From Hymenobacter monticola (GTDB lineage: Bacteria; Bacteroidota; Bacteroidia; Cytophagales; Hymenobacteraceae): a stretch of DNA of 64,000 bases. The notes beneath the pieces are model-generated. The model saw only the letters and a program-made list of their open reading frames with translations, did no database searches and had not been told where the DNA came from. The position numbers were made by a program, and so were the translations under genes. Of this stretch, positions 1 through 64,000 are shown one piece after another (the first letter of the stretch is position 1; each line of letters opens with the position of its first letter). The stretch lies in contig NZ_CP094538.1 in assembly GCF_022811645.1 (NCBI RefSeq), positions 1-64,000 of the forward strand. Reading direction: 5' to 3'.

Positions 1-145
1 GCTGGGCTTGCTTCTCCAGCTCTGTCAGTTGTTTGCGCGAGAGCCGAAGCTGAATGGTCGCATCGTGCGGGGATTCCACCTTCGGCCGGCCGGGGCCGCG
101 CTTCTTTTTTTTCGCTGGGTCGGGGTTGGATTTCTCGGTGGACAT
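1..145 (-). CDS. Partial small ribbon-helix-helix-like DNA-binding protein (N-terminus only)
   Basis: Reading from an ATG at 145 leftwards gives 48 residues open to the window edge. The first part is lysine- and proline-rich with the AT-hook-like core KKKKRGPGRPK. The following stretch ATIQLRLSRKQLTELEKQA has the beta-strand/helix pattern seen in ribbon-helix-helix plasmid accessory proteins such as MobC or CopG-type regulators. The gene is cut by the window edge, so length and partner genes are unknown. A plasmid mobilisation or copy-control role is an inference from this pattern and from the nearby replication origin. Confidence 0.5.
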   Translation of the reverse strand, partial: MSTEKSNPDPAKKKKRGPGRPKVESPHDATIQLRLSRKQLTELEKQAQ

Positions 146-404
146 AGGGCAAAATTAGAGGTAAAGGCTAGGCCCCCCGGCAGGGGCGAGAAGAGGGAGG
201 CCAGGGGCCGACCGGGGTTTTTGCACAGCAAAAACACTTCTTGCTTTAGTGCTAAACTAGCCCGGAACTGGCCAAAAGGTACGAATGCCCACCGTATTTG
301 CAATACTGTCCGGACCCCTTTTTCTCTATTTGCCTCCCTCCAGAAGTTGCCTATGAAATATCCGCGCTCGTCTCCTCTGGCCCTACTCATCTAGCCCGAT
401 ACCC

Positions 405-1181
405 TAATTTATTTGCTATTGTATTTGCCCTTATTTATCAGCTTCTGCTTATTTTCTGAATTCCCCTACTGCTAGCATCCCGCTATCTAACTTCGAAGTC
501 CTTTTTTTTATTTGCCTTTATATTTGGCCTTATTACACTGCTATTTGCCGCTTTCTGCTCGTTTATTCGCCATTCAGAATTTCAAAGTTGCCCATTTTCT
601 CAGCTCGATTTACCATTTCTCTACTGCCTGGAGAAACAGAAAACAACCTGACCGGCGCTATTGCTTCAGCTTGTTTTGCCACTTTCCGGCGACATACCCT
701 CACTACCCATTCCTTTTTATTTGCTCTTATGTTTGCCGTTATTCTGTTGCTCTGCGCCACCTTCAGCTCTTTTTGCCAACTTCACAACCATCCAACTTCG
801 ATATTCGCACCTTATCGTTTGCTCTTGTATTTGCCCTAGCTAGCCACAATTTACTAATCTTATCATCTCACTTACTATGCAGCCTTGATATCAGACCATT
901 TTTATTTGCTCTTATATTTGCCCTTATTAGCCGGCCTTCATCCGATATTACGCCTCTCCTACTGACTGAATTCAAACTCCTGAACTCGATACTGCGCCAG
1001 TATTCGCTTTTATATTTGCCCTTATTATAGTCATCCTTGCCGTCTTTCTGGTTACGTCAAGCGGCATATTTGTTACACCTAGTAAAAGAGTAAAGGGAAA
1101 TTATTGCGGTAGTTTATCGCTGCCCCAATGCCTGCGCCCAGTACCTATTCTCTCTTTATTTGCTCTTATGTTTGCCCTTGT
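405..1181 (+). repeat. Array of seven AT-rich repeats about 100 bp apart
   Basis: Copies of a ~25-bp unit close to TTTATTTGCTCTTATATT followed by TGCCCTTATTA lie at about 405, 507, 714, 813, 899, 1003 and 1151, all in the same orientation. An eighth copy in the opposite orientation lies at 1570-1595, directly before the start codon of the zinc-ribbon gene. Spacing is mostly 86-102 bp, with two larger gaps that look like missing units. Each unit contains the heptamer TTTGCYC twice, 12 bp apart. The core TATATTTG also matches the Bacteroidota -7 promoter consensus TAnnTTTG. The region 146-1155 has no convincing gene; open frames crossing it follow the repeats. A binding array for a replication, partition or transfer protein is the likely role. 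Confidence 0.6.
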
Positions 1182-1572
1182 TGTCAGTTTGTGCTCGTTC
1201 TGCTGCCTCCTCTTGTGCGCTATATCGGCTGGCTATTCCGCTTATTAGTTGGCTTTCTCCTTTCTCTCGACACTGCTCGACTAACTGATTAACCCGGGAG
1301 CGCAAGTCCGCTGGTCTTTGCTCGTCTGGCAAATTCCTATCCGCTAATATTTGCTTTGCAGTAGCCGCCACCTCTTTCACAAACTGCCACAACTCTAGCT
1401 CCTCATTGGTCAGTGGATTCTTAACAGCATGGCCTTTTTCTACCAGCTTGGCATGCTGCAGTTCGTTTCGCTGAAGTTGCTGTCGATAGGAATTTCCACA
1501 TGAATCTCCGCAAAATAAGCCGCCCCGTCTCTTGGGAGTATACTCATTCTGGCATTTCAGGCACTTCGGCAT
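1156..1572 (-). CDS. Small zinc-ribbon/zinc-finger protein
   Basis: The product has 138 residues if started at the ATG at 1572. An upstream in-frame start at 1608 is possible, but it would run through a repeat that looks regulatory. The N-terminus, MPKCLKCQNEYTPKR then FCGDSCGNSYR, has two CxxC-type pairs typical of a small zinc ribbon. The remainder is charged and helical (EQCREKGESQLISG) with no enzyme motif. It has an inverted copy of the AT-rich repeat at each end, one overlapping the C-terminal coding end and one just before the start codon, so it may be regulated by whatever binds the array. Function unknown; a plasmid-encoded DNA-binding role is an inference. Confidence 0.55.
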   Translation of the reverse strand: MPKCLKCQNEYTPKRRGGLFCGDSCGNSYRQQLQRNELQHAKLVEKGHAVKNPLTNEELELWQFVKEVAATAKQILADRNLPDEQRPADLRSRVNQLVEQCREKGESQLISGIASRYSAQEEAAERAQTDNKGKHKSK

Positions 1573-1608
1573 AAGGCAAATATAAGAGCAAATACTATGG
1601 TACCCCAT

Positions 1609-2361
1609 TGCCCGACGACCATACTAGAAGCCAGTATTCCGAATCAAGCCCAAATTCCTCCCCGAGCAGCTTACCTTTTTGCTTTCTGCGCAGTTTGAAG
1701 TACTTCCCCACCGCCTTCCTATTCCCCCACTGCCTCCTCTCCTGCTGTTGGAGCCCATACCTGAAAAGCTAACCCAATAACGATTAAAAATCTATTCAGA
1801 AGATGCCAAAATTTTAATAGCAATCAAACGCAAAATTTGTCTTAATCCTTGATAGCCCCCTTCAATTGGTACTTTTTGTTTTTAAAGATTGAATCACCCG
1901 AGGCAACTGAATCGAATAAGTAAAGTGCAATAATTACAATTGACATCAGTCACCTTGGCTAGTGATTTAAAACGAGTAACTCGCCTTTAAAAACATCTGC
2001 TTGACATGTCAAGACATACCCTGAAAAGGAGGTCATTTTACAGTTGGGCGAGAAATTGCGGTGAGAGCCTAGCTATCTCAACAGACAGTTTTAGGGAGAT
2101 TCGTTGATTCGTGAGACGGCAAGCAAAGACTGCAGTAAGAGGAGTACCCTGCCCCACACTTGGCTTAAAGAATTAAGCCATTTTAATATAATTATAAACC
2201 GAACTGACAAACAATTCTTTGTGGCTTAAAGTAACTCTTCGCTCCGTTGCAACTGGAATCCCGGCTATGGCCACATGCAGAGCCAATGCACTGCGAGCAA
2301 GAAAATCATTTGTCGTTAATTGTTGATATTCAGTAATTTACAAATAAATAAAGAACTGAAC
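1609..2361. other. Gene-free AT-rich stretch before the origin
   Basis: No open frame here has plausible composition, and I see no RNA gene. The stretch is AT-rich and leads into the replication origin. It contains scattered short inverted motifs but nothing I can assign. Confidence 0.4.
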
Positions 2362-2493
2362 TAACAGGTTTTGTACGTATATACGCACAAAGCTTTCAGT
2401 GAAAGCTTCTGAAAAGCCTATTTGAGGGACAAACCAGTGCTACAGAGGCTTTTTGATAGTGTTCTTGTTCGTATATACGTACAAAACCTGTTA
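2362..2493. repeat. Perfect 24-bp inverted repeat at the replication origin
   Basis: The arms at 2362-2385 (TAACAGGTTTTGTACGTATA then TACG) and 2470-2493 are exact reverse complements, separated by 84 bp. The first 12 bases of each arm match the iteron core TAACAGGTTTTGT found at 2920-3030, with TACGTATATACG in place of TCCGTTAACT. A smaller palindrome, AAAGCTTTCAGTGAAAGCTT, sits inside at about 2390-2409. In Rep_3 plasmids inverted iterons are usually operators for Rep autoregulation or copy control; that role is inferred here. Confidence 0.65.
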
Positions 2494-2919
2494 ATTAAGC
2501 ACTGACCTATACGACAAATTTCCAATCAAACAATTGTCTAACAACAGTTTACATTCTAACAGCAAGCTTCTTTGGTTGGGTTGGCTAATCCAGCTCTTAT
2601 CTGTTGATTTCCTTGGTGGGACAACACTTGCAGACCGAGTCCAACTCATGAGAAAGGAGGATAATGACAGTTGGATATGCTCTATCAGCCTAGGATAAAA
2701 GTCATTAATGAAAAAATAGTAAAAATTAGCAAAAAAGTGCAATCACTATTTTTGCCTTTTAGTGCCTTTTTTGTTGTTTTTCCCCTTTCCAGGCGGTACA
2801 AAACCACACCTTTAAAGCCTTTTTTAAAATCTTCAACAATTTTGTGAGTTTTTTTAGTATTTACTCTATTTGCAGGGTGGTATAACTAGCTTTAAACCAA
2901 TTCGATATAGCACATAAAA
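2494..2919. other. AT-rich region of the putative origin
   Basis: A strongly AT-rich stretch with long T runs (for example around 2745-2790 and 2820-2870) lies between the inverted repeat and the tandem iterons. This is the usual place for the DNA unwinding element of an iteron origin. I found no clear DnaA box. A short minus-strand open frame at 2491-2742 looks accidental. Confidence 0.4.
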
Positions 2920-3030
2920 AACAGGTTTTGTCCGTTAACTAACAGGAAATTGCTCCTTAAAAACAGGTTTTGTCCGTTAACTAACAGGTTTTGTCCGTCA
3001 AACTAACAGGTTTTGTCCGTTAACTAACAG
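2920..3030 (+). repeat. Tandem iterons of the replication origin
   Basis: Units of 21-22 bp with the core AACAGGTTTTGTCCGTTAAC start at 2920, 2962, 2983 and 3005. A degenerate unit lies at 2941 and a partial one begins at 3026, so the spacing is close to two helical turns throughout. They end about 65 bp before the rep start codon. This is the classic arrangement of Rep-binding iterons that serve both for initiation and for control of rep. Confidence 0.88.
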
Positions 3031-3096
3031 GGATAAATTATTTACAGTTAATTTGGGTTCGCGAAGCGTTTCTGGTATCCTATCTCCTTCCAACCT

Positions 3097-4098
3097 ATGT
3101 CCGTCAGAACAACTGCTAAATCTATTGTGACAAGTGCTGCTCTTGCACCAGCTTCATCCCATCAGTCCAAGCCGGTAGAAATCAGGCAAAGCAACGCCAT
3201 TACAACTGCTCGGTATGACATGACTTCGTTGGAAATGGATATTATGTTTGCCCTGCTCTCCCGATTGAACAAGGACGATAAGCCGGGCACTATGTATCAG
3301 CTTAGGGTTCAGGAGTTGGAGCAACTCACCGGCCGGGAATGGAACTATCACAGGCTGGGGCCATCCGTTGAGGCATTGGTCGGTCGATGCTACCACATTG
3401 AAGAAGATAATTCTTGGCTGAAGGTGACAATGTTGGCCTCGGCCGAGTACATCAAAGGGCAAGGCGTTATTGAGTTAGAGATTTCGGAAAAGTTACGTCC
3501 TTACCTCATCGACTTAAAGAATAACTTCACCAGCTACCGACTGCAGTCGGTGCTTAGCCTGACCAGCAAATATGCAAAGCGGATATATGAACTGGCCTCG
3601 CAGTGGAAAGACATTGGGGCTACTAAAACGTACTCGCTGGATGAGTTCAAGTATATGCTCAGCCTGAAAGACCCGACGAATAAGGAACCGGAACAATATC
3701 TCCAGATTTCCAACCTGAAAAAATTCGTGCTGGACATTGCTGTCCAGCAAATCAATGACCATACGGATTTAACCATATCCTACAAGCTGGGCAAGGTAGG
3801 CCGTTCTTACCAAAATGTATGTTTCTATGTGGTTAGACACCAGCCGCAGCAGCTGCCTATTCCGTTTGAGCTAAGCGCCGAGGATGCCCGGACGCAAACG
3901 GCGCGTAAGAACCTCGAGGAATTGGGGATTAAGGACCAGACACTGGTTAAACAAATTCTCACAACCGAGACGCTATTGACAGAGCTGTTTGCGTTTATGT
4001 ACAAGTACAAGACGGGTAAAATCAAAGCCACTAGCAATGCCGGAGGACTCTTCCTTAAAATGCACAGTTTAGCCGGTCACAAAAAGTCCATGAGCTAG
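3097..4098 (+). CDS. rep: Replication initiator protein, Rep_3 (RepB/RepE) family
   Basis: This 333-residue protein binds the upstream iterons and starts plasmid replication. Family signatures are the N-terminal winged-helix segment ITTARYDMTSLEMDIMFALL (residues about 35-54), then LISxxLRPYLIDLK-like and SLTSKYAKRIYELASQWK (about 150-170), a typical Rep_3 landmark, and YSLDEFKYML leading into the second winged helix. Length fits the family (about 300-350). The start is the ATG 65 bp after the last iteron. The stop codon TAG lies inside the CTAG target site of the downstream IS element, so the reading frame is intact. The gene is presumably autoregulated through the iterons and the upstream inverted repeat. 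Confidence 0.9.
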   Translation: MSVRTTAKSIVTSAALAPASSHQSKPVEIRQSNAITTARYDMTSLEMDIMFALLSRLNKDDKPGTMYQLRVQELEQLTGREWNYHRLGPSVEALVGRCYHIEEDNSWLKVTMLASAEYIKGQGVIELEISEKLRPYLIDLKNNFTSYRLQSVLSLTSKYAKRIYELASQWKDIGATKTYSLDEFKYMLSLKDPTNKEPEQYLQISNLKKFVLDIAVQQINDHTDLTISYKLGKVGRSYQNVCFYVVRHQPQQLPIPFELSAEDARTQTARKNLEELGIKDQTLVKQILTTETLLTELFAFMYKYKTGKIKATSNAGGLFLKMHSLAGHKKSMS

Positions 4099-4955
4099 AT
4101 GGTGTTATGGACTTATGAGCAAATTAAGGCTGGTAGCTTTGGCGAGCATGAGCCCGACAAAGGCCAAATAGTGGAGTTGTTGCAAACTGACGGCCAATCG
4201 TTCGTAATCACGGGCCAGGCGCTTGTAACGGGCACTCCAACTCAAACTGCGCTCCACGACCCAGCGGCGGGGCAGCAGCACGAAGCCCCGTTTGGCGTGC
4301 CCGAGTTTGACTACTTGCAGGTCGATGCCGTACTGCTCAGCAGCTTGTGCCGGCACTTCGCCCGTGTAGCCCTGGTCAGCGTAGGCCAAGGTAACGCTTT
4401 GGCCGGATGCTACTTGTACTTCCTCCGCCAAGACGCTTACCTGCGCCCGGTCCTGTTCGTTGGCCGGCGTGACGATGGCAGCCAGCAGGTGCCCCAGCGT
4501 GTCGACGGCCACGTGGACCTTGCTGCCCTTGCGCCGTTTGGCTCCATCGTAGCCGGCCCGGTGCCCGCTTTCGGGCGTGCTTTGCAGTGTGCGCGAATCA
4601 AAAATCACGGCGCTCGGCTCCGCCGGGCGGGCTTCGTTCAGGCGCAGGACCTGGCGCAAGTCGTCGGTCAGGGCTTCAAAGACGCGGGCGTCTCGCCAAC
4701 GCGCCCATTGCTGATAGCACGTGGCCCAAGGCGGCAAATCGTGGGGCAAATACCGCCACGTACAGCCCGTGCGCACCACGTAGCGCAAAGCGTTAAACAA
4801 TTCACGCAACGGGTATTGGCGCTGGCCGGCATCTTCGCGCACCAGCAGCAAATACGGTAGTAGAAAGGCCCATTCGTCGTCCGTCACGTCGCTGGGATAA
4901 CCTCGGCGGGTAATTTCCATACCCGCTAATTTCGCTCATAGGTGCATAACACCGT
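4099..4955 (-). mobile_element. IS5-family insertion sequence, complete
   Basis: An 857-bp element with near-matching terminal inverted repeats: the left end reads GGTGTTATGGACTTATGAGC from 4101 and the right end, reverse complemented, reads GGTGTTATGCACCTATGAGC. It is flanked on both sides by CTAG (4095-4098 and 4956-4959), taken as a 4-bp target duplication. It carries a single transposase gene. The insertion sits exactly at the last codon of rep without changing its protein. Confidence 0.85.
4105..4920 (-). CDS. IS5-family transposase (single-frame, DDE type)
   Basis: This 271-residue protein fills most of the element. The N-terminus, YPSDVTDDEWAFLLPYL, is the DUF4096-like domain that opens many IS5-family transposases. 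Catalytic acidic residues are visible in VIFDSRTLQS, LAYADQGYTGE and the VVERSLSW stretch (the D, D and E of the DDE triad). It catalyses cut-and-paste movement of the surrounding element. The frame is uninterrupted and both ends are present, so it may be active. High GC content is similar to the neighbourhood. Confidence 0.9.
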   Translation of the reverse strand: MEITRRGYPSDVTDDEWAFLLPYLLLVREDAGQRQYPLRELFNALRYVVRTGCTWRYLPHDLPPWATCYQQWARWRDARVFEALTDDLRQVLRLNEARPAEPSAVIFDSRTLQSTPESGHRAGYDGAKRRKGSKVHVAVDTLGHLLAAIVTPANEQDRAQVSVLAEEVQVASGQSVTLAYADQGYTGEVPAQAAEQYGIDLQVVKLGHAKRGFVLLPRRWVVERSLSWSARYKRLARDYERLAVSLQQLHYLAFVGLMLAKATSLNLLISP

Positions 4956-4964
4956 CTAGAGAAT

Positions 4965-5231
4965 GTTGGCCTTGATTAAAAGTTTGGTACGGATGTTACG
5001 TGGCTGGCACACCCATTTGAATCAGAGTACCGGAAAGCCATTAGAAGTGTCTATCGGATACTTTGATTGCTGCTATGGGTTTCGGATACCGCATTTAGCT
5101 GTGCTAGCAGCCACCAAGAGGCAGCAGGTAGCCAGTACCCGAAAACGCTCGTTTTTGTGCCTCGTGCTTGTTTATCAATTCAATAGCTGAACTGATGTAA
5201 CATCCGTACCAAACTTTTAACCAAGGCCAAC
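4965..5231. mobile_element. MITE-like element with 35-bp terminal inverted repeats
   Basis: The 35-bp arms at 4965-4999 and 5197-5231 match at 34 positions as inverted repeats (GTTGGCCTTG, then AAAAGTTTGGTACGGATGTT). The ~197 bp between them has no convincing gene; a 75-codon frame crosses it but resembles nothing. The element lies 9 bp after the IS5 insertion. A similar tail, AACTTTTAACCAAG, appears at about 60522, perhaps a remnant of a related element. Size, symmetry and lack of coding suggest a non-autonomous transposon. The partner transposase is not in this window. Confidence 0.6.
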
Positions 5232-5360
5232 GCCTGACCGTCTGGCAGCAGCTTACCAGTTCAACATTCGCCTGGTGTACTGGTACGTCCCGGTGCCCCG
5301 CTGGCCCGTGGACAATCGGGGCAGGAAATGCCATAGCTTACCGTACTTCACTGGTCCTGC

Positions 5361-6713
5361 GTGCCTGACTCTTTCAATCTCCGATTCCTACTGGCGGCTA
5401 CGCTCCTATTGCTGCTATTTGCTGCGGCTTTCGAAGCCGCCGTCCGGTGGCCGGGCCAACCGGTGACGGCCGCTCGGCCGGCTCCTGAGGCAACCCGAGC
5501 CGATTCGGCTACTGTCGAAAGGTCCATACCGGCGGCACTATCCCCGCCCGATGCGCCGGCCCTACCCGCACCGCCCGTAATAACTCCGGGGCTGCCCGAC
5601 CGCGAGCCACACCCGGTATTTGAGCGCGGCAACTGGTTCGCGCGGCGGCCCCGGCGGCTGCACCGCTACGTGGGTACGGTGGGCGGCCAGCCCGCCACAG
5701 CGCTGCTCGAGTGGCAGAACCCCGACTCCGTGGCGGGCCGCTTTTACCTGCACCGCCACGGACCGGAATACTCCTTGCATTTGCCGACCCCACCCGAGCC
5801 GACCGCCCAGCGCCCCATTCGCCGCCGGGGGCGGGTGCTGGTAGTGGCGGAAGCTGGCTGGAGCGGTCGTTCGAGCGAGTGGCGGCTGCACAGCCGGCCG
5901 GGAGCCACCCTCACGGGCACTTGGCGCGGCGGGCCCACGGGCCGGCCCCAACCCGTGGTGCTGCGCGAAGACTACACCGGCGGTGTGCGCCTGGCCATCC
6001 AGACCTGGTGGGTCCACGGCAATTATACCACGACCGACGAATACGGCCATCGCTATAGTTCAGTAGCGCAGGTGCGGTACGAATTTCCGCACCTGCCCGA
6101 CCCAACCCGCGTGCCCCCGGCCCTACGCCCGGTGCTCTCGCCCGGCCCGGCCACGCGCCGCCGGCTTCTCCTTGAAGGCGGCGACGGGGACTGCATCACC
6201 GACCAAAAGCTCCGCGTGCGGCTCAATGACTTTGGGCTGTTCAGCTACTCCTACGAGGAATATTGCAGCATCATCGGCGGCGCGGCCGACGAGCGGTACC
6301 GCTACGCGCTGCTGGACCTGCGGGCTGGGCGCTGGATAACGCCCGTCAGCCAACTACTCCCCCACTACCACGAGGGCCTGGCCCGCCTGCTGGCCCGCCA
6401 CTTGCTGCAAGACGATGAGTACTGGCGAATCAGTCACGACAGCACCTGGCGACGGGAAATGAATCGCTACCTCGGCGCCCGGCCCGACACGCTGGCGGCT
6501 ACCACGCGCTGGCTGCGGGCCAACACCCCTGTCTCGGTCAGGGAGAGCCTGTTGACCGGGAGCGGGTTGGAAATAGCCGACTGGCGGGGCCATTACATTG
6601 AGGCCTTTCCCCGCGAAACGTTTACCTGGTTTATTCCTTACCGGGAGCTGCGCCCGCTGGTACGGCCCGGCACCCCGCTGGCCCGGATGCTGGCGGCGCG
6701 GGGCCTGTGGTAA
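5361..6713 (+). CDS. Exported DUF3298-like protein, tandem family member 1
   Basis: The product has 450 residues. I chose the GTG at 5361 because the following LRFLLAATLLLLLFAAAFEA matches the N-terminus of the next gene almost residue for residue. This hydrophobic segment is a signal peptide or anchor, followed by a proline-rich linker. The middle domain begins YVGTVGGQPATALLEW and looks like a beta-rich barrel. The C-terminal half has the DUF3298 (RsiV/PdaC-like) pattern: VRLNDFGLFSYSYEEYCS, an L-D-L-x-x-G-R-W-I-T turn, and the terminal IPYRELRPLV. It is first of four tandem paralogues, with 26 bp to the next gene, and probably acts in the periplasm or on the surface. Specific function is unknown. 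Confidence 0.7.
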   Translation: MPDSFNLRFLLAATLLLLLFAAAFEAAVRWPGQPVTAARPAPEATRADSATVERSIPAALSPPDAPALPAPPVITPGLPDREPHPVFERGNWFARRPRRLHRYVGTVGGQPATALLEWQNPDSVAGRFYLHRHGPEYSLHLPTPPEPTAQRPIRRRGRVLVVAEAGWSGRSSEWRLHSRPGATLTGTWRGGPTGRPQPVVLREDYTGGVRLAIQTWWVHGNYTTTDEYGHRYSSVAQVRYEFPHLPDPTRVPPALRPVLSPGPATRRRLLLEGGDGDCITDQKLRVRLNDFGLFSYSYEEYCSIIGGAADERYRYALLDLRAGRWITPVSQLLPHYHEGLARLLARHLLQDDEYWRISHDSTWRREMNRYLGARPDTLAATTRWLRANTPVSVRESLLTGSGLEIADWRGHYIEAFPRETFTWFIPYRELRPLVRPGTPLARMLAARGLW

Positions 6714-6739
6714 CTTGCTGGTCTTCGCCGTTTGCGCCC

Positions 6740-7912
6740 ATGCCTGCCGCTCCCAATTTCCGATTTCTGCTGTCGGCCACAGTCCTGCTTCTGCTGTTTG
6801 CCGGCGCTTTTGAGGCGGCCGTCCGGTGGCCCGGCCGGCCGACGACGCCGCCGGTCCCAGCCACGATAGCCGAAACCAGCCCCACCCCACCGGCTCCGCC
6901 CGCCACGCGGGCCCTTACGCCCCCGGCGCCCCGCTCCGCTGTCGAGGCAGACCCGGCGGCGTGGCGGGTGGTGAGCCACCCGGCCCAGCAGCGGAGTCTG
7001 CACGTGCACCGCTACGGGGGCATGATAGACGGCCGCCCCGCCACGGCCGAACTGCAATGGTACGCGCCCGACTCGGTGTGGGGCCGCTTCTACCGACACG
7101 GGCGCGAACCGGACTACGAACTGCGGGGCCAACTGCATCAACCGGATTCGCTGGTGCTGGAGGTGTTTCCGAACGATACGTCCTACACCCCACGGGGTCG
7201 GTGGCGGGTACTTAGCTGGCCGGGGGACCCGGTGCTGAAAGCCGTTTGGCAGCAGGGCAACCGGCGGCGGCGCGTCGTACTGAGCGAAAGCTACGTCGGT
7301 GCCGTGCGCTACGACGTCCGCACCGTAGAGTACACCGATGGCGCGCGTGGCCGCCTGGTACACGACTTTCTGACCCTGCCAGTTCCCGTCATGGTTCCCC
7401 GGCGGCTACGTGACCGCCTCAGCCCCGGCCCCCAAGCCCGCCTTCGGCAGCTGACGGCCGCGAGGTACTATTTGTGTGACGCGCAACGCCGGCTAAGCGT
7501 GCGCCTCAACGACTATGGCCTGTTCAGCTACCAGCTGGACTACCACTGCAGTCCGACCGATGCCAGTGTCGCGGGCGGGGTTGACCTGGACAGTTTTCTC
7601 TTCGACCTCGTCAGCGGACAGCCGCTGACGGTGGAAAGCCAGCTACGCCCCGGCTACGAACGGCCGTTACGCCAGTTGCTGGCCCGTCATATTGAGCCCG
7701 ACCTTGTGGATATTTGCATCAGTAAGTACCTGCTGCGAACGACGATGCCGGACGCAGGCCTATGCCTTACCTGGCGTGGCCTGGAAGCGGCCTATGAGGG
7801 TCCCATAAAATGCGGCATCCTCTCGATTGCGATTCCCTACCGCGAACTGCGCCCGCTGGTGCGGCCCGGCACGCCACTGGCCCGCATGCTAACCGCCCGG
7901 CGAATATGGTAA
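6740..7912 (+). CDS. Exported DUF3298-like protein, tandem family member 2
   Basis: The product has 390 residues from the ATG at 6740, which starts MPAAPNFRFLLSATVLLLLF, parallel to member 1. It has a signal anchor, a shorter proline linker, the beta-rich YGGMIDGRPATAELQW segment, VRLNDYGLFSYQLDYHC, then FDLVSGQPLTVESQLRPGY and the C-terminal IPYRELRPLVRPGTPLARML shared by the whole family. It overlaps the next gene by 7 bp (ATG at 7906, stop at 7910-7912), so the cluster is likely one transcript with coupled translation. The N-terminal similarity to member 1 extends into the promoter-proximal coding DNA, suggesting recent duplication. Confidence 0.7.
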   Translation: MPAAPNFRFLLSATVLLLLFAGAFEAAVRWPGRPTTPPVPATIAETSPTPPAPPATRALTPPAPRSAVEADPAAWRVVSHPAQQRSLHVHRYGGMIDGRPATAELQWYAPDSVWGRFYRHGREPDYELRGQLHQPDSLVLEVFPNDTSYTPRGRWRVLSWPGDPVLKAVWQQGNRRRRVVLSESYVGAVRYDVRTVEYTDGARGRLVHDFLTLPVPVMVPRRLRDRLSPGPQARLRQLTAARYYLCDAQRRLSVRLNDYGLFSYQLDYHCSPTDASVAGGVDLDSFLFDLVSGQPLTVESQLRPGYERPLRQLLARHIEPDLVDICISKYLLRTTMPDAGLCLTWRGLEAAYEGPIKCGILSIAIPYRELRPLVRPGTPLARMLTARRIW

Positions 7913-9186
7913 CTACCGACGCTATTTGCTTGGTTCGCAACAGTTGCGGGCGCACGCCGTGGTCCCACAGCTTATTCCTGTTCGCTGTCCTGGCCGGCTG
8001 CCAACCCGACCAGCCGAAAAAACAAACGGCTCCCCCGCCAACACCGGTTACCCCGCCGGCCGGGGCGGCACAGCTCGCCCCGCTGGCGCCGCCCATCAGC
8101 CAGACACCCGAACCAACCAAGCCGCTCGCCCCGGAGCCCCCCGCCATCGAGCGCTACCGCGTGCTGCCCACGACCCGTTCCTACATGGGCACGGTGGGCG
8201 GCGAGCCGGCCACGCTCGCCCTGACTTGGGTGCGGCCCGACTCGGCAGTAGGCCGCGTTTACTTTTGGCGGCCAGCTACCGAGTACGAGCTGACGACGGC
8301 CAGCCGGCACCGGCCGGGGCGGCTGTTGGCGCAAAGCCCGGGTTGCTGGGGATTTCTCTCGGGAGCGGACGCTCCCGGCTACTGGCAGGTGACGAGTGGG
8401 CCGGGACCCCAACTGCGCGGCTATTGGCGCGACCCGGCCGGCCGGCGGCAGTCGTTCACCTTGCGGGAAAGCTACCAGCGCAGCGTGCGCTATGCCCGCG
8501 AGAACCTGAGCATCGACGAGTCGGGAGCCGACGAGGCCGGCGACCAGCGCCCCTGGCACGAAAGCGACTTTCTGCACCTGCTCGACGGCCCGGCCGCCAG
8601 GAGTGCCCTAGCGCGGGCATTGCGCCCCGGCCGGGCCCGCCAGCGGGCCATTGTGCTGGACAACGAGGGCCAGGCCTTTTGTAATAGCATCCTGGATGTC
8701 CGGCTCAACGACTTCTATCTGCTCAGCTTCTACCGCCACGAACTCATCGACCCGATAGAGGGCACGAATGATGAGTTGCTGAAGGCGTGGCTCTTCGACC
8801 TGGCCAGCGGGCGCAAACTGACCATCGCCAGCCAGTTGCAACCCGGCTACGAACTGCCCCTGCGCCGCCTGCTCACGCGGCAGCTCCGGCACAATCCCCG
8901 CTTCAATTACCTCAACCCCGAGCTGAACCCCAGCGCTCCCGATGCCTGGCACTGGTCCCACGAGCCGGACCAGTCGGCTACGCTGGTCAGCCTGCCCAAC
9001 GAGGACGAAGCCTTAGCCCTAACCGCCACGGGTCTGGAAGCCACCTATTGTTCCAACAGCCTATTCGATAACGGCGGCCCCTTCACGCCACGCTTCCCCG
9101 TTGTGGTCCCCTACGCTGAGCTGCGCCCCCTGGTGCGCCCCGGTACTCCATTAGCGCGCATGCTCTGGGCACGAGGCTTATGGTAG
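7906..9186 (+). CDS. DUF3298-like lipoprotein, tandem family member 3
   Basis: The product has 426 residues from the ATG at 7906, which overlaps the previous stop. An in-frame start further upstream would run inside member 2 and lacks a signal. The N-terminus has a hydrophobic stretch ending LFAVLAGCQP, a lipobox, so unlike members 1 and 2 it is predicted to be lipid-anchored. A proline-rich linker leads to YMGTVGGEPATLALTWVRP, VRLNDFYLLSFYRHEL, FDLASGRKLTIASQLQPGYE and the family tail PYAELRPLVRPGTPLARML. Same operon; the function is unknown, but the shared fold suggests the same ligand class with different anchoring. Confidence 0.7.
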   Translation: MVTTDAICLVRNSCGRTPWSHSLFLFAVLAGCQPDQPKKQTAPPPTPVTPPAGAAQLAPLAPPISQTPEPTKPLAPEPPAIERYRVLPTTRSYMGTVGGEPATLALTWVRPDSAVGRVYFWRPATEYELTTASRHRPGRLLAQSPGCWGFLSGADAPGYWQVTSGPGPQLRGYWRDPAGRRQSFTLRESYQRSVRYARENLSIDESGADEAGDQRPWHESDFLHLLDGPAARSALARALRPGRARQRAIVLDNEGQAFCNSILDVRLNDFYLLSFYRHELIDPIEGTNDELLKAWLFDLASGRKLTIASQLQPGYELPLRRLLTRQLRHNPRFNYLNPELNPSAPDAWHWSHEPDQSATLVSLPNEDEALALTATGLEATYCSNSLFDNGGPFTPRFPVVVPYAELRPLVRPGTPLARMLWARGLW

Positions 9187-9219
9187 TTGCTTCTTACTTG
9201 TACTACTTAACCGCTCCGT

Positions 9220-10527
9220 ATGCGCCGCACTAGCTGCTTGATGTGGCTGCTACCCGTTGGCAGCCGCCTGCTGGCAGGGCTGCTGCCCAACTGTCCGCCA
9301 GTGCCACTGGCCCGGGCGGCCGAGGTTCCCCACTTGGCGGCACCGCGCCACCTGCTGGCGACCGCAGTGCCCGCCCCGCCGCCAGCCCCTTTGCCCGCCT
9401 TGTATGCCATCCCTGGACTGTTGGGCAGCAGGGGCTATCTGCCTGAGCGGGCAAACATTCCCGTCATCTACCGGCCTCATCCCCTGCCACTGGCTTTTTC
9501 GCGGCTACGCGTGGTCGCGCACGTGCGGCGCTACGCGGGCCAGGTGGGCCCCTACCAGGCCACGGTGCAGCTCGCGTGGCGACGGCCCGACTCCGTGGCC
9601 GGTATCTGCCACCTGGGGTGGCCGATGCGCTTGCTCCACCTGGGCACCGACCGCCACCGCCCCTACCCCGGCCGGACCGTGCTAACCATCGTGCAAGGGG
9701 AGCCGGCCCGAGCAGCCGGCACCTGGCGGCTCACCGGCTGGCCGGGGCCACTGCTTACCGGCACCTGGGTAGAGGCCCGAGGCCACCGCTACCCCCTGCG
9801 CTTGCGTGAAGACTACACCGGTGCAGTGCCGTATGATATTGAGCGGCTGGTGCTACAGGGTGGCAAGTCCGTGGCATGGGCCGACGACCCGCGCGATACC
9901 CGCGTGCCCCACCAATACCAAGAGTACCTGCACCTGCTGGGCGTGGCGGGGCGCCGCCCGGCGCTGCGGCGCTGGCAGGCCCCGCCGTTGGTCATGCGCC
10001 GTCGGCAACTACTGGCAGCCTACGAACGGGAGCGTACCTACGCCGGCATCGAAGTGCGGCTCAACGACCATCACCTGCTCAGCTACCAGGCCTCGTACCT
10101 GGCCGACCCGTATGGGGGCCGCCCGCAACCGGGCGTCAAGAGCTTTCTGGTCGACCTGGTGAGCGGACGTCAACTGACGCTGGCCAGCCAGCTACGGCCC
10201 GGCTACAACCGGCCGCTCCGTCGCCTGCTGACCCGGCACCTGCTGGCCGACCCGCCCGGCGACAGGGATGTTCCTTGGAAATGGCTGGCCGAAACCCGGC
10301 CCGGCACAGAACCGCTGGTGGAGCTCCCTTTGGGGGTGCCCGAGTCGCTCACCGACGAAGACCTGCTGCTGACCGACGACGGCCTTGAAGCTACCTTTTC
10401 GTCCTACACTGCCTTTACTCACCGCTACGTGCCCTCGGTGACGACCCTCGTGCCGTACGCCGAGCTGCGGCTGTTGGTGCGCCCCGGCACCCCGCTGGCC
10501 CGTATGCTGCGGGCGCGCGGGCTGTAG
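9220..10527 (+). CDS. Exported DUF3298-like protein, tandem family member 4
   Basis: The product has 435 residues. It opens with a weak signal sequence, MRRTSCLMWLLPVGSRLLAG, and a long low-complexity leader rich in A and P. The family blocks then follow: RRYAGQVGPYQATVQLAW, LTGTW with the REDYTGAVPYDIE strand, VRLNDHHLLSYQAS, LVDLVSGRQLTLASQLRPGY, a clear DUF3298-type LLLTDDGLEATFSSY block and the PYAELRLLVRPGTPLARML tail. It is last of the tandem set, 33 bp after member 3. The DUF3298 resemblance is easiest to see in this member. No catalytic residues are evident. Confidence 0.7.
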   Translation: MRRTSCLMWLLPVGSRLLAGLLPNCPPVPLARAAEVPHLAAPRHLLATAVPAPPPAPLPALYAIPGLLGSRGYLPERANIPVIYRPHPLPLAFSRLRVVAHVRRYAGQVGPYQATVQLAWRRPDSVAGICHLGWPMRLLHLGTDRHRPYPGRTVLTIVQGEPARAAGTWRLTGWPGPLLTGTWVEARGHRYPLRLREDYTGAVPYDIERLVLQGGKSVAWADDPRDTRVPHQYQEYLHLLGVAGRRPALRRWQAPPLVMRRRQLLAAYERERTYAGIEVRLNDHHLLSYQASYLADPYGGRPQPGVKSFLVDLVSGRQLTLASQLRPGYNRPLRRLLTRHLLADPPGDRDVPWKWLAETRPGTEPLVELPLGVPESLTDEDLLLTDDGLEATFSSYTAFTHRYVPSVTTLVPYAELRLLVRPGTPLARMLRARGL

Positions 10528-10764
10528 CAGTGCCGGGTGTGGTAGCGTCCTGCTTTACAGGGGGCGTAAAATCTGGGCTCCAGCTAAAAAGCAAGACGTA
10601 ATTCTTCCCCTATCTGTAAGTAAAAACGGCTGGCTTCACTGTATTACCGGTAGCTTCTTATCCGCAAGCTCCAACACTTCGCACGCTACTTATTGACCGG
10701 AGCCCTAGCCATCGTAAGGCAATTGAAATCAATTGACTACCGAAATATTTATCACCCCGTTATT
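10528..10764. other. Intergenic stretch, no gene seen
   Basis: The region separates the DUF3298-like operon from the partition repeat array. I see no gene or clear terminator hairpin. Confidence 0.4.
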
Positions 10765-10935
10765 ACAACTTGATTTACAACTTGATTTACAACTTGATTT
10801 ACAACTTGATTTACAACTTGATTTACAACTTGATTTACAACTTGATTTACAACTTGATTTACAACTTGATTTACAACTTGATTTACAACTTGATTTACAA
10901 CTTGATTTACAACTTTTTTTAGTTGTAAATCAAGT
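10765..10935 (+). repeat. parS: Partition-site repeat array: 12 perfect 12-bp repeats
   Basis: Twelve exact tandem copies of ACAACTTGATTT fill 10765-10908, followed by a degenerate copy (10909-10920) and an inverted copy at 10922-10935 that runs into the end of the ribbon-helix-helix gene. The motif family AGTTGTAAAT recurs between parB and parA and upstream of parA. Such arrays next to a ParA and ribbon-helix-helix ParB pair are the centromere-like site of type Ib partition systems. The reading frame across it (a repeated LQLDL peptide) is an artefact. Confidence 0.8.
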
Positions 10936-11211
10936 TACTTTCTTGCTCTCTTTTCCTATCTTATCCTTCACCGCTGCTAGCACAAAATCATGGATGGAAA
11001 TCCGGTCACGCTTCGGCAAGGCATCCTGAATAGCCCGGATTTGGGCCAATTCGCTTTCGTAGATTTTGAACGTGAATGATTTGAGCTTATCCTCTTCAGG
11101 TGCCGCGGGAACAACGGGGTCGGTAGAAACCGAGCCCCCCTTGTTAATCATCTCCAGCATGGCCATGCTGGGCGACGGCACCGGGGGCAACCCCATTTTA
11201 GGCTTCTTCAT
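10930..11211 (-). CDS. parB: Ribbon-helix-helix partition protein (ParB-type centromere-binding)
   Basis: The product has 93 residues from the ATG at 11211 (MKKPKMGLPPVPSP). A longer frame starts 15 codons earlier but lies in the operator-rich spacer. The N-terminal half is proline-rich and probably disordered. The C-terminal LKSFTFKIYESELAQIRAIQ then ISIHDFVLAAVKDKI is a ribbon-helix-helix fold: a DNA-contacting strand followed by two helices. It lies downstream of parA, and its 3' end abuts the 12-bp array. It likely binds the ACAACT/AGTTGT repeats, pairing plasmid copies and repressing the operon. No sequence-level match to classical ParB is expected. Confidence 0.75.
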   Translation of the reverse strand: MKKPKMGLPPVPSPSMAMLEMINKGGSVSTDPVVPAAPEEDKLKSFTFKIYESELAQIRAIQDALPKRDRISIHDFVLAAVKDKIGKESKKVT

Positions 11212-11374
11212 AAACTGATGGTGTACTGAGTTGCGATTTAGGTTCTCGAATAACAACTAGTTTTACAACTAAAAATTCTTAGCAGGTACTCCTAATGTAT
11301 AAGTTGTAAATCCTGTTCTTTATCTAGAACTAAATCTACAACTAAATCTACAACTAAAAACAGTTGTTTTTTAT
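11212..11374 (-). promoter_or_regulatory. Operator-like repeats between parA and parB
   Basis: Several copies of ACAACTAAA(T) or its complement occur here, at about 11245-11275, 11300-11312 and 11328-11362, including ACAACTAAATCTACAACTAA. They share the AGTTGT core with the downstream array and the parA upstream region, so they are likely sites for the ribbon-helix-helix protein. Confidence 0.6.
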
Positions 11375-12043
11375 CTATTTAACACTCTGAACATTAATCA
11401 ATGCTGCCTCCTGCACGCTGCGGCACAGCTCGTTTATTTCGGCAACGGCCTTCTCGTCAGCAGGCTTCATTTCTAACACGCCCAAGCCCGCAGCGGCAGC
11501 ATTGGCAAAGGAAATTCGATTGCCAACAGCCGTATCTAAAAACTGTAAGTAGGTCGACCCGCGCAGTAACTCGCCAGCTTCCTCTTTGTAGGTGCCCCGG
11601 GCGTCGGCCTTATTGATGAATGTCAGGCACCGCAGGCCGGGGTTGAACGGGGTTACTTCCGCAATTAGGTTCTCCACTTTGCGCAGGGTCCAGATGTCCA
11701 ATGAGCGCGGCGCGAACGGCACGAGGTAGGCATGGGAAATAGTCAGAGCTGACCGCTGGCTAACCGTATCACGCCCCCCGGTATCAATTATAATGTCATC
11801 GTACTTCGTGGCCAGCCGGGTCACGCTCGCATGCAATTCGCGACCGGTTAACTTAACGGCCGTGTAGCCAATTTCTCCGTCCAACGACTGGTGCCGGAAA
11901 GATGTAAAGTCGGTAGCCGATTCCTGGTCGTCGGCATCTACCAGAATAACATCACGCCCTTGTTGCAGCAAAAATACTGTCAGGTTGGTGGCAATAGTTG
12001 TTTTCCCACTGCCTCCTTTAATACCGCCTACCGTGTAAATCAT
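11375..12043 (-). CDS. parA: ParA-type partition ATPase (small, type Ib)
   Basis: The product has 222 residues. The deviant Walker A motif KGGSGKTT is at residues 9-16, preceded by MIYTVGGI. VILVDADDQESATDF and IIIDTGGRDT complete the ATPase site. There is no N-terminal helix-turn-helix, which places it with the small type Ib ParAs that rely on a separate ribbon-helix-helix partner. It moves plasmid copies by ATP-dependent nucleoid binding. Start at ATG 12043; operator-like repeats flank it on both sides, and parB lies 163 bp downstream. Confidence 0.9.
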   Translation of the reverse strand: MIYTVGGIKGGSGKTTIATNLTVFLLQQGRDVILVDADDQESATDFTSFRHQSLDGEIGYTAVKLTGRELHASVTRLATKYDDIIIDTGGRDTVSQRSALTISHAYLVPFAPRSLDIWTLRKVENLIAEVTPFNPGLRCLTFINKADARGTYKEEAGELLRGSTYLQFLDTAVGNRISFANAAAAGLGVLEMKPADEKAVAEINELCRSVQEAALINVQSVK

Positions 12044-12105
12044 GTTGTAGATGAAAAACTAAAAACAGTTGTTGTTTTAGTTGTAAATCTAGTTGCTTTT
12101 TTATT
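12044..12105 (-). promoter_or_regulatory. Operator repeats upstream of parA
   Basis: This stretch contains GTTGTAGAT, ACAGTTGTTGTTTTAGTTGT and AAATCTAGTTGC, all with the AGTTGT core of the partition array. It lies directly before the parA start codon and is the expected site for autorepression. The following 12106-12240 shows nothing further. Confidence 0.6.
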
Positions 12106-12240
12106 AAGCAGCAAGCTTCTTATGAGTTCTTTGCGTTGAAACAGGCATTTTTGTCATCCTCTTCACATGCCGCGCAATTGAGCAGCACAGCGTTGGACAT
12201 CATTTCCCCCAGCAAAGCCAGGCGGCAGGATTACATGAGG

Positions 12241-12834
12241 TCAGGCAGAAGGGGTTAGGGGAGGGGACAGCAACGCTTCTAATCGGGTAGCCGTCGCGGG
12301 CAAACTGGACTTGCGCAGGTTATCCAGCACCTGGGCGGCGGCGATGGGCGGGTTCTTCAGCCGGGCCACTTGCTGGCGAAAGGCCTCCAGCGCCTTGGCC
12401 GGATTCAGGTCAATCAAGTTGCCGATGAACTCGTCCGGGTGCTGCACCTCGATATCAAACGTGCGGATATAGGGTACGGGGAAATCCTTGAGGTTCGTGG
12501 TCACGATGACATCCGCTTGGGACCGCAGGGCAGCCGCCAGCACGTGGCGGTCGTTGGGGTCGGGCAGCGCTAGGGCGGGAATAAAGACCTCGTAACCTTC
12601 CACGTCCGCATCGGGGAAGGCCGTGTTCATCATCGTCGCGGTGCGCTGCAACTGCGCGGCCGTCAGGTCAGAGCGTTTGGCCAGCAGGTTGCGGCTCCAT
12701 TCGTCCTGAATCAGGGCCGACCACTTGGGTTTATATAACCCCGCCGACGCCAGACTCAGCAACAGGTCCCGGATGGGGACGGGGTAGAGCACGCAGGCAT
12801 CGAGAACGGCAATGAACCGGGGCGAGTGAATCAT
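12241..12834 (-). CDS. PIN-domain toxin (endoribonuclease)
   Basis: The product has 197 residues. PIN fold acidic residues are visible: VLDACVLYP near the N-terminus (first Asp), IQDEWSRNL (Glu) and ALPDPNDRHVLAAALRSQAD (Asp pair), followed by VIVTTNLKDFP, a hallmark of the PIN_3 group. A C-terminal helical extension of about 60 residues follows. PIN toxins cleave RNA with Mg2+ or Mn2+. Its ATG overlaps the stop of the upstream antitoxin gene by 4 bp (ATGA), giving coupled translation. Likely a plasmid-maintenance or defence toxin. Confidence 0.85.
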   Translation of the reverse strand: MIHSPRFIAVLDACVLYPVPIRDLLLSLASAGLYKPKWSALIQDEWSRNLLAKRSDLTAAQLQRTATMMNTAFPDADVEGYEVFIPALALPDPNDRHVLAAALRSQADVIVTTNLKDFPVPYIRTFDIEVQHPDEFIGNLIDLNPAKALEAFRQQVARLKNPPIAAAQVLDNLRKSSLPATATRLEALLSPPLTPSA

Positions 12835-13286
12835 TCGTAACCCAGGTTTAATTCCTGGGCCTGGTTGGCTAGCAGCTGCAGCTGCTGCTCCCGCCGTTTC
12901 GTTTGTTTCGCCTCGTAAACGAGCAAATCCTCGAGCAGTATCCGGCGGTGGCTCCCCACTTTTTTAAACGGCAGTGCCCCTTGCTCCAGCAGCTTGACCA
13001 GGTGCGGCCGCGAAACGTTCAGCATATCGGCCGCCTGCTGAGTCGTGACCTCCGAGTCCGAGGGAATCAGGGAAACGGCTTTCCCCTGCGCCATGCTGGA
13101 GAGGATGAATTGCAGCAATTCCAGCGCCTTGCGCGGAACAGTGATGTCCGTCCCGCTCTCCTGAATGCGGATTTTCACGCCGTTGCGCTCCGGTCCATTT
13201 TTCGCGAAGGCCAAGGCGAAGCCGTACAATGAAGCACTGGCCACCTGCTGGTCCTGGCGGGAGGGTTTCTCAAGTATGGCTTCCAT
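12831..13286 (-). CDS. Helix-turn-helix antitoxin (excisionase-type DNA-binding) of the PIN toxin
   Basis: The product has 151 residues from the ATG at 13286. The alternative TTG at 13310 would extend it by 8 residues. The C-terminal half contains VTTQQAADMLNVSRPHLVKL and GSHRRILLEDLLVYE, an excisionase/HTH_17-type winged helix. The N-terminal half is probably the dimerisation region, and the last residues (charged, KRREQQLQLLANQAQ) may wrap the toxin. The pair overlaps by 4 bp. A 9-bp direct repeat just upstream is the likely operator. Confidence 0.8.
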   Translation of the reverse strand: MEAILEKPSRQDQQVASASLYGFALAFAKNGPERNGVKIRIQESGTDITVPRKALELLQFILSSMAQGKAVSLIPSDSEVTTQQAADMLNVSRPHLVKLLEQGALPFKKVGSHRRILLEDLLVYEAKQTKRREQQLQLLANQAQELNLGYE

Positions 13287-13314
13287 AGTCGTGTAGGTTA
13301 TCGGTTGCAAACTT

Positions 13315-13338
13315 ACAAACGAAACAAACGAAACAAAG
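13315..13338. promoter_or_regulatory. 9-bp tandem repeats upstream of the antitoxin gene
   Basis: Two exact copies of ACAAACGAA and a third partial copy (ACAAAG) lie 29-52 bp before the antitoxin start. Position and symmetry suggest the operator for autoregulation. The same octamer recurs inside the antitoxin coding end at about 12896-12911. Confidence 0.5.
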
Positions 13339-13400
13339 ATTTCCTAAATCCGGGGTTCTCTCAGAACATAGAAAATCCAGCACGGTAAGCGGGCCCACAG

Positions 13401-13436
13401 CCTCTCTTTAACAAAATCCACCTTTTATTTGAATAC
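13401..13436 (+). repeat. Intergenic motif copy (leftmost of the array)
   Basis: CCTCTCTTTAACAAAATCC then ACCTTTTATTTGAATAC. It fits the array consensus: a left half near CTCGTTTTAACGATTC, a centre GACC and a right half near GTTTTNNTGAAC. First recognisable copy. Confidence 0.5.
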
Positions 13437-13505
13437 ACCGCTTTGTCTGAGCGGTTTTGCCCTAATTTACTCCGCCTTACACGCGGCTTGCCTAACCCAT
13501 GGCTC

Positions 13506-13796
13506 ATGAGCGACGATGACAAGATTATGCGGGCAGTGTATGGATTGGTGTTGCTGGCATTGGTACCGGCCCTAGTGTGCTACCTCGTATTGACCCGAAG
13601 CGCGATGGGCAAACGAGCGCACGGGCCTGCAGTCGTATTGCTGGCAAACGCGCTGGTGCAGCTCCTAGTGTTGCACCTCTGGATTGGCAAGCCGCACTCG
13701 TTGCAGGACTCTGTAGAATTGTACCGCACGTCGTGGTTCTTTTGGGCACCTAGCTTGGTTGTCTGTTCAGTTCGACAGTTTTTTAATCTCGTCTAA
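13506..13796 (+). CDS. Small membrane protein, function unknown
   Basis: The product has 96 residues from the ATG at 13506. Three hydrophobic segments are visible: YGLVLLALVPALVCYLVL, VVLLANALVQLLVLHLWI and a weaker one near the C-terminus (FFWAPSLVVCSV). No signal peptidase site or known motif is present. The gene is bounded by array motifs at 13401 and 13801. Confidence 0.55.
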   Translation: MSDDDKIMRAVYGLVLLALVPALVCYLVLTRSAMGKRAHGPAVVLLANALVQLLVLHLWIGKPHSLQDSVELYRTSWFFWAPSLVVCSVRQFFNLV

Positions 13797-13800
13797 TCCG

Positions 13801-13834
13801 CTCGTTTTAGCGATTCCGACCGTTTGGCTGACCT
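13801..13834 (+). repeat. Intergenic motif copy
   Basis: CTCGTTTTAGCGATTCC, GACC, GTTTGGCTGACC. Very close to consensus. It overlaps the last 2 bases of the convergent gene that follows, so it cannot be that gene's promoter. Confidence 0.7.
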
Positions 13835-14198
13835 ACTGGCGTGGGAAAACAGTGACTCGGTCCTTGTAATAAAAAGTGGCAAACGCCTGCTGCTTCCAGC
13901 GCGGGGTTTGGGCAAACCGGCGGTCGACTACTTGTTGCCAATCCGGAGGAAACCCAGGTAAATGGGCTAAAAGCCCCTGGAGCAAGCCCGCGTACCCCTC
14001 AATGTTTTCCCAAGAAGTATCGGCTTTGAGCACGCTGTTGCGGGCGTGCACGAACAAGAAGTAGGTGTTGTCATTGATTTCATCCCCACCCGCGCGCTTG
14101 GCCGCTTCGACGCAGGTGATTTCCAACCAAGTAGCCCAGCAGTGGCCATTGGGCAGATGAATGCCAATAGCAGTGCAAACGTGGTGGGGGCGGGACAT
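13833..14198 (-). CDS. Hypothetical protein
   Basis: A 121-residue soluble protein starting MSRPHHVCTAIGI, with no signal peptide. It is rich in aromatic residues (NGHCWATWLEITC, TYFLFVHARN, FATFYYKDRV), suggesting a compact alpha/beta domain. I do not recognise the family. It stands alone on the minus strand between two array motifs; immunity-type proteins have similar size and composition, but this is only a guess. Confidence 0.5.
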   Translation of the reverse strand: MSRPHHVCTAIGIHLPNGHCWATWLEITCVEAAKRAGGDEINDNTYFLFVHARNSVLKADTSWENIEGYAGLLQGLLAHLPGFPPDWQQVVDRRFAQTPRWKQQAFATFYYKDRVTVFPRQ

Positions 14199-14226
14199 CT
14201 GAGCAGGAATGTGTGGTCAACCTATC

Positions 14227-14258
14227 GCTGCTTCTGCTAAATCACCATTTACTTGTAC
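14227..14258 (+). repeat. Intergenic motif copy, diverged
   Basis: GCTGCTTCTGCTAAATC, ACCATTTACTTGTAC. Matches the consensus spacing with several substitutions; closest to the copy split by the tandem MITEs at 38.1 kb. Confidence 0.4.
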
Positions 14259-14276
14259 TTACACCCCGCCCTTCGC

Positions 14277-14666
14277 TTACCAAGGCGGAGGCAGCTGCCC
14301 GATGGGTGGATTCGCTTTGCACAAACGCAGCAACTCGGCGCCCTGTGAGCTTAAGTAACGAAGGGATTTCTTGTAGTAAAACTCTGAAATCAGGGCCAGC
14401 CTTTCTATGACGCCCTCCCAGGCCACATGCAGCAAATACTCATCGGTACTGGCCAGCCACTTGTTGAGGAACGCGAAATAGCGGCGGCATGCTCGCTCGT
14501 CTCCCTGGTCCAGCAAGGTAAGTAAATGGCTGCCGAAATCACACCCCACGCCGTAGAACCACCCTTCGCCGGCCAGATAGTCGCGAAAATCCTCGCTGTA
14601 GGCGACAAATTCCGGCAGCGCACCCCGCAGCTTGTTGGCAAAGTTGGCCTGGGTCACGTGCTTCAT
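14277..14666 (-). CDS. Hypothetical cytosolic protein, immunity-like
   Basis: The product has 129 residues from the ATG at 14666 (MKHVTQANFANKLRG). An upstream frame of 18 codons has no support. Features are ALPEFVAYSEDFRDYL, a glycine turn, a helical GDERACRRYFAFLNKWL and a C-terminal helix pair. The organisation resembles small all-helical immunity-type proteins (the DUF7674-like group), but I am not certain of the family. It is a single gene between array motifs. Confidence 0.5.
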   Translation of the reverse strand: MKHVTQANFANKLRGALPEFVAYSEDFRDYLAGEGWFYGVGCDFGSHLLTLLDQGDERACRRYFAFLNKWLASTDEYLLHVAWEGVIERLALISEFYYKKSLRYLSSQGAELLRLCKANPPIGQLPPPW

Positions 14667-14770
14667 GGTCCAAGATAGGCGTAACCTGAAGAGGGCTCTT
14701 CGCCTTACGCGTTGCAGCACGCTTGATTGTTTAACCGGACCAATAAGTTGGTCTTTGCTCTGGTCAGGAT

Positions 14771-14800
14771 AAGTTTATCTTCGGCTCCCTAAACTGAATT
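14771..14800 (+). repeat. Intergenic motif copy, diverged
   Basis: AAGTTTATCTTCGG, CTCCCTAAACTGAATT. The left half is close to the copy at 40.28 kb (CGTTTACCTTCGGACC). Weak but correctly placed between genes. Confidence 0.35.
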
Positions 14801-14845
14801 GCCGCGTTTACTGCAGTACCATTTCAGTGGACTGAGCAGATGTGA

Positions 14846-15130
14846 TTAGTTCTTCATGAACATGGAGAACAACCCGACCGCTCCGCACACAACGGCAAAG
14901 CACACGACGAGCAAGAACACAGCAATTTTGCCTTTGATTGTGGAGAAGGGAGGCCATACGAGCAACCGGGTCTGGAAGGCCGCACAGAATAAGACCACCA
15001 CCCCAACTACCACCACCAGAAAGGCTCCTAACAGCCATCCAGCGATTTCGTCGCTGTGTGAGTCGAGGCCGGCCTGTGCAGAGAACGGCAGCACACAGCA
15101 AACCAGTAAAAGAAGAGTTCTTGAAAACAT
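14846..15130 (-). CDS. Small exported membrane protein
   Basis: A 94-residue protein with a clear signal peptide (MFSRTLLLLVCCVLPFSAQA), then two transmembrane helices (WLLGAFLVVVVGVVVLFCA and IAVFLLVVCFAVVCGAVGLF) joined by a short basic loop. This layout is common among small Hymenobacter accessory proteins. Function unknown. Confidence 0.6.
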   Translation of the reverse strand: MFSRTLLLLVCCVLPFSAQAGLDSHSDEIAGWLLGAFLVVVVGVVVLFCAAFQTRLLVWPPFSTIKGKIAVFLLVVCFAVVCGAVGLFSMFMKN

Positions 15131-15313
15131 GCGGACAAGATGGGGGGCACATATACAGCAGAGTCGACTAATCTGACCCTCGTTTTAATTTTCGGCGTGG
15201 CCGGAACCGGCTCCCGTGCGCGGCGGCTACCTTTCTAACCGTTTTGGTGTACTGTAGCACCATTCTACCGGAAGCGGTTTTGCTATTCCGAAGCGCCGAA
15301 CATGGGGCGCGTG

Positions 15314-17341
15314 CTACCACACCACGAGCACGCGGTTGTTGCTGGTATCGGCGATGTAGACCTTGCCGGCGGCATCGACGGCCACGCCCTGGGGCTGCGC
15401 CGGCACGATGCTGCCCGTGTAAGCCGGATTGACGGCCCGGCCACTGTCGTCGATGAGGGTGCTGAAGTGGCCGTTGGGCGTAACATGGCGGACGGCGTTA
15501 TTGACGGGGTCGGTTACGTAGAGGGAACCGTCGGGCGCGACCGCAACGCCTATGGGGTTGCGAAAGCTTGGCGCACCGCTCGGTTCCTCGTACGGGTCGC
15601 AATGGGGCCCACAACCGGCCAGGATGCTCACTTTTCCCTTGGGGGTGACTTTGTAGACGCGGGCCGTCAGACTGCCGGTGATGTACAGCGTGCCATCGCG
15701 CGCGATGGCAACGCCGAAGGGCGCGACGCGTCCTTCGGCGTTGCCGGGCGGCTCGCGCCAGGGCGTCAGGTCCACCGCCGTGCCCACCCGGCCATTGGGC
15801 GCGATGCGCCGGATGCAATCGGCACTGTCGGCCACGTACACGGCGCCGTTGGCGGCCACGGCCACGCCGGTGGGCCGGGTGAACCGGGCCGCGGGGCCGG
15901 TCCCGTTGGCCAACCCGCGCTGGCCGGAGCCGGCCAGCGTGCTCACCTGCCCCCGAGGACTGATTTTGCGAATGCGGTGGTTGCCGGTATCGGCCACGTA
16001 CACGGTATCGCCGGGGCCCACGGCCACGCCCAATGGACGCGTAAAACGGGCGGCCGCGCCGGCACCATCGGCAAAACCGGCTTCGCACGCGCCAGCTAAC
16101 GTACTGACCGCTCCTTCGGGGGTGATTTTGCGGATGCAGTGGTTGTCGCCGTCGGCCACGTACACCGTGCCGCCGGGGGCTACTGCCACGCCAAACGGCT
16201 CCCGGAAACGGGCCGTCGGGCCCGGCCCGTCAACGCGGGTGACTTCGCCCGCGCCAGCGAGCGTGCCCAACTGGCCATCCGGCGAAAGACGCGTGATGCG
16301 GTGGTCGTCGTGCGCGACGACGTAAAGCGAGCCATCGGCGGCCCGGGTTAAGCCCCAAGGGCTGGCAATGTGGGCGGCCGTGCCCGGGCCAAAGGCATAG
16401 CGCGGAGCGCCGGGGGCCGAGTGGGCCACGTAGGACAAGGTACTGACCTGCCCATTGGGCAGGATTTGATGGATGGCATTCCGGCCCGCATCGGCCACGT
16501 ACACCGTGCCGTTGGCCGCCACGGCTAAGCCGTTGGGCCGAAAGTGCTCGGTTCTCACCCCGCGGTAAGCCGCCTTGAATTCCGGCTTGCCGGCCAGTAC
16601 GCGCACCCGCCCGCTGGGCCAAATCCGGCAAATGCGCATGTCCGAGGCACCGGCCACGTACACGCTGCCGTCGTTTCCCACCGCCACGGCGGCGGGCCGC
16701 CGGAGGGTGACCACGGTATCGCCTTTCGAAGGGAAGTGGCCCGCCGGTCGGCTCCCCGGCAGGGCGCTTGCCACGCCGGCGGCGGTGATTTTATAAATGC
16801 TGTCCTGCGGTTTATCGGCCACGTACAACGTGCCGGCGGCATCGACGGCCAAGCTGCTGAACGAGCTGACACCCGCGCCAGGGGCAACCAGGTGGCCCAG
16901 GCCCGGTAGGGTGCTCACTTGCCCGTCGGGGGTGATTTTGCGAATGGCCTGAGAATAATTGTCGGTGACGTACACCGTGCCCCGGGCATCCACCGCAATG
17001 GCCGTGGGGTTGGTGAACCGGGCCGTTGCCGCCGGTCCGTCGGTCGTGCCGACCTCGCCGGAGCCAGCCAGCGTGCTCACCTGGCCATCCGGCCGCACGC
17101 GCCGGATGCGGTTGTTGTTGGTATCGGCCACGTACAGCACGCCGTCGGCCCCTTGAGCCATGCCGGAAGGATAGTAAAAAAGAGCCGTTAACCCCGGGCC
17201 GTCGGCATGGTTTCCGTAGCCTCCGGCCAGCACCCGCACCAGGGGGGCGGGCGAGGCGGAGGCCGGCCGTTGGCTGTGGGCAAGCCCTGCGTCACCCAGG
17301 AAGGCCAGGACCAGTAACAATGGTTTCGGAAGGCTATTCAT
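15314..17341 (-). CDS. Exported NHL-repeat beta-propeller protein
   Basis: A 675-residue protein with a signal peptide (LLLVLAFLGDAGLAHSQ) followed by about eleven NHL-type repeats covering nearly the whole length. The recurring core is GTVYVADxxNHRIRKI with xPxGxVSTLAG and a short linker such as GPAATARFTNPTAIAVD. NHL repeats form beta-propellers that bind proteins, sugars or nucleic acids; in Bacteroidota such proteins are usually periplasmic or surface-bound. No enzymatic domain or C-terminal sorting signal is visible. Antisense open frames across it are by-products of the repeats. Confidence 0.85.
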   Translation of the reverse strand: MNSLPKPLLLVLAFLGDAGLAHSQRPASASPAPLVRVLAGGYGNHADGPGLTALFYYPSGMAQGADGVLYVADTNNNRIRRVRPDGQVSTLAGSGEVGTTDGPAATARFTNPTAIAVDARGTVYVTDNYSQAIRKITPDGQVSTLPGLGHLVAPGAGVSSFSSLAVDAAGTLYVADKPQDSIYKITAAGVASALPGSRPAGHFPSKGDTVVTLRRPAAVAVGNDGSVYVAGASDMRICRIWPSGRVRVLAGKPEFKAAYRGVRTEHFRPNGLAVAANGTVYVADAGRNAIHQILPNGQVSTLSYVAHSAPGAPRYAFGPGTAAHIASPWGLTRAADGSLYVVAHDDHRITRLSPDGQLGTLAGAGEVTRVDGPGPTARFREPFGVAVAPGGTVYVADGDNHCIRKITPEGAVSTLAGACEAGFADGAGAAARFTRPLGVAVGPGDTVYVADTGNHRIRKISPRGQVSTLAGSGQRGLANGTGPAARFTRPTGVAVAANGAVYVADSADCIRRIAPNGRVGTAVDLTPWREPPGNAEGRVAPFGVAIARDGTLYITGSLTARVYKVTPKGKVSILAGCGPHCDPYEEPSGAPSFRNPIGVAVAPDGSLYVTDPVNNAVRHVTPNGHFSTLIDDSGRAVNPAYTGSIVPAQPQGVAVDAAGKVYIADTSNNRVLVVW

Positions 17342-17516
17342 CCGGAAAAGGTAATGCCGGGAAAACCCTTGTTTTCGCTGACGGATTTCGATAGTCTACA
17401 TGGCGTAGCAAGGCTACTTGTTTTTCGATGCCCACCCGCCATTTTTGCCCCTTACGACCATCATGCGAGCCGGGTCGCAGGTTTTTCCTATTCAGTTAAT
17501 GACAGCCCACGAGGAA

Positions 17517-19415
17517 CTAGCCACCCCACTTGCCAATTTTCAGCCAGTTAATAAACAAGCTGATGCGGTGCCGGCCCAGGGCTGGCAGCGGGTTCTCGGT
17601 CAAGGGCAGCGCATAGCCATAAAACAGGTTCACCAGTCCGCCCACGCTCAGCCCCGCCTGCGGTACAGCCCGAAAGTCCAGTTGCCGGCTGGAGCCGGCA
17701 AAGGGCACGTAGCCCACCACATCGAGCCGGCCGCCCAGCAGCCCAAACTCGCCTTCCACCGAAAGTTTGGGGCCCACGACCAGCGGGGCGAGCAGGGCTT
17801 CCAGGCCCACAGAAACGCCGACGTTTCTACCCGCCTTGCCCTGCCCGGGCTGTAGCCCCACCTCCAGGCCGGCGGTGCTTCCCTGCACCAACAGGCCGCC
17901 CTTGAGAATGAAATGGTCCTCCAAGTAATAGCGCTGGCCGGGGCCGAGCGCCATTTTCAGGTCGGCCCGGCCGCCCCGGGCGTCGTGCAGGTAGTTGGTG
18001 CGGAAGTCGGCGCGCTGGCGATAGGCGGCCAACGTTGCTTGATTATTCGGATTATTCAGGTGATAAGGATAGTCCCGAATCAAGGTGTCGAGGTCGGCGC
18101 GGGCGCGGGCGTAGTCCCGCTCGTGGGCGTAGATTTCGGAGCGGAGCTGGCGCGTGTCGGTGAGCAGCCGTTGGGCGTTTTGCTGGAAACTGCGCCGGGC
18201 CTGGGCCGTGGTATCGGCGGGGCGCAAGGCGTAGCGGCCGGCCGCGTGGGTGTTCAGCAGGCGCGTGAGCAGGCGCAGGGCCGGGGCGGCGGACAGAGCG
18301 TGGGCGCGGGTCAGGCTATCCTGGTACGCCCGGTAGTATTCGCTCAGTTCATCTTCCCCGACGGGCAATTTGTAGCGGGGGAGCCGGCAGCCGCGCCACC
18401 GCGGGTGGGTGGGCGCGGTGCGCGCGGTATCGTGGTCGTACACCCAGCGCAACTCGTCGCAGCCCCCGGCCGGGTCGTGGAGGTCGTCTAGTAGCAGGAC
18501 TCCCCGCTGGTAACGGTCGGCGGGGCGCGGGCTGGGCAGGGCGGCCAGGGTGTCGAGGTAGGCGAGGGCGCGCGCGTAGTCGCTGCGCTGCCGGGCGGCC
18601 TCGCTCAGCAAAGCGGCCACCTGCCGGCCGTCCTGCAAGCCTGCCCGCCAGACGGTCGGCCGGATGCGGGCAAACGGCCCCGCCTGCCCGATGGCCAGGT
18701 GCCGCAGCAACCCTTCGGCCGCCGCGGGCTGGCCCCGGTGCAGCAGGTCGGCGGCGCGGGCCAGCGAGTCCTGGTAGACGCGCTGCGCCACCCAGAACTG
18801 CTCGTTATTGACCGGACCGCGGGCGCGGGGCAACGCACAGCCGTGCCAGCGTGGCGCACCGGCCCGCACGGTATCGAGCTGGTAGCTGCGGCCCATGTCG
18901 GCGCAGCCGCCCCGGGTATCGTGCAGGTGGTCGAGGCGAAGCCGGCCGCGCTGAAAATACGTGAGACGCATAAAAGCCGGTTGGCCTTCTTGGTAGCTCA
19001 GCAGCCAGTCCTGCTGCGCAAAGCCAAGGCCGCTGCGCTCGCCCAACCCGAGAGCGCTGGTCAGGTCGTCCTCGGCCCCCCGAAAGTCGCCCCGGGCAGT
19101 ACGCGCTTCGGCCCGGTACACGTACAGCGGCAGCCGGAAGTCGGAAAAGGGACGGGAGCTAACGGCTGTTTTAGGAAAGAGCAAGTAATCAGCAGCATAG
19201 CTTTCGGGGTAATGAACCAGCAAATACGTGGTGGTGCGTTCCAAGGCAGCCGGACTCAGCACCCGGTAGTAACGACTCAGGTAAGCCAGCGAATCGCGCA
19301 ACGGCTTCGGCGTTACATAGCTGACGGGGCCATACGCCCATACCGCTTGCAACACCTGTGACCAGGCCCCAGTCGGCAGTAACAGCAACAGAAACAACCA
19401 GCCGGTTTTACGCAT
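17517..19415 (-). CDS. Exported repeat protein with C-terminal beta-strand region
   Basis: A 632-residue protein with signal peptide WLFLLLLLPTGAWSQ. The body contains three versions of a cysteine-bearing module: LRLDHLHDTRGGCADMGRSY, LLDDLHDPAGGCDELRWVY and TNYLHDARGGRADLKMALG, each after a helical repeat resembling tetratricopeptides (YVYRAEARTARGDFRGAEDD). The C-terminal ~140 residues (LEVGLQPGQG, LFYGYALPLTENP, ISLFINWLKI) look like beta strands of a small outer-membrane domain. I do not recognise a named family; surface or periplasmic scaffold is the best description. Confidence 0.6.
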   Translation of the reverse strand: MRKTGWLFLLLLLPTGAWSQVLQAVWAYGPVSYVTPKPLRDSLAYLSRYYRVLSPAALERTTTYLLVHYPESYAADYLLFPKTAVSSRPFSDFRLPLYVYRAEARTARGDFRGAEDDLTSALGLGERSGLGFAQQDWLLSYQEGQPAFMRLTYFQRGRLRLDHLHDTRGGCADMGRSYQLDTVRAGAPRWHGCALPRARGPVNNEQFWVAQRVYQDSLARAADLLHRGQPAAAEGLLRHLAIGQAGPFARIRPTVWRAGLQDGRQVAALLSEAARQRSDYARALAYLDTLAALPSPRPADRYQRGVLLLDDLHDPAGGCDELRWVYDHDTARTAPTHPRWRGCRLPRYKLPVGEDELSEYYRAYQDSLTRAHALSAAPALRLLTRLLNTHAAGRYALRPADTTAQARRSFQQNAQRLLTDTRQLRSEIYAHERDYARARADLDTLIRDYPYHLNNPNNQATLAAYRQRADFRTNYLHDARGGRADLKMALGPGQRYYLEDHFILKGGLLVQGSTAGLEVGLQPGQGKAGRNVGVSVGLEALLAPLVVGPKLSVEGEFGLLGGRLDVVGYVPFAGSSRQLDFRAVPQAGLSVGGLVNLFYGYALPLTENPLPALGRHRISLFINWLKIGKWGG

Positions 19416-19563
19416 GAGCGAAGGTAGGATGTGGTAAACAACGAGAGCAGACCCTCCGACTCCGCCCCATAGCTGCGGGTATTCACTGTCCAGGCACTGG
19501 TTGACAATGCGTTGCTAGGTACGCAGATAAAACGATGGTCTAAACGTTCCTTTTCTAAATTGA

Positions 19564-19595
19564 GCGCCTTTACGGCAAGACCCATTTCGTGAACA
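19564..19595 (+). repeat. Intergenic motif copy
   Basis: GCGCCTTTACGGCAAGACCC then ATTTCGTGAACACG. Right half and GACC centre match well. Confidence 0.55.
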
Positions 19596-19638
19596 CGTTG
19601 ATATCTTACTCCAGTAGCCCTCCACCCGTTACTATCGT

Positions 19639-19953
19639 ATGAAAACAAGCTGCTCGCTAATAGGCACGGTCCTGCTCTTTACGGCCCACCTGCTGCTGGC
19701 CTACTTCCTGGTTGGAGCCTTGCTGGCCCAGGGGAGCGAAAACCAGCAATATGACCGGGCCTTCGCGGGCGTTGGGCTCGCCCAACTGCTGCTGGCCTGG
19801 GTTGGAACGCTGGTGGTGCGGCGGTTGTGGCAACGGCGGTGGGTGGTGGCGGGCGCGTTGGCCTTGCTGTTAATGGTTGATGGGCTGGCCCTGTGCGGGG
19901 GCGTGCTGTTGACCGGTGTCATCGGTGTGACGCCCGATGTGCCGTCTGAATAG
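19639..19953 (+). CDS. Small membrane protein
   Basis: A 104-residue protein with three predicted helices: LIGTVLLFTAHLLLAYFLVG, VGLAQLLLAWVGTLVV and VVAGALALLLMVDGLALCGG. Short charged loops lie between. No known family. It starts 44 bp after an array motif and ends 17 bp before a right-half copy (GACCGTTTTCTTAAATT, about 19974-19990). Confidence 0.55.
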   Translation: MKTSCSLIGTVLLFTAHLLLAYFLVGALLAQGSENQQYDRAFAGVGLAQLLLAWVGTLVVRRLWQRRWVVAGALALLLMVDGLALCGGVLLTGVIGVTPDVPSE

Positions 19954-20078
19954 CGGCTCTGAGGCAGAAAGAAGACCGTTTTCTTAAATTACTCGGCCTG
20001 CTATAGTCAACGCGCTCAACTGGCAACCCGGCCACCCCTTCGATGGGCACGCCCGGGGAAGTAAGTACCTTTCCGCTC

Positions 20079-22058
20079 ATGTGCCGACCTCGCCCCTTTG
20101 CCTTATTTGTGTTGCCGGTGCCCGGCTGGCTACTGGTCCTGTTGCTGCTGGCCAGCGCGACTACCGGGCAAGCCCAGGTGCCGCCGGGTGGCTACATCCC
20201 GCGTCCCGTCAAGCACTTGGCCCGGGTGCCCGAGCCGCCGGGTGGGCTGGTGCCCTACCGCAAGGGCAAACTCTGGGGGTACTCGGATACCACGGGCCGG
20301 CTGGTGGTGAAGCCGGTGTTTGAGCGGGAACCGTGGCCGTTTGCGCTGGGGTTCGGCACCGTTTCCCCAAAGCCGCTCACGCTTATCAACGCCCGGGGTG
20401 AGTTGATACGGGCGTCCCGCCGCCGCGCCATTGGCTTTGCTCCCAAGGGGGGCTTTGCCCTCGTCTCCCGGCGCGGGGTGGGCTTCCGGCCGGCGGTGAG
20501 CGGCCTGCGCTACCCCCGGGACGGGCGCGTCGCCGTCATCGATACGCAATGGCTGTCCCCCCGCAACCGTGGCGATGGCCGCCTCTCCCCCACGCGGGGG
20601 GCGCGCCGAAAGCATTCGTCCTTGCCCGGTAAGTTTCTGGCCCTGTACGACGAGTACGAGCGGGAAGCCCTGACCAACGAGCACGGCCGGCGGCTCACCG
20701 ATTACAAATACACCTACATTACGCCCTTCCACGAGGGCTTTGCCGTGGCCACGCGCACGGGCGGCCGAACCACGGTGCTGCTCAACCGGCAGGGCCGGGA
20801 AATTACGCGCGGCAGTGCCAGCGCCTCCCCCGTCTTCCACAACCGCGCCCTGCGGTCGCCGTACGCGGAGCCCACCCAATTGGACCTGATAGACTCGACC
20901 GGGCAGGTGTTGCAGACCTTCGGGACGACGGGCGGGGCAGCCGGCTGGTTCGTCGACGGCGAAGTATTTTCGGCGAGGTCGCCGTATAAGCAGGGGCTCT
21001 TTCGCTTTTACGACCGCAACGGCCAGGTCTTGCTCGGTGGGCAGGAGTTTCGCCGAAGCGACCGGCCCTGGAACAACCGCCGGTGGATGCAGTTCCCGGA
21101 CGGGAAAGAGGGGCTGATGAACCGGCAGTTGCAGTGGGTCGCGCCCCCCGAGTACGAGGCGCTCTACTACCCGCTGATAAATGGCTCACGGGTTCACACC
21201 TTGGATATCTACCAAATACGTGATTTCCCGCACGATACGGCCTACCTGGTGGCCAGGCGCGATAACCGCTACGGCCAACTCGCCGTGGCGAGCGGTCAGC
21301 TGGTGATTCCCGCCCGGTACGACACGATTGTCAGCCCGCTCACCCTGGGCTTCGCCGTGGCGCAACGCGGGGGTCAATCGTACGTGGTCAATCGTCGCGG
21401 CCAGGAGATAAGCCCGGGGTCAATTCCCCGTTCTTCCTATCCCGATTGCCGGGACGGGGTCTGCCGGGTGGGAATCGTCCGGGGCGACCAGGTGGCCTTG
21501 TTTGACGAGACCGGCCAGCAGCTTTGTCCGTGGCAGGCAATTGTCCCGAACCCCGCTCATCTCCAGTTCCAGTATATGCCGCAAGCAGGGTACGACGGGT
21601 TGGTGGTTATTTATCGAAACCCGGCGCTCGTTGAAGGGGCTAGCCGCGAAGGCTCCCCGTCCGCCAACCTCATCACCCGCGACGGACGGCCGCAACTGCC
21701 CTGGCGCTACGAGTACATCAGCGCCTGGAACGGTTTTTATGCTCTGCGATTATGCCAAAAACCAGGGTCTACCGGTTCCAAATGGGAGGTGTATGACCGA
21801 CAACTGCGACCCTTGCTGGCGCATCCGGTTGATAATCTGAACGATTTTCCAGGCGGCTGGCTGTCCACTGGTACAGAAATGTTTCACGCATCTGGCCGGC
21901 GCATTGCCGTACCGGATGCTACCAGGCAGCGTTTTCAAGCAGTCAGTGAGTTGTTGCCAATGGAGCCATTTGCCAACGATATCTGGCCGGTGTATGACTA
22001 CGGTAACCGCACTGGCTACCTCACCATCCACGGCCGGGCGTTGTGGGAAAATGAATAA
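20079..22058 (+). CDS. Exported WG-repeat protein
   Basis: The product has 659 residues from the ATG at 20079, which gives a proper signal peptide (VLPVPGWLLVLLLLASATTG). An upstream start adds 12 polar residues. At least six WG-like repeats are visible: GKLWGYSDTTGRLVVKPVFE, GKEGLMNRQLQWVAPPEYEA, RYGQLAVASGQLVIPARYDT, VALFDETGQQLCPW, NLITRDGRPQLPWRYEYISA and GNRTGYLTIHGRALW. WG repeats are short beta modules that often read or bind extracellular material in Bacteroidota. Exported; partner unknown. A MITE starts 10 bp after its stop codon. Confidence 0.8.
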   Translation: MCRPRPFALFVLPVPGWLLVLLLLASATTGQAQVPPGGYIPRPVKHLARVPEPPGGLVPYRKGKLWGYSDTTGRLVVKPVFEREPWPFALGFGTVSPKPLTLINARGELIRASRRRAIGFAPKGGFALVSRRGVGFRPAVSGLRYPRDGRVAVIDTQWLSPRNRGDGRLSPTRGARRKHSSLPGKFLALYDEYEREALTNEHGRRLTDYKYTYITPFHEGFAVATRTGGRTTVLLNRQGREITRGSASASPVFHNRALRSPYAEPTQLDLIDSTGQVLQTFGTTGGAAGWFVDGEVFSARSPYKQGLFRFYDRNGQVLLGGQEFRRSDRPWNNRRWMQFPDGKEGLMNRQLQWVAPPEYEALYYPLINGSRVHTLDIYQIRDFPHDTAYLVARRDNRYGQLAVASGQLVIPARYDTIVSPLTLGFAVAQRGGQSYVVNRRGQEISPGSIPRSSYPDCRDGVCRVGIVRGDQVALFDETGQQLCPWQAIVPNPAHLQFQYMPQAGYDGLVVIYRNPALVEGASREGSPSANLITRDGRPQLPWRYEYISAWNGFYALRLCQKPGSTGSKWEVYDRQLRPLLAHPVDNLNDFPGGWLSTGTEMFHASGRRIAVPDATRQRFQAVSELLPMEPFANDIWPVYDYGNRTGYLTIHGRALWENE

Positions 22059-22067
22059 AGAACGATT

Positions 22068-22199
22068 GTGGCTGTTGCACAACTCCCTATTGGAGCAGAG
22101 TCGGCCATTTAACCACGTATAAAAGGCTCAAATAAGCTCCTAACGCCCTCTTTTAGGCGGGAGCGCTGGCTTTTCGTTGGCACGTTCTGCAACAACCAC
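22068..22199. mobile_element. IS1182-related MITE, copy A (diverged)
   Basis: Begins GTGGCTGTTGCACAACTCC and ends GTTCTGCAACAACCAC, matching the terminal repeats of the IS at 44.2 kb with one or two changes. About 132 bp, no coding capacity. Right flank GACC; left flank GATT. Confidence 0.65.
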
Positions 22200-22335
22200 G
22201 ACCGAGAGTAAACTTGTGGACGCAGCACATTCCTCCTGGTGGGCGTGTCAGCAAGCCCGCTCCCCACCGGCCGCTTCTCTCTTTATTTCACAAGTAGTTA
22301 CACAAGCTTATCGCTTATTTCGTCCTGAATCCCTT

Positions 22336-23190
22336 ATGAAAAGGAAGATACTTTGGCTGTTTGTGCTTTTACCATCCTTCGTAACGGCTCAGACGAATGA
22401 CGCGGCGCTTCTCAAGCGTCAGAAAGTCGCACAGGTCCGCATCTATTTGGGAACCAGGCTCGCTGCGACCGACCGGTACGATACACGCGGAAATCTAATC
22501 GCTTCGTCAGAAGAGGATTTTTTATTGGAGTCTGTTCAGCGCTCCCGTATTCAGCAATTCAATGCGCAGAGTCAAGTGGTGTCTCTCAAAATCAAGATTT
22601 CAGGGGATAGGGATACGATTTTTTGGCATTATCACTACAACGAACGCCATCAACTGGTAGCCACCACGGTGGGATATCCAGAAAAGTCGATTGAACTCCG
22701 GGTCTATGATTCAACCGGTAAGCTGGCCCGGATAACCCAAGTGGACCCAACAGGGCAGCTGACCAGTGAGGAAACCTTTGCCTACAATAGAAGCGGTCAG
22801 GAAGTAGCGTCCAGACGAGTGATGGCGGGCTCCAGGGAGCAAATCAAGCGAACCACGTACGACCAACAAGGCCGGCTCATCCGGGAACAACTCTTCAACG
22901 GAGACGACCTCTTCTCGACCCAATGGACAGCGTACCGGCCCAATGGCCAGAAAAGCAAGGTAACCTGCGCAGAACCCGACGAGACAACGGGCATCGCGTT
23001 CACCTACGACCGTCACAACCGCTTGGTATCCCGGTGCCATTTCACGCTCGAACAAGGCCCAGAAGTTACTACCGGAACGGAAGAATTTACCTACACCCCG
23101 ACGGGCCTGATAAAGACCTACGCAGAGAATATTTTCTCTTCCAGCGGGACCAAGCGGGTGTTTTCGTATGAATATACCTACTCGAAATAG
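22336..23190 (+). CDS. Exported YD/RHS-like repeat protein
   Basis: The product has 284 residues from the ATG at 22336; longer upstream readings run into the MITE and are unsupported. Signal peptide MKRKILWLFVLLPSFVTAQ. The rest consists of strand-turn repeats of YD/RHS flavour: YDTRGNLIASSEEDF, YDSTGKLARITQVDPTGQL, TYDQQGRLIREQLFNGDD, FTYDRHNRLVSRCHF, FTYTPTGLIKTY. No toxin domain follows, so this is a solitary exported repeat protein. GC content is lower than its neighbours. Confidence 0.65.
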   Translation: MKRKILWLFVLLPSFVTAQTNDAALLKRQKVAQVRIYLGTRLAATDRYDTRGNLIASSEEDFLLESVQRSRIQQFNAQSQVVSLKIKISGDRDTIFWHYHYNERHQLVATTVGYPEKSIELRVYDSTGKLARITQVDPTGQLTSEETFAYNRSGQEVASRRVMAGSREQIKRTTYDQQGRLIREQLFNGDDLFSTQWTAYRPNGQKSKVTCAEPDETTGIAFTYDRHNRLVSRCHFTLEQGPEVTTGTEEFTYTPTGLIKTYAENIFSSSGTKRVFSYEYTYSK

Positions 23191-23277
23191 CCTAGGCAGT
23201 TAGTTGGCTCAGGGTTGCTCACTCAACCCAATCGGGGCTTTTTGCTCAATTATGTCCTCGTCTTAGCAATTGGGACC

Positions 23278-23417
23278 GTGGCTGTTGCAGAACCCGATGC
23301 GACGACTCCAAGTGATGGCTTGACGAGCCAATTCAGACTGAATATGGCGCTTTTGCACGCAATTAGTAGCTCGCTTACGCGGGTTCCTAGCCGTTTAGCC
23401 AGTTCTGCAACAGCCAC
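23278..23417. mobile_element. IS1182-related MITE, copy B
   Basis: Ends GTGGCTGTTGCAGAAC and GTTCTGCAACAGCCAC; 140 bp. Exact 4-bp duplication GACC at 23274-23277 and 23418-23421. Removing it and one GACC restores a full array motif: left half CCTCGTCTTAGCAATTGG, right half GTTTTCGTAAACAG. Confidence 0.85.
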
Positions 23418-23435
23418 GACCGTTTTCGTAAACAG

Positions 23436-24024
23436 CTACCTGTCCGTATCAGCTTTGCGCACCTGCTCATTTATTTCGTCCATTGCCTCCTGCATCTGCC
23501 GCATGGCAGCCTCGCATTCAATAGACACCGCATAGCGATGCAAGTCTTTGCCCTCGGCATCCACTTCGCCTACTATCCGGATGATGTATTGGGCGTTGGA
23601 AAAGTAGCCGTCGTAGGGAGAGAACAGGGGGACGAGTTCCCCATCTGCACTGGGAGGCGGGGCTGCTACGCCCCTCTTAAAACCGGCCGCGACCAGCTGC
23701 TTTCTGAGGGAAACGACACACGCGGGACTTCTGAAGCGGTAGATGACTTCTTCCAGAAGCCGGCCGTGGGCGTCGGGGTGAAAGACGAGAAAGGCATCGG
23801 TCATTCTCGAATACACTTTAATAAGCACCCGCATTGCCGGCAATATCCAGGTCGTCGTGCCGCCACCGAACCCCGGCAAATCCCTTATCCCGCAACCTCT
23901 TTTCGGGCATATCAAAACCCTCTTCTACGAAGACCAGCAACTCCTTTAGCGAAAGACACTGTGCTTTTGCGGCAATGCTCGTCAGCAAAGAAAAGGAAAG
24001 GAGTAGCAGTACTTTAGGCTTCAT
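23436..24024 (-). pseudogene. Exported protein interrupted by a frameshift
   Basis: The 5' part starts at ATG 24024 with a signal peptide (MKPKVLLLLSFSLLTSIAAK) and continues KELLVFVEEGFDMPEKRLRD, KGFAGVRWRHDDLDI, then stops near 23818. The adjacent frame continues from about 23840 with KVYSRMTDAFLVFHPDAHGR, EEVIYRFRSPACVVSLRKQL and a C-terminal helix EAAMRQMQEAMDEINEQVRK. The two parts read naturally as one exported protein, so a single indel around 23818-23850 has split it. It could be real decay or a sequence error. Unknown function; the gene ends inside the array motif next to MITE B. Confidence 0.6.
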
Positions 24025-24117
24025 AAAAAGCAAAAATAGAGGTTGAGTTAAGGCGATGCCACCGTCCCATAATAGCTGTAGCCTCTTTTGCCTTTTCAAC
24101 CGTTTTGGCATACTTAT

Positions 24118-24648
24118 CTATTTCCTGTTCTGCCCCTTTTGTCCGTGTGTTATAAACCCCACAATAGCCAGTAACGCAGATACTGGCGCTCCGATAGCCC
24201 CGAACAGCACGAGGCCGGAGGAGCCCGCAGTCAGGCCAACGGGGATAAACAGGACGCACAACACTGCCAAGGCACCGAATATTAGGAAGGCCAAGCCAAA
24301 GAACTCTCGCAGGGAAGGGTCGTAGTCATTGGGCGAAGCCACTACTCGTCGAGTCAGTGCCGGGCTTGCGACCGGCCGGACAGCAACCTTCAGCGGCACG
24401 TAGTGGGCCACCGGACCATGTGTTGGCGTTCGATAGCGGATGCGTCCCGCAATCCGAGGGACGCAGACTGGCTGAGAGGGGCTCTTGGCCGATGCATCGG
24501 CCTGTATCTGCGGAGCGTCTATTTCCTCTAATGCCATCGGCTGCATCGCGTTAGCCTGCCTCGTGGGAAAAGACGCAGGCACCAACACCGGATGGCGTTG
24601 GCAGTTCAGGAGCAAACTGACAGTAAGCGGCAGTAGAGCGGAACGCAT
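24118..24648 (-). CDS. Lipoprotein with two C-terminal membrane helices
   Basis: The product has 176 residues from the ATG at 24648 (MRSALLPLTVSLLLNCQRHP), with a lipobox ending at Cys. A long polar, proline-containing linker is followed by two transmembrane helices (FGLAFLIFGALAVLCVLFIP and SSGLVLFGAIGAPVSALLA). The same architecture occurs at 33661 and 41553 in this window, so it belongs to a local paralogous group. Function unknown. Confidence 0.6.
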   Translation of the reverse strand: MRSALLPLTVSLLLNCQRHPVLVPASFPTRQANAMQPMALEEIDAPQIQADASAKSPSQPVCVPRIAGRIRYRTPTHGPVAHYVPLKVAVRPVASPALTRRVVASPNDYDPSLREFFGLAFLIFGALAVLCVLFIPVGLTAGSSGLVLFGAIGAPVSALLAIVGFITHGQKGQNRK

Positions 24649-24742
24649 GAACCGATGTGTCATCGCAAGTAAAAAGGGAAGCTGGGCAAGTTACACCGAG
24701 TTCCTTCTTCCCATCGTCACCTAAATGTAAATGAGAAACAAA

Positions 24743-24777
24743 CCCTCGTTTGAACGATTGGGACTTTTTAAATGAAC
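24743..24777 (+). repeat. Intergenic motif copy
   Basis: CCTCGTTTGAACGATTGGG, ACTTTTTAAATGAAC. Near-consensus; about 100 bp before the next gene. Confidence 0.65.
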
Positions 24778-24877
24778 TGCGGTCTGGTTGTCAAAACAGA
24801 AACCCCCTTCGCTGAAAGCGCTTTGGGCTGAGTAACTTGCGCTAGTGCTGCAACGGCTATAGCAGGCAGCTTTTTTA

Positions 24878-26110
24878 ATGGATAGCGTGTTGCACCAGCC
24901 TTCACTTTGGCCTCGCTCCCGCCTTACGGGTTCATTCCGGCACTTGCCCTACTACTGCCTTCCTTACCTCGTGAGCTTGGCCTTCCTGGCCGGTTGCCAC
25001 GAGGCACCCCGTTCGGCGCAGCGGCCGAGTCAGCCGCCCCAACCACCCGCCGCGACCCCGCCCGCCGGCACACCTCTGCCGGCGACGGTTTCCCCACCGG
25101 CCCCTACTCCAGCCCAGCAGGGGCACCACCGCTACGTCGGCACAGTCAAGGGGCGGCGCGTACTGGTGTCGCTAGACGTGGAACCAGACTACCCTAATGC
25201 CCAGTACTTCCATTGTGAAGGGACGTACTATTACCTGAACTCCGGCCAGCTCCATGCCCTGCGTGCGGAGGGGGTATGGCAGCCCACGCAGCCGCTGGAA
25301 ATTCTGACGGACGACGGGGGGCACTGGTGCTTCACGCAAGCGTTGGGGCCCACGCTCTCCGGCGTCTGCACCTCCGGAAGCGGGCAGCCGCTCGGCGCGA
25401 TTTCCCTGCACGAAAGCTATGCTAGAGCCGCCCAGTATGAGATTCTAACCGAAACCATCCACGAAGGGCGGGGCGTCCGAGTGAATGGCGACCCGGATAC
25501 CTCTTCCTTTACCCGGTCGTACCTGCACCTGCTCGGGCGCGATACCCTGCGGCCAGCGTTGGCTCGGCTGCAATGCCCCGGGCCTGCCCAGCGCTTGCGG
25601 GGGCGGCGGAAGGCGTTGGCGGCGCACGAAGGACCGTTCACCGAAGAAGGTCCACTGGTCGTCTGGTTGGAAGAAGACCTGACCGTGACGCTCAACGAAG
25701 CCGACCTGCTGGCTTACTGTGTGGAGCAGGGGGTTGCCTACGGCGGCAGCGGCCGGGGCTACCTGAGTCATCGAAATTACCTGGTTGACTTACGCACGGG
25801 GCGGCCCCTGCAGCTGGTCAGCCAGCTGCGCCCCGGCGGCCTGCTGCAGCTGCGGCGGCTGCTCACCCTCCACGCCCGGCGCGACACGGCAGCGCACCTG
25901 CTGGCCGACTACCTGCAAGGGCCGCTGCTGCGCCTGCCGCCCGAGGGTTTTATCCTGCAACCGGCCGGTTGCGATGCCTACTACGGCGCCGAAGATTCCC
26001 ACGACGGCAGCTCCTCCTCGTTTCAGGAGACCATCTCCTGGGCCGAACTGCGCCCGCTGCTGCGGCCGCAAAGTCCGCTTTGGCGCGTGCTGCAGGCCCG
26101 GGGACTCTAA
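24878..26110 (+). CDS. DUF3298-like lipoprotein, dispersed family member
   Basis: The product has 410 residues. The N-terminal segment contains LVSLAFLAGCHEAPR, a lipobox about 45 residues in, so the true start may be a later codon. It shares the order seen in the 5.4-10.5 kb cluster: proline linker, HHRYVGTVKGRRVLVSLDV, LSGVCTSGSGQPLGAISLHE, VTLNEADLLAYCVEQG, LVDLRTGRPLQLVSQLRPGG and the tail SWAELRPLLRPQSPLWRVL. The beta-rich middle domain is more diverged. It probably moved as a single module, since array motifs flank it on both sides. Confidence 0.7.
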   Translation: MDSVLHQPSLWPRSRLTGSFRHLPYYCLPYLVSLAFLAGCHEAPRSAQRPSQPPQPPAATPPAGTPLPATVSPPAPTPAQQGHHRYVGTVKGRRVLVSLDVEPDYPNAQYFHCEGTYYYLNSGQLHALRAEGVWQPTQPLEILTDDGGHWCFTQALGPTLSGVCTSGSGQPLGAISLHESYARAAQYEILTETIHEGRGVRVNGDPDTSSFTRSYLHLLGRDTLRPALARLQCPGPAQRLRGRRKALAAHEGPFTEEGPLVVWLEEDLTVTLNEADLLAYCVEQGVAYGGSGRGYLSHRNYLVDLRTGRPLQLVSQLRPGGLLQLRRLLTLHARRDTAAHLLADYLQGPLLRLPPEGFILQPAGCDAYYGAEDSHDGSSSSFQETISWAELRPLLRPQSPLWRVLQARGL

Positions 26111-26137
26111 CCTAACCCTGCTTTTAGCGATTGGAAC

Positions 26138-26286
26138 GTGGCTGTTGCAGAACTCGGCGCAACGAGTTGAAAAGCCCATTGGGCGAGCAGCAAGCGGATA
26201 AAATGGTCTGTGAAGCACTATTGCCGGGTGACGATGAGTTAACACAACCCATCCACGAGCCCTGACCCGAGTTCTGCAACAGCCAC
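26138..26286. mobile_element. IS1182-related MITE, copy C
   Basis: Ends GTGGCTGTTGCAGAACTCG and GAGTTCTGCAACAGCCAC; 149 bp. It splits an array motif: CCTGCTTTTAGCGATTGGAA on the left, CCGTTTTTGTGAACGG on the right. Flanks GAAC and AACC are near-matches to the usual GACC. Confidence 0.8.
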
Positions 26287-26510
26287 AACCGTTTTTGTGA
26301 ACGGTTATTTGCCAATCAGGACGCTACTGCGCGCCTTCCCTTCAAAGGGATGGGCCTGCGGCGCGGTCGCACAGGCGGCTTATCTTGCCGGGCCCTTGCA
26401 ACCAGCGGGTCTTTTGCCCGCCCGAGCATGGTCGGAATAGCGTTTTATCGGCTGCCTTGTTTTGGTGGTCGCATCCGTAGCGGCGTCCGGCCGGGTTCTT
26501 TTTGTTTGCC

Positions 26511-29480
26511 ATGAAACACCTCTATCTCCAGGGCCCCGCCGCGGCCCGGTGCGGTCTTCTGGGATGGTTCCTGGCGGTGGCGAGCCTGTTCGTTCCGGCG
26601 GGACCCAGCCAAGCGCAACCCCGCGTCACCGCCCGTTCAGCCGATTTTTCCCTCTTTGACAATGCCGTGGCCGTGCTGCCCAACGGCAACCTGGTGGTCG
26701 CCGACCCCGGCTACAGCCCGGACACGACGCGCCGGGGGATGGGCGCCGTGTACCTCTACGACGGCCGCACCAAAGCCCTGATTAGTGTGCTCACCGGGAG
26801 CACGGCCGACGACCAAGTGGGCAGTGGCGGCATCACCGTGCTCGCCAACGGCAACTTCGTGGTGCGCAGCCCGGACTGGAACAACGGCGCGGCCGCGCGG
26901 GCGGGAGCCGTCACCTGGGGCAGCGGGACACGCGGGGTGAGCGGGGTGGTGAGCGCGGCCAACTCCCTAGTAGGCGCCACGACCGACGACCAAGTGGGCA
27001 ACAGCACGCCGGTCAATCAGTTCGCCGACGACTACCACTATAACTACGACGACGTCGTCCTGAACAAGGAAGTCACGGCGCTGCCCAACGGCCATTATGT
27101 GGTGAGCAGTCCGTACTGGCACAACGGGGCCGCTGCGAACGCCGGGGCCGTGACCTGGGGCAATGGCAACACCGGCATCCGGGGGGTGGTGAGCGCTGCC
27201 AACTCGCTGGTGGGGACCCACCCCAACGACCAGGTGGGCAACAACTCCCCGGACAATAATACCAGTGACTACGTCGACAACACCAGCGTGCGGGTGCTGA
27301 CCAACGGCCACTACGTGGTGAGCAGCCCCAACTGGCGGAACCGGGCCGCGCCCCAGGCCGGGGCCGTGACCTGGGGCAACGGCGCCACCGGCGTGCGCGG
27401 GGCGGTCAGCGCCGCCAATTCCTTGGTTGGTTCCCATCCCGGCGACCAGGTAGGCCTCGGCGTGACGGAGCTGCCCAACGGCAACTATGTGGTCAGCAGC
27501 CCGCAATGGAAGAACCGGGCCGCGGCCACGGCCGTCGGGGCCGTCACTTGGAGCAGCGGCCAAACCGGGGCGACGGGCGTCGTCAGCGCCGCCAATTCCC
27601 TGGTCGGGGCCCATAGCTTCGACTACGTGGGCAACGGCGGGGTGACGGTGCTGCCCACCGGCCACTACGTGGTGAGCAGTCGGTTCTGGCACAACGGGGC
27701 CGCCGCCAACGCCGGGGCCGTGACCTGGGGCAACGGCCGCACCGGCGTGAAGGGCGTCGTGGGTGCCGCCAACTCGCTGGTCGGCTCCCATGCCGGCGAT
27801 GACGTGGGGGCGAACTTCCAGAGTTATTATGACCACGACTACGAAGAACCCCCGACCGACGGCCGGGGCATCACGGTGCTGCGCAACGGCCACTACGTGG
27901 TGAGTAGCCCCGAATGGCAACACGGGGCCGGGGCCGTGACCTGGGCCAGTGGCGCCACCGGCGCGCGTGGAGTGGTCAGCGCCACGAATTCCTTGGTGGG
28001 CGCCCACCGCGACGACCAGGTCGGCACGGGCGTGGTGGCGCTGGCCAACGGCCACTACGTAGTGCGCAGCCCGCGCTGGCAAAACCGGGCAGTTTCGCAC
28101 GCTGGCGCCGTGACGTGGGGCCACGGCCAGCGGGGCGTTAAAGGCGCCATCAGCGCGGCCAATTCGCTGGTCGGCGTCCATGCCAACGACCGGGTGGGCC
28201 TCGGCGTGACGGCGCTCGCCAACGGGCATTACGTGGTGAGCAGCCCGCTCTGGCAACACCGGGCCGCAGCCCGGGCCGGGGCCGTGACCTGGGGCAACGG
28301 GTGGACCGGCGTCAAGGGGGCGGTGAACGCCGCCAACTCGCTGGTCGGCGCCCACGCCGACGACCAAATCGGGAACGATGCCTCGGTTGATGGGTACATC
28401 GAAGACCGGGTTCGGAACGGTCAGGTCACGGCGCTGCCCAATGGGCACTACGTGGTCAGTAGCCCGTACTGGCGAAACGGAGCGGCCCGCATGTCCGGCG
28501 CCGCCACCTGGGGCAGCGGCACCGCCGGGGTTAGGGGCGTGGTGAGCGCGGCCAACTCGCTGGTCGGTTCTGCCGGCGGGGACCTGGTGAGCAGCGCCGG
28601 CGTGACCGCGCTGCCCGGGGGCCGGTACGTGGTGTGCAGCCCCCATTGGGCCAACGGGGTGGCCGCCGGCGCGGGGGCGGTAACGCTGGGCAACGGCACC
28701 GCTGGCGCCACGGGCGGGGTGAGTGCGGCCAACTCCTTGGTGGGCACCACGGGCAATGACCTGGTGGGCTCCGGCGGCGTCACGGTGCTGGCCACCGGCC
28801 ATTTCGTCGTCCACAGCCCGTCCTGGAAGCACGGGTCGGCCCGCCCGGCCGGGGCCGTCACCTGGGGCAGCGGCACGGCCGGGGTGCACGGGGCCGTGAG
28901 CCCGGCGAACTCGTTGGTTGATTTCCAGCGCGACGAATACACCGCCGGCAGCGAGGTCCTGGCGCTGCCCAACGGCAACTACCTGGTCAGCACCCCCAGC
29001 TGGCCAAACGGGGCCGTGGCCCGGGCGGGGGCCGTGACCTGGGGCAGCGGCCAAACCGGCACGCAGGGGGCGGTGAGCGCGGCCAACTCGCTGGTGGGCA
29101 CGCACCTGAACGACCAGGTGGGCGTCGGCGGCGTGACCGTGCTGGCCACCGGCCACTACGTGGTGAGCAGCCCCTTCTGGAAAGACAGTTCCGCCGCCGG
29201 GGCCGTGACCTGGGGCAGCGGCACGGCCGGCGTGCAGGGCCGCGTGAGCGCAGTCAACTCCCTGGTCGGCACCAATGGCAGCGGCGAGGAGGGCGTGGAA
29301 GAGGGTCAGGTAGCGGCCCTCATGAACGGCGACTACCTGGTGCTCACCCATGGCACGCCGAATGGGCCAACGGGCCCGGGGGTGGTCCTCACCCCGGGCC
29401 GGGGCACGGCTGGGGTCACGGGGGGCGTGAGCGCGGCCAATTCTTACGTCAGTCCCCCGGGCACCGCTTCACCCCGCTAG
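26511..29480 (+). CDS. Large exported repeat protein (DUF5650-like modules)
   Basis: The product has 989 residues from the ATG at 26511. The signal peptide region ends LFVPAGPSQAQ. About sixteen repeats of roughly 55-60 residues follow, each built as GHYVVSSPxW, AGAVTWGNGxTGV, SAANSLVGxHxxDQVG. This matches the repeat family I recall as DUF5650, found in large bacterial surface proteins. Repeats at residues ~170, ~250 and ~460 carry acidic insertions (for example DDYHYNYDDV), possibly metal-binding loops. No C-terminal sorting domain is visible. The strong repetition makes a 794-codon antisense frame that is not a gene. Confidence 0.75.
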   Translation: MKHLYLQGPAAARCGLLGWFLAVASLFVPAGPSQAQPRVTARSADFSLFDNAVAVLPNGNLVVADPGYSPDTTRRGMGAVYLYDGRTKALISVLTGSTADDQVGSGGITVLANGNFVVRSPDWNNGAAARAGAVTWGSGTRGVSGVVSAANSLVGATTDDQVGNSTPVNQFADDYHYNYDDVVLNKEVTALPNGHYVVSSPYWHNGAAANAGAVTWGNGNTGIRGVVSAANSLVGTHPNDQVGNNSPDNNTSDYVDNTSVRVLTNGHYVVSSPNWRNRAAPQAGAVTWGNGATGVRGAVSAANSLVGSHPGDQVGLGVTELPNGNYVVSSPQWKNRAAATAVGAVTWSSGQTGATGVVSAANSLVGAHSFDYVGNGGVTVLPTGHYVVSSRFWHNGAAANAGAVTWGNGRTGVKGVVGAANSLVGSHAGDDVGANFQSYYDHDYEEPPTDGRGITVLRNGHYVVSSPEWQHGAGAVTWASGATGARGVVSATNSLVGAHRDDQVGTGVVALANGHYVVRSPRWQNRAVSHAGAVTWGHGQRGVKGAISAANSLVGVHANDRVGLGVTALANGHYVVSSPLWQHRAAARAGAVTWGNGWTGVKGAVNAANSLVGAHADDQIGNDASVDGYIEDRVRNGQVTALPNGHYVVSSPYWRNGAARMSGAATWGSGTAGVRGVVSAANSLVGSAGGDLVSSAGVTALPGGRYVVCSPHWANGVAAGAGAVTLGNGTAGATGGVSAANSLVGTTGNDLVGSGGVTVLATGHFVVHSPSWKHGSARPAGAVTWGSGTAGVHGAVSPANSLVDFQRDEYTAGSEVLALPNGNYLVSTPSWPNGAVARAGAVTWGSGQTGTQGAVSAANSLVGTHLNDQVGVGGVTVLATGHYVVSSPFWKDSSAAGAVTWGSGTAGVQGRVSAVNSLVGTNGSGEEGVEEGQVAALMNGDYLVLTHGTPNGPTGPGVVLTPGRGTAGVTGGVSAANSYVSPPGTASPR

Positions 29481-29608
29481 CGTCCACTCAGTGGGCACCC
29501 GGGTGAGGATGCAAATCAACTAATCCTTTCGCCGAAATGGCAGCCAAACCAGCGCGGTACGGGTAACTGCTTTAGAGCCAATTTGGCGCCGGACCAGTGA
29601 CGTTAACG

Positions 29609-29638
29609 GCGCTTGCTCTTCCGACCGTTTGGCTGAAC
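29609..29638 (+). repeat. Intergenic motif copy
   Basis: GCGCTTGCTCTTCC, GACC, GTTTGGCTGAAC. Right half exact; 15 bp before the next start codon. Confidence 0.65.
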
Positions 29639-29652
29639 CACACTTATGAAAC

Positions 29653-30165
29653 ATGCATGATTTCCCGCCTTTTTGTTGGTTAAGCAGCCGATTATTGGCC
29701 GTGGGCACCTGCTGGTGCGTGCTGACAGGGTGTGTGCTGGGCTGTCCTACGCAACCCCGCCTGCGGGAATTTACCTTGTACAATCCCCGCTTCCAGGCCG
29801 AGCACGCGTCGGTGTTGACGCAACCCAACCTGCCGTTTGCCGGGTTTTATTATCGCCCGGTCCCCGGCACCGCCCTAGGTTCGCCCAGCTACAGCTACTT
29901 GAAGTTCCGGGAGGATGGCAGTTTCTTTACGGCTTTCATGCCGGTTGCGCCCGAGCAGTTCCGCTTGACCGCGCCCGTGGACAATCTCGGCTACCTGGCC
30001 CTCTGCGGCGATAGCGCCCGCTTCGAACTCAAATCCGCCATTGACCACGCCGGCCTAGCTGGAACGTTTCGCTTTTACGGCGACAGCCTGTGGATGGTCG
30101 AGCAGCCTACCCGTCGCAAAGACAAGCCGAATCGGTTGGTTTATCGGCGACATGCAACCAACTAA
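29653..30165 (+). CDS. Exported (lipo)protein, unknown function
   Basis: The product has 170 residues from the ATG at 29653; an ATG 7 bp earlier meets a stop after four codons. The hydrophobic N-terminus SRLLAVGTCWCVLTGCVLGC contains two possible lipobox cysteines. The mature part has a beta-rich pattern, with LKFREDGSFFTAFMPVAPEQ and GTFRFYGDSLWMVEQ resembling lipocalin-like or META-type strands. No family assigned. Single-gene module between two array motifs. Confidence 0.55.
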   Translation: MHDFPPFCWLSSRLLAVGTCWCVLTGCVLGCPTQPRLREFTLYNPRFQAEHASVLTQPNLPFAGFYYRPVPGTALGSPSYSYLKFREDGSFFTAFMPVAPEQFRLTAPVDNLGYLALCGDSARFELKSAIDHAGLAGTFRFYGDSLWMVEQPTRRKDKPNRLVYRRHATN

Positions 30166-30189
30166 AACCGCTCCTTTTCTGTAAGTCGA

Positions 30190-30220
30190 GCGCGTTCAAG
30201 CCACGACCGTTTCAGTAAAT
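30190..30220 (+). repeat. Intergenic motif copy
   Basis: GCGCGTTCAAGCCAC, GACC, GTTTCAGTAAAT. It closely resembles the copy at 39295 (same GCGTTCAAG left half), although the genes differ. Confidence 0.6.
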
Positions 30221-30238
30221 CTTTGAATATTGACTGGC

Positions 30239-30733
30239 ATGAAGCTTCTACTCCTCGCCACGCTCCTGCTACCTACGCTGGCCTTGGCCCAAGCGGGCAG
30301 ACCGGCTGCCCCGGCGGCAAAACGAATCATGCCGGCCAGTGCGCTCGCGGCGCTGCTACAGGCCTTTGGTGCGCATCTCCATCAAAAGCGGGACGGGAAC
30401 CGCGAGGAACCCGCACAACGGAAAATGGTGTACGGCGATGTCGATGGCGACGGAGTACCGGATGCTGTGGTTCTTTACACCCTCGAAGAAGTCCGTGGCA
30501 ATGGCTGGGGCCAATCCCTGGCCGTTTTTCTCCAACAAAAAGGGGGGTACCGACTCGTTGCTGATGAAGCGGTGGGCGGCAAATTCTTCCGCTCATTCGA
30601 CGTCGTAAAAATTGTTGACAACGAAATAATTGGCCAAATCCGAACTTGTCCTGGCCACGAGGTCGCATGCGATAACGCCCGAAAGCAGCAGGTGAAGTTG
30701 GTCTTGGTGGGTACCACCCTGCGAGAACGTTAA
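30239..30733 (+). CDS. Exported protein with a VCBS/FG-GAP-like calcium loop
   Basis: The product has 164 residues from the ATG at 30239 (MKLLLLATLLLPTLALAQAG, a strong signal peptide). The sequence KMVYGDVDGDGVPDAVVLY is a DxDGDGxxD calcium-binding loop of the FG-GAP/VCBS kind, followed by LAVFLQQKGGYRLVADEAVG, one blade of an integrin-like propeller. Only one such blade is present, so it is probably a small calcium-binding periplasmic protein. Similar short proteins occur singly in Bacteroidota. Confidence 0.6.
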   Translation: MKLLLLATLLLPTLALAQAGRPAAPAAKRIMPASALAALLQAFGAHLHQKRDGNREEPAQRKMVYGDVDGDGVPDAVVLYTLEEVRGNGWGQSLAVFLQQKGGYRLVADEAVGGKFFRSFDVVKIVDNEIIGQIRTCPGHEVACDNARKQQVKLVLVGTTLRER

Positions 30734-30787
30734 TAGCTCCACTAAGCGCCAGCCCTCAGGTAAAATAATCCTTATTTCATCGGAAGC

Positions 30788-30818
30788 AGCCCATTTAAGG
30801 CACCGTTTCGTTGAGCGG
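30788..30818 (+). repeat. Intergenic motif copy, diverged
   Basis: GCCCATTTAAGGC, ACC, GTTTCGTTGAGC. Right half recognisable; left half resembles the 40.28 kb copy. Confidence 0.45.
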
Positions 30819-30870
30819 GCAAGCCATTTCAAATGCGACAGTCTGTCGAGGCATTCTACTTACAAGCTCT

Positions 30871-31677
30871 ATGCGCTTCTTCTTATTCAGCTTTGTCCTG
30901 GTTGCTTGTAGCCCTGATGCCGGAAAGGCACGGGTAGACATGCCCCTGCGTCCATTAGGTGAACCGAATGGTGAACGAGCCGCTGATGCGCTGGGGAACA
31001 GTGCCCAAGGCGCTGCCGAATTGGACCAGCGGGCCTCGGCGGTTCGGGAACCGGCCCCGCCGCCCGATAGCCTGGGTCCCCGGCTCATGGCTTGCCGCAG
31101 CCTCAGCTTTCGTGACCTGAAGGCCGGCTTGGCGGAGCACGACACGATAGTGCCGGTTCTGAACGGACACGGCCTGCGGGTGACGGAGGCCGATGGGGGC
31201 TGTTCGTGGTTTTATTACCGGGCCACCCTCCGGGATACGCTGTGGCGTTGCCTCTCCCTGAATTATGACCTGCTCACCTGTGGGGCCATTACCGGTTGCG
31301 GCTTCGAGGCCGAATGGGTGGAGTGGGACGGGAAGCCGCCACGGGAAGTATTGCTACGGTTGGAGGGGCACATGAGCGCCCCGGCGACCACCGAAGAATG
31401 CGCCGCCGTTCAAATCATTAGCGTCGCAGGCCCACCACGCGTGCTGTTGCAGGCCTCAACCTTCTACGAAACGTACAGTCCGCACATAGAAAGTCCGGAA
31501 GAGGAGGCCTGTGAGCAGGAGGGCTGGGAACGGTCGGTGCACCTGCGTCAGCGGGACGTGGTGCTGGGCGCCATCAACCAAATAGGCAAGTGCCCGACGA
31601 GCCCCATGGTCCTCACCCAATTAGCCGCTGGCCGCTACCGCTACCACCAGGACAAGGTCTTCCGCGCCGGAAAGTGA
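30871..31677 (+). CDS. Lipoprotein, unknown function
   Basis: The product has 268 residues from the ATG at 30871 (MRFFLFSFVLVACSPDAGK, clear lipobox). An upstream in-frame start crosses the array motif and is unlikely. The mature protein has paired cysteines (CRSLSFRDLKAGL, GGCSWFYYRATL, CLSLNYDLLTCGAITGC, PATTEECAAVQ) suggesting disulphides in the periplasm. No recognisable family. Confidence 0.55.
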   Translation: MRFFLFSFVLVACSPDAGKARVDMPLRPLGEPNGERAADALGNSAQGAAELDQRASAVREPAPPPDSLGPRLMACRSLSFRDLKAGLAEHDTIVPVLNGHGLRVTEADGGCSWFYYRATLRDTLWRCLSLNYDLLTCGAITGCGFEAEWVEWDGKPPREVLLRLEGHMSAPATTEECAAVQIISVAGPPRVLLQASTFYETYSPHIESPEEEACEQEGWERSVHLRQRDVVLGAINQIGKCPTSPMVLTQLAAGRYRYHQDKVFRAGK

Positions 31678-31805
31678 GCGCTATCGCCGCATCAGCAGTT
31701 CGATTACGCGCGGCACGGGCTTTCTCTGTCGATTGCAAAACCTCTCGGGTGGTCTTCACTGGATAACTTTCCGCATGGGCGACTGGCAAGTCGTTAGCAT
31801 GGCCC

Positions 31806-33320
31806 TCAGGGCTTCGTCGGGCGAGAACGAAAGCGCGCTATTTTGTCGTACTCCGCCGCCAGCCCTTGCAGCCGGCTCCGGTAAGGATGGATGCGCTTTT
31901 CGGCGATGCCCCGGCGCTGGGCCTCGGCCAAATCGGCCAGGGCCGCCTGGCAGTGGAGCAGAGCCACATCGTGGTTGTTGTTGTTACCGGCTATGAGGAG
32001 CGCGGAGTTCAGGTGGGCAAAGGCCCGGCCCAACAGCAACTCCGGCTCATGGGGATGCTTCGCGAGCAGGGCATCGAAGTGCGCGACCATCCCACTGGAA
32101 AGATAAACACCTTCGGCCAGTTCATAAGCCGCCGTCCAATGGCGAAAAGCGGCCCGACGCTCCCCTTTCTCATACTCAACATAGCCCAGGTCAAAAAGGA
32201 GGCTTTGCTTTTCACCCCGCGCGTAATGCCACCGGGTATACGCCTCATCCAGGTAACCGGCGGGTGGCTCGGGTGGCAACGGCTTGAGGAGTTGGGTGAG
32301 GTCGGTGGTGGCCTGGATGTATTCGGGGCGGCCCCGGAAATGCCGCGCCTTCAGCAGGGACCGGCTACGGAGGTAGGAGAACGGGGAAGTTGAGCGGCGA
32401 ATCAGCTCATTATAGCCAGCCAGCGCCTGGTCGTATTTCCGCGCCTGTGTATTGTCCCTAATCCGGTCGCTGTGCCATTCCTCTAACCGTTGGGCGTCCT
32501 CGTTTTTGTTTCGGTCGAGACTGGCGTTGCCTTGGGAGTCGACCAGCTGGATGGCGGCGGTAAGGGCGGTCGCCGCCGAGTCGTATTGCCCAAGACTGCG
32601 GTAAGCGTTGGCCCGCGTTTCGTACGCGGCGGGCTGTACTTTCAGGGGCAGTCCCAGACGAAACGCGCGCCGCAGGTCGGCCAGGGCCTGACGCGGTTGG
32701 TGGACTAAGTTCAATCGCTGCTCGCCGCGGTCCTGGAAATAGGCGGCGGTCAGGTTTGGTTCGCTCAGAAAGTCCAAGTCAACGGCTGGCTGATAGGTCA
32801 TCGCCTTCACTGCGCTCCAGCCGGCCAGACTGGTGGGAGTCAGGTCGTAGGCGCGATGGCTATTATCCTCTTCGTTATACACCGGGTACTTCGCCAAGCG
32901 CAGGCGGAAGTGGCCCGGCATAAAGACTAGGGAATCAGCTTGTTGCCTAAAACCCATTCCATTAGGTGAAATAACCCCGATAAAATCCACCATCATCACC
33001 TGCTGACCGTACGTCAGCAGCAGCCTGTGGGCGAGCGGGAGGGTGTCGGCTGCAGGCGGCAGAAAGGCGGCGAAGGATTCGCTCACGCGTTCTTCAAGGG
33101 CGAAGGTGGGGGAGGTGTGCTCATACACGACCCGGGCCCGGGCCGTCGTGTCCGTCAGAAGAAACACCCGTGCTCGCACGGTGCTGGTGTCGGTGGGTAC
33201 GAGTTGCCGGCCCCGTTGCAGATAAAAAGCCTTGACCACCAAGCCACCACCGCCACCTGGCTGGGCCAAAAGGGGCCGCCAAGGGCTTAGCAGCAGCAGG
33301 CACACCAATCGTTTCATCAT
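31806..33320 (-). CDS. Exported tetratricopeptide-like protein
   Basis: A 504-residue protein with signal peptide KRLVCLLLLSPWRPLLAQ. A beta-rich N-terminal part (residues ~25-170) is followed by TPR-like helical repeats: ETRANAYRSLGQYDSAATAL, DQALAGYNELIRRS, FDLGYVEYEKGERRAAFRHW and LLGRAFAHLNSALL. It probably holds partners in the periplasm or at the surface. ATG at 33320 or 33317 cannot be told apart. It stands alone on the minus strand. Confidence 0.65.
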   Translation of the reverse strand: MMKRLVCLLLLSPWRPLLAQPGGGGGLVVKAFYLQRGRQLVPTDTSTVRARVFLLTDTTARARVVYEHTSPTFALEERVSESFAAFLPPAADTLPLAHRLLLTYGQQVMMVDFIGVISPNGMGFRQQADSLVFMPGHFRLRLAKYPVYNEEDNSHRAYDLTPTSLAGWSAVKAMTYQPAVDLDFLSEPNLTAAYFQDRGEQRLNLVHQPRQALADLRRAFRLGLPLKVQPAAYETRANAYRSLGQYDSAATALTAAIQLVDSQGNASLDRNKNEDAQRLEEWHSDRIRDNTQARKYDQALAGYNELIRRSTSPFSYLRSRSLLKARHFRGRPEYIQATTDLTQLLKPLPPEPPAGYLDEAYTRWHYARGEKQSLLFDLGYVEYEKGERRAAFRHWTAAYELAEGVYLSSGMVAHFDALLAKHPHEPELLLGRAFAHLNSALLIAGNNNNHDVALLHCQAALADLAEAQRRGIAEKRIHPYRSRLQGLAAEYDKIARFRSRPTKP

Positions 33321-33660
33321 AAAGCAAACATCAGCAAAGAAATAGCTTCATTCAGCCAATAGGCAGAAAAAGCTCGTCAGGAAGAGGGCGGCTTTCCCTT
33401 CCTGGCAAGCGGGTGCTCAAAATACGGGCAAATGCTCGGCAGGCGCCGGGCCATCCGGTACCACTATCATTTGCACCCGGGCGAGCCCCCGTTGCCCGTC
33501 CAATGGACAAGGCCGCTTAACCCCAGTTCTTTCCTGGAAACGGAAGACTCGTAGCTTGCATTTAATTCTTCCAAGCGGCGCCTGCAGTGCCGATGGTGGG
33601 GACAGTCCTTGTTGCAAAAACTGTTTGACCACTGCGGCTTCACCTTAACTCCCTTCCCTG
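33321..33660. other. Intergenic stretch, no gene seen
   Basis: 340 bp between divergent genes. Short open frames here lack composition or homology. I could not find a clear copy of the array motif; CCTTGTTGCAAAAACTG at about 33606 is only weakly similar. Confidence 0.35.
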
Positions 33661-34224
33661 ATGGCTGCTCTCGCCAGCCGAATCCCTGGCCGTTTCGGCG
33701 TGTTGTTGCTGCTGTCGTTGGGAGCACTGCTCGGCAGCTGCTGGAGCGAGCGGCTGGCCTTTGCCTTTCAGCCGACCCTAGCCGCCCAAGCGACCAGCCC
33801 TGACGTGATTCAGCCGCCCGCGCGGGTTCTGCCGGCCGCGACCCCGCGGGATTCGACTGCCCTCCTCACGCCCACCGTCTTGTCACGGCACCCCCGACGA
33901 GCCGGCTTGTTCGCAACTGGGCACGACCGTCAGCAATCCCTGCCGGCCATTGCCCAACGAGTGGGCCGCATCCATACCCGCCCACGGGTGCATCGGACGC
34001 CAGCGGGCTCCATCCGGCGGCCCTCGCTGGCCCATGGGGCCGATAAGTACGAGCGGTACTTGTACACGGGGCTTGTCAGCGTCGGCGTCGGCCTGCTTTG
34101 CCTGATTGCCGCGCTGGTTCTGCTGTCGGGCCTGCTCGCGTTGGCGGGCCTGGGGGCGATATTGCCCGGGTTCTTCTTGATGGCTACCGGATGGAATGGC
34201 GACGGGCACTGGAGCTACGGCTAA
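33661..34224 (+). CDS. Lipoprotein with two C-terminal membrane helices
   Basis: A 187-residue protein. Signal FGVLLLLSLGALLGSCWSER ends with a lipobox Cys; the next residues, ERLAFAFQPTLA, match ERAAFSFQPVNS in the protein at 41553. A basic, proline-rich linker (TRPRVHRTPAGSIRRP) leads to two hydrophobic helices (LVSVGVGLLCLIAALVLLSG and LALAGLGAILPGFFLMATG). One of three paralogues here; the conserved ERxAFxFQP right after the lipid anchor is the family mark. Function unknown. Confidence 0.6.
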   Translation: MAALASRIPGRFGVLLLLSLGALLGSCWSERLAFAFQPTLAAQATSPDVIQPPARVLPAATPRDSTALLTPTVLSRHPRRAGLFATGHDRQQSLPAIAQRVGRIHTRPRVHRTPAGSIRRPSLAHGADKYERYLYTGLVSVGVGLLCLIAALVLLSGLLALAGLGAILPGFFLMATGWNGDGHWSYG

Positions 34225-34356
34225 GCCGCTGGACCTGCTGGGCGCTGCCATCGCGCCCGTTATTAGACGAAGTCGCTTGGCGTCAGATACCGGCCCCGAT
34301 GCAGCGAGCGCCTCTTTTCGAGCAAATTTGAGGCTTCCGCCCCCACTTTGGTCCTG

Positions 34357-36030
34357 CTATTTCTTCGGGCTGGCCTCCTGGCTTACGGGCTCCGGACCGG
34401 CGTAATACTCGTACCGAAACCCCTCGTAGCGTTGCCGCTCGGTCACCTGATAGGGCCACCCCGGGTACTTGCGCAGGAGCCTACGCAGCCCGCGGCCGTG
34501 CGGGTCCTGCGCGGGCTCCAGCAGCCACCGGGTCAGGGACGCGGACACCGAATCCCCGTCGGCGAGCCGCACGGCCTGCCGGTTGTAGCTTTCCCGCACG
34601 GTCAACTCGACCAGTTCCCGGGCCGCGTTGTAGCGGAAGCGGCGGTCCGTGACCGTGAACCGCCACTGCTTGAGCAGGCGCTCGGCCGCGGAATCGGTGG
34701 GTTGCCACCCGTAGCGGGCAGCGGGGGAGGGGAGGGGGAGGTCCGGAACGGGGGACGGATAGTGGTTAAACGCGTCGTAGGCGTCCTGCCGCTCGACTTC
34801 GATTTCCCGGTGCACGCGCTGCCGGCCTTGCCATAGCACCAGGCGCGTGTGGTCCCCGGCGGCCTCGACCCACCAGCGGGGGTGATAGAAGCACGCTACG
34901 CTGGCTTTCGCCGGGTTCGTTTCCTGGCGCAGGCGCCGGGCCGCATCGTAGACCTGTTTCTGCGTCGAAGTGCGCGGAAGGTTTCCGCCACCCTGAGGCA
35001 AGGCCTGGGGCGGCGAGGCCGCTACGCGCAACGCCGAGGCGCACAGATTCAGCGTGTCCACCGGTGTGAACGTCAGGTCAAACGACTGGCTAGTGGTGCG
35101 GCGCAGGCGACCCCGAACGTAGGTGGGTACGCGTTGCGTGGCGGTCGTAAACGAAAACGGCAGCCGCTGGTCCTCGCTCGCCAGCGTGACGGTCTGCTGG
35201 ACCCGGCCCTGGGCATCGTAGCACACCTGCAGCTGCCCGGTGAGATGCTGGCGGTCGCTGAGCGCGGAGTCGGCCGTGGTGTACCGGCGCACGGTGGTGA
35301 GGCGCTGCCGCGCATCGTAAACCAAACGGTAGTAGGTCCACGACGTCGCCGGTTGGCAGGGCGGGTCGCGGTACGCATAGTTGCGGGCGCGTTCCACCAC
35401 CTGACGGAGCCGGCCCGCCGCGTCGTACGTGAGCCAGCGCCGCCAGCGGAACTGGGTGAGGAGCGTGTCGGGGCATTGGTCCCACTGGTTGTAGCTGGCC
35501 AGGTCGAGTTCGACCAGGCGCTGGCGGGCATCGTAGCGCTTGCGCACCCGCCAGCCGGCGGTTTGGGAGCGGGGGTGGCCCGGCTGGTCCTGCTGCCGGC
35601 CTTCGGCGTCGAGCAGCTGGCCGGCCGGATTGTAGGTGTAGCGGAAGCGCCAGGCGAGCCGCGGTGCAAAGGGCGGGGGGATGGCTTGCGCTTTGGTGGC
35701 CCGGTGCATGTCGTGGCCTTGAATCAGGTCGCCGGGTTCGCGCCGAACAGTCCCAACTTGTTCGCCGGTGCCCTGAAAGGCCAGTTGGCGGATGCGTCGT
35801 TGGCGGATATGCGCCGGCGAGAGGCCCAGCGGGTAATCGGCCTCGGCGACGGGCCACGGGAACGCGCCGCGCAGGTCATCGAAGGCGCTGACGAGCGGAA
35901 AGTCCAGCAGCGTGGGGACGGGCTCCTGGGAGGGGAGCACCAGAAACTCGGGCAACTGCGCCAAGGCCGCCGGCAGGGTACCCACGCCGCTTAAAAACAA
36001 CCACAGCAGTAGCCGAAGAGAAGCAGGCAT
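34357..36030 (-). CDS. Exported YD/RHS-like repeat protein
   Basis: The product has 557 residues from the ATG at 36030 (SLRLLLWLFLSGVGTLPAAL signal). YD-type repeats are frequent: RFRYTYNPAGQLLDAEGR, RYDARQRLVELDLASYN, TYDAAGRLRQVVERARN, VYDARQRLTTVRRYT, CYDAQGRVQQTVTL, VYDAARRLRQETNPAK, RYNAARELVELTVRES. They are too few and irregular for a full RHS shell, and there is no toxin tip. It is similar in style to the protein at 22336. Large open frames on the other strand are shadows. Confidence 0.65.
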   Translation of the reverse strand: MPASLRLLLWLFLSGVGTLPAALAQLPEFLVLPSQEPVPTLLDFPLVSAFDDLRGAFPWPVAEADYPLGLSPAHIRQRRIRQLAFQGTGEQVGTVRREPGDLIQGHDMHRATKAQAIPPPFAPRLAWRFRYTYNPAGQLLDAEGRQQDQPGHPRSQTAGWRVRKRYDARQRLVELDLASYNQWDQCPDTLLTQFRWRRWLTYDAAGRLRQVVERARNYAYRDPPCQPATSWTYYRLVYDARQRLTTVRRYTTADSALSDRQHLTGQLQVCYDAQGRVQQTVTLASEDQRLPFSFTTATQRVPTYVRGRLRRTTSQSFDLTFTPVDTLNLCASALRVAASPPQALPQGGGNLPRTSTQKQVYDAARRLRQETNPAKASVACFYHPRWWVEAAGDHTRLVLWQGRQRVHREIEVERQDAYDAFNHYPSPVPDLPLPSPAARYGWQPTDSAAERLLKQWRFTVTDRRFRYNAARELVELTVRESYNRQAVRLADGDSVSASLTRWLLEPAQDPHGRGLRRLLRKYPGWPYQVTERQRYEGFRYEYYAGPEPVSQEASPKK

Positions 36031-36178
36031 AAACAGTGCAAGGAGATAGTAGGCGAAGGTAAAAAAGAGCACGATAGCGGACCCTTATCAGATATAGCTG
36101 GAAGAAGGCATCTGCCTAATCGCCCTTCTTGTGAACCGCTGGTCTTCCTAAGCCATGGGTGTTTGGTGGCAGAGGAGA

Positions 36179-36697
36179 CTAGGAGGTATAGGTATTGTAG
36201 TCATACCGCACGGGGGCGTCTTCCAGGTAAAGGTTCAAAAACGTGGCCAGGGAAGTGGTAATGACCTTGAACACGCTGCGCACGGGCAGAATGCCGATTT
36301 CGTAGCCTGTTCCGCTTGCTGCTGGCAGGAGACCATACTCCCAGCTGGTTAGCATGTAATCCACAAACACGGTGAGCGGGGCAGCCACCCGGTGTACGCC
36401 CCGGCCCGGGCCGGCATAAACGAGCAGGTCCTGCGCGGTGGTGCTAAGTTCTTCAACGGTCAGAAAGTAAAATCCCTTGTCGTCGAACGCCTGAGGCTAT
36501 GGCAAGGACATGCCATTGGCCCGCTGGTAAAAGGTAGCAAAATCGGCGGGTAGCGCGACGCCCCGTTGCTGTGCGGTCGCTACCACGTCGGTGGCCAGAC
36601 CAAGTGCGGGCAGCAAGGATTGGCGTTGCCATTGCTGGCACAACGCGTTCAAGGTGGCGAGGAGAATGGCGTTGGGCATGAGCAAGGAAACCCGCAC
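36179..36697 (-). pseudogene. SMI1/KNR4-like immunity protein with an in-frame stop
   Basis: Translation from ATG 36697 (or 36679) gives LPADFATFYQRANGMSLP, the conserved core of SMI1/KNR4-type proteins, then a TAG at 36497-36499. The same frame continues without other breaks through FDDKGFYFLTVEELSTTAQD, PLTVFVDYMLTSWEYGLLPA and YLEDAPVRYDYNTYTS to 36179. One base change accounts for the break. SMI1/KNR4 proteins are commonly immunity proteins against secreted toxins, but no toxin gene is nearby. Read-through, recent decay or sequence error are all possible. Confidence 0.7.
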
Positions 36698-36722
36698 GGA
36701 GCATTCAAAGTAACGCGGGTTC

Positions 36723-37286
36723 TTACTTTCCCAACTTCTTCGGGCGTTGTGGCCCAGGTGCTACCTCGGGAAACCGCTTGCTAAAGAGCCGGCGGTTCTT
36801 TTCGTGTAACGCGTCCAACACGCGCTGACGGGCCGCATGGCTCAGGTCCGTGAACTTCGGTTCCCACCGGTCATAAAAGGCCTGCACGTCCACTAGACTC
36901 AACTGCCAGTCCGAGCGCTGGCACCACCGCTCGGGCCACATGTAGGAGGGGCGGAAGTGCTGCACGCACCGTTTCAGCAACACGTGGTGCTGCGCCGTGC
37001 GGGCGGCGGAGCCCCGCCGCGCTTTGGCTTTCGTGGCCTTCTCCTGCCCCATCAGAAAATCATCACTTTGCTCGACCTCCTCGACGCGCGCCCGCAGGTA
37101 GAGTTTGACCAGGGCGTTGCCCGGTACCCACACATACGCTGCGCGCGCGGCATCGGGTACCGGCAACAGCGCCGCAATCATCGTCGCCGTCCAGCCACGT
37201 TCCTTGAGCTGATACGTCGTCAGGTATTTCGTCGGCGGCGGGGCCGACGCGGGGGTCTGGTCCAAAACCATTAGAAAGCGCTGCAT
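36723..37286 (-). CDS. Hypothetical basic protein
   Basis: The product has 187 residues from the ATG at 37286 (MQRFLMVLDQTPASAPPP). It contains YLTTYQLKERGWTATMIAAL followed by VWVPGNALVKLYLRARVEEV, a small helical module seen in many bacterial proteins of unknown role, in which an aromatic peptide and RVE close the domain. The C-terminal half is basic (KNRRLFSKRFPEV, RPKKLGK) and could bind nucleic acid. No operon partner. Confidence 0.5.
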   Translation of the reverse strand: MQRFLMVLDQTPASAPPPTKYLTTYQLKERGWTATMIAALLPVPDAARAAYVWVPGNALVKLYLRARVEEVEQSDDFLMGQEKATKAKARRGSAARTAQHHVLLKRCVQHFRPSYMWPERWCQRSDWQLSLVDVQAFYDRWEPKFTDLSHAARQRVLDALHEKNRRLFSKRFPEVAPGPQRPKKLGK

Positions 37287-37416
37287 GGTAGGAGCGGCTG
37301 GGAAGAGCACAAAAATAAGGCACTAATCGAATCTAATGGGTTTTTCTGGCAAAAGGGCAGGCACACACGACAAGCCATCAACCCGTTGATTTATAGTTTA
37401 CTACTAATTGATTACA

Positions 37417-37456
37417 CTGGGCTTTTCACCAAGAAAACACTCGGTAAAAAGCCCAG
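37417..37456. terminator. Hairpin with perfect 10-bp stem
   Basis: CTGGGCTTTT (37417-37426) pairs exactly with AAAAGCCCAG (37447-37456) around a 20-base loop. The A and T runs at both sides suit a bidirectional terminator, between the gene starting at 37286 and the gene ending at 37571. Confidence 0.45.
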
Positions 37457-37529
37457 CATAGTCACTAGATTGCCTTCTTACAGGCTTTTGGATGGCCACC
37501 CTTTTTGTGAAGTGCTACCGAAGTGAAGG

Positions 37530-37561
37530 GCTTCGCTCTAAATCCACCCTTTTCGTGAAAT
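37530..37561 (+). repeat. Intergenic motif copy
   Basis: GCTTCGCTCTAAATCC, ACCC, TTTTCGTGAAAT. A second right-half copy (CACCCTTTTTGTGAAGTGC) lies just upstream at about 37496-37514, so two copies may stand in tandem with no gene between. Confidence 0.55.
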
Positions 37562-37570
37562 GAGAAACGC

Positions 37571-38095
37571 TTAACGCTGTCGCAGGTAGTAGGGATTAAG
37601 ATATTTGGGGTTCACCGTGGTTCGCCCTCCAATAAGAAAGTCTTCTTTGATGCTATCAATGGCTGCCGCCGTGAACGTGGGCCTTAACTCCGTTAACGTC
37701 TGCTCGAGACGGGCCGCGAAGGCAAGCGAGTCCTCCACATAAACGCCGTCAACCATGGCGGTATTGAGCAGGCAGTGCTGGCGCGTGACGATACAGGGTA
37801 AGACGATGCCGAATTTCTTATTGAAGGACTTGCCCACTTGGTACAGGCCCTGGCAGTCTTTCGTGATAAAGGGCACTAAGTAACGGGAAGGCTTGCTTCT
37901 TTTCGCATAGCCCTGCTCGATGAGTTGCTGATAAACAGACGAATGAGCGGAGAGATAATCGCACGTGGCGGCCCTTTTTTCCGGGTTATGTACCGCACTC
38001 CGGCAGCCAAAGAGCAACCCGCACAGGCTCAACAGAACGGTTCTGCCATAATTGCCGGCGGTGATGCTAGTAGGCCTCTTCGTTTTCATCGGCAT
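37571..38095 (-). CDS. Lipoprotein, unknown function
   Basis: The product has 174 residues (ATG 38095; a second ATG at 38089 is equally good). The signal TVLLSLCGLLFGCRSAVH ends in a lipobox. The mature part carries cysteines in VLPCIVTRQHCLLNTAMVDG and a helix ALTELRP-like region near the C-terminus, and ends in YLNPYYLRQR. No family recognised. It is flanked by array motifs on both sides. Confidence 0.55.
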   Translation of the reverse strand: MPMKTKRPTSITAGNYGRTVLLSLCGLLFGCRSAVHNPEKRAATCDYLSAHSSVYQQLIEQGYAKRSKPSRYLVPFITKDCQGLYQVGKSFNKKFGIVLPCIVTRQHCLLNTAMVDGVYVEDSLAFAARLEQTLTELRPTFTAAAIDSIKEDFLIGGRTTVNPKYLNPYYLRQR

Positions 38096-38124
38096 TCAAT
38101 ATTGCTCGTTTTTCTAAATTGACC

Positions 38125-38274
38125 GTGGCTGTTGCAGAACCCAGGGATGAGCCTTAGAAGTCAGCGCTGACAAGGCGAATAGAGCTAGAAAGGTGGATTA
38201 ACCAGGTCTTTCCGTGCATTTAGCAGCCAGCTTACCTCGTTTTTGAGCAGTCTAAGGAGTTCTGCAACAGCCAC
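38125..38274. mobile_element. IS1182-related MITE, copy D
   Basis: 150 bp, GTGGCTGTTGCAGAACCC to GTTCTGCAACAGCCAC. GACC precedes (38121-38124) and follows (38275-38278). It lies head to tail with copy E, sharing the GACC between them; together they split one array motif (left half GCTCGTTTTTCTAAATT). Confidence 0.85.
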
Positions 38275-38278
38275 GACC

Positions 38279-38427
38279 GTGGCTGTTGCAGAACTCGACT
38301 CAACGATATAAAAGTCATTGGAGGCGGTCACAAGCGGATGATAAGGCGCGTAAAACACTCTTTTCGGGCGGTTGCGAGTTCGATTACCCGGCCAATGGAG
38401 CCTGCCCAAGGGTTGTGCAACAGCCAC
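38279..38427. mobile_element. IS1182-related MITE, copy E (tandem with D)
   Basis: 149 bp, GTGGCTGTTGCAGAACTCG to GGGTTGTGCAACAGCCAC. Left flank GACC shared with copy D, right flank CACC then TTTTTCGTGAAC, the right half of the same array motif. Its interior differs from D, so it is not a simple tandem duplication but a second insertion at the same site. Confidence 0.85.
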
Positions 38428-38444
38428 CACCTTTTTCGTGAACA

Positions 38445-39209
38445 CTACTTCTTGCTCCCGTGGCGGGGTACGCCGCGGGGCCGCGGGGCAGGGCTTGCGG
38501 GGTTAGCCTGTGGCTGTAGCGGCCGCTTTTTATCCCCTTGCGATACGGGCGCAGCTCCCGGCGCCAGCGTTTGCGAGTCGATGCCCCGCCGCTCCCAAAT
38601 CTTATTGTAGCGGTTGATGTCGAACGGCTTGAGCACCCGGTACGGGCCGCCGGCAGCCTGCTCGACGAGCGGGTAGAGGCTGGTCTCGATGTGGGTGTAA
38701 CGCACGAAGCGCGTGTCGGCCGCGTTGAATACGGGCGGGATGCCAGAGTACTCAAAAAAGCCGCTGCCGTGCCCCACCACCTCGTACACCTGGTCCGTTG
38801 GCACCGTCGGCCGGTGGGTCGCTTCGCGAAAGGGGACGGCGCAAAACAAGCCCGCCGTGCGCTCCCCGAGCCCAAACCCGTCAATGATGCCCATGCCCGT
38901 TTGCCCCACGGTGCCGCCCTCGGTGACGATTTCGACTTGGGCCCCCACTGGGCCTTTGAACACCTTGTAGACCTCCACCGTGTGGGCCGTGTAAATCTGG
39001 GTGTGGGCACGGTTCCAGAAGCTGTGGTAGCCGATGGCCTTGCCCTCGAACACGGCCGTCGCTTTGGCCACCAACTGCGGCACGGGTTCGCCCAAGTAGT
39101 TGGTCGTGGTGGGGTGGGGCGTTACCTGGCTCCGGCCCGCTAACGGTCCCAGCATCGCCCAGCCAAGAAAGAAGCCGGCGCCCCACCAGCGCCCCTGAAC
39201 GTGTCCCAT
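38445..39209 (-). CDS. Exported protein of unknown function
   Basis: The product has 254 residues from the ATG at 39209 (GFFLGWAMLGPLAGRSQ signal). An earlier ATG at 39254 would add 15 residues. The mature start, VPQLVAKATAVFEGKAIG, then HTQIYTAHTVEVYKVFKG and VEIVTEGGTVGQTGMG, is a beta-rich domain commonly found at the N-terminus of large secreted proteins in Cytophagales. Here it stands alone, with a basic, proline-rich tail instead of a sorting domain. Role unknown. Confidence 0.6.
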   Translation of the reverse strand: MGHVQGRWWGAGFFLGWAMLGPLAGRSQVTPHPTTTNYLGEPVPQLVAKATAVFEGKAIGYHSFWNRAHTQIYTAHTVEVYKVFKGPVGAQVEIVTEGGTVGQTGMGIIDGFGLGERTAGLFCAVPFREATHRPTVPTDQVYEVVGHGSGFFEYSGIPPVFNAADTRFVRYTHIETSLYPLVEQAAGGPYRVLKPFDINRYNKIWERRGIDSQTLAPGAAPVSQGDKKRPLQPQANPASPAPRPRGVPRHGSKK

Positions 39210-39294
39210 ATCGGAAGCTCTGCGCACGAATCGGGCCACTTCTTGCGTCGCCATGGGCGCTTGCTTTCAAAACTAACCCTCCTTCAACTAAACA

Positions 39295-39327
39295 GCACGC
39301 GTTCAAGGCACGACCCTTTTGCTGAAC
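39295..39327 (+). repeat. Intergenic motif copy
   Basis: GCACGCGTTCAAGGCAC, GACC, CTTTTGCTGAAC. Good match. Confidence 0.65.
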
Positions 39328-39338
39328 ATGATTGCTGG

Positions 39339-39674
39339 TCACTTTTTCTGGTTCAGCAGCAAGTGGTCGAGCCGGAACAGCAGGTATAGGGCCAGCCCCA
39401 GCCCCAGCACGGCCCCGTGACGCCAGTACGTGGGGCCGGCCAATGCCCCGGGGTGCGCCCGGTACCAGAGCGCCTCGCCCACCATCCCCGCCACGCACAC
39501 CGCCGCGAGCCACGCCAGGACCGCCCCCGTTGGTTTGGCGCGCCGCTTGAACCAGACCAGTACTAGGAGCAAGACGGCCCCAGCCAGCAACGTCAGGCCG
39601 TAGAAGGCCGCGTAGGCCAACACCTCAAAAAACACGGCATCGCGCACGTCGAGCAGGAAAGGAAAGGGGACCAT
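39339..39674 (-). CDS. Small membrane protein
   Basis: The product has 111 residues from the ATG at 39674 (MVPFPFLLDVRD). The longer reading upstream would cross the array motif at 39707-39740. Three transmembrane segments are visible (VLAYAAFYGLTLLAGAVLLL, GAVLAWLAAVCVAGMVGEAL and HGAVLGLGLALYLLFRLDHL). No known family. Confidence 0.55.
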   Translation of the reverse strand: MVPFPFLLDVRDAVFFEVLAYAAFYGLTLLAGAVLLLVLVWFKRRAKPTGAVLAWLAAVCVAGMVGEALWYRAHPGALAGPTYWRHGAVLGLGLALYLLFRLDHLLLNQKK

Positions 39675-39706
39675 CGCCGGCAAAGGAAGGAAAAACCACC
39701 GCTTAT

Positions 39707-39740
39707 TTTCTCCTTTGCCATTCCGACCCTGTAAGTGAAC
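39707..39740 (+). repeat. Intergenic motif copy
   Basis: TTCTCCTTTGCCATTCC, GACC, CTGTAAGTGAAC. Good match with one weak half. Confidence 0.55.
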
Positions 39741-39837
39741 CCAATTTGTACAGGTCAAACTGCTTAACTAAAAAGTATATCTCGTTCCTCTTGTACAGCA
39801 CGCAAGGCTAGCAAAATGTCAAAGAAAGAATCAGCGG

Positions 39838-40260
39838 ATGATGAAAAACGGAAACTACCTAAGAGGATTGATTGCCATTACGACATGTGGGCTGGTCTCC
39901 TGCTTTTCGAATAAATACGAATTAGAAGGCGAAAAGAAGGTGGTTGGTGCCCAGGATTTGATTGTTAGAATATATCAGGAGGACAAGTTCGACAATGTGA
40001 CGGCCATCGAATTTGAGCTGGTAAACGACAAGGATTCTATCCTAATACCTGCAAATTATCTGACGGGAACAGATATGGCGCATGAGACAATCGACCGGTA
40101 TTATGCAGGCTTGCATGACAGCATTTTCTACCTGTGCTATCCCTATCCAACTATTTATGCGATTGAACATCTTAGCCCGTATAAAAAACAACTACCACTC
40201 GACTCTCTGTTCAAAAGATTGAAAGAGTATGACCCTAGGTTGATTATCGCAGAGCACTAG
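39838..40260 (+). CDS. Lipoprotein, unknown function (lower GC)
   Basis: A 140-residue protein: signal YLRGLIAITTCGLVSCFSNK with a lipobox. The mature part is acidic and AT-rich in codon use (DKFDNVTAIEFELVNDKDSI), clearly lower in GC than the genes on both sides, suggesting a different donor. No recognised domain. It is bounded by array motifs at 39707 and 40280. Confidence 0.55.
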   Translation: MMKNGNYLRGLIAITTCGLVSCFSNKYELEGEKKVVGAQDLIVRIYQEDKFDNVTAIEFELVNDKDSILIPANYLTGTDMAHETIDRYYAGLHDSIFYLCYPYPTIYAIEHLSPYKKQLPLDSLFKRLKEYDPRLIIAEH

Positions 40261-40298
40261 CCTCCATTCCCATAATGGAGCGCGTTTACCTTCGGACC

Positions 40299-40447
40299 GT
40301 GGCTGTTGCAGAAGTCGGGTTAAACCTGAAAACCTTTGTTTGATACGCCAGATTGAGCCAGAAAGGCCAGGGGACGGCCCTTTGACGGGCGTTTAGCAGC
40401 CCATTTGCCCGGTTATTGAGCCGTCTACCGGGTTCTGCAACAGCCAC
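40299..40447. mobile_element. IS1182-related MITE, copy F
   Basis: 149 bp, GTGGCTGTTGCAGAAGTCGG to GGGTTCTGCAACAGCCAC. Exact GACC duplication (40295-40298 and 40448-40451). The interrupted motif is GCGCGTTTACCTTCG on the left and CTTTTCTTGAAC on the right. Interior resembles copy D (shared GTTTAGCAGCC and TTGAGC blocks). Confidence 0.88.
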
Positions 40448-40523
40448 GACCCTTTTCTTGAACTGGCGTATGACTTGCAAACAGGAGTAGCTTTGTTACA
40501 CACCTTATGTCAATTGTACACGC

Positions 40524-41063
40524 ATGGGTCAAATCGCTAGTCTGTTTTGCTTGGATGAGGCGGGATTTCAACAAGTAGCCGCGAACCCTGAATCAGTGGC
40601 GATTCCTCCACTCGCACTGGCCTCGGAAGGGTTTAACAAAACGTTTATGGGGCTGCAATTTGTGCTCGCGAAAGGGCGACCGCCGGAGCAGGCCGCCTTG
40701 CTTGGGCAGTTGTTTGAGCCCGTGACGCATGTAGGAGCGGAAATCGATTACGACCAAATCGATTGGGAGAACCTGTCCGCAGACGTGCCCTTGGAGGGGA
40801 CGGCGGTGTATTACCACGACCCAGCGACGGTACAGGCGCTGGCCCACGTTCTGGCCACGGTCACGGACGATGCCTTTTGTCAGGCATTTAACCCGGACGA
40901 GTTGAACCGCGAAGGAGTTTATCCCGGTGGCGTGTGGAACCGGGAAGTAGACGAGAATATCGGGTACAATGCACGCGACTTGTTGGAAGAACTGCACCAT
41001 TTGCAGCACTTCTTTGCTCTGGCTAGCGCGGGGCAGCATTACTGCATTTGTTATGTGGGGTAA
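40524..41063 (+). CDS. DUF1877 (YfbM-like) family protein
   Basis: A 179-residue soluble protein. The conserved family elements are AVYYHDPATVQALAHVLATV, FCQAFNPDELNREGVYPGG and the C-terminal YNARDLLEELHHLQHFFALA. DUF1877 proteins are small cytosolic proteins often found near polymorphic toxin immunity genes; their biochemical role is not established. Start at ATG 40524. Same size as the family norm (about 160-180). Confidence 0.8.
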   Translation: MGQIASLFCLDEAGFQQVAANPESVAIPPLALASEGFNKTFMGLQFVLAKGRPPEQAALLGQLFEPVTHVGAEIDYDQIDWENLSADVPLEGTAVYYHDPATVQALAHVLATVTDDAFCQAFNPDELNREGVYPGGVWNREVDENIGYNARDLLEELHHLQHFFALASAGQHYCICYVG

Positions 41064-41072
41064 CGGTGCTAA

Positions 41073-41107
41073 ACCCTCGTTTTAACGATTCAGACCGTTT
41101 TACTGAA
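41073..41107 (+). repeat. Intergenic motif copy (best match to consensus)
   Basis: CCTCGTTTTAACGATTCA, GACC, GTTTTACTGAAT. Taken as the reference copy. It starts 10 bp after a stop codon and lies 53 bp before the next start. Confidence 0.75.
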
Positions 41108-41159
41108 TATCCATACAGCTAATGGTCAGTATCTTCAGCCTTTCACCTTTTCTTTGGTT

Positions 41160-41447
41160 ATGAAACCTGAACCACTTTTCCTACTTGGCCTGACGCTAGT
41201 GGCCCTATGCGGTCCTGCTTCCGCTCAAACAACGCCAGCTCCTGCACCTAATACCTCCCTGGGGAAAGGAGCCCCTCATCCCAAAAGGGCCGCCGCTTCC
41301 CCGCGCACGGTCACGGTGCCGATGGCAGCCGTGAAGCTAGACACCGCTGCCTTTCATCGCGGACGCCCCGCTGACGCCATTCTCCTCCGCGTCCAGGACC
41401 TTCCACCTTATCGAAAAACTAAAGGAGGAAGTCGTTCGAGAAACTAA
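41160..41447 (+). CDS. Small exported proline/alanine-rich protein
   Basis: The product has 95 residues from the ATG at 41160 (LFLLGLTLVALCGPASAQ signal). The mature part is low-complexity (APAPNTSLGKGAPHPKRAAA) and basic. The 3' end overlaps an exact-length 25-bp tandem duplication (41416-41440, 41441-41465), so the C-terminus may have been altered by it. Function unknown. Confidence 0.45.
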   Translation: MKPEPLFLLGLTLVALCGPASAQTTPAPAPNTSLGKGAPHPKRAAASPRTVTVPMAAVKLDTAAFHRGRPADAILLRVQDLPPYRKTKGGSRSRN

Positions 41448-41465
41448 AGGAGGAGGTCGTTCGAG
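41416..41465 (+). repeat. 25-bp tandem duplication at a gene end
   Basis: AAACTAAAGGAGGA(A/G)GTCGTTCGAG occurs twice head to tail with one mismatch. It spans the stop codon of the small exported gene; the stop TAA lies in the second copy. Confidence 0.7.
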
Positions 41466-41470
41466 CATCC

Positions 41471-41530
41471 GCTCGTTTGGCTATTCGGCACCGGTGCCGC
41501 GCCGGTGATTTTTCCGACCGTTTCACTGAA
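41471..41530 (+). repeat. Intergenic motif copy split by a small hairpin
   Basis: The left half CGCTCGTTTGGCTATTC is followed by the palindrome CACCGGTGCCGCGCCGGTG (about 41490-41508), then TTCCGACC and GTTTCACTGAAC. The hairpin may be a terminator for the preceding gene. Confidence 0.5.
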
Positions 41531-41552
41531 CGGATTTGCATCAAAAGATGGT

Positions 41553-42176
41553 CTACCCCCCGGCACGCTGCCGGTCATGCCGCTCTACCTCGCGGGCCCG
41601 CTGCTTGTCCTGCCGCTTCTGCCCCAGCCACGAGAAAACCGCGACATAGGTAAAGCCCAGAAGCGGGATTCCAAAAAGTATAGCAAGGACAAGCGAGTGA
41701 GTTAGTAAGCCTATTATAAAGAGTGCCAGACAGGCTATGCCGATTGCTATTGTTATAATGCGCAATACCCCGTCCTGCTCCGATACCACATCCTGCACCG
41801 TGGGTTTGAGACGGTATGCAGTCGGGATTTTACTTTGTAAATAGTTTGTTTTGCGTGCGTTAGCAGCTGCATTTTTACTAAATAACGTTTTCCGTACTAC
41901 TGCTTTACTGGCTTTGTGGGACTGCAAGGGCTCAATGCGGACGCTTCGCTTCGCAGCCGACGGTTCTGGTCTACCTACGCCAGCCTCCCCAGTTGATGGA
42001 GCTTCCGTTAGGATAACAACGTTTTCTCTAGTGCCAGAATTTACTGGCTGAAACGAAAAGGCTGCTCGTTCAGCCCGGCAGCCAACGAACAGCACCACGC
42101 AGAGCAGCAAAAACCACTTATAGATTTGGCTATCAACAAACCCATAGTGTTTTGAATCGCGGTAACGCTTGGTCAT
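41553..42176 (-). CDS. Lipoprotein with two C-terminal membrane helices
   Basis: The product has 207 residues. Signal YKWFLLLCVVLFVGCRAERA with a lipobox, then ERAAFSFQPVNSG, matching the protein at 33661. After a polar linker come IITIAIGIACLALFIIGLLT and LVLAILFGIPLLGFTYVAVF, and a basic C-terminal tail (RQDKQRAREVERHDRQR). Third member of the local paralogous group. Confidence 0.6.
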   Translation of the reverse strand: MTKRYRDSKHYGFVDSQIYKWFLLLCVVLFVGCRAERAAFSFQPVNSGTRENVVILTEAPSTGEAGVGRPEPSAAKRSVRIEPLQSHKASKAVVRKTLFSKNAAANARKTNYLQSKIPTAYRLKPTVQDVVSEQDGVLRIITIAIGIACLALFIIGLLTHSLVLAILFGIPLLGFTYVAVFSWLGQKRQDKQRAREVERHDRQRAGG

Positions 42177-42640
42177 AGGATATTAGCTGATAGGTGACTA
42201 TAAATTAACGCTCGTTTTGCTTTACTGTGGCCGTTGTAGGAGTTCACGAAACTCATCCCCGAGGGGTAGTTTGCTGAACTCATTAATTGAACCAGTTTAC
42301 TGAACTCAAACTGGACCGTAGAGTGCATTTACGAGCTTTTCAGGCCTCACTAGCGGCCGTTCACTCAAAGGAGCAAATTAATTGCCTGCCCCTTTACTTA
42401 TTTTTCGTTTCCCGAGCGGCTTCTTTTTTAGCATGTAAACCACCGGACGGAATCCACTCCTGGCAACGTATTGGGCGTAGCAGCAGGGCCAAAGTCAGAC
42501 GGGCCTTTTCGGCTCCATTGCTTCCGACGGCTCGTCATCGATTACGAGCGTACCCCGGCTAGCCACGCTGCGTGGCGCTGGCTCCTAATTTAACCCTGTC
42601 CTTGCGACCAGCCATGGCCCCCTAATTCCCCAAACACGCT
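42177..42640. other. Intergenic stretch with a partial array motif
   Basis: A left-half motif copy (CGCTCGTTTTGCTTTAC) starts near 42209, followed by GTGGCCGTTGTAGG, which may be a decayed MITE end. Two short repeats TTTACTGAACTC/TTTGCTGAACTC lie at about 42270-42305. No convincing gene. Confidence 0.4.
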
Positions 42641-44008
42641 CTAAATATTGAACAGGTCGTAAAAGGCGTGCTTACAACTCCCCCATAGACCGAGTTCAGG
42701 TTGTAGCTTGGGTCCTACGGTAAAGAGAAGACGGTCGGGCGCGGCCAAGTCGTATTCCTGTACCGACTGGTCGGGGCGAAACAGGCCGTGTAATTGGTCG
42801 CCTCGCCATCGCACCGTGTATAGCCCCTCGCCTCGAATCCAGAGGCTGGCAATGGGCGGCGCCGGCTCGGATTCCCACGGCAACCCTCCCTTCCGGCGGC
42901 GAAGCACCGGCGTGCGAAGCAATACCTGTGAGCTGTGCGGGGGGAGCCAGTAGGTAACCACGCCGGCCGAAAGGTTGTACGCTTCCACCCGGTTGCGGGG
43001 GCCGGGGCCCCACAGCGGGTCAACGCGGCCCACGGCGAACACCCGGTACCATTGCCCGCTGTGCTGGGCCAGGTGGTCGATGGCCCCCCACCCCCTGGCA
43101 CGGCCGGCCGCATCGACTGGCATGCCGAAGCGGTGTGCCTTCTTGAAGATGACCTGCCCCGCCTTGGTCAGCGGCAGCGAATCCAGGAGGTAGCGCACCG
43201 TGAACTGCACCTCTTCGCGTGCGTGGTTGGTCACGGCCCATTCCCGTTCACGTTGCCGGGGTCGGTCGCTTACGTAAACCCGGTAATTGGTATTGTTGGG
43301 GCCGTAGCGGAGGTACAAGGTGTCTCGCCGGGAGGCAGGGCGGTTGTATTGGTAGAAGCCATCGAGCGCCGTCGACTCGGATGATTGCTGGTCTTTGAAA
43401 TAGCCACTTACGTCTCCCAGCCTCAGCTGCAGGTACTCGTAGCCGAATTTGCGAAACCCGGGGCTCCAGGGCTCCCCGGGCCGCCCCACGTCGTTGCCTC
43501 CCGACCAGAGCCGGATGTGAATGCCTGAGTCAAAGTTGTTTTCCGTCACCTGAAAGCCGACCGAGTGAATATTTTTCAGGTTGCGACGGTAGTCGTCATA
43601 CAGTTCCCAACCGCTGGTTATTTCGATGTCTGCGGCACTGTCCCTCCCCACCAACCATCCGTTTCTAACCACATAACCGCTGGTTATTTCCACCGTTGAG
43701 TCAGGGTCCATCCCCACCAATGTTCCTCGTCTGACAACCATGGCCGCTTCCCTTGGATAGGGGAAGCGGTGGCTGTACCGGGGTCCAAATAGTGAATCAG
43801 GGATTTCCTCCACCACCAAGTAGGGGTTATCCACGGCCGGAAAACCCCGCCAGGCAGGATGCCGGTCGAAGGCTGGCAGTCGGTAGCCCAGTGCAAAGCA
43901 TAGGGCTACCCAGGTCAGCCCCCCACCCACCAGCCAGCGCGTGGCAAGCGGATGCGACCGGGTCAGGCCGGCTACCCAACGCAGAAAAGAAGAGATGGTC
44001 GTGAGCAT
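42641..44008 (-). CDS. Membrane-anchored or exported protein, unknown function
   Basis: The product has 455 residues from the ATG at 44008 (MLTTISSFLRWVAG; an earlier start at 44032 adds 8). One N-terminal hydrophobic helix (WLVGGGLTWVALCFALGY), then a large beta-rich region with repeated glycine turns (VVRRGTLVGMDPDSTVEITS, VVRNGWLVGRDSAADIEITS, a near-duplicate pair of about 25 residues). The C-terminal part (VYVSDRPRQREREWAVTNHA) lacks known motifs. Probably a surface-anchored protein. Confidence 0.55.
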   Translation of the reverse strand: MLTTISSFLRWVAGLTRSHPLATRWLVGGGLTWVALCFALGYRLPAFDRHPAWRGFPAVDNPYLVVEEIPDSLFGPRYSHRFPYPREAAMVVRRGTLVGMDPDSTVEITSGYVVRNGWLVGRDSAADIEITSGWELYDDYRRNLKNIHSVGFQVTENNFDSGIHIRLWSGGNDVGRPGEPWSPGFRKFGYEYLQLRLGDVSGYFKDQQSSESTALDGFYQYNRPASRRDTLYLRYGPNNTNYRVYVSDRPRQREREWAVTNHAREEVQFTVRYLLDSLPLTKAGQVIFKKAHRFGMPVDAAGRARGWGAIDHLAQHSGQWYRVFAVGRVDPLWGPGPRNRVEAYNLSAGVVTYWLPPHSSQVLLRTPVLRRRKGGLPWESEPAPPIASLWIRGEGLYTVRWRGDQLHGLFRPDQSVQEYDLAAPDRLLFTVGPKLQPELGLWGSCKHAFYDLFNI

Positions 44009-44208
44009 TGGGTGGCAAAGTAAATGCAGCACGCGTAAGCCTTGTTCGCCCCGCGCCCCACCTTTGCGGGCCTGATTGGCTTTACATGAACATGACCGAG
44101 ATTGCCATCGGCGGCCGCCCCGTAGGGCCGGCCCACAAGCCTTTTATCAGTGCCGTGATGTCGGGTAGTACTGCTTGGAATCAACAGAACCAGTTCACGC
44201 AAAGGGTC

Positions 44209-45818
44209 GTGGCTGTTGCAGAACTCGGTTTAGGTGGTTGCGCTGGCCAAGAAGCGCGGTACCGAAGGGTCCGTAGCGGCAGGGCCTGTGACGGCCGAGG
44301 TCTGGCGGTTGTGCCGCTCATGGGGCCTCTGGGCGGCTAGCAGGGGCCGTGCCAGCACCATCGCTGTGCTGATTTGCTGTTGGGGACGGTGCTTGAGCAG
44401 CTTTTTGAGGTTGTAGGCCACGGCCGTGAGCAGCATGGTTTTGTGGGCGCCGGCCAGACCGCGCACATTCATCCGGCGCAAGCCGTAGTGGTGAATCAGG
44501 TTCCCAAACACGGGCTCGACAGTACCTTGGCGGACGCGGCGTTTGCGTTGCCCCCACCGGCTCTGCTGGCGCTGCCAGGCCCGGCGGTAGGCCGCGTCGT
44601 AAATCGAGCGGTTAATCTGCTTGCGTTTGGCCCGGGGGACGCACATGGCCTTGCGCGGGCATTGCTGGCAGTCTGAGCAGGTGGCCCAATAGATTTTGTG
44701 CCAGCCCCCGTCCTGATTCGTGTCGTACTTCTGAAAGGGCAGCTGCTTGCCTTCAGGGCAGGTAAAGGCATCAGTGGCACGGTCGTAGGTAAAGCCCTCA
44801 ATTTCGGGCTTGTACTGCCCAAACACCGGAATCCAGGCCGTGATGTGCGCGGCTTCAAGGCCGGCATAGTTGGGTCCGTTGGCGTAGCCGGCATCGGCCA
44901 GCAACGCGCGCAAGGGCAGTTCGTTCGTGCGCAAGCGCTGCTGCAGGCCGGTGAGCAGCCGGGGCAAGTGCAGGCTGTCGCGTTTATCGGCGTAATCGGC
45001 CTGCACGTGGCTGATGACGCCGTGGGCTGTGTCCACCGCCAAACTACAGAGGTAGTTCAAGGCCCGCGCTTTGCCGGGTTTGACGGAGATGCGCGCGTCG
45101 GGGTCGGTGGGGCTGTAATGCGTCTTGTTGCTCAGCAAGCGGGCTTTTTCGTGCTGCGCGCCCAGCGCGCCGGTCTGGGCGCCCTGCCGCCGGCGCTGCC
45201 CCGTGGCCAGCTGGCGCAGTTGGTGGGCCGGGGCCGTCAGCACCGAGCCCGCGGCGGGCGTCTGCTCGCGGCCGCTTAGGTGGGGCCCGGCAGGCCCGGC
45301 GGCCTGTTTTTCCAGCACCGCTTCCAGCGACGCGTTGGCCTTGACGGGTGCCGAGTCGACGGCTTGGGTGTCACCGGCCACCAGGCCCCGGGCCACGCAC
45401 TGGGCAAAGACGAGGTCGAACAGGCGCTCAAAGACCGCGGCTGGGAAGAGCTGGCGGGTGCGGCTCACGGTCGAATGCCACGGCAACTCTTCGTCCACTT
45501 CGTAGCCGAGAAACAGCAGGATGTCCAGCCGCAGGGCGCAGTGCTCGAGCAGGCGACGGTCGCTGACCAAGTTTTCCAGCCGGCCGACGAGCACCAACTT
45601 AAAGAACACGACCGGGTCTAACGAGGGCTGGCCCGTGTGGCTGTAGAGGCCCCGCGTCGCGTCGTAGAGAAACGACCAGTCGACCAGCTCCGCCAGCCGG
45701 CGGTACAGATTGTGGGGCCGCACCCGCTCGCTGAGCCGAAAGCGAACGACCTCTTTGTCGAGAAACAGCTTCTTGCCTTGCATCCTCCCTTTACGAAACT
45801 GGGTTCTGCAACAGCCAC
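44209..45818 (-). mobile_element. IS1182-family insertion sequence, complete
   Basis: A 1,610-bp element with ends GTGGCTGTTGCAGAACTCG and GGGTTCTGCAACAGCCAC, identical in the outer part to the MITE ends. Target duplication GGTC (44205-44208 and 45819-45822). Reverse complemented, the flanks read CTCCTTTCAACGATTTCGAC and GACCCTTTGCGTGAAC: the same array motif as elsewhere, but in reversed orientation relative to the other copies. Confidence 0.88.
44230..45783 (-). CDS. IS1182-family transposase
   Basis: The product has 517 residues from the ATG at 45783; the longer frame upstream runs through MITE copy G and is rejected. Family landmarks: RRLAELVDWSFLYDATRGLY, SLDPVVFFKLVLVGRLEN near the N-terminus, ALRLDILLFLGYEVDEELPW, the catalytic Asp in GDTQAVDSAPVKANAS, a zinc-like CSDCQQCPRKAMCVPRA, LLADAGYANGPNYAG with the second Asp, and VEPVFGNLIHHYGLRRMNVR with the Glu. 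Complete and possibly active; the likely source of transposition for the seven MITEs with the same ends. Confidence 0.9.
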   Translation of the reverse strand: MQGKKLFLDKEVVRFRLSERVRPHNLYRRLAELVDWSFLYDATRGLYSHTGQPSLDPVVFFKLVLVGRLENLVSDRRLLEHCALRLDILLFLGYEVDEELPWHSTVSRTRQLFPAAVFERLFDLVFAQCVARGLVAGDTQAVDSAPVKANASLEAVLEKQAAGPAGPHLSGREQTPAAGSVLTAPAHQLRQLATGQRRRQGAQTGALGAQHEKARLLSNKTHYSPTDPDARISVKPGKARALNYLCSLAVDTAHGVISHVQADYADKRDSLHLPRLLTGLQQRLRTNELPLRALLADAGYANGPNYAGLEAAHITAWIPVFGQYKPEIEGFTYDRATDAFTCPEGKQLPFQKYDTNQDGGWHKIYWATCSDCQQCPRKAMCVPRAKRKQINRSIYDAAYRRAWQRQQSRWGQRKRRVRQGTVEPVFGNLIHHYGLRRMNVRGLAGAHKTMLLTAVAYNLKKLLKHRPQQQISTAMVLARPLLAAQRPHERHNRQTSAVTGPAATDPSVPRFLASATT

Positions 45819-45840
45819 GGTCGAAATCGTTGAAAGGAGT

Positions 45841-45990
45841 GTGGCTGTTGCAGAACTTCGTATGAAGTCTTGCAGTCAATGCTTGACGAACTAAAGCGAG
45901 TTGTAAAAGCTGGTAAACGGGCCGATGACGTGCGTTTACCAGCCCGCTTATCCGTTTGTAGCTCTGTCCAACGACTTTTGCAACAGCCAC
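45841..45990. mobile_element. IS1182-related MITE, copy G
   Basis: 150 bp, GTGGCTGTTGCAGAACTTC to TTTTGCAACAGCCAC. It lies 22 bp past the IS1182 element, immediately after the left half of the reversed array motif. Flanks GAGT and CGTA do not match, so this copy is old or inserted outside the preferred GACC site. Confidence 0.75.
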
Positions 45991-46062
45991 CGTACCTTTC
46001 GGAGCCTGGCTTACTGATAGTAGATATTACCCCGAGTGACAGTCGTTGGGTCTACCACTCGC

Positions 46063-46898
46063 CTAAGGCAGCGTCAGTCGGCGCAAAGGGCTGGTGGGGC
46101 GCAGGTAAGCTTGCAATTCCTGAAACGTGAAAGCCGGCCCGAACTCCCGACTTTCATAGTCCTTGACCTGAAAGTTCGACATGGAGGAGTAACTGACTTG
46201 GGAAGGGAAAAAACTGTTGTTTTGGTTACGGCCAACTGCTCGGGGTCCAACACAAACTCCTGCGCCCGCAAGCCGACGATATCGTCAGCCTGGAGTAGGT
46301 GGTGTTCGCGGATATACGCCTCCAGTTGCTGCTGCAGTCGTCGATTCGCTTCCTGTTGAAAAGTGGCTTTCCGGCGTGGAGACAACTCCTGCGGAAAGGA
46401 CAAGGGCCGCCCTGCGCATAAGTCCAGCGTTCGCCGGCGATACAGGACGCTTACCCCGGCACCTATCAGCTCACTGGTTAAACGCATCCCGAGTAGGTTG
46501 TGCTTAAAATAGGTGATTTGGCACGCGCGATTTTGGTCACCTATCATCGAAGTTGCGGCTGCCTGCATCGCCCGCCGAAGGCGAACATCGCGGACGTGGT
46601 CGCCGGTCAACAGGGTGGGCATCAGCCGGCCCGTCTTCCAGCGAAGCCGCGCAGGGGGGCAAGTGGCCGGTTCAGGTTGCTGCGGTGAGCTAGACCGTAT
46701 ACTGAAGCCAGGCGGTTGAGGGATTGCGGCTGGGGTACCCCCTGCGTTAGGGTCGGTGGGTAAGCCAACCTGCGCAAGGTGGTAAAATGGCTGGTGAACA
46801 AGAAGCGACCACCAAAGCACAGGTAGGACGCTGTAGAGAGTGATAGCACGCATCATGACGCAAAGAAAAAAGGAAACAGCGCGGAGTAAGTACATCAT
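46063..46898 (-). pseudogene. DUF3298-like exported protein with a frameshift
   Basis: Translation from 46898 (or ATG 46853) begins with a membrane/signal segment (LYSVLPVLWWSLLVHQPFY) and carries DUF3298 features: CQITYFKHNLLGM, IGAGVSVLYRRRTLDLCAGR, LSFPQELSPRRKATF and a helix RRLQQQLEAYIREHH. At the A6 run 46208-46213 the frame is lost. Adding one base restores the family ending VSYSSMSNFQVKDYESREFG, PAFTFQELQAYLRPTSPLRR, matching the tails of the other members. Sixth DUF3298-like gene in the window; broken by homopolymer slippage or sequence error. Confidence 0.65.
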
Positions 46899-47110
46899 AA
46901 ATCCAGGCTCCGACTTGGGCTAAAAGACCCATTTTGCAGGCTCAAGAAGTAGGTTCCGAAGATTTGAGCCGTTTAAATTAGTGAGCTAGGCTTTCTGAAC
47001 CACGCGCCACCGCGTTGGTTACGTCCGCGTCTTGGCTACTAAAAGCAATTCTGTAGCCAAGCCGTCAGCACTCAATACATAGGAAGCACTGAGACTAATA
47101 GTCGACCAGC

Positions 47111-47791
47111 CTATCCAGCCGCTGCTGGGGCAGGCGGCAACAACCGCCACACGGTGGTGGCCTGAAATTCCTTCCCCCGCCGGGTGCGGTACCCGGCCTC
47201 GTTAAGCCGGGCCGCAATTTGCCATAGCGTCTGCCCTTTGGCGTGTAGCAGTTCGACCAGCTGCGCGGCTTGCCGGTTAGCTTGGTGGGCGCGGGCGTTG
47301 GTCTGCATGGCCGCCTGGCCCTGTGCAATGACGGCCGCCGTAAAATTCTGCGGGCTACCCAGCACCGCCCCCCGCGCCTTCTTGGCGGCCAGCGCGTCCT
47401 TAGTGCGTTTGGAAATCGTCTCGCGCTCGTGTTGGGCGATGACCGCGAATAACCCCACCGTTAAGGTATTCGCGTCGGGCATGTCGCAGCAAACGAAGTC
47501 CACGCCCGAATCGCGTAGGGCAAAGATGAACCCCGCGTTTCTCGACAATCTATCCAACTTGGCGATGAGCAACGTCGCCCCCACCCGCCGGGCCTCGGCG
47601 ATGGCGGCGAGCAGCTGCGGCCGCTGATTCTTCTTACCGCTTTCGATTTCGACGTACTCGGCCCCAAGCTGGGCTGGGTCGGCCACGAACGCGCGCACCG
47701 CCGCCCGCTGGGCTTCGAGCCCCAGACCGGACATCCCTTGCTTCTGAGTGGAGACTCTATAATAAGGAGTGTAGCGGCGGGCAGGTGACAT
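47111..47791 (-). CDS. Serine recombinase (resolvase/invertase family)
   Basis: A 226-residue protein with catalytic Ser in PYYRVSTQKQGMSGLG near the N-terminus, LIAKLDRLSRNAGFIFAL and AQHERETISKRTKDALAAKK, the standard resolvase core. A C-terminal helix-turn-helix (LWQIAARLNEAGYRT then RRGKEFQATTVWRLL) binds DNA. It could resolve plasmid multimers or invert a segment. Divergent from a decayed second copy at 47954; the 160-bp gap holds a palindromic site. Confidence 0.9.
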   Translation of the reverse strand: MSPARRYTPYYRVSTQKQGMSGLGLEAQRAAVRAFVADPAQLGAEYVEIESGKKNQRPQLLAAIAEARRVGATLLIAKLDRLSRNAGFIFALRDSGVDFVCCDMPDANTLTVGLFAVIAQHERETISKRTKDALAAKKARGAVLGSPQNFTAAVIAQGQAAMQTNARAHQANRQAAQLVELLHAKGQTLWQIAARLNEAGYRTRRGKEFQATTVWRLLPPAPAAAG

Positions 47792-47832
47792 CGAGCAAGA
47801 AGCAAATCGGTAGAAAGTCCCGCAAGTTAGCT

Positions 47833-47874
47833 GATTTTACATGTTGTGAACGTTCCTTTGCAATATGTAAAATC
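47833..47874. promoter_or_regulatory. Inverted repeat between divergent recombinase genes
   Basis: GATTTTACAT (47833-47842) pairs exactly with ATGTAAAATC (47865-47874) across 22 bp. Position before the intact recombinase and symmetry suggest a crossover/res subsite or operator. Confidence 0.5.
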
Positions 47875-47953
47875 ATGTTTGTGTCGATTAGGGAGGTGCG
47901 TTTAACTTTTGTGACACCCCTCTATTTCGGGCTACTTTAGCACCCCTGCCCCC

Positions 47954-48601
47954 TTGGCCGCCTACTTCCGGGTCAGTATCGTCCGCCAGGGACAGTTTGG
48001 GCTAGGCCTCGAAGCCCAGCAGGCTGCGGTCCAGAATTTCCTCTGCGGCGACGCGACGCTTGTATCCACCTTTCTGGAAATCGAGAGCGGTAAGAAAAAC
48101 GAGCGGCCCCAGTTGGCGGCCATTACCCGGGCCCGAGCGGAAAACGCGGTGCTGCTCTTTGCTAAGTTGGACCGACTCGCACGCAACGTCGCCTTCTTGG
48201 CCACGCTCATGGAAAGCCGGGTCCGCTTCCAATCCGTCGACGTGCCGGCGGCCGACGAGTTTACCTTGCACATCCTGGCGGCCGTCGCCTAAAAAGAGGC
48301 CTCGGCGATTTCTACCCACACCCACGAGGCACTGGTTGCCAAGAAGGCGCGAGGCTTCCAGTTAGGAAGCCCCACGAACCTGACCCTAGCGGCGCGGGAG
48401 AAATCCTGGGCAGACATGCAAGAAAATGCCCGGGTGAATGTTCAGAACCGTCAGGCAGCGCAGCTGGCGGCGTTGTTGCGGGCGAACGGGGCCACGTTGC
48501 GGGCCATTGCTGACCAACTCAATCAATCGGGCTACCGCACGCGGTACGGGAAGGAATTTCATTCTATGGGCGTGCAACGACTCTTACTCAAAGCAGCATA
48601 A
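47954..48601 (+). pseudogene. Serine recombinase, broken by an in-frame stop
   Basis: The frame from TTG 47954 gives AAYFRVSIVRQGQFGLG, IESGKKNERPQLAAITRARA and LLFAKLDRLARNVAFLA, then TAA at 48290-48292 exactly where the intact homologue has AQHERE. The same frame resumes with THEALVAKKARGFQLGSP and a complete helix-turn-helix region ending GYRTRYGKEFHSMGVQRLL. The N-terminal region before TTG is missing several residues compared with 47111-47791. Non-functional remnant. Confidence 0.8.
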
Positions 48602-48753
48602 TCGGCTGTAAGAGGTGGGCACTTATCGAATGGGATACTCAAAAACTGGAGTTGTAGCTTTAACCGTCGGCAATTGCCTTACGCTATTAAATCGCGGATG
48701 AGGCACAGGTCCGTCTCTTTTCCTTTACTTTTGGCGCTGGCCGCTACCGTCTA

Positions 48754-48770
48754 AACAAAACTGTTTTGTT
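48754..48770. promoter_or_regulatory. 17-bp palindrome at the methyltransferase start
   Basis: AACAAAACTGTTTTGTT, perfect with a 1-base centre. It overlaps the first possible start codon of the next gene. Its half-site resembles that of the palindrome at 59705 (shared ACTGTTTT). Possible autoregulatory operator. Confidence 0.45.
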
Positions 48771-50175
48771 AACTCCCGCAAATTTTCCAAGTGGTGCGCT
48801 ACCCGCACCCCGGCGCCCAAGTCCACAGGCTGTGGATAGGGCACTTATTAAAAGCATCGCGGAAGTAACGAAACGGGAACCCAACTTCTGGAGCCAGCCG
48901 CTGGAGTACGACCGCCGAGGAGCCAGCCACCGCCTGTTTCAATACCCAGCCATGATGCTGCCGGTGGTGCAGCGCAAGCTCATTGAGCTTATCAAAACGG
49001 CGGCACCCGCGACGCATTCGCTACTGGACCCCTTTATGGGCTCAGGCACGGCTTTGGTCGCAGGCATGCTTAATGGGCTCGATTGCTACGGGCAGGACAT
49101 CAACCCCTTGTCTATTCTGTTGGCCAAGGTGAAAGTCGAAGCGCTGGACCATCCGGCTTACAAGATTGCGGCTGCGGCGCTGCAAGTGCGGGTGAAACTG
49201 GATAATTGCCTGACGGCGGCAGTCGAGTTCCCCAAGCTCAGCAAGTGGTTTGAGCCAGTAGTAGTACAGGAATTATCTAAGCTGGTGCGGGCCATCCGGC
49301 AGGAAGACAATCAAACCACCCGGCGCTTGTTCTGGGTGACACTGGCCGAAACCATTCGGCTGACTTCCAACGACCGCACCAGTACCTTCAAACTGCATGC
49401 ACGCCCACTGGATGAAATTGCCACGCGCGAAACATCGCCGCTCACGACTTTTCAGCAGTTGCTCAAGCAAAATATCAAGGATATTGCCTTGTATGCTACC
49501 CAGCTAACCGAGCAAGGCACTCTTCAGCAGCATACCTATTCAGGTAAGGTTTGCATCCGAGTGGTTGATTCTTCACTGGAAATTGAGCGGCCCGTGGCTG
49601 CATCTGCTACTCAGCCAGGGTTTGATTTGCTGGTCTCTTCGCCGCCTTACGGGGACAACCGCACTACGGTACCTTATGGCCAGCACGCTTTTTTGCCACT
49701 GCAATGGATTGACTTTGATGACATCGACCCGGCCGTTTCGCGAGCATCCTTGCGCACCACGCACGAAATTGACAACCAGAGTCTGGGAGGCAAGCAGAGT
49801 ACGGTAACAACGCAAGACGAAATAAGATTTTCGACGCTTTCCCCAACATTCAAAGCGAATTTGCTGGCCCTGCGCCAAAGCAAGCCGCTGGAAACCAAGA
49901 AAGTCGTGGGATTCGTTCGGGACCTGAACGCCGTTTTGGAACGGTGCGCAAAGGCGTTGAAAACCAATGGCTACATGGTCTGGACCATTGGCAACAGAAA
50001 AGTGGGGGGTGTCGAGGTACAGAACAACCTGATTCTACAGGAACTGCTTCGGCATCATCAGGTAATACTTCTCCAAACCATCGAACGCTCCATCAAAAAC
50101 AAGCGAATGGCCAGGCGAAACAAAACGTCGGCCACCATGATGAAAGAGGAAATTTTAATTTTCCGCAAGCACTAA
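48766..50175 (+). CDS. DNA methyltransferase (N6-adenine or N4-cytosine type)
   Basis: A 469-residue protein. The AdoMet-binding motif DPFMGSGT is at residues 88-95 and the catalytic SPPY (SSPPYGDNRT) at about 292-295, with ~200 residues between that probably hold the target-recognition region. SPPY favours N4-cytosine but does not decide. A TTG at 48766 starts the frame; the GTG at 48832 is equally likely since the palindrome covers the first. It is first of a four-gene operon with a GHKL kinase-like protein and a receiver-like protein; gap to the next gene 30 bp. It may provide self-protection in this system. Confidence 0.8.
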   Translation: MLTPANFPSGALPAPRRPSPQAVDRALIKSIAEVTKREPNFWSQPLEYDRRGASHRLFQYPAMMLPVVQRKLIELIKTAAPATHSLLDPFMGSGTALVAGMLNGLDCYGQDINPLSILLAKVKVEALDHPAYKIAAAALQVRVKLDNCLTAAVEFPKLSKWFEPVVVQELSKLVRAIRQEDNQTTRRLFWVTLAETIRLTSNDRTSTFKLHARPLDEIATRETSPLTTFQQLLKQNIKDIALYATQLTEQGTLQQHTYSGKVCIRVVDSSLEIERPVAASATQPGFDLLVSSPPYGDNRTTVPYGQHAFLPLQWIDFDDIDPAVSRASLRTTHEIDNQSLGGKQSTVTTQDEIRFSTLSPTFKANLLALRQSKPLETKKVVGFVRDLNAVLERCAKALKTNGYMVWTIGNRKVGGVEVQNNLILQELLRHHQVILLQTIERSIKNKRMARRNKTSATMMKEEILIFRKH

Positions 50176-50205
50176 GCACCACCCTTACCTTAATCACTAC
50201 CCGCG

Positions 50206-52734
50206 GTGAAGCAGCCCAACCCTACTCCCCATTTTGATATTCATGCCTCGGTCGTTCGGCATTTGGGAGAGGAGTTGATTACCGATGAGGTAAGTGCCAT
50301 CATGGAGTTAGTGAAGAACTCCTACGATGCCGATGCGGACTGGGTGGCCATCACCATAAGCAGCGAGGGCCAGGTACCGGAAGGGCGGGCCTACGCTGGA
50401 ACAGTGGGCTACATCACGCTGGAAGACAACGGCGTAGGCATGGATTACGACGATATCGTGGGTAAGTGGCTGGTGATTTCGCTTTCCGGTAAGCGGGAAA
50501 TGAAAGCCAATAACCAAACCACGGCCAAGTTGCGGGTACCCTTGGGCGATAAGGGCGTGGGCCGGCTGAGTACCCAGCGCCTTGGCCGCCAGCTCGAACT
50601 AATCAGCGGGGTAAAGGGCGGGGAGGTATGGCATCATTTGGCCTTTGACTGGTCTGACTTTGATTCGCTGGTACCCCTCACGCAGGTGCAACTGCAATAC
50701 AGCACCTCGCCCAAAAAAACAAGTTTACAAGGCACACAGCTCGTTATTGCCGGGCTTACAAATCCGGACGTTTGGCGTAAGGAGGCAGCGGATAAGTTTC
50801 GGGGGCAGCTTTCGCAGTTGATATTTCCACACAAAGAGCACCGGCCGTTTGCTGTTTACCTTACCATCAACGGCCAGAAGCACGACCTCGACGAAGTAAG
50901 CGAAGAACTGCAGGCGCAGGCTGTGGGGCGCTACCAATTCGAGTTCGGACCCGATAAGAAGACAGGAGAGTACCAGCTCTGTATTACCGGAAAAATCAGG
51001 GTGGGCAAGCTGCGGGGCCGAGAAAATGACGAAACACGAGCCGATTTCGAACGCTATATCCTAACGGACCAGGGCCGGGATTTCTTTCATTTTCTGACCG
51101 ATAAGGAAGCCAACAAGACCAACTTCCTGACCGGAATAGTATATGAAGACGGCTGGCTGTTTTCCTTCACTCGGAAGTTGTCGTTTGAAAAAGACCTTGC
51201 GTCTAAAAAAACGGCACTAGCCATTGCAAACGAGCCCAAAACCGGGCAGAACGTGGCAAACCCGGGAAAATTCAAGGGTGAGATAGATGAGTTTGACCTG
51301 CGCGGAACGGACATAAACAACTCTGTTTTCACTGGGCTGCGCGAATACAAAAACCTTATTTCCAATCAGGTCGGCGTGCGTGTCTTTCGGGATGGCTTCG
51401 GCATCAAGCCCTACGGCTTTGATAACAACGACTGGCTTAACCTTGGGCACAGTCAAACTTCGGGGGGCTCCTTTTACGGTCTGCGGCCTAACAACGTGAT
51501 TGGCTACGTTGCCATCAGCATGGCTGGCAATGCCCAACTGAAGGAGCTAACTAGCCGGGAAGGCTTTACGGATTCGCCCTATGCCCGCAACTTCCAACTC
51601 ATCATGGACCGCACGGTGCGAGAAATCAATGAGATTCTGGAACGCACGCGTCGGAGCTATAACGACTACCGGAAAATGCGCCTGGAAAAGTCCACGGGCT
51701 TCAAAACCGTGGCCGAACCCGTGGCCCAGATGAAGAAGGCGTCGCAGCAGGCCAAAGCCATTGAGTCGTGGACCCGGGAGGCCGAGCAGAAGTTCAGTGA
51801 GTTGTCCGTGACGGTCAAAAAGCAGGTTGAGAAGCTGCAGAAAGAGCCGCTCTTCAGCCATCCTCACGAAGCGGCGGCGCTGCCCCTGCTCCAACAGGTG
51901 GAAGCCCTAGTGAGCGAAGGAGCCGGGCAACTCAGCAAGGTCAATGCAATTCTGGAAACAGCGCAGCGCTGGGAAGAATCAGCGGGCTACATCGGGGCCA
52001 AGGTAGCCGACCTGGAGGGGCAGCTCGTGCAGTTCACCGAACTGGCGGGCCTTGGGCTCACGGCCGAAGCACTGACGCACGACATTTACGTCCTGCTCGA
52101 CCGCATTAATGCCTACTCTGACAGCTTTAACCGGCAACTCACCCGCAGCGGCGTGCCCCCGGCCGTGTACGAATTCTTGGAGTACGTGCGCTCATTTACC
52201 CGCGACCTGCGCAAGCAGCTTACCCACTTATCGCCATCGCTGCGCTTTAACCGGGAGAAACGTGAAGTTTTCCCATTAGCAGAGTTCGTGCGCACCTTGC
52301 GCGAGTACTATACCGGACGCTTTGCCAACGGAAATATCGATTTCGTCATCGATGCGCCGCGTGATTTCGTGGTGCAGACCAACAAGGGTAAGCTCACGCA
52401 AATATTTGACAACTTGGTGCTCAACGCGGAATATTGGCTGCGGGAAAAGCTAAAAAACGAGCCGGCCTTTGTCCCCCAAATCCGCGTCGAAATCAATGAC
52501 CCCGTGGTACGAATAAGTGACAATGGCTTTGGGGTGGCCGAATACTTGGAAGAAACGCTGTTTCAACCCTTTGTAACCGCCAAGCCCGTTGAGGTGGGCC
52601 GAGGTCTCGGGTTGTTTATTGTGCAGCAGTTGCTGGAGTCGATGGGCGGCGATATTTTCCTGTTGCAGGAGCGCAATGCGCAAAACAGGCGCTACATTTT
52701 TCAACTCGACCTCGACGCCATTGTAAAGCGCTAA
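50206..52734 (+). CDS. Double GHKL ATPase: HSP90-like N-terminus, histidine-kinase C-terminus
   Basis: An 842-residue protein from GTG 50206. The N-terminal ATPase site has EVSAIMELVKNSYDADADWV (N box) and GYITLEDNGVGMDYDDI (D-x-G-x-G), as in HSP90/MORC/MutL-like ATPases, then GDKGVGRLSTQRLGRQLEL. The C-terminal half has a dimerisation/phosphoacceptor-like stretch with His625 in LTAEALTHDIYVLL, then LTQIFDNLVLNAEYWLREKL, VVRISDNGFGVAEYL and GRGLGLFIVQQLLESMGGDI, a complete HATPase_c kinase core. A sensor of cellular or foreign DNA state that signals to the downstream receiver-like protein is the natural reading. Confidence 0.85.
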   Translation: MKQPNPTPHFDIHASVVRHLGEELITDEVSAIMELVKNSYDADADWVAITISSEGQVPEGRAYAGTVGYITLEDNGVGMDYDDIVGKWLVISLSGKREMKANNQTTAKLRVPLGDKGVGRLSTQRLGRQLELISGVKGGEVWHHLAFDWSDFDSLVPLTQVQLQYSTSPKKTSLQGTQLVIAGLTNPDVWRKEAADKFRGQLSQLIFPHKEHRPFAVYLTINGQKHDLDEVSEELQAQAVGRYQFEFGPDKKTGEYQLCITGKIRVGKLRGRENDETRADFERYILTDQGRDFFHFLTDKEANKTNFLTGIVYEDGWLFSFTRKLSFEKDLASKKTALAIANEPKTGQNVANPGKFKGEIDEFDLRGTDINNSVFTGLREYKNLISNQVGVRVFRDGFGIKPYGFDNNDWLNLGHSQTSGGSFYGLRPNNVIGYVAISMAGNAQLKELTSREGFTDSPYARNFQLIMDRTVREINEILERTRRSYNDYRKMRLEKSTGFKTVAEPVAQMKKASQQAKAIESWTREAEQKFSELSVTVKKQVEKLQKEPLFSHPHEAAALPLLQQVEALVSEGAGQLSKVNAILETAQRWEESAGYIGAKVADLEGQLVQFTELAGLGLTAEALTHDIYVLLDRINAYSDSFNRQLTRSGVPPAVYEFLEYVRSFTRDLRKQLTHLSPSLRFNREKREVFPLAEFVRTLREYYTGRFANGNIDFVIDAPRDFVVQTNKGKLTQIFDNLVLNAEYWLREKLKNEPAFVPQIRVEINDPVVRISDNGFGVAEYLEETLFQPFVTAKPVEVGRGLGLFIVQQLLESMGGDIFLLQERNAQNRRYIFQLDLDAIVKR

Positions 52735-52791
52735 TTTGCACGTTCTTCTGCCTTTTATCCTTTCCTACCATCCTCAGCAGCAGGAGTTACC

Positions 52792-54588
52792 ATGAGAGAA
52801 CAGCTACAGCAGCTCCTTGCGCTGGCGAATATTTCCGAGGTGTACATTGTGGACGACGCGCTAACCAATGGTAGCGCGATTCATTTCGAGCATTTTATCG
52901 GCCAAATCAAGGCGCTGGTCAACGACAAAGGCGTGGAGGCCCTAGCAGACTTTGACGAGGCGCTGGATTTCGAAGGTAACGAACGCATTCTGGAAGAATA
53001 CAGCCGGGCGCAGTGGGTAGCTGCGCAACCGGACCGACGGCTGCATTTTATGCGGCGACTATGTGAGTTGACGCCGGGCCACACCCTGACCACGAACTTG
53101 AGTATTGCCGATGTTTTGCAACAACTGGCTGCTGAAGAACACTTGCCGCCGGTGGCGCTCAAATTGCTGTCGCCCGTGGAGTGGGACGAACAGCTGGAAA
53201 CGATTCTAGCAGCTATCCCCGCGGGCAAAAAAGCCATTGTACTGTTCGACCAGGTGCTCACTGAGGCCGGCGGCCGGTTTGCTGTGACGGCCGGCATCGA
53301 CATGGTCGCGGAGGTTGTCGCCGACACGCGCTGCCACCAGTTGCTGCCCGGGATTCTCACTTATACCGTCGAGGATGAGGGCCACGAGTTGACCGAACGA
53401 GCCGACCTGATGCGTAAAAAGACCCTACAGGCCGGGGACCTGTTTGTGCTGACCAAAAAGCGGCTCGAAAACCTGCCCCATTTTGTGGACGGTATCAAAA
53501 AAATGCTGCTTAATGGGCCGTGCGAAGAGTTAAAGAAGTACGCTGTGGAAGTGGTGGAGCACTCGTTTAAAACCACGCTTGCTAAGTTGATGACCCTCGA
53601 TACGTATGACTTTGACTACACTATTCTGCGCTCGTCGACGGAGGAGGGCGTTTGGGCTCCGGAAACGCTGTTTCGCATCATTGACATAATCTACAAGGAC
53701 GAAAACAAGCAATACCTCCTCGACCATAGTCTCACCTCGGCGCTGAATAAGCTGCTAGCTCAAGCCGGACTTTTATCGAAAGTCCAAATTCCCGTGGCCG
53801 ACATCGTACCCTACACGGAGAAATTCACGCTGCGGCACCAGGAAATGTACGCGGCCGCCGAGCACATCAACGGTTTATACAAACCCATTGAGAACGGCGA
53901 CATTTTTCGGGTGGTTGAGGGCACAGGCACAGGCCTGTATATTCTGGTGGGCCAAGCCTGCGATTTGATGATTCGCGCCAATGGCAAGCGGGGCTCCAGC
54001 GTCGGCCACCTGCTCAAAATCAAGCCCATGAGCCAAGCGGAGCTGGATGCCCAAATCAAAGCGGACTTGGACACTACGCACAAGCCCCAGGGATTCAATT
54101 TCTGGAAAACCAGAGAAGTCATCGAGTACATCGAGCGGGGCACGCAGCAACTCGGCCTGGTGACGCTGACCCGCGCGAACGTGGTAAACCTTGACGTCTT
54201 GGATTTGGCCATGTTTAACTCGGGTGGCCTGACGGAAATCAACTTAGCTACGCTCGCTCCAGCCGAAGTGCTGCACGAAGGCTTGGCCAAGCGCTATGGC
54301 GAGCTATATGCACAATTCACTAAAGTTGCCCAGAGAATAATCGAGGGCAAGCAGGCCCTGCGCCAAGTGACCGGGCCGTGGCAGAAAGACCTGTTACAAG
54401 GGCTGATACCTAAAGTATCACACAATTCAAAGCTGGGAAAATCGGATGCTCACACCGCTACAGGGTTCACCTTCGGGCTCAAGCGGGTACAATCGTTGCG
54501 CGACCCCTACGCTAAGAGTCTGCTGGACAAGTACACCCGTTTTCTCTCGCGAACGGCGGACCTGCACGATTTCGCAGAATACGAATAG
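52792..54588 (+). CDS. Receiver-like protein with large C-terminal domain
   Basis: A 598-residue protein. The N-terminus SEVYIVDDALTNGSAIHFEH resembles the acidic pocket of a response-regulator receiver (Asp21, Asp22). IPAGKKAIVLFDQVLTEAGG has an Asp (residue 153) in the usual phosphoacceptor context, but it follows a ~100-residue insertion; LLPGILTYTVE may be the T/S strand. The C-terminal ~370 residues are helical and not a known output domain. It lies 57 bp downstream of the double-GHKL gene. Together they look like a two-component pair in which the response domain has been rebuilt. Confidence 0.6.
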   Translation: MREQLQQLLALANISEVYIVDDALTNGSAIHFEHFIGQIKALVNDKGVEALADFDEALDFEGNERILEEYSRAQWVAAQPDRRLHFMRRLCELTPGHTLTTNLSIADVLQQLAAEEHLPPVALKLLSPVEWDEQLETILAAIPAGKKAIVLFDQVLTEAGGRFAVTAGIDMVAEVVADTRCHQLLPGILTYTVEDEGHELTERADLMRKKTLQAGDLFVLTKKRLENLPHFVDGIKKMLLNGPCEELKKYAVEVVEHSFKTTLAKLMTLDTYDFDYTILRSSTEEGVWAPETLFRIIDIIYKDENKQYLLDHSLTSALNKLLAQAGLLSKVQIPVADIVPYTEKFTLRHQEMYAAAEHINGLYKPIENGDIFRVVEGTGTGLYILVGQACDLMIRANGKRGSSVGHLLKIKPMSQAELDAQIKADLDTTHKPQGFNFWKTREVIEYIERGTQQLGLVTLTRANVVNLDVLDLAMFNSGGLTEINLATLAPAEVLHEGLAKRYGELYAQFTKVAQRIIEGKQALRQVTGPWQKDLLQGLIPKVSHNSKLGKSDAHTATGFTFGLKRVQSLRDPYAKSLLDKYTRFLSRTADLHDFAEYE

Positions 54589-54671
54589 AATCTTGCACTG
54601 CTTTTAGGCTCTATTTAAGATAACGGCGCGATTGTCGATATTTTCGCATAGCGCTAAGCAATGATTTTCTG

Positions 54672-55739
54672 ATGACAAATAAATTTTATTCTTTAATAGG
54701 AGCTACCGAAGCAAAAAAGACATTTGATTTGGCTGATTTAGGGGCTAAAATGTCCCATATGACGCCTTTCGGCTTTTTGGGAGATGATGGTACGTTGCAC
54801 GGATTCGAAACTTTTGAAGTGGCGGTGCGGCCCGCTGATTATGATGAAGCATTCACCAAGAAACTGCTGGAACTGAATCCTCCTTACCGAATACTAGACT
54901 TCCTGACTCACCACTTCGAGTATTTTCTTGGCAGGAGCAACGAGGGAAGCGAATTCCTGCACCACATTGAGTACGTAATCCTGCCAAAGCTGAAGAGGCT
55001 GGTCAATAACGTGCCTTCCTCCTTGGTAGAAGAATGGCTCAGAATCCAAAAGCAACTCATGTTTAGTCAAAACAAACAACAAAGAATCACCTTCCTGGAA
55101 GCGGCCTATAAGGCAGCCTGCGAGTATTCTCCCGGTCAGCCTTTGTCCGTCAGCATCAATCCCGTGGCGTTAGGAGAGCACCTGGGCCTTGACCGCGCCA
55201 CCGTGGCCCGCATAGTCAATGAGTTGGTACAGGATGGTCACGTAACTTCGACCCTCGGCATGAAGGCGATGTTTGTGACCCGGGAAGGCACCAGACAACT
55301 CGAAGGGGAGGCCGAGCCTAAAAGCTCCGTGCAGCATAACTTTCATTTTGCTCAGGGAAGCACGAGCACTGTTGCAACCGGGGCCAACGCCGTGCAGGTT
55401 ACAAGCACCGGCCAGGGCGCCATACTCAATGTAGCAAGCGGCGGCCAGGTTACGCAGTCAGTTACCGGAGCACAGACGGCTTCGTTAGTCGACCTGGTGG
55501 AACAACTCAAACAAGCACTGGTCGCGGAGCCAAAGCTGGAATCTCACAAAGAGGATATTGATGATGAGCTGCGCCGGATTGCAGCGCAACTGCAAAAACC
55601 CGAACCGAAGAAGAGCATCCTGACACGCTCGTTTGAGGCGTTGCACGATTTGGCGAAAGACGGCCTGGGAAGCGCTACCGGGCATGTGGTATTCGAACTG
55701 CTGCAACAAGTGCCTCACCTGCTGGGCGCAGCTTCTTAA
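54672..55739 (+). CDS. Winged-helix protein with a Thr/Gly-rich beta segment
   Basis: A 355-residue protein. The centre has a winged helix (PVALGEHLGLDRATVARIVN, ELVQDGHVTSTLGMKAMF). It follows an alpha-helical N-terminal part (RILDFLTHHFEYFLGRSNEG, EEWLRIQKQLMFSQN). Then comes a run of short strands, VATGANAVQVTSTGQGAILN and VASGGQVTQSVTGAQT, resembling a small beta-helix, and a C-terminal amphipathic helical domain (DIDDELRRIAAQLQKPE, SFEALHDLAKDGLG). It ends just before the terminator. It may be the output or effector of the operon. Confidence 0.5.
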   Translation: MTNKFYSLIGATEAKKTFDLADLGAKMSHMTPFGFLGDDGTLHGFETFEVAVRPADYDEAFTKKLLELNPPYRILDFLTHHFEYFLGRSNEGSEFLHHIEYVILPKLKRLVNNVPSSLVEEWLRIQKQLMFSQNKQQRITFLEAAYKAACEYSPGQPLSVSINPVALGEHLGLDRATVARIVNELVQDGHVTSTLGMKAMFVTREGTRQLEGEAEPKSSVQHNFHFAQGSTSTVATGANAVQVTSTGQGAILNVASGGQVTQSVTGAQTASLVDLVEQLKQALVAEPKLESHKEDIDDELRRIAAQLQKPEPKKSILTRSFEALHDLAKDGLGSATGHVVFELLQQVPHLLGAAS

Positions 55740-55794
55740 TAGCCGATGATAACTGCCCCTGGACCTTGCCAAGCAATTGGTTTACTACCGCTAT

Positions 55795-55839
55795 AAAATC
55801 ACGAAGCCCAACCATATGCTGGTTGGGCTTCGTGATTTT
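55795..55839. terminator. Strong bidirectional intrinsic terminator
   Basis: A perfect 20-bp stem, AAAATCACGAAGCCCAACCA with its exact complement, around a 5-base loop TATGC. It has A and T runs on both sides, so it acts for the operon ending at 55739 and for the convergent nuclease gene ending at 55875. Confidence 0.9.
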
Positions 55840-55874
55840 TCCGAACGGCGACAGTACCAGCGGCTCAACCTGTG

Positions 55875-57572
55875 CTATAGGTATTCAGTAATGAACTCGA
55901 TGATGCCGGCCTTCCGGTCGATAATCATCTGCTTGGTCCAAGTGTTGGTTTCCGCGCTCAGGTCCTGAATCTCCCGCTGCTGCGCGGTGTGCGTGTAGGA
56001 AGCACGCTTTTCCAGAAATGGGCGGTTGCCGACCGAGCAGTTATGCGACTTGGATAACAGCAGGTAGTTGCCCAAACAATCGATGTACTGGTTCCTAAAA
56101 TCCTCGTCGTAAGCCGGATAGCCGGCGGCTACTGGCTCCCCTTTGGTGGGCGTCTGGGGCGCAATGTGCTCCAGTTCTGGCCGGGTAACGGCATCGAAGC
56201 GGGAGAGGGCATAGCCATTTTTGCCTTTGCCCTGCAAGTGATTTTCGTGCTTCCACAACAGAAACCGGGCCGTGGACGGGTGCAGCCAGCCTTGCAGCGC
56301 CTTTTCTAACTCAGTTTTGTTCCAATAGGCGTACCACCATTCGATTGTCGTTTTCAGATAATTGACCCGCTTGACAATCGGCTCGATGCTGGGATTCTCC
56401 GTTGTGAAAGCCGAATACTTATCGTTTAGACGAGACGTTAGGTCCGCCCGCGTCCCGATTACCCGGCTCCGCAATACCACGGATTCCAAGGCAGTGCATA
56501 GCTGGCAGATGTCTTGAATTGGTAAGGCGAAGGTGTACGCCTTGATGATAAACGGGATAGCCAGGCTAAACCCACCCAGCGTTACCAGCGAGTGAATTTC
56601 GTGGTGTTGCGGCTCATGGTTTCTAAAAAAGGTCGTCAGATGGCGGAAGCTCGCGTCCAGCGCCAGTGAAAAGGATTTAATGAAAGGAACCGGGTCGGCA
56701 ACGGCCAGCTTCTTGTTGATTCGTTCAAGGGCGTTGCTTTCCGACAATGAATTGAAGTACACTTGGAGGGTATAGCCCAATACATCATCCTCCTTCATAG
56801 TCCCTTCAATTGCTGAGATGGACTTGTAAATATTCTCGAACCGAGCCTTTATCTCCGCTATAAGGTTATCTTTTGCCTCCCCACCTTGCAGGTGAACAGC
56901 AAACATGAATTGAGCCTTGATAATCTCCAGATTCGAGGGCTTCTTGCCCCGGTTGTTCTGAAAAATGAACATCTGGATAGCCTCCGACTCATCCCGTACC
57001 GGATGAGTCGTGCAAGTGGCCGCGCTCACGGTTTCCAGCATTTTCACCAAATAGCTCTCGTCTTTATCAGCTAGGACGTTGGTAAAGAAGTCGAACGCGG
57101 CGACGATGCGCTTAGCAGAAGTAGTACTCAGCCCACTGCTATCCTTCTGCTCCTGGTCGATAACGTAGTCCTTGAAAAGCTGTCGGTCATAATCCACGGT
57201 TTCAAAGCGGTAAGTCGAGTTCCGCTTTACCATATCTTCTTTAGCCTCAATTTCCGGGTCGGTTAACGGCCGAATAGCCTTCAAACGGGTAAAGAGGGCG
57301 GACAGGAAGATGACAAGTGTGGTAAGCCGCTGCTGCCCGTCAATCACGGCAAAGTCCTCCTTGGTTTTCTCTTCAAACAGGAAGTGCCCAAAGTAGTAGG
57401 GGGTCTTGGCCGAGCTAGTGTTGTACTGCTCTAAGTCGCGCAGAAATACATTAACCTGTTTGGTGGAGTTTTCTTTTTTCGCCTCGGTGTCCCACGAGTA
57501 AGCGCGTTGATAAGTGGGAACAACGACTTTGTTGCCAGCCAGCATTTTCTTGATAGTACTTGATGCTTCCAT
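55875..57572 (-). CDS. DUF262/DUF1524 nuclease (GmrSD-like type IV restriction)
   Basis: The product has 565 residues from the ATG at 57572; an upstream start 17 codons earlier is weaker. The DUF262 part contains VVVPTYQRAYSWD, FGHFLFEEKTKEDFAVIDGQ and QRLTTLVIFLSAL, the characteristic nucleotide-binding DGQQR block. The DUF1524 part carries LEHIAPQTPT and LGNYLLLSKSHNCSVGNRPF, an HNH-like nuclease motif. Such proteins cut modified (for example glucosylated) phage DNA. It forms an operon with the upstream WYL regulator (67 bp gap). Length is typical for a single-chain GmrSD. Confidence 0.85.
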   Translation of the reverse strand: MEASSTIKKMLAGNKVVVPTYQRAYSWDTEAKKENSTKQVNVFLRDLEQYNTSSAKTPYYFGHFLFEEKTKEDFAVIDGQQRLTTLVIFLSALFTRLKAIRPLTDPEIEAKEDMVKRNSTYRFETVDYDRQLFKDYVIDQEQKDSSGLSTTSAKRIVAAFDFFTNVLADKDESYLVKMLETVSAATCTTHPVRDESEAIQMFIFQNNRGKKPSNLEIIKAQFMFAVHLQGGEAKDNLIAEIKARFENIYKSISAIEGTMKEDDVLGYTLQVYFNSLSESNALERINKKLAVADPVPFIKSFSLALDASFRHLTTFFRNHEPQHHEIHSLVTLGGFSLAIPFIIKAYTFALPIQDICQLCTALESVVLRSRVIGTRADLTSRLNDKYSAFTTENPSIEPIVKRVNYLKTTIEWWYAYWNKTELEKALQGWLHPSTARFLLWKHENHLQGKGKNGYALSRFDAVTRPELEHIAPQTPTKGEPVAAGYPAYDEDFRNQYIDCLGNYLLLSKSHNCSVGNRPFLEKRASYTHTAQQREIQDLSAETNTWTKQMIIDRKAGIIEFITEYL

Positions 57573-57639
57573 TGAAAGGGTTGTGTTGTTAAATAATGGG
57601 ATGAGTGGAGGTTGGAGGCTCACGGCTGGCGGCTGCCCG

Positions 57640-58599
57640 CTACACGGGGCTGGCTTTCATCGCGGTAGCATGAATTTGTTTTATGTGTTTCCGTAGCGAC
57701 ACTGGGGCCAATACCTGTACCTGGTCCCCAAGGGAAAGGAGTTCCATCAGCAGGTCGTGGGTGTTATAGACGGTAAGCTGAATCAATAGCTCCGCGTCGG
57801 TATCGACCAGCACTCGTTGCGAGGAATGGAGCGGAAACGATTTGAGGTACTGGCCCTGGGTCGGTTCAAGGGCTAAGACAATCTCGGACGGGGCCTCGTG
57901 GTCGGGGCGAATGATGCCAAAGCTGTGCGCGTAATAGGTGTCGGCTTCAAAGCCCTCAGGAAGGTCGAATGCCTGGGCTATTGGTTCGACCGCCCGCATC
58001 CGGTCCAGCCCAAAACACCGCAGCCCTTGCCGGGCCGGTTCGTGGGCCAGCAGGTACCACCGGCCTTTGAACTCCTTGAGGAGCAACGGCGAAACCGTCC
58101 GCTTCGTGGGGGCTTGGTCCCAAAACTTATGGTAGTCGAACTGTACCTGCCGGCGCTGCTGCACGGCCCGCAGCAGGGGTTGCAGCCATTCTGTGCCCAC
58201 GGGCCGACGCGCTTCCCACTGCACGAATGGGCTCAGCGCCGAAGGCAGCCGCAGAAACTCTTGCAATTCAAACGCATCGAGCAGGCGTTGGTACCCTTCC
58301 GGCAGCAGGTCCGCCGTGGCAATCACGTAACCGCCCTGACGGCGGTCGTGCTCAATCACGACTCCGAAGCGTTCCGCTATTTTCGGCAGGTCCCGCTGAA
58401 ACGTGCGTTGCGAGTAGTTGGCGGCCAGGTCCCGCAAGGAGGTTTGCTCCAATAAGTAGCGGCGCAGTTCCTCAAACGGTACGGCACGCTTCAGATGCTG
58501 CAGGCGTAGCACTAACAGCAATTGCCGAAGAAAATGGGCGTGGGTGGTCACGAAAGAGCGGTAGAGCAGCCGTTCGTTAAGAATTTCAGCCTGAAACAT
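57640..58599 (-). CDS. WYL-domain transcriptional regulator of the nuclease
   Basis: A 319-residue protein from ATG 58599. The N-terminal winged helix is visible in SLRDLAANYSQRTFQRDLPK; the WYL core in RQVQFDYHKFWDQAPTKRTV, SPLLLKEFKGRWYLLAHEPA and LRCFGLDRMRAVEPI. The C-terminal WCX-type region reads SEIVLALEPTQGQYL. WYL regulators such as BrxR repress defence operons and sense nucleotide signals. It lies just upstream of the GmrSD-like gene in the same direction. Confidence 0.85.
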   Translation of the reverse strand: MFQAEILNERLLYRSFVTTHAHFLRQLLLVLRLQHLKRAVPFEELRRYLLEQTSLRDLAANYSQRTFQRDLPKIAERFGVVIEHDRRQGGYVIATADLLPEGYQRLLDAFELQEFLRLPSALSPFVQWEARRPVGTEWLQPLLRAVQQRRQVQFDYHKFWDQAPTKRTVSPLLLKEFKGRWYLLAHEPARQGLRCFGLDRMRAVEPIAQAFDLPEGFEADTYYAHSFGIIRPDHEAPSEIVLALEPTQGQYLKSFPLHSSQRVLVDTDAELLIQLTVYNTHDLLMELLSLGDQVQVLAPVSLRKHIKQIHATAMKASPV

Positions 58600-58708
58600 C
58601 ACCCTGTTTCATCTTTCGGTCTAGAAAGCGGATGGGGCTGCGTAAGCTATTTCAACGAAGCGTTAGCAAGGTGCAAGGTAATGATTGAGAGTGAATGATA
58701 AATACCCG

Positions 58709-59032
58709 TCAGGCGGGAGGCCTGGCTTCTCCTCCGCCTTTGCCAATCGCTATCAGCATACTCTCCTGTACCCATCGTGAGCCCCACCGCTCAAACTGGT
58801 CGAGGGCCGTCCCAAAATGATGTTGCGCCTGCTGCCAGCCGGCCGCGCCGGCCGCGACCAATTCCACCATGCTTAGCCCTTGTCCCTGGTAGCGGCGCGC
58901 AACAGAAACAACAAAGGAATGGGTGCTTTCCGGCACACCTGGGGGTAGCGAAGCTTTTTCCACTTCTTCGCTGGCCGAACTGCCTTCGGGTAGGGCGTAA
59001 GCAGTCTTGACAATTCGTAGTGGCCGTATCAT
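58709..59032 (-). CDS. Mini sigma-70-like protein (region 2 fragment)
   Basis: The product has 107 residues. HSFVVSVARRYQGQGLSMVE, LVAAGAAGWQQAQHHF and the end RWGSRWVQESMLIAIG line up with sigma-70 region 2 (FVVSVAKQYQNQGLSLGDLI, NEGNLGLIKAAQRF, SYAVWWIRQSILQALAEQ in primary sigma factors of this phylum). The N-terminus MIRPLRIVKTAYALPE also resembles the primary sigma N-terminus (MRQLKI type). Regions 3 and 4 are missing, and several DNA-contacting aromatic positions are changed. It forms an operon with the FtsZ-like gene (28 bp gap). It could bind RNA polymerase without directing promoters. Confidence 0.6.
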   Translation of the reverse strand: MIRPLRIVKTAYALPEGSSASEEVEKASLPPGVPESTHSFVVSVARRYQGQGLSMVELVAAGAAGWQQAQHHFGTALDQFERWGSRWVQESMLIAIGKGGGEARPPA

Positions 59033-59060
59033 CGGAAGGGGCTAAAAGTGATGGGCAGCG

Positions 59061-59579
59061 TTAGGACCTGCTCACCAGCATCGTTGCCTGAATGCTTTCA
59101 CCGAGCGCGGGATTGAGGCCGTGACCAAAAACAACCTCGGCTTGGCCGCCCGCGTGACTCACGACACTCTCCAGAATCCGCGTCAACTCGTCCATTTCCA
59201 ACTCTTCAATTGTCCCGCTCTGAATGGCCAATAAAATCCGGTCAGCCGGCTTAGCTGCTTCGCCTAACACTACTGCTTCTTGCCAAAGCTGTCGGCAGAG
59301 CAATTCGACGCGCCCGGCTCCCTTCGCCGTGGCCTTTCCGAATTGAAGCGATAAGGCACCGGCCAGTACCTGCCGGATATTTTCTTCATCCACGTTCACG
59401 TCGCCCTGGTCAGCAACAATCAGCTGAACAGTGTCCCGCAGTTGCTGTTGGCTTGCGGGTGTCATCATTTGCAGTGCCCGGGTGCCCGCGTACTCGCTCA
59501 ACCAAGTTATCACCAACGTATCCGCGGTTGCAGTGCCTCCCGTGGGAGAAGCATCGCAGTTCTTATCGAGAGGTTCCAT
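59061..59579 (-). CDS. FtsZ C-terminal-domain-like protein lacking the GTPase domain
   Basis: The product has 172 residues. From about residue 42, TPASQQQLRDTVQLIVADQG then DVNVDEENIRQVLAGAL correspond to FtsZ helix H7 and the loop that follows (GxxNVDFADV). FGKATAKGAGRVELLCRQLW matches the xASGExRAxEA helix, and RILLAIQSGTIEELEMDELT, GGQAEVVFGHGLNPALGESI and QATMLVS match the strands and helices of the FtsZ C-terminal domain. The GTP-binding half (with GGGTGTG) is absent. It starts the two-gene operon with the mini sigma gene. Likely interacts with FtsZ or with FtsZ-targeting proteins. Confidence 0.6.
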   Translation of the reverse strand: MEPLDKNCDASPTGGTATADTLVITWLSEYAGTRALQMMTPASQQQLRDTVQLIVADQGDVNVDEENIRQVLAGALSLQFGKATAKGAGRVELLCRQLWQEAVVLGEAAKPADRILLAIQSGTIEELEMDELTRILESVVSHAGGQAEVVFGHGLNPALGESIQATMLVSRS

Positions 59580-59704
59580 AATCGATTATTGAACGAAGGT
59601 GCGCGGCGTGAACGACAAAATCTGTCGTCCTCAATTTTGGCGCTACTCTTTTCAATAAGTTTCTAAGAGTATGGCGTTGCCAGTCGTTAAGCGAGGTTTC
59701 TTTG

Positions 59705-59730
59705 ACTGTTTTTGCAATTGCAAAAACAGT
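59705..59730. promoter_or_regulatory. 26-bp perfect palindrome
   Basis: ACTGTTTTTGCAA and its exact complement, no centre base. It lies 126 bp upstream of the FtsZ-like start and 191 bp upstream of the divergent 59921 gene. It looks like a dimeric regulator operator rather than a terminator (no T run outside). Half-site similar to the palindrome at 48754. No convincing gene lies between 59580 and 59920. Confidence 0.5.
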
Positions 59731-59920
59731 TGGTCAGACCGACTAATGGCAGGCAAAACGAGTAGATGCGAGCAATTTGCCGTAGTTTCCGTCACTCTCT
59801 CACGCTGTTGTCCTTGGTTGAAAGTTCAGTTCAGCAGTCGCATTTACCAGATAGCTATGCTGGTTTGAGTACCGAAAAGACCTTTTCCGGACCTGCTTCT
59901 TTACCTTTTACAAGCTGATT

Positions 59921-60430
59921 ATGAATACTTCTCGTAACGTTGAAGCCGGTGCAGAGGCGCTCCTACTAACCATCTTTGAAGTCATCCACGACAAGCATCC
60001 CTTTGCAGTACTTGAAGAAGCATTAAGCAAACTGATAGCCAAGAAAAGGCTTGAGTGGCATAATTTGCAGGAATCAACCGCTTACCTGTCTGGAAACCAG
60101 TTGAAAATAGAGATTGGTATTTATAATCGGCGCACCGATGACGAATACTATAACGGGTTGGATGCTGCTATCATCCCAGACAACTATATAAAATACGCCC
60201 AGGTAGAATGCGGCCGGGATATGTATTCCGGCATGGTTAGGTTAGCCCAGCACTTGGCTCAGGTAGAACCCGGGGCAGCGGCAGCTACTGGCTTTAAGTG
60301 GTATAAAGGCAAGCCCGCCTTTTTTTCCGGGACATCGGGGATACTACGCTATCTGGAATCCAGCTTGGCAGTCACATTCATATGGGATATCCTGGGTGGC
60401 AGGCTTGTAACTTTCAAAAACAAGTATTGA
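59921..60430 (+). CDS. Hypothetical protein
   Basis: A 169-residue cytosolic protein, MNTSRNVEAGAEALLLTIFE. No signal or membrane segment. The middle, KIEIGIYNRRTDDEYYNGLD and CGRDMYSGMVRLAQHLAQ, has a mixed alpha/beta character. No family recognised. It is read divergently from the FtsZ/sigma operon, with the palindrome between. Confidence 0.5.
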   Translation: MNTSRNVEAGAEALLLTIFEVIHDKHPFAVLEEALSKLIAKKRLEWHNLQESTAYLSGNQLKIEIGIYNRRTDDEYYNGLDAAIIPDNYIKYAQVECGRDMYSGMVRLAQHLAQVEPGAAAATGFKWYKGKPAFFSGTSGILRYLESSLAVTFIWDILGGRLVTFKNKY

Positions 60431-60552
60431 CAGATTCTTTGACTCGCTTCGCTATGAAGCAGCAGATTCGCACGGTGCTGACCGACCAACGAACAGCTGC
60501 TTCAGATGCGATTTTTGGACCGAACTTTTAACCAAGACAATCATTCAGTAAC

Positions 60553-60906
60553 ATGGCAAGTCGTCTCCTTACAGAACCCGCTCAGTATATTTTTGCCCGG
60601 GATATGCCGGCTACCCGGCGCTGGTACACTGCCCTCATAGGTTTCGAGCCCATTGAGGAAGACTATGGTTTGCGTTACGACTTCGGTACTCACTCTTTAG
60701 TGTTGAGTCCAAGTGGCGATAAGGGCATATTTGGCCTGATGGTTTCCTCCGTTCAGGAAGCTCGGCTACGGTTCAGCCAAGCAGGTATAAAGGTTGAGGA
60801 GACATTGGGAACGGTGCACAATCTTGACGGTGATTCTGCCTCGTTCCGGGACCCCGCTAACAACCAAGTGATGGTGCTCGAAGAAAGCGAGAAAGCCTTA
60901 ACTTGA
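60553..60906 (+). CDS. VOC-family (glyoxalase/bleomycin-resistance fold) protein
   Basis: A 117-residue protein with the usual layout of a single VOC module: YIFARDMPATRRWYTALIGF, LRYDFGTHSLVLSP, GLMVSSVQEARLRFSQAGIK and SASFRDPANNQVMVLEE (C-terminal metal-ligand Glu position). The first metal-binding His/Glu positions are not conserved, so it may be a binding protein rather than an enzyme. Monocistronic, followed by a terminator. Confidence 0.7.
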   Translation: MASRLLTEPAQYIFARDMPATRRWYTALIGFEPIEEDYGLRYDFGTHSLVLSPSGDKGIFGLMVSSVQEARLRFSQAGIKVEETLGTVHNLDGDSASFRDPANNQVMVLEESEKALT

Positions 60907-60946
60907 ATAATCCCGTTGACAGGGTTCACTAACGATAGCGCTCAAA

Positions 60947-60980
60947 GTCCGGCCCGCGATGGCCGGACATTTTTATTTTC
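60947..60980 (+). terminator. Intrinsic terminator after the VOC gene
   Basis: GTCCGGCC, loop CGCGAT, GGCCGGAC, then ATTTTTATTTT. Eight-bp GC-rich stem and T run. Confidence 0.85.
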
Positions 60981-61040
60981 TGTAAGCCTAGTTTTAAGTT
61001 GTGATAATTTACTTATTATCACAACATCCACGACTATGTA

Positions 61041-61469
61041 TCAAGTGGCCGGGTGTTCAACCAACACGCACGCTTTAGCCAGCTTACGGGCCAGGGTCTT
61101 ATCAATCGGGCCTAGGATGAGGGCGTGAGCTGGGTTAGCCTGCTCGTGCTCCATCGCCGGAACCGGGTCGTGAATACACTCTAATCCCTCACTGAGTGGC
61201 ACGGCCGCTGGCAGCACCGCGGCTACGCAGCCGGCTCCCGATGCGGTCGTGTGCCGGAATACGGCCTCATACAGCGCCTGTTCTCGTGAGCCAAGGGCCA
61301 GCCAAATTTCCAGCACGTCGACCGAAACCCCGTCCCTTGGAGTAACCGGAGCGTACTTAAACACCGAACTGGTAAGGCTCAGTTGCCCAGCTGCGTCGTG
61401 CGCAATATGCGAAGGCTGCTTCGGCACCCGCCGAAGCAGGTGGTTTTCCGGCTTAATCAAGTAACTCAT
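61041..61469 (-). CDS. Hypothetical protein, third gene of the DUF4209 operon
   Basis: The product has 142 residues, MSYLIKPENHLLRRV. The central AGQLSLTSSVFKYAPVTPRD then GVSVDVLEIWLALG is a pattern I associate with small uncharacterised proteins that travel with a partner like the gene upstream (short strand, DG-x-SV, helical end). ATG overlaps the previous stop by 4 bp. Function unknown. Confidence 0.5.
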   Translation of the reverse strand: MSYLIKPENHLLRRVPKQPSHIAHDAAGQLSLTSSVFKYAPVTPRDGVSVDVLEIWLALGSREQALYEAVFRHTTASGAGCVAAVLPAAVPLSEGLECIHDPVPAMEHEQANPAHALILGPIDKTLARKLAKACVLVEHPAT

Positions 61470-61987
61470 CCAAGGTAGGCGCTCACGGGGTCAAAATCCT
61501 GATACAATTGAATGGCGTGCGCCAGCGTAGGCACTTCCCACAGCACTTCTTCGTCAGGGCCGAACAGCGTATACTCCCGCTCGCCGCCCGGCGCAATTTC
61601 AATCTCCATAGGTGCTTTGCCGCCGTTCAGGTCGAGCTGTATGCCGCCGTTGCGCAACGGAAAAGCCGCTATATGAGGCGTATAGTAAGGCAACAACTGG
61701 ATAAAAGCAGGTTGTTGCATTAACTCAATTGCGCTCTGAATAGCCAACGGGCTGATGACCGGTGCCCCGTACGAATCCCAGTTCGACGGTAATGCAGCGA
61801 ATGAGCGAATCTTAGCAACTTCCCGTTCGCGCAGAAACGCAAAATTGGGTGGGGACTCAGCTGCCAGCCACGACCAACTAATAAATACGTTACGATGCCG
61901 GGACTGCCGCTGCAGGGCCTCGGCGTAGTCCGCGCCTAGCGGACGGGTGGCCGCTTCACGCTGCGGACGTTCAAGGGTCAAGGTCAT
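61466..61987 (-). CDS. Hypothetical protein, second gene of the DUF4209 operon
   Basis: The product has 173 residues. IRSFAALPSNWDSYGAPVIS, then PHIAAFPLRNGGIQLDLNGG and KAPMEIEIAPGGE recall widespread small bacterial proteins with a WDxYGA block and a GG-x-QL-x-W-like strand. 4-bp overlaps with both neighbours give tight translational coupling, so all three products probably act together. Confidence 0.5.
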   Translation of the reverse strand: MTLTLERPQREAATRPLGADYAEALQRQSRHRNVFISWSWLAAESPPNFAFLREREVAKIRSFAALPSNWDSYGAPVISPLAIQSAIELMQQPAFIQLLPYYTPHIAAFPLRNGGIQLDLNGGKAPMEIEIAPGGEREYTLFGPDEEVLWEVPTLAHAIQLYQDFDPVSAYLG

Positions 61988-63849
61988 GGCGTTTCGGTTT
62001 CGCGGGGTTTAAAGGCGTAGCTCGCCAGCTTCAGCAGCATCACCAGCACCAGCAGCGCTTTCTCGATGCCGTACTCGTTCTCGTCCATCAGGCCGTGAGC
62101 GATGCGATTGCGCAGGTTTTGACCGGCCTTTTCCTGCAAGTAAAAGCGAATAAAGAACAAGTCTTCCGGGTCGAGGTGAGGGGCAAGGTCCTGAAACAGT
62201 TCCTCTAACAGCTTCTCATGCACGATGCCTTCGCGCTTAGGCCGGAAAGTAGTAATGCCAAGACGCTCGCACATATAGCGCAACACGTATTCGACTTTTA
62301 GCACCAGCGAGTCGGTAGCAGCGATAAAGTCTGGGTCATCCGTTTCTTCCTTTCGCCACCGGTCCAATTCCTGAAATATGGCTTGGATGCCGGATTCCAG
62401 CAAGCGAAGCGGGAAAGTGGTTCTTTCCATGCCGTGCTCGCGCACTTCACGGGGCTGTCCGAGCCAGCTATCGGCTAGGTAACCCATTACGCCAGAGGCA
62501 TGCAATTTATCCGCTTTGTAAGCGGTTACGACTAACTGCACCAAGGTTTGCATGGCCAGCTGCCCAAGCAGACCATAAGCATTTAATACACGAAATTCCT
62601 GCTTTTGTGGCTCCGTCGTAAACGTCTGCACGGGGTTGCCGTGCTTGTCCTGTACCACCGTGGAAAACATGTCGGCTAACGACTTAGCCGCCGTCTGCTC
62701 ATACTCGCGAACCGCCTTGATGGTCGGAAACATGGGTGTGGCAGCCAAAAATGCGACCAGCTCCGCTTCGGTATGCTGCTCCACCAAGCGCTGAATCTCG
62801 GCCGTGCGCTCCTGCACCTGGGCGGCCGGCACTTCCGTGAAGACTTCGCCCAAGCGAAAAGTCGTCCGCAACTGTTGGTATTGCTGCGCCAACCGCTCTG
62901 CAGTGGCCGTTTCGCCTAGTTCCTGATAGAGGCGCATGGCCTGCTGCGTGAACGAGACAGCTGCCGAATTGTCCCGTGCCAATGCCTCCGCCGCGAGCTG
63001 CTCGTAGTAGTCGGCCACCAATAGCTGCCAGGGGCGGGCATCCAGCTTAGCTTGCTGTGCGACCTCGGCCGTGGCCTGCGCTACTTCCATTGCCCCATGC
63101 AGGTACGTATTGCGCAGCGTCTCAATCAACGGACGGTTGTGGGCTAAAAAAGCCGGCAATAACCCGGCTTCCCGGAACAGATTCAGCTGTTCGGCCACCA
63201 GACTTGTGAACGTGCCGAGCAGCATCGGCGACCCGGTGCGGGCCGCATCCCACCGCTGCTGCGTGGCCAGCATAAAGTCCATAATGGGCCGTAGCGTGGC
63301 GGCAACGGCTGGGTCGCGCTGCCGGCTGGCCGCAATGCGAAAAGCCAGGGCCAGGTTTTGCACGGCAAAGAGCACGTAGTGCCGGGTCGGGGGCTCCGTC
63401 GCTTCCAAGGTGAAGTATGCTTGGCTGAGGGCAAACAGGTCGTTTACCAGCGCGGCGACTTCTTCGGGCCGGCCGGCCTGCTTGCGCAAGTACAGGAACA
63501 GGCCGTACTCGCGCTTTAAGAATAAGTTGCTGGTGGCCTGGTACCGCTGCTTGAGGTAGGCGTACTCGGCCGGGCCATACGCACTCGTTTCGGGCCACCC
63601 GAAAGGCTGTTCGTTGCCTTCTTCGTCCTGGCGCACCCCGGAGATATGGTAACCGATTTTGTCTTCCAGGCTTTTGCTAGCCCCCATCACCTCCTGCTCA
63701 ATCCGGGCCTGTCGGGCTAGCTGCTCGTCTCCGGCTGCTTCCAGCACTTCCGCGATGCGACCAAACTCCGCCACCACGTCCCGGTTTTGCAGGTCTGCCA
63801 CGGGAGTGGCATCCAAGGCCGTTAAATAATCAGTGAGTGGATTAGGCAT
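61984..63849 (-). CDS. DUF4209-containing large protein
   Basis: The product has 621 residues from the ATG at 63849 (MPNPLTDYLTALDATP); a longer reading starts 34 codons earlier with no support. Mostly alpha-helical, with helical repeats (YEQLAAEALARDNSAAVSFT, AERLAQQYQQLRTTF). The C-terminus, FIRFYLQEKAGQNLRNRIAH then GLMDENEYGIEKALLVLV, is the DUF4209 signature (conserved NLRNxxAHG). The same NLRNxxAHG signature occurs in HEPN-like abortive-infection and RNA-binding proteins. First gene of the coupled operon. Confidence 0.7.
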   Translation of the reverse strand: MPNPLTDYLTALDATPVADLQNRDVVAEFGRIAEVLEAAGDEQLARQARIEQEVMGASKSLEDKIGYHISGVRQDEEGNEQPFGWPETSAYGPAEYAYLKQRYQATSNLFLKREYGLFLYLRKQAGRPEEVAALVNDLFALSQAYFTLEATEPPTRHYVLFAVQNLALAFRIAASRQRDPAVAATLRPIMDFMLATQQRWDAARTGSPMLLGTFTSLVAEQLNLFREAGLLPAFLAHNRPLIETLRNTYLHGAMEVAQATAEVAQQAKLDARPWQLLVADYYEQLAAEALARDNSAAVSFTQQAMRLYQELGETATAERLAQQYQQLRTTFRLGEVFTEVPAAQVQERTAEIQRLVEQHTEAELVAFLAATPMFPTIKAVREYEQTAAKSLADMFSTVVQDKHGNPVQTFTTEPQKQEFRVLNAYGLLGQLAMQTLVQLVVTAYKADKLHASGVMGYLADSWLGQPREVREHGMERTTFPLRLLESGIQAIFQELDRWRKEETDDPDFIAATDSLVLKVEYVLRYMCERLGITTFRPKREGIVHEKLLEELFQDLAPHLDPEDLFFIRFYLQEKAGQNLRNRIAHGLMDENEYGIEKALLVLVMLLKLASYAFKPRETETP

Positions 63850-64000
63850 AAGTAAAAAACAACTGGCAGTAGGGGGAAGTGCCCCGAAATTACGCATTGA
63901 TGCTACTGCAATGGACACCCGGCATTTACTGCATAAATGCATAAACGCCACATAGCGGTTTGAGCACCGTAAGAAGCATCCAAAAAAGCCGCGGCAAATT

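Follow-up and report, generated by a model that had tools for sequence, protein, structure and literature searches.

The recurrent intergenic motif in the stretch of Hymenobacter monticola DNA analysed here (64,000 nucleotides, referred to as the window and part of a 91.7-kb plasmid) marks a gene-cassette system found across the genus. Our sequence comparisons indicate that the motif is very probably the crossover site of an integron-like cassette system that uses a small serine recombinase derived from a Tn3-family transposon. The window itself is best read as an orphan array comprising sites, cassettes and one platform remnant, with an array centre that appears to have no recombinase; no gene of the array-recombinase subfamily was found in the window's genome.

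The motif is real. We refined a 30-position profile on 252 sites, most of them in other genomes, and applied it at a threshold of 13 bits. It detected 16 plus-strand sites and 1 minus-strand site in the window, compared to 100 Markov shuffles that averaged 0.34 and never exceeded 2. These 17 strong sites confirmed the intergenic motif of about 20 copies described in the original prediction. A right-half profile seeded with 10 of the copies listed there found 20 plus and 2 minus places of at least 13 bits, with 0.6 per strand expected from shuffling; among the plus places, 11842 lies outside the array and 19974 fails the 30-position profile. From the 13 copies listed originally, 8 reached 13 bits with the 30-position profile (13801, 19564, 29609, 30190, 39295, 39707, 41073, and 41471, the last counted with the site at 41516, whose left half it was taken to be) and 5 stayed below (13401 with 7.2, 14227 with 11.2, 24743 with 7.5, 30788 with 0.6, and 37530 with 9.9 bits). 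The copies at 24743, 30788, and 37530 score well with the right-half profile, but were among its seeds. The splitting of further copies by MITEs was borne out by 4 plus copies interrupted at the core. A strictly uniform orientation, which had also been claimed, is nearly right, except for one reversed copy split by an IS1182-family element, whose right half occupies 44193-44208 and whose left half occupies 45819-45834.

The site is about 28 bp long with a core NACC(G/C)TTT and a dyad GTTYA..TGAAC centred on AC. Its right half reads C(G/C)TTTnnnTGAAC, whereas the left half is looser, weakly conserved and variable in length, often ending GTTTA..TTCG. A first model built from 17 of the window's copies performed poorly in genome searches. 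Rfam gave no match, and megablast of the window's array against plasmids gave short matches (3 records each). The features of the window are as follows.

13407..13434, plus strand: degenerate cassette site at the left array edge, beside the plasmid partition region (7.2 bits, weak, 30-position profile)
13806..13833, plus strand: cassette site, 28-bp core with GACC at 13818 (25.1 bits)
14805..14832, plus strand: cassette site, core variant TACC (23.1 bits)
15225..15252, plus strand: cassette site, core variant AACC (18.9 bits)
19567..19594, plus strand: cassette site (19.7 bits)
23262..23433, plus strand: cassette site interrupted at GACC by a MITE (23278-23417) that is flanked by GACC at either end (right-half profile)
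24086..24113, plus strand: cassette site, core variant AACC (21.7 bits)
24750..24777, plus strand: weak cassette site (17.5 bits as a seed of the right-half profile; 7.5 bits with the 30-position profile)
26122..26302, plus strand: cassette site split by a MITE (26138-26286) with an imperfect duplication (right-half profile)
29611..29638, plus strand: cassette site (28.1 bits)
29653..30165, plus strand: one of the single-gene cassettes, encoding 170 aa without a Pfam match, between the sites at 29623 and 30205
30193..30220, plus strand: cassette site (24.1 bits)
37485..37512, plus strand: cassette site (15.8 bits)
38109..38443, plus strand: cassette site split by two tandem MITEs (38125-38274, 38279-38427)
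39300..39327, plus strand: cassette site (30.3 bits)
39713..39740, plus strand: cassette site (26.0 bits)
40283..40463, plus strand: cassette site split by a MITE (40299-40447)
40524..41063, plus strand: cassette gene, DUF1877 family (PF08974)
41081..41108, plus strand: cassette site (25.1 bits)
41504..41531, plus strand: innermost of the plus-oriented cassette sites; a G+C-rich insertion separates its left half (41471) from its right half (25.1 bits)
42238..42375, minus strand: putative res-like platform remnant facing the reversed arm, with a site-I-like CT/CCTTTGAGTGAAC at 42374, from which three palindromic boxes extend to 42238
44193..45834, minus strand: reversed cassette site in which an IS1182-family element (44209-45818) interrupts GACC
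47111..47791, minus strand: neighbouring serine resolvase of another subfamily (35% identity to the cassette recombinase over 136 aligned positions)

Hymenobacter is a bacterium of soil and water. In 26 stretches of its DNA, including the window's plasmid, 429 sites with a median spacing of 623 bp were counted after dropping those less than 12 bp from a better one on the same strand. The arrays converge, with one site orientation in each arm pointing to the centre, and the reversed copy in the window fits this general layout. Judged from the 429 sites and the gene tables of H. canadensis, the cassettes consist of a single gene with one site in fixed orientation. The gene strand varies within an arm; the forward arm of NZ_CP114769.1 carries 21 plus and 9 minus genes.

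Cassettes appear to be exchanged at the site. The same cassette recurs after different neighbours, and the junction lies mostly at the motif core, between N and ACC. At the window site 41081..41108, for instance, the right flank has 83% similarity to the right flank of a site in another genome (G033, C9:39714), while the left flanks differ. Among 25 site pairs sharing only the right flank, the shared stretch starts at position 0 or 1 of NACC in 16, inside the right half-site in 5, beyond it in 2 and left of it in 2. The 22 pairs sharing only the left flank include 18 in which all is kept up to the core (offsets from -8 to +8 were tried) and 4 that misfit exchange at AC, one of them via an internal repeat. 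These pair tests drop sites less than 130-200 bp from an end, and the pairs are partly non-independent, some being bordered on one side by the end of an IS or MITE. Of the 102 ends that repeated stretches have in H. canadensis, 60 were located within 25 bp of a core (random points, 5.6%), and three other genomes gave 10/12, 7/14, and 12/12, each alignment being counted from both sides. With all stretches at 85% identity, a set that includes insertion sequences and platforms, 144 of 532 ends were near a core versus 9.6% of random points. Hence, gene content in related genomes mostly changes at the motif borders, as the site-specific recombination cassette array originally proposed would have it, and the opposite outcome, in which the motif would stand at gene ends but its borders would show no exchange, was not found.

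It could be argued that the motif is a dispersed repeat or a gene-end signal and that the exchange reflects homologous recombination or IS activity. IS1182-family elements and MITEs do insert at the core, so that some shared ends are theirs. However, the few conserved bases would be too few for homologous recombination, yet the ends of shared stretches pile up just inside the core. Furthermore, orientation is fixed per arm regardless of gene strand. We regard an explanation without site-specific recombination as very unlikely.

A recombinase linked to such arrays, which the original prediction had suggested looking for, was found in other species at the array centres. Complete arrays there encode a 204-aa Tn3-resolvase-like serine recombinase with a conserved res-like platform upstream. 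Six aligned copies share 83-95% identity to the first of them and invariant YARVST and LDRLGRS motifs (catalytic Ser and Arg motif), and the protein matches Gin (3e-46) and gamma-delta resolvase (6e-28). The platform comprises a site-I-like element, with CT as its predicted overlap, some 150 bp upstream of the start codon, followed by three accessory palindromes (alignment of 15 copies, with G012C4 and G067C1 left out). Since the boxes are palindromes, several of the 38 platform matches represent one place read on both strands. A pattern for the recombinase start found none in 6 of 22 stretches, namely 5 with known copies, some of them with premature stops, and G067 without a copy. Several arrays carry a second, inverted platform facing the other arm, and one platform-like copy is located at the outer end of an arm (G007:C16). 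Around 14 platforms with sites in reach there was no forward site downstream of the gene and no reverse site upstream, except for distant ones on a single plasmid contig. The palindromes are present at each of the 13 named loci of the subfamily, and 12 of these fit this orientation rule or have no site in the flank examined; H. piscis (L321), with two reverse sites upstream of the gene, breaks it. In contrast, the palindromes are absent from all 53 more distant relatives scored, and each of these has at most 2 sites according to the Hymenobacter profile, which would miss different site sequences (these relatives came from the best 80 of at least 566, with 14 of the 80 loci unscored).

Recombinase and sites also co-occur. 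The median number of exact sites was 19 in 16 genomes with the recombinase versus 1 in 104 without it (Mann-Whitney p 1.1e-6, uncorrected for relatedness), and at least 9 exact sites were present in 11 of the 16 versus 9 of the 104. Arrays in the 9 latter genomes must be relics or act in trans; G056, which belongs to these 9, carries a 12-site array but lacks any PF00239 match. In 5 genomes the recombinase is accompanied by only 1-3 exact sites. We infer that the 204-aa recombinase catalyses the cassette exchange.

No integrase had originally been seen in the window, which needs correcting in that a serine resolvase gene is present at 47111-47791 on the minus strand. It lies 1.3 kb outside the window's array on the right, and just past an array in H. 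canadensis there is a fragment that resembles it by eye, which could point to this resolvase or its divergent partner as the engine. The family, however, has matches in 111 of 120 genomes, whether or not these carry arrays, and its members often form adjacent divergent pairs; because of this distribution it was dropped. No platform-like sequence adjoins the gene in the window either. It is thus probably not the engine of the array, and we give this alternative hardly any weight. The putative platform remnant in the window was recognized by the best of 14 platform queries with E 4.8e-6 over 73 bp (the others 0.002 or weaker) and reaches 13.0 bits at 42374 minus with the right-half profile; its palindromic boxes were identified by eye.

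The cassette site is similar to site I (28 bp) in the res of related Tn3 resolvases. Among 31 relatives, 29 have a best site-I-like 28-mer, scored with our own expected motif, that starts at -140 to -157 and reads GTTC....AAACG NN CGTTT...TGAAC or a variant. All 4 relatives tested adjoin Tn3 transposases. The array recombinases form one clade (100/100) within the Hymenobacter relatives in a tree that leaves out L324, which has a stop at residue 12. Near 13 array recombinases there were 10 ORFs of at least 800 aa, of which 9 were scanned; one of them is a PF01526 Tn3 transposase (L319, ~2 kb downstream), a search that would miss shorter or broken ones.

This likeness bears on two tyrosine recombinase explanations. 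In the first, chromosomal XerC/XerD would recombine the sites as in Acinetobacter pdif modules. Many arrays have no linked recombinase, and the two best-scoring tyrosine recombinases, taken as XerC/XerD by rank and length, occur in all 9 array genomes examined. By one account, dif consists of two 11-bp arms around a 6-bp centre (PMC6449649). The dyad of the cassette site is instead like a serine resolvase site I, centred on two bases and unlike the dif arms, the flanks switch at a single point, and a serine recombinase is found at the centre of complete arrays. The Xer reading was dropped after the junction and dyad analysis and appears highly improbable.

The second explanation is a true integron, in which an IntI-type tyrosine integrase encoded elsewhere in the genome would act on attC-like single-stranded hairpins. 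Single-gene cassettes of unassigned function, one-way sites and exchange at a conserved core with an apparent single crossover point would all suit it. However, TIGR02249 reached its cut-off of 265 bits in none of 120 genomes; the best single partial match had 98 bits, and some proteins gave two partial matches of ~95 bits each, likewise below the cut-off. Genomes with such double partial matches were as a rule not the array-rich ones. Of the tyrosine recombinase domains found in 9 array genomes and the window's own, 25 in 22 stretches were scanned for sites in their vicinity; as a rule there was no nearby site and no pattern, the exception being G033:C2 at ~300 bp. The site matches Tn3 res site I instead. 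A hairpin reading of the site was dropped as well, since by eye the halves pair in some of about a dozen copies and not in others, leaving no consistent hairpin. The original prediction had already set the motif apart from attC. We give the integron explanation only a minimal chance and read the array as not an integron, because no integron integrase reached the cut-off in the 120 genomes.

In the resolvase-based system that we favour, a cassette would be one gene, sometimes two, plus one site, whose right half would serve as the recombinase half-site and whose left half as a looser half-site. Serine recombinases follow a 2-bp overlap rule, and the overlap of the cassette site is predicted to be the AC of NACC. 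Sites in the same orientation would permit excision, insertion and swapping of cassettes at AC, presumably via circular cassette intermediates, and facing sites would permit inversion, which would leave the convergent layout unchanged. The layout would thus maintain itself while cassettes move between arms and plasmids. A second, inverted platform facing the other arm would let cassettes pile up on both sides. As the platform carries CT and not AC, entry must differ from exchange between cassettes; new cassettes probably enter beside the platform via a CT element at the cassette's left end, which is the least certain step and one on which only a single leader cassette with a homologue bears. 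Taken as a whole, we consider it rather likely that this is a second, independent kind of integron, in which Hymenobacter co-opted a Tn3 resolvase on one occasion, with a double-headed platform, CT entry and AC shuffling sites, a self-maintaining convergent layout, and cassettes moving between arms and plasmids.

Integrons are the best-known bacterial route for collecting single genes into ordered, swappable arrays. If our reading is true, bacteria have a second, independent way to stockpile genes, and the integron design arose twice, once from the housekeeping resolvase of a transposon. Hymenobacter plasmids would then hold a store of untested genes (immunity-like, SMI1/KNR4, and many without assigned function), and the system would offer a compact cassette tool. 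No comparable system was found in the open-access literature (PMC; preprints and most subscription papers lie outside it). PMC yielded nothing on Hymenobacter together with serine recombinase, and the papers on Hymenobacter and integrons, going by their listings, are not about such arrays.

In the staphylococcal cassette chromosome, the Ccr serine recombinase mediates tandem insertion between directly repeated sites; Ccr proteins are large serine recombinases encoded inside the element, with one chromosomal attB. Serine recombinase and tandem DNA insertion are shared, but the Hymenobacter protein has 204 aa and its arrays hold dozens of one-gene cassettes, and a search for a Ccr large serine recombinase gave 56 bits against the NCBIfam CcrB cut-off of 900. 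Like the pdif modules of Acinetobacter, the arrays consist, on plasmids, of small gene modules with recombination sites at their boundaries and a recombinase in trans, but enzyme and site are different, and the Hymenobacter arrays have one orientation per arm and a platform. With TnpR/res of the Tn3 family they share a TnpR homologue, a site-I-like cassette site, palindromic boxes beside the gene and predicted res-like sites. Unlike there, dozens of copies of site I form the cassette ends, and linkage to a Tn3 transposase is confined to the one PF01526 match (L319) among the 9 scanned of 10 ORFs of at least 800 aa at the 13 loci. Integrons, including large chromosomal arrays, likewise have single-gene cassettes mostly of unassigned function, each with one site, a platform next to the gene for the recombinase, and arrays without a recombinase. 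The attC of integrons is a folding site with the core GTTRRRY, and to our knowledge integrons always use a tyrosine integrase. In contrast, the Hymenobacter system has a serine recombinase and a 28-bp res-like site, probably in place of an attC that folds; its arrays flank the platform on either side, and its genes run in both directions.

The cassette site is genus-wide in Hymenobacter. Its exact core pattern reached up to 86 copies per genome in 120 Hymenobacter genomes, compared to 0 to 6 for the reversed control pattern, and among the matches listed those to the exact pattern were grouped on one strand. A near-identical pattern never exceeded 2 copies per genome in 84 sampled genomes from other genera of the family. 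A refined profile located 429 sites, spaced 623 bp apart at the median, in 26 stretches (852 kb, including backbone DNA and the plasmid of the window). The first 13 stretches yielded 253 sites at 15 bits or more, against 1 in one shuffle of each. The strongest conservation was found in NACC(G/C)TTTnnnT(G/A)AAC, with 1.5-1.9 bits each at positions 1-3 (ACC), 5-7 (TTT), 11, 14 and 15 in 501 sites that had themselves been picked by the profile. In these sites the left half is less conserved than the right half.

Comparisons at the sequence level suggest that cassettes exchange at the core. Pairwise comparison of the flanks of oriented sites, in which the pairs are partly non-independent (a single cassette end met three times accounts for three of them) and a few border on an IS or MITE end at one side, yielded 25 pairs with a common right and a different left flank. 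In 16 of these the similarity set in at NACC position 0 or 1, in 5 within the right half-site and in 2 (between species) beyond it; in the other 2 it extended 1 or 4 bases leftward. The left flank was common and the right different in 22 pairs, offsets being allowed; 18 kept their similarity as far as the core and the other 4 did not, one of them owing to an internal repeat. Furthermore, each array set was aligned to itself and the ends of repeated stretches were located, every alignment being counted from both sides. In H. canadensis, 60 out of 102 repeat ends were at most 25 bp from a core versus 5.6% of random points, and most of the core-near ends fell 0-8 bp into the right half. Three other genomes gave 10 out of 12, 7 out of 14, and 12 out of 12 ends near the core. 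In the pool of all stretches, which includes insertion sequences and conserved platforms, these were 144 out of 532 versus 9.6% of random points. H. canadensis carries identical proteins in more than one array and replicon, e.g. immunity 53 (WP_269562245) on both plasmids.

In stretches with both orientations, forward sites are followed by reverse sites and meet them at a centre. Only two reverse-to-forward switches were seen, spanning 11 and 25 kb without sites. Genes lie on either strand within an arm, so cassettes would be expected to have promoters of their own: the forward arm of the H. canadensis replicon NZ_CP114769.1 has 30 annotated genes, 21 plus and 9 minus. A resolvase-domain search of 11 genomes found one resolvase subfamily at array centres. 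The copies placed there are as follows (genome:contig:position).

NZ_CP114768.1:269347 (H. canadensis), plus, recombinase between forward site 268583 and reverse site 272513
G007:C16:59597, recombinase at array centre
G040:C13:93904, recombinase at array centre
G009:C30:13540, minus, recombinase at array centre
G033:C10:40062, minus, recombinase with a single arm within the stretch covered
G033:C1:3322, minus, recombinase with a single arm within the stretch covered

The array recombinase has 204 aa and shares 83-95% identity with the first copy; its nearest PDB match is the Gin invertase, followed by gamma-delta resolvase. Among the 120 genomes the subfamily was separated by score (at least 394 bits versus at most 357 bits) in 15 genomes, and G044, which has a shortened copy, was added as the 16th on the strength of its platform. 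Several copies contain stops (G035:C68, G047, G089:C12, G091). In a comparison that takes no account of genome relatedness, the median number of exact sites was 19 in the 16 recombinase genomes and 1 in the other 104, and at least 9 exact sites were found in 11 out of 16 genomes with the recombinase versus 9 out of 104 without it. Many searched genomes are drafts, so its absence there is weak evidence. The association of recombinase and array is strong, though incomplete in both directions. A twelve-site array in G056 (C3:1126162-1133571), a genome without any PF00239 match, either is an orphan or would point to action in trans. Directly after the cassette recombinase, at least two arrays carry a Fic/DOC gene (DUF4172 and Fic; loci L314:10648-11781 and L321:10599-11732), which possibly serves the platform as an addiction or control gene.

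Upstream of the recombinase start codon, 15 aligned copies share about 150 bp of conserved sequence. In this platform conservation sets in at CTC(C/G)TTTnnnTGAAC, which starts at -151 in 13 out of 15, and continues with GCTAAAC and the three palindromic boxes GAGTTTAAGAAACTC, AAGTTTACGAAACT, and GAGTTTCGTAAACTC. Sites are in reach of 14 of these platforms. Forward sites lie upstream in 12 of the 14 and downstream of the recombinase in none; reverse sites are located upstream only at G040:C13 (26, far off), which a circular plasmid would explain. Several arrays possess a second platform, inverted and without recombinase, that faces the other arm (G009:C30, G033:C23, G033:C9, G035:C68). Layout exceptions are an outer platform copy in G007:C16 and a damaged copy in G047. 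The array that departs most clearly from convergence is that of H. piscis (L321, NZ_JAHHZN010000020.1), where recombinase and platform are present, two reverse sites are located upstream, and the visible sites are reverse on both flanks.

The window covers bases 1-64,000 of its parent contig. The genome belongs to Hymenobacter, and other members of its group were identified as H. canadensis and H. arizonensis. The parent contig, C5, comprises 91,723 bp of a 7-contig, 6.1-Mb genome and is called a plasmid because of its gene content, including the Rep3 initiator, the ParA-like ATPase and a relaxase. The following features are located on it.

3097-4098, Rep3 initiator
11375-12043, ParA-like ATPase
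13.4 to 46 kb, cassette array
23278-23417, 26138-26286, 38125-38427 and 40299-40447, MITEs inserted in sites
44209-45818, IS1182-family element inserted in a site

A PIN-domain gene also precedes the array. Beyond the array follow a serine resolvase (47111-47791, minus), then restriction-type genes, a BREX-like locus, and the relaxase. This resolvase forms a divergent pair with 47957-48355 (plus, contains a stop), and the family of the pair is matched in 111 out of 120 genomes, where two divergent members often lie side by side. The plasmid carries the BREX-like locus (BrxA, BrxC-like, Eco57I methylase, PglZ) along with a GmrSD nuclease; the coordinates are C5 about 66-80 kb (L009) and 55875-57623 of the window.

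At 13 bits or more the window holds 16 plus sites and 1 minus site, whereas 100 shuffles averaged 0.34 and never exceeded 2. Forward sites extend from 13.4 to 41.5 kb and a single reversed site lies at 44.2-45.8 kb, which fits convergence. The core of the site is a favoured target of insertion elements: MITEs ending in GTGGCTGTTGCAGAAC split four plus-oriented sites, and the IS1182-family element, with the same ends, splits the reversed one; GACC flanks both sides of most of these insertions. The transposon with these ends seems to hunt recombination sites. IS1182-family copies are also contained in the H. canadensis arrays. Large repeat proteins within the array region (26502-29480 and 15314-17341; 14 DUF5650 repeats; NHL repeats) far exceed typical cassette size. 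Platform boxes were found at 42307-42238 on the minus strand, flanked by the innermost forward site (41516) on one side and the reversed site on the other. Of 14 platform queries, the best matched these boxes with E 4.8e-6 and the rest with 0.002 or weaker; ATTTG-CT-CCTTTGAGTGAAC lies ahead of the boxes at 42374. No cognate recombinase was found after this platform, and the best relative in the genome (C3:52841-53416, 210 bits) belongs to a different subfamily. The array of the window itself is degraded, and the mechanism is deduced from relatives. A chromosomal mini-array in the same genome (C1, about 1,028,968-1,031,832) has three sites and a platform copy; the subfamily recombinase is absent near it (near C1:1,029,000).

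A scan of 84,980 species genomes returned at least 566 relatives of the recombinase, the best 80 of which were taken forward. Among these best 80, the platform palindromes were present in 13 out of 13 array-subfamily loci; of 53 other scored relatives none had the palindromes and none had more than 2 sites. The 4 relatives tested all adjoin Tn3 transposases. In 29 out of 31 relatives the best site-I-like 28-mer begins at -140 to -157 and has the form GTTC....AAACG-NN-CGTTT...TGAAC, with a variable central dinucleotide that is AC in Aureispira. The cassette site looks like res site I, because its right half agrees with the resolvase half-site and its GTTYA/TGAAC dyad is centred on AC, the same point where the flanks switch. 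In the tree the array recombinases group as a single clade (100/100 support) nested in Hymenobacter relatives, of which L329 adjoins a Tn3 transposase. At the H. rubidus array locus (L319) a Tn3 transposase is encoded about 2 kb downstream, and none of the remaining eight scanned long ORFs near array recombinases is a transposase.

Recombination by serine enzymes involves cuts in both strands around a 2-bp overlap, and good rejoining occurs only with matching overlaps. Since the cassette ends share AC, sites in direct repeat should mediate cassette excision and insertion, and facing sites should invert the centre. Such an inversion restores convergence, which would explain why the convergent layout is seen. 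The platform carries CT. Among 501 cassette left ends, 225 contain CTC(C/G)TT, usually near -16 or -33, compared to 10 and 11 in two controls. This suggests that cassettes may enter at the platform via CT and may be shuffled among each other via AC. One leader cassette (G033:C1), whose 80% homologue in G007 diverges at the CTC(C/G)TT element, supports this proposal.

Tests for an integron integrase, dif-like sites, Ccr recombinases, and a complete Tn3 element were each negative. Judged from sequence, it probably is a cassette system that is not an integron yet works like one.
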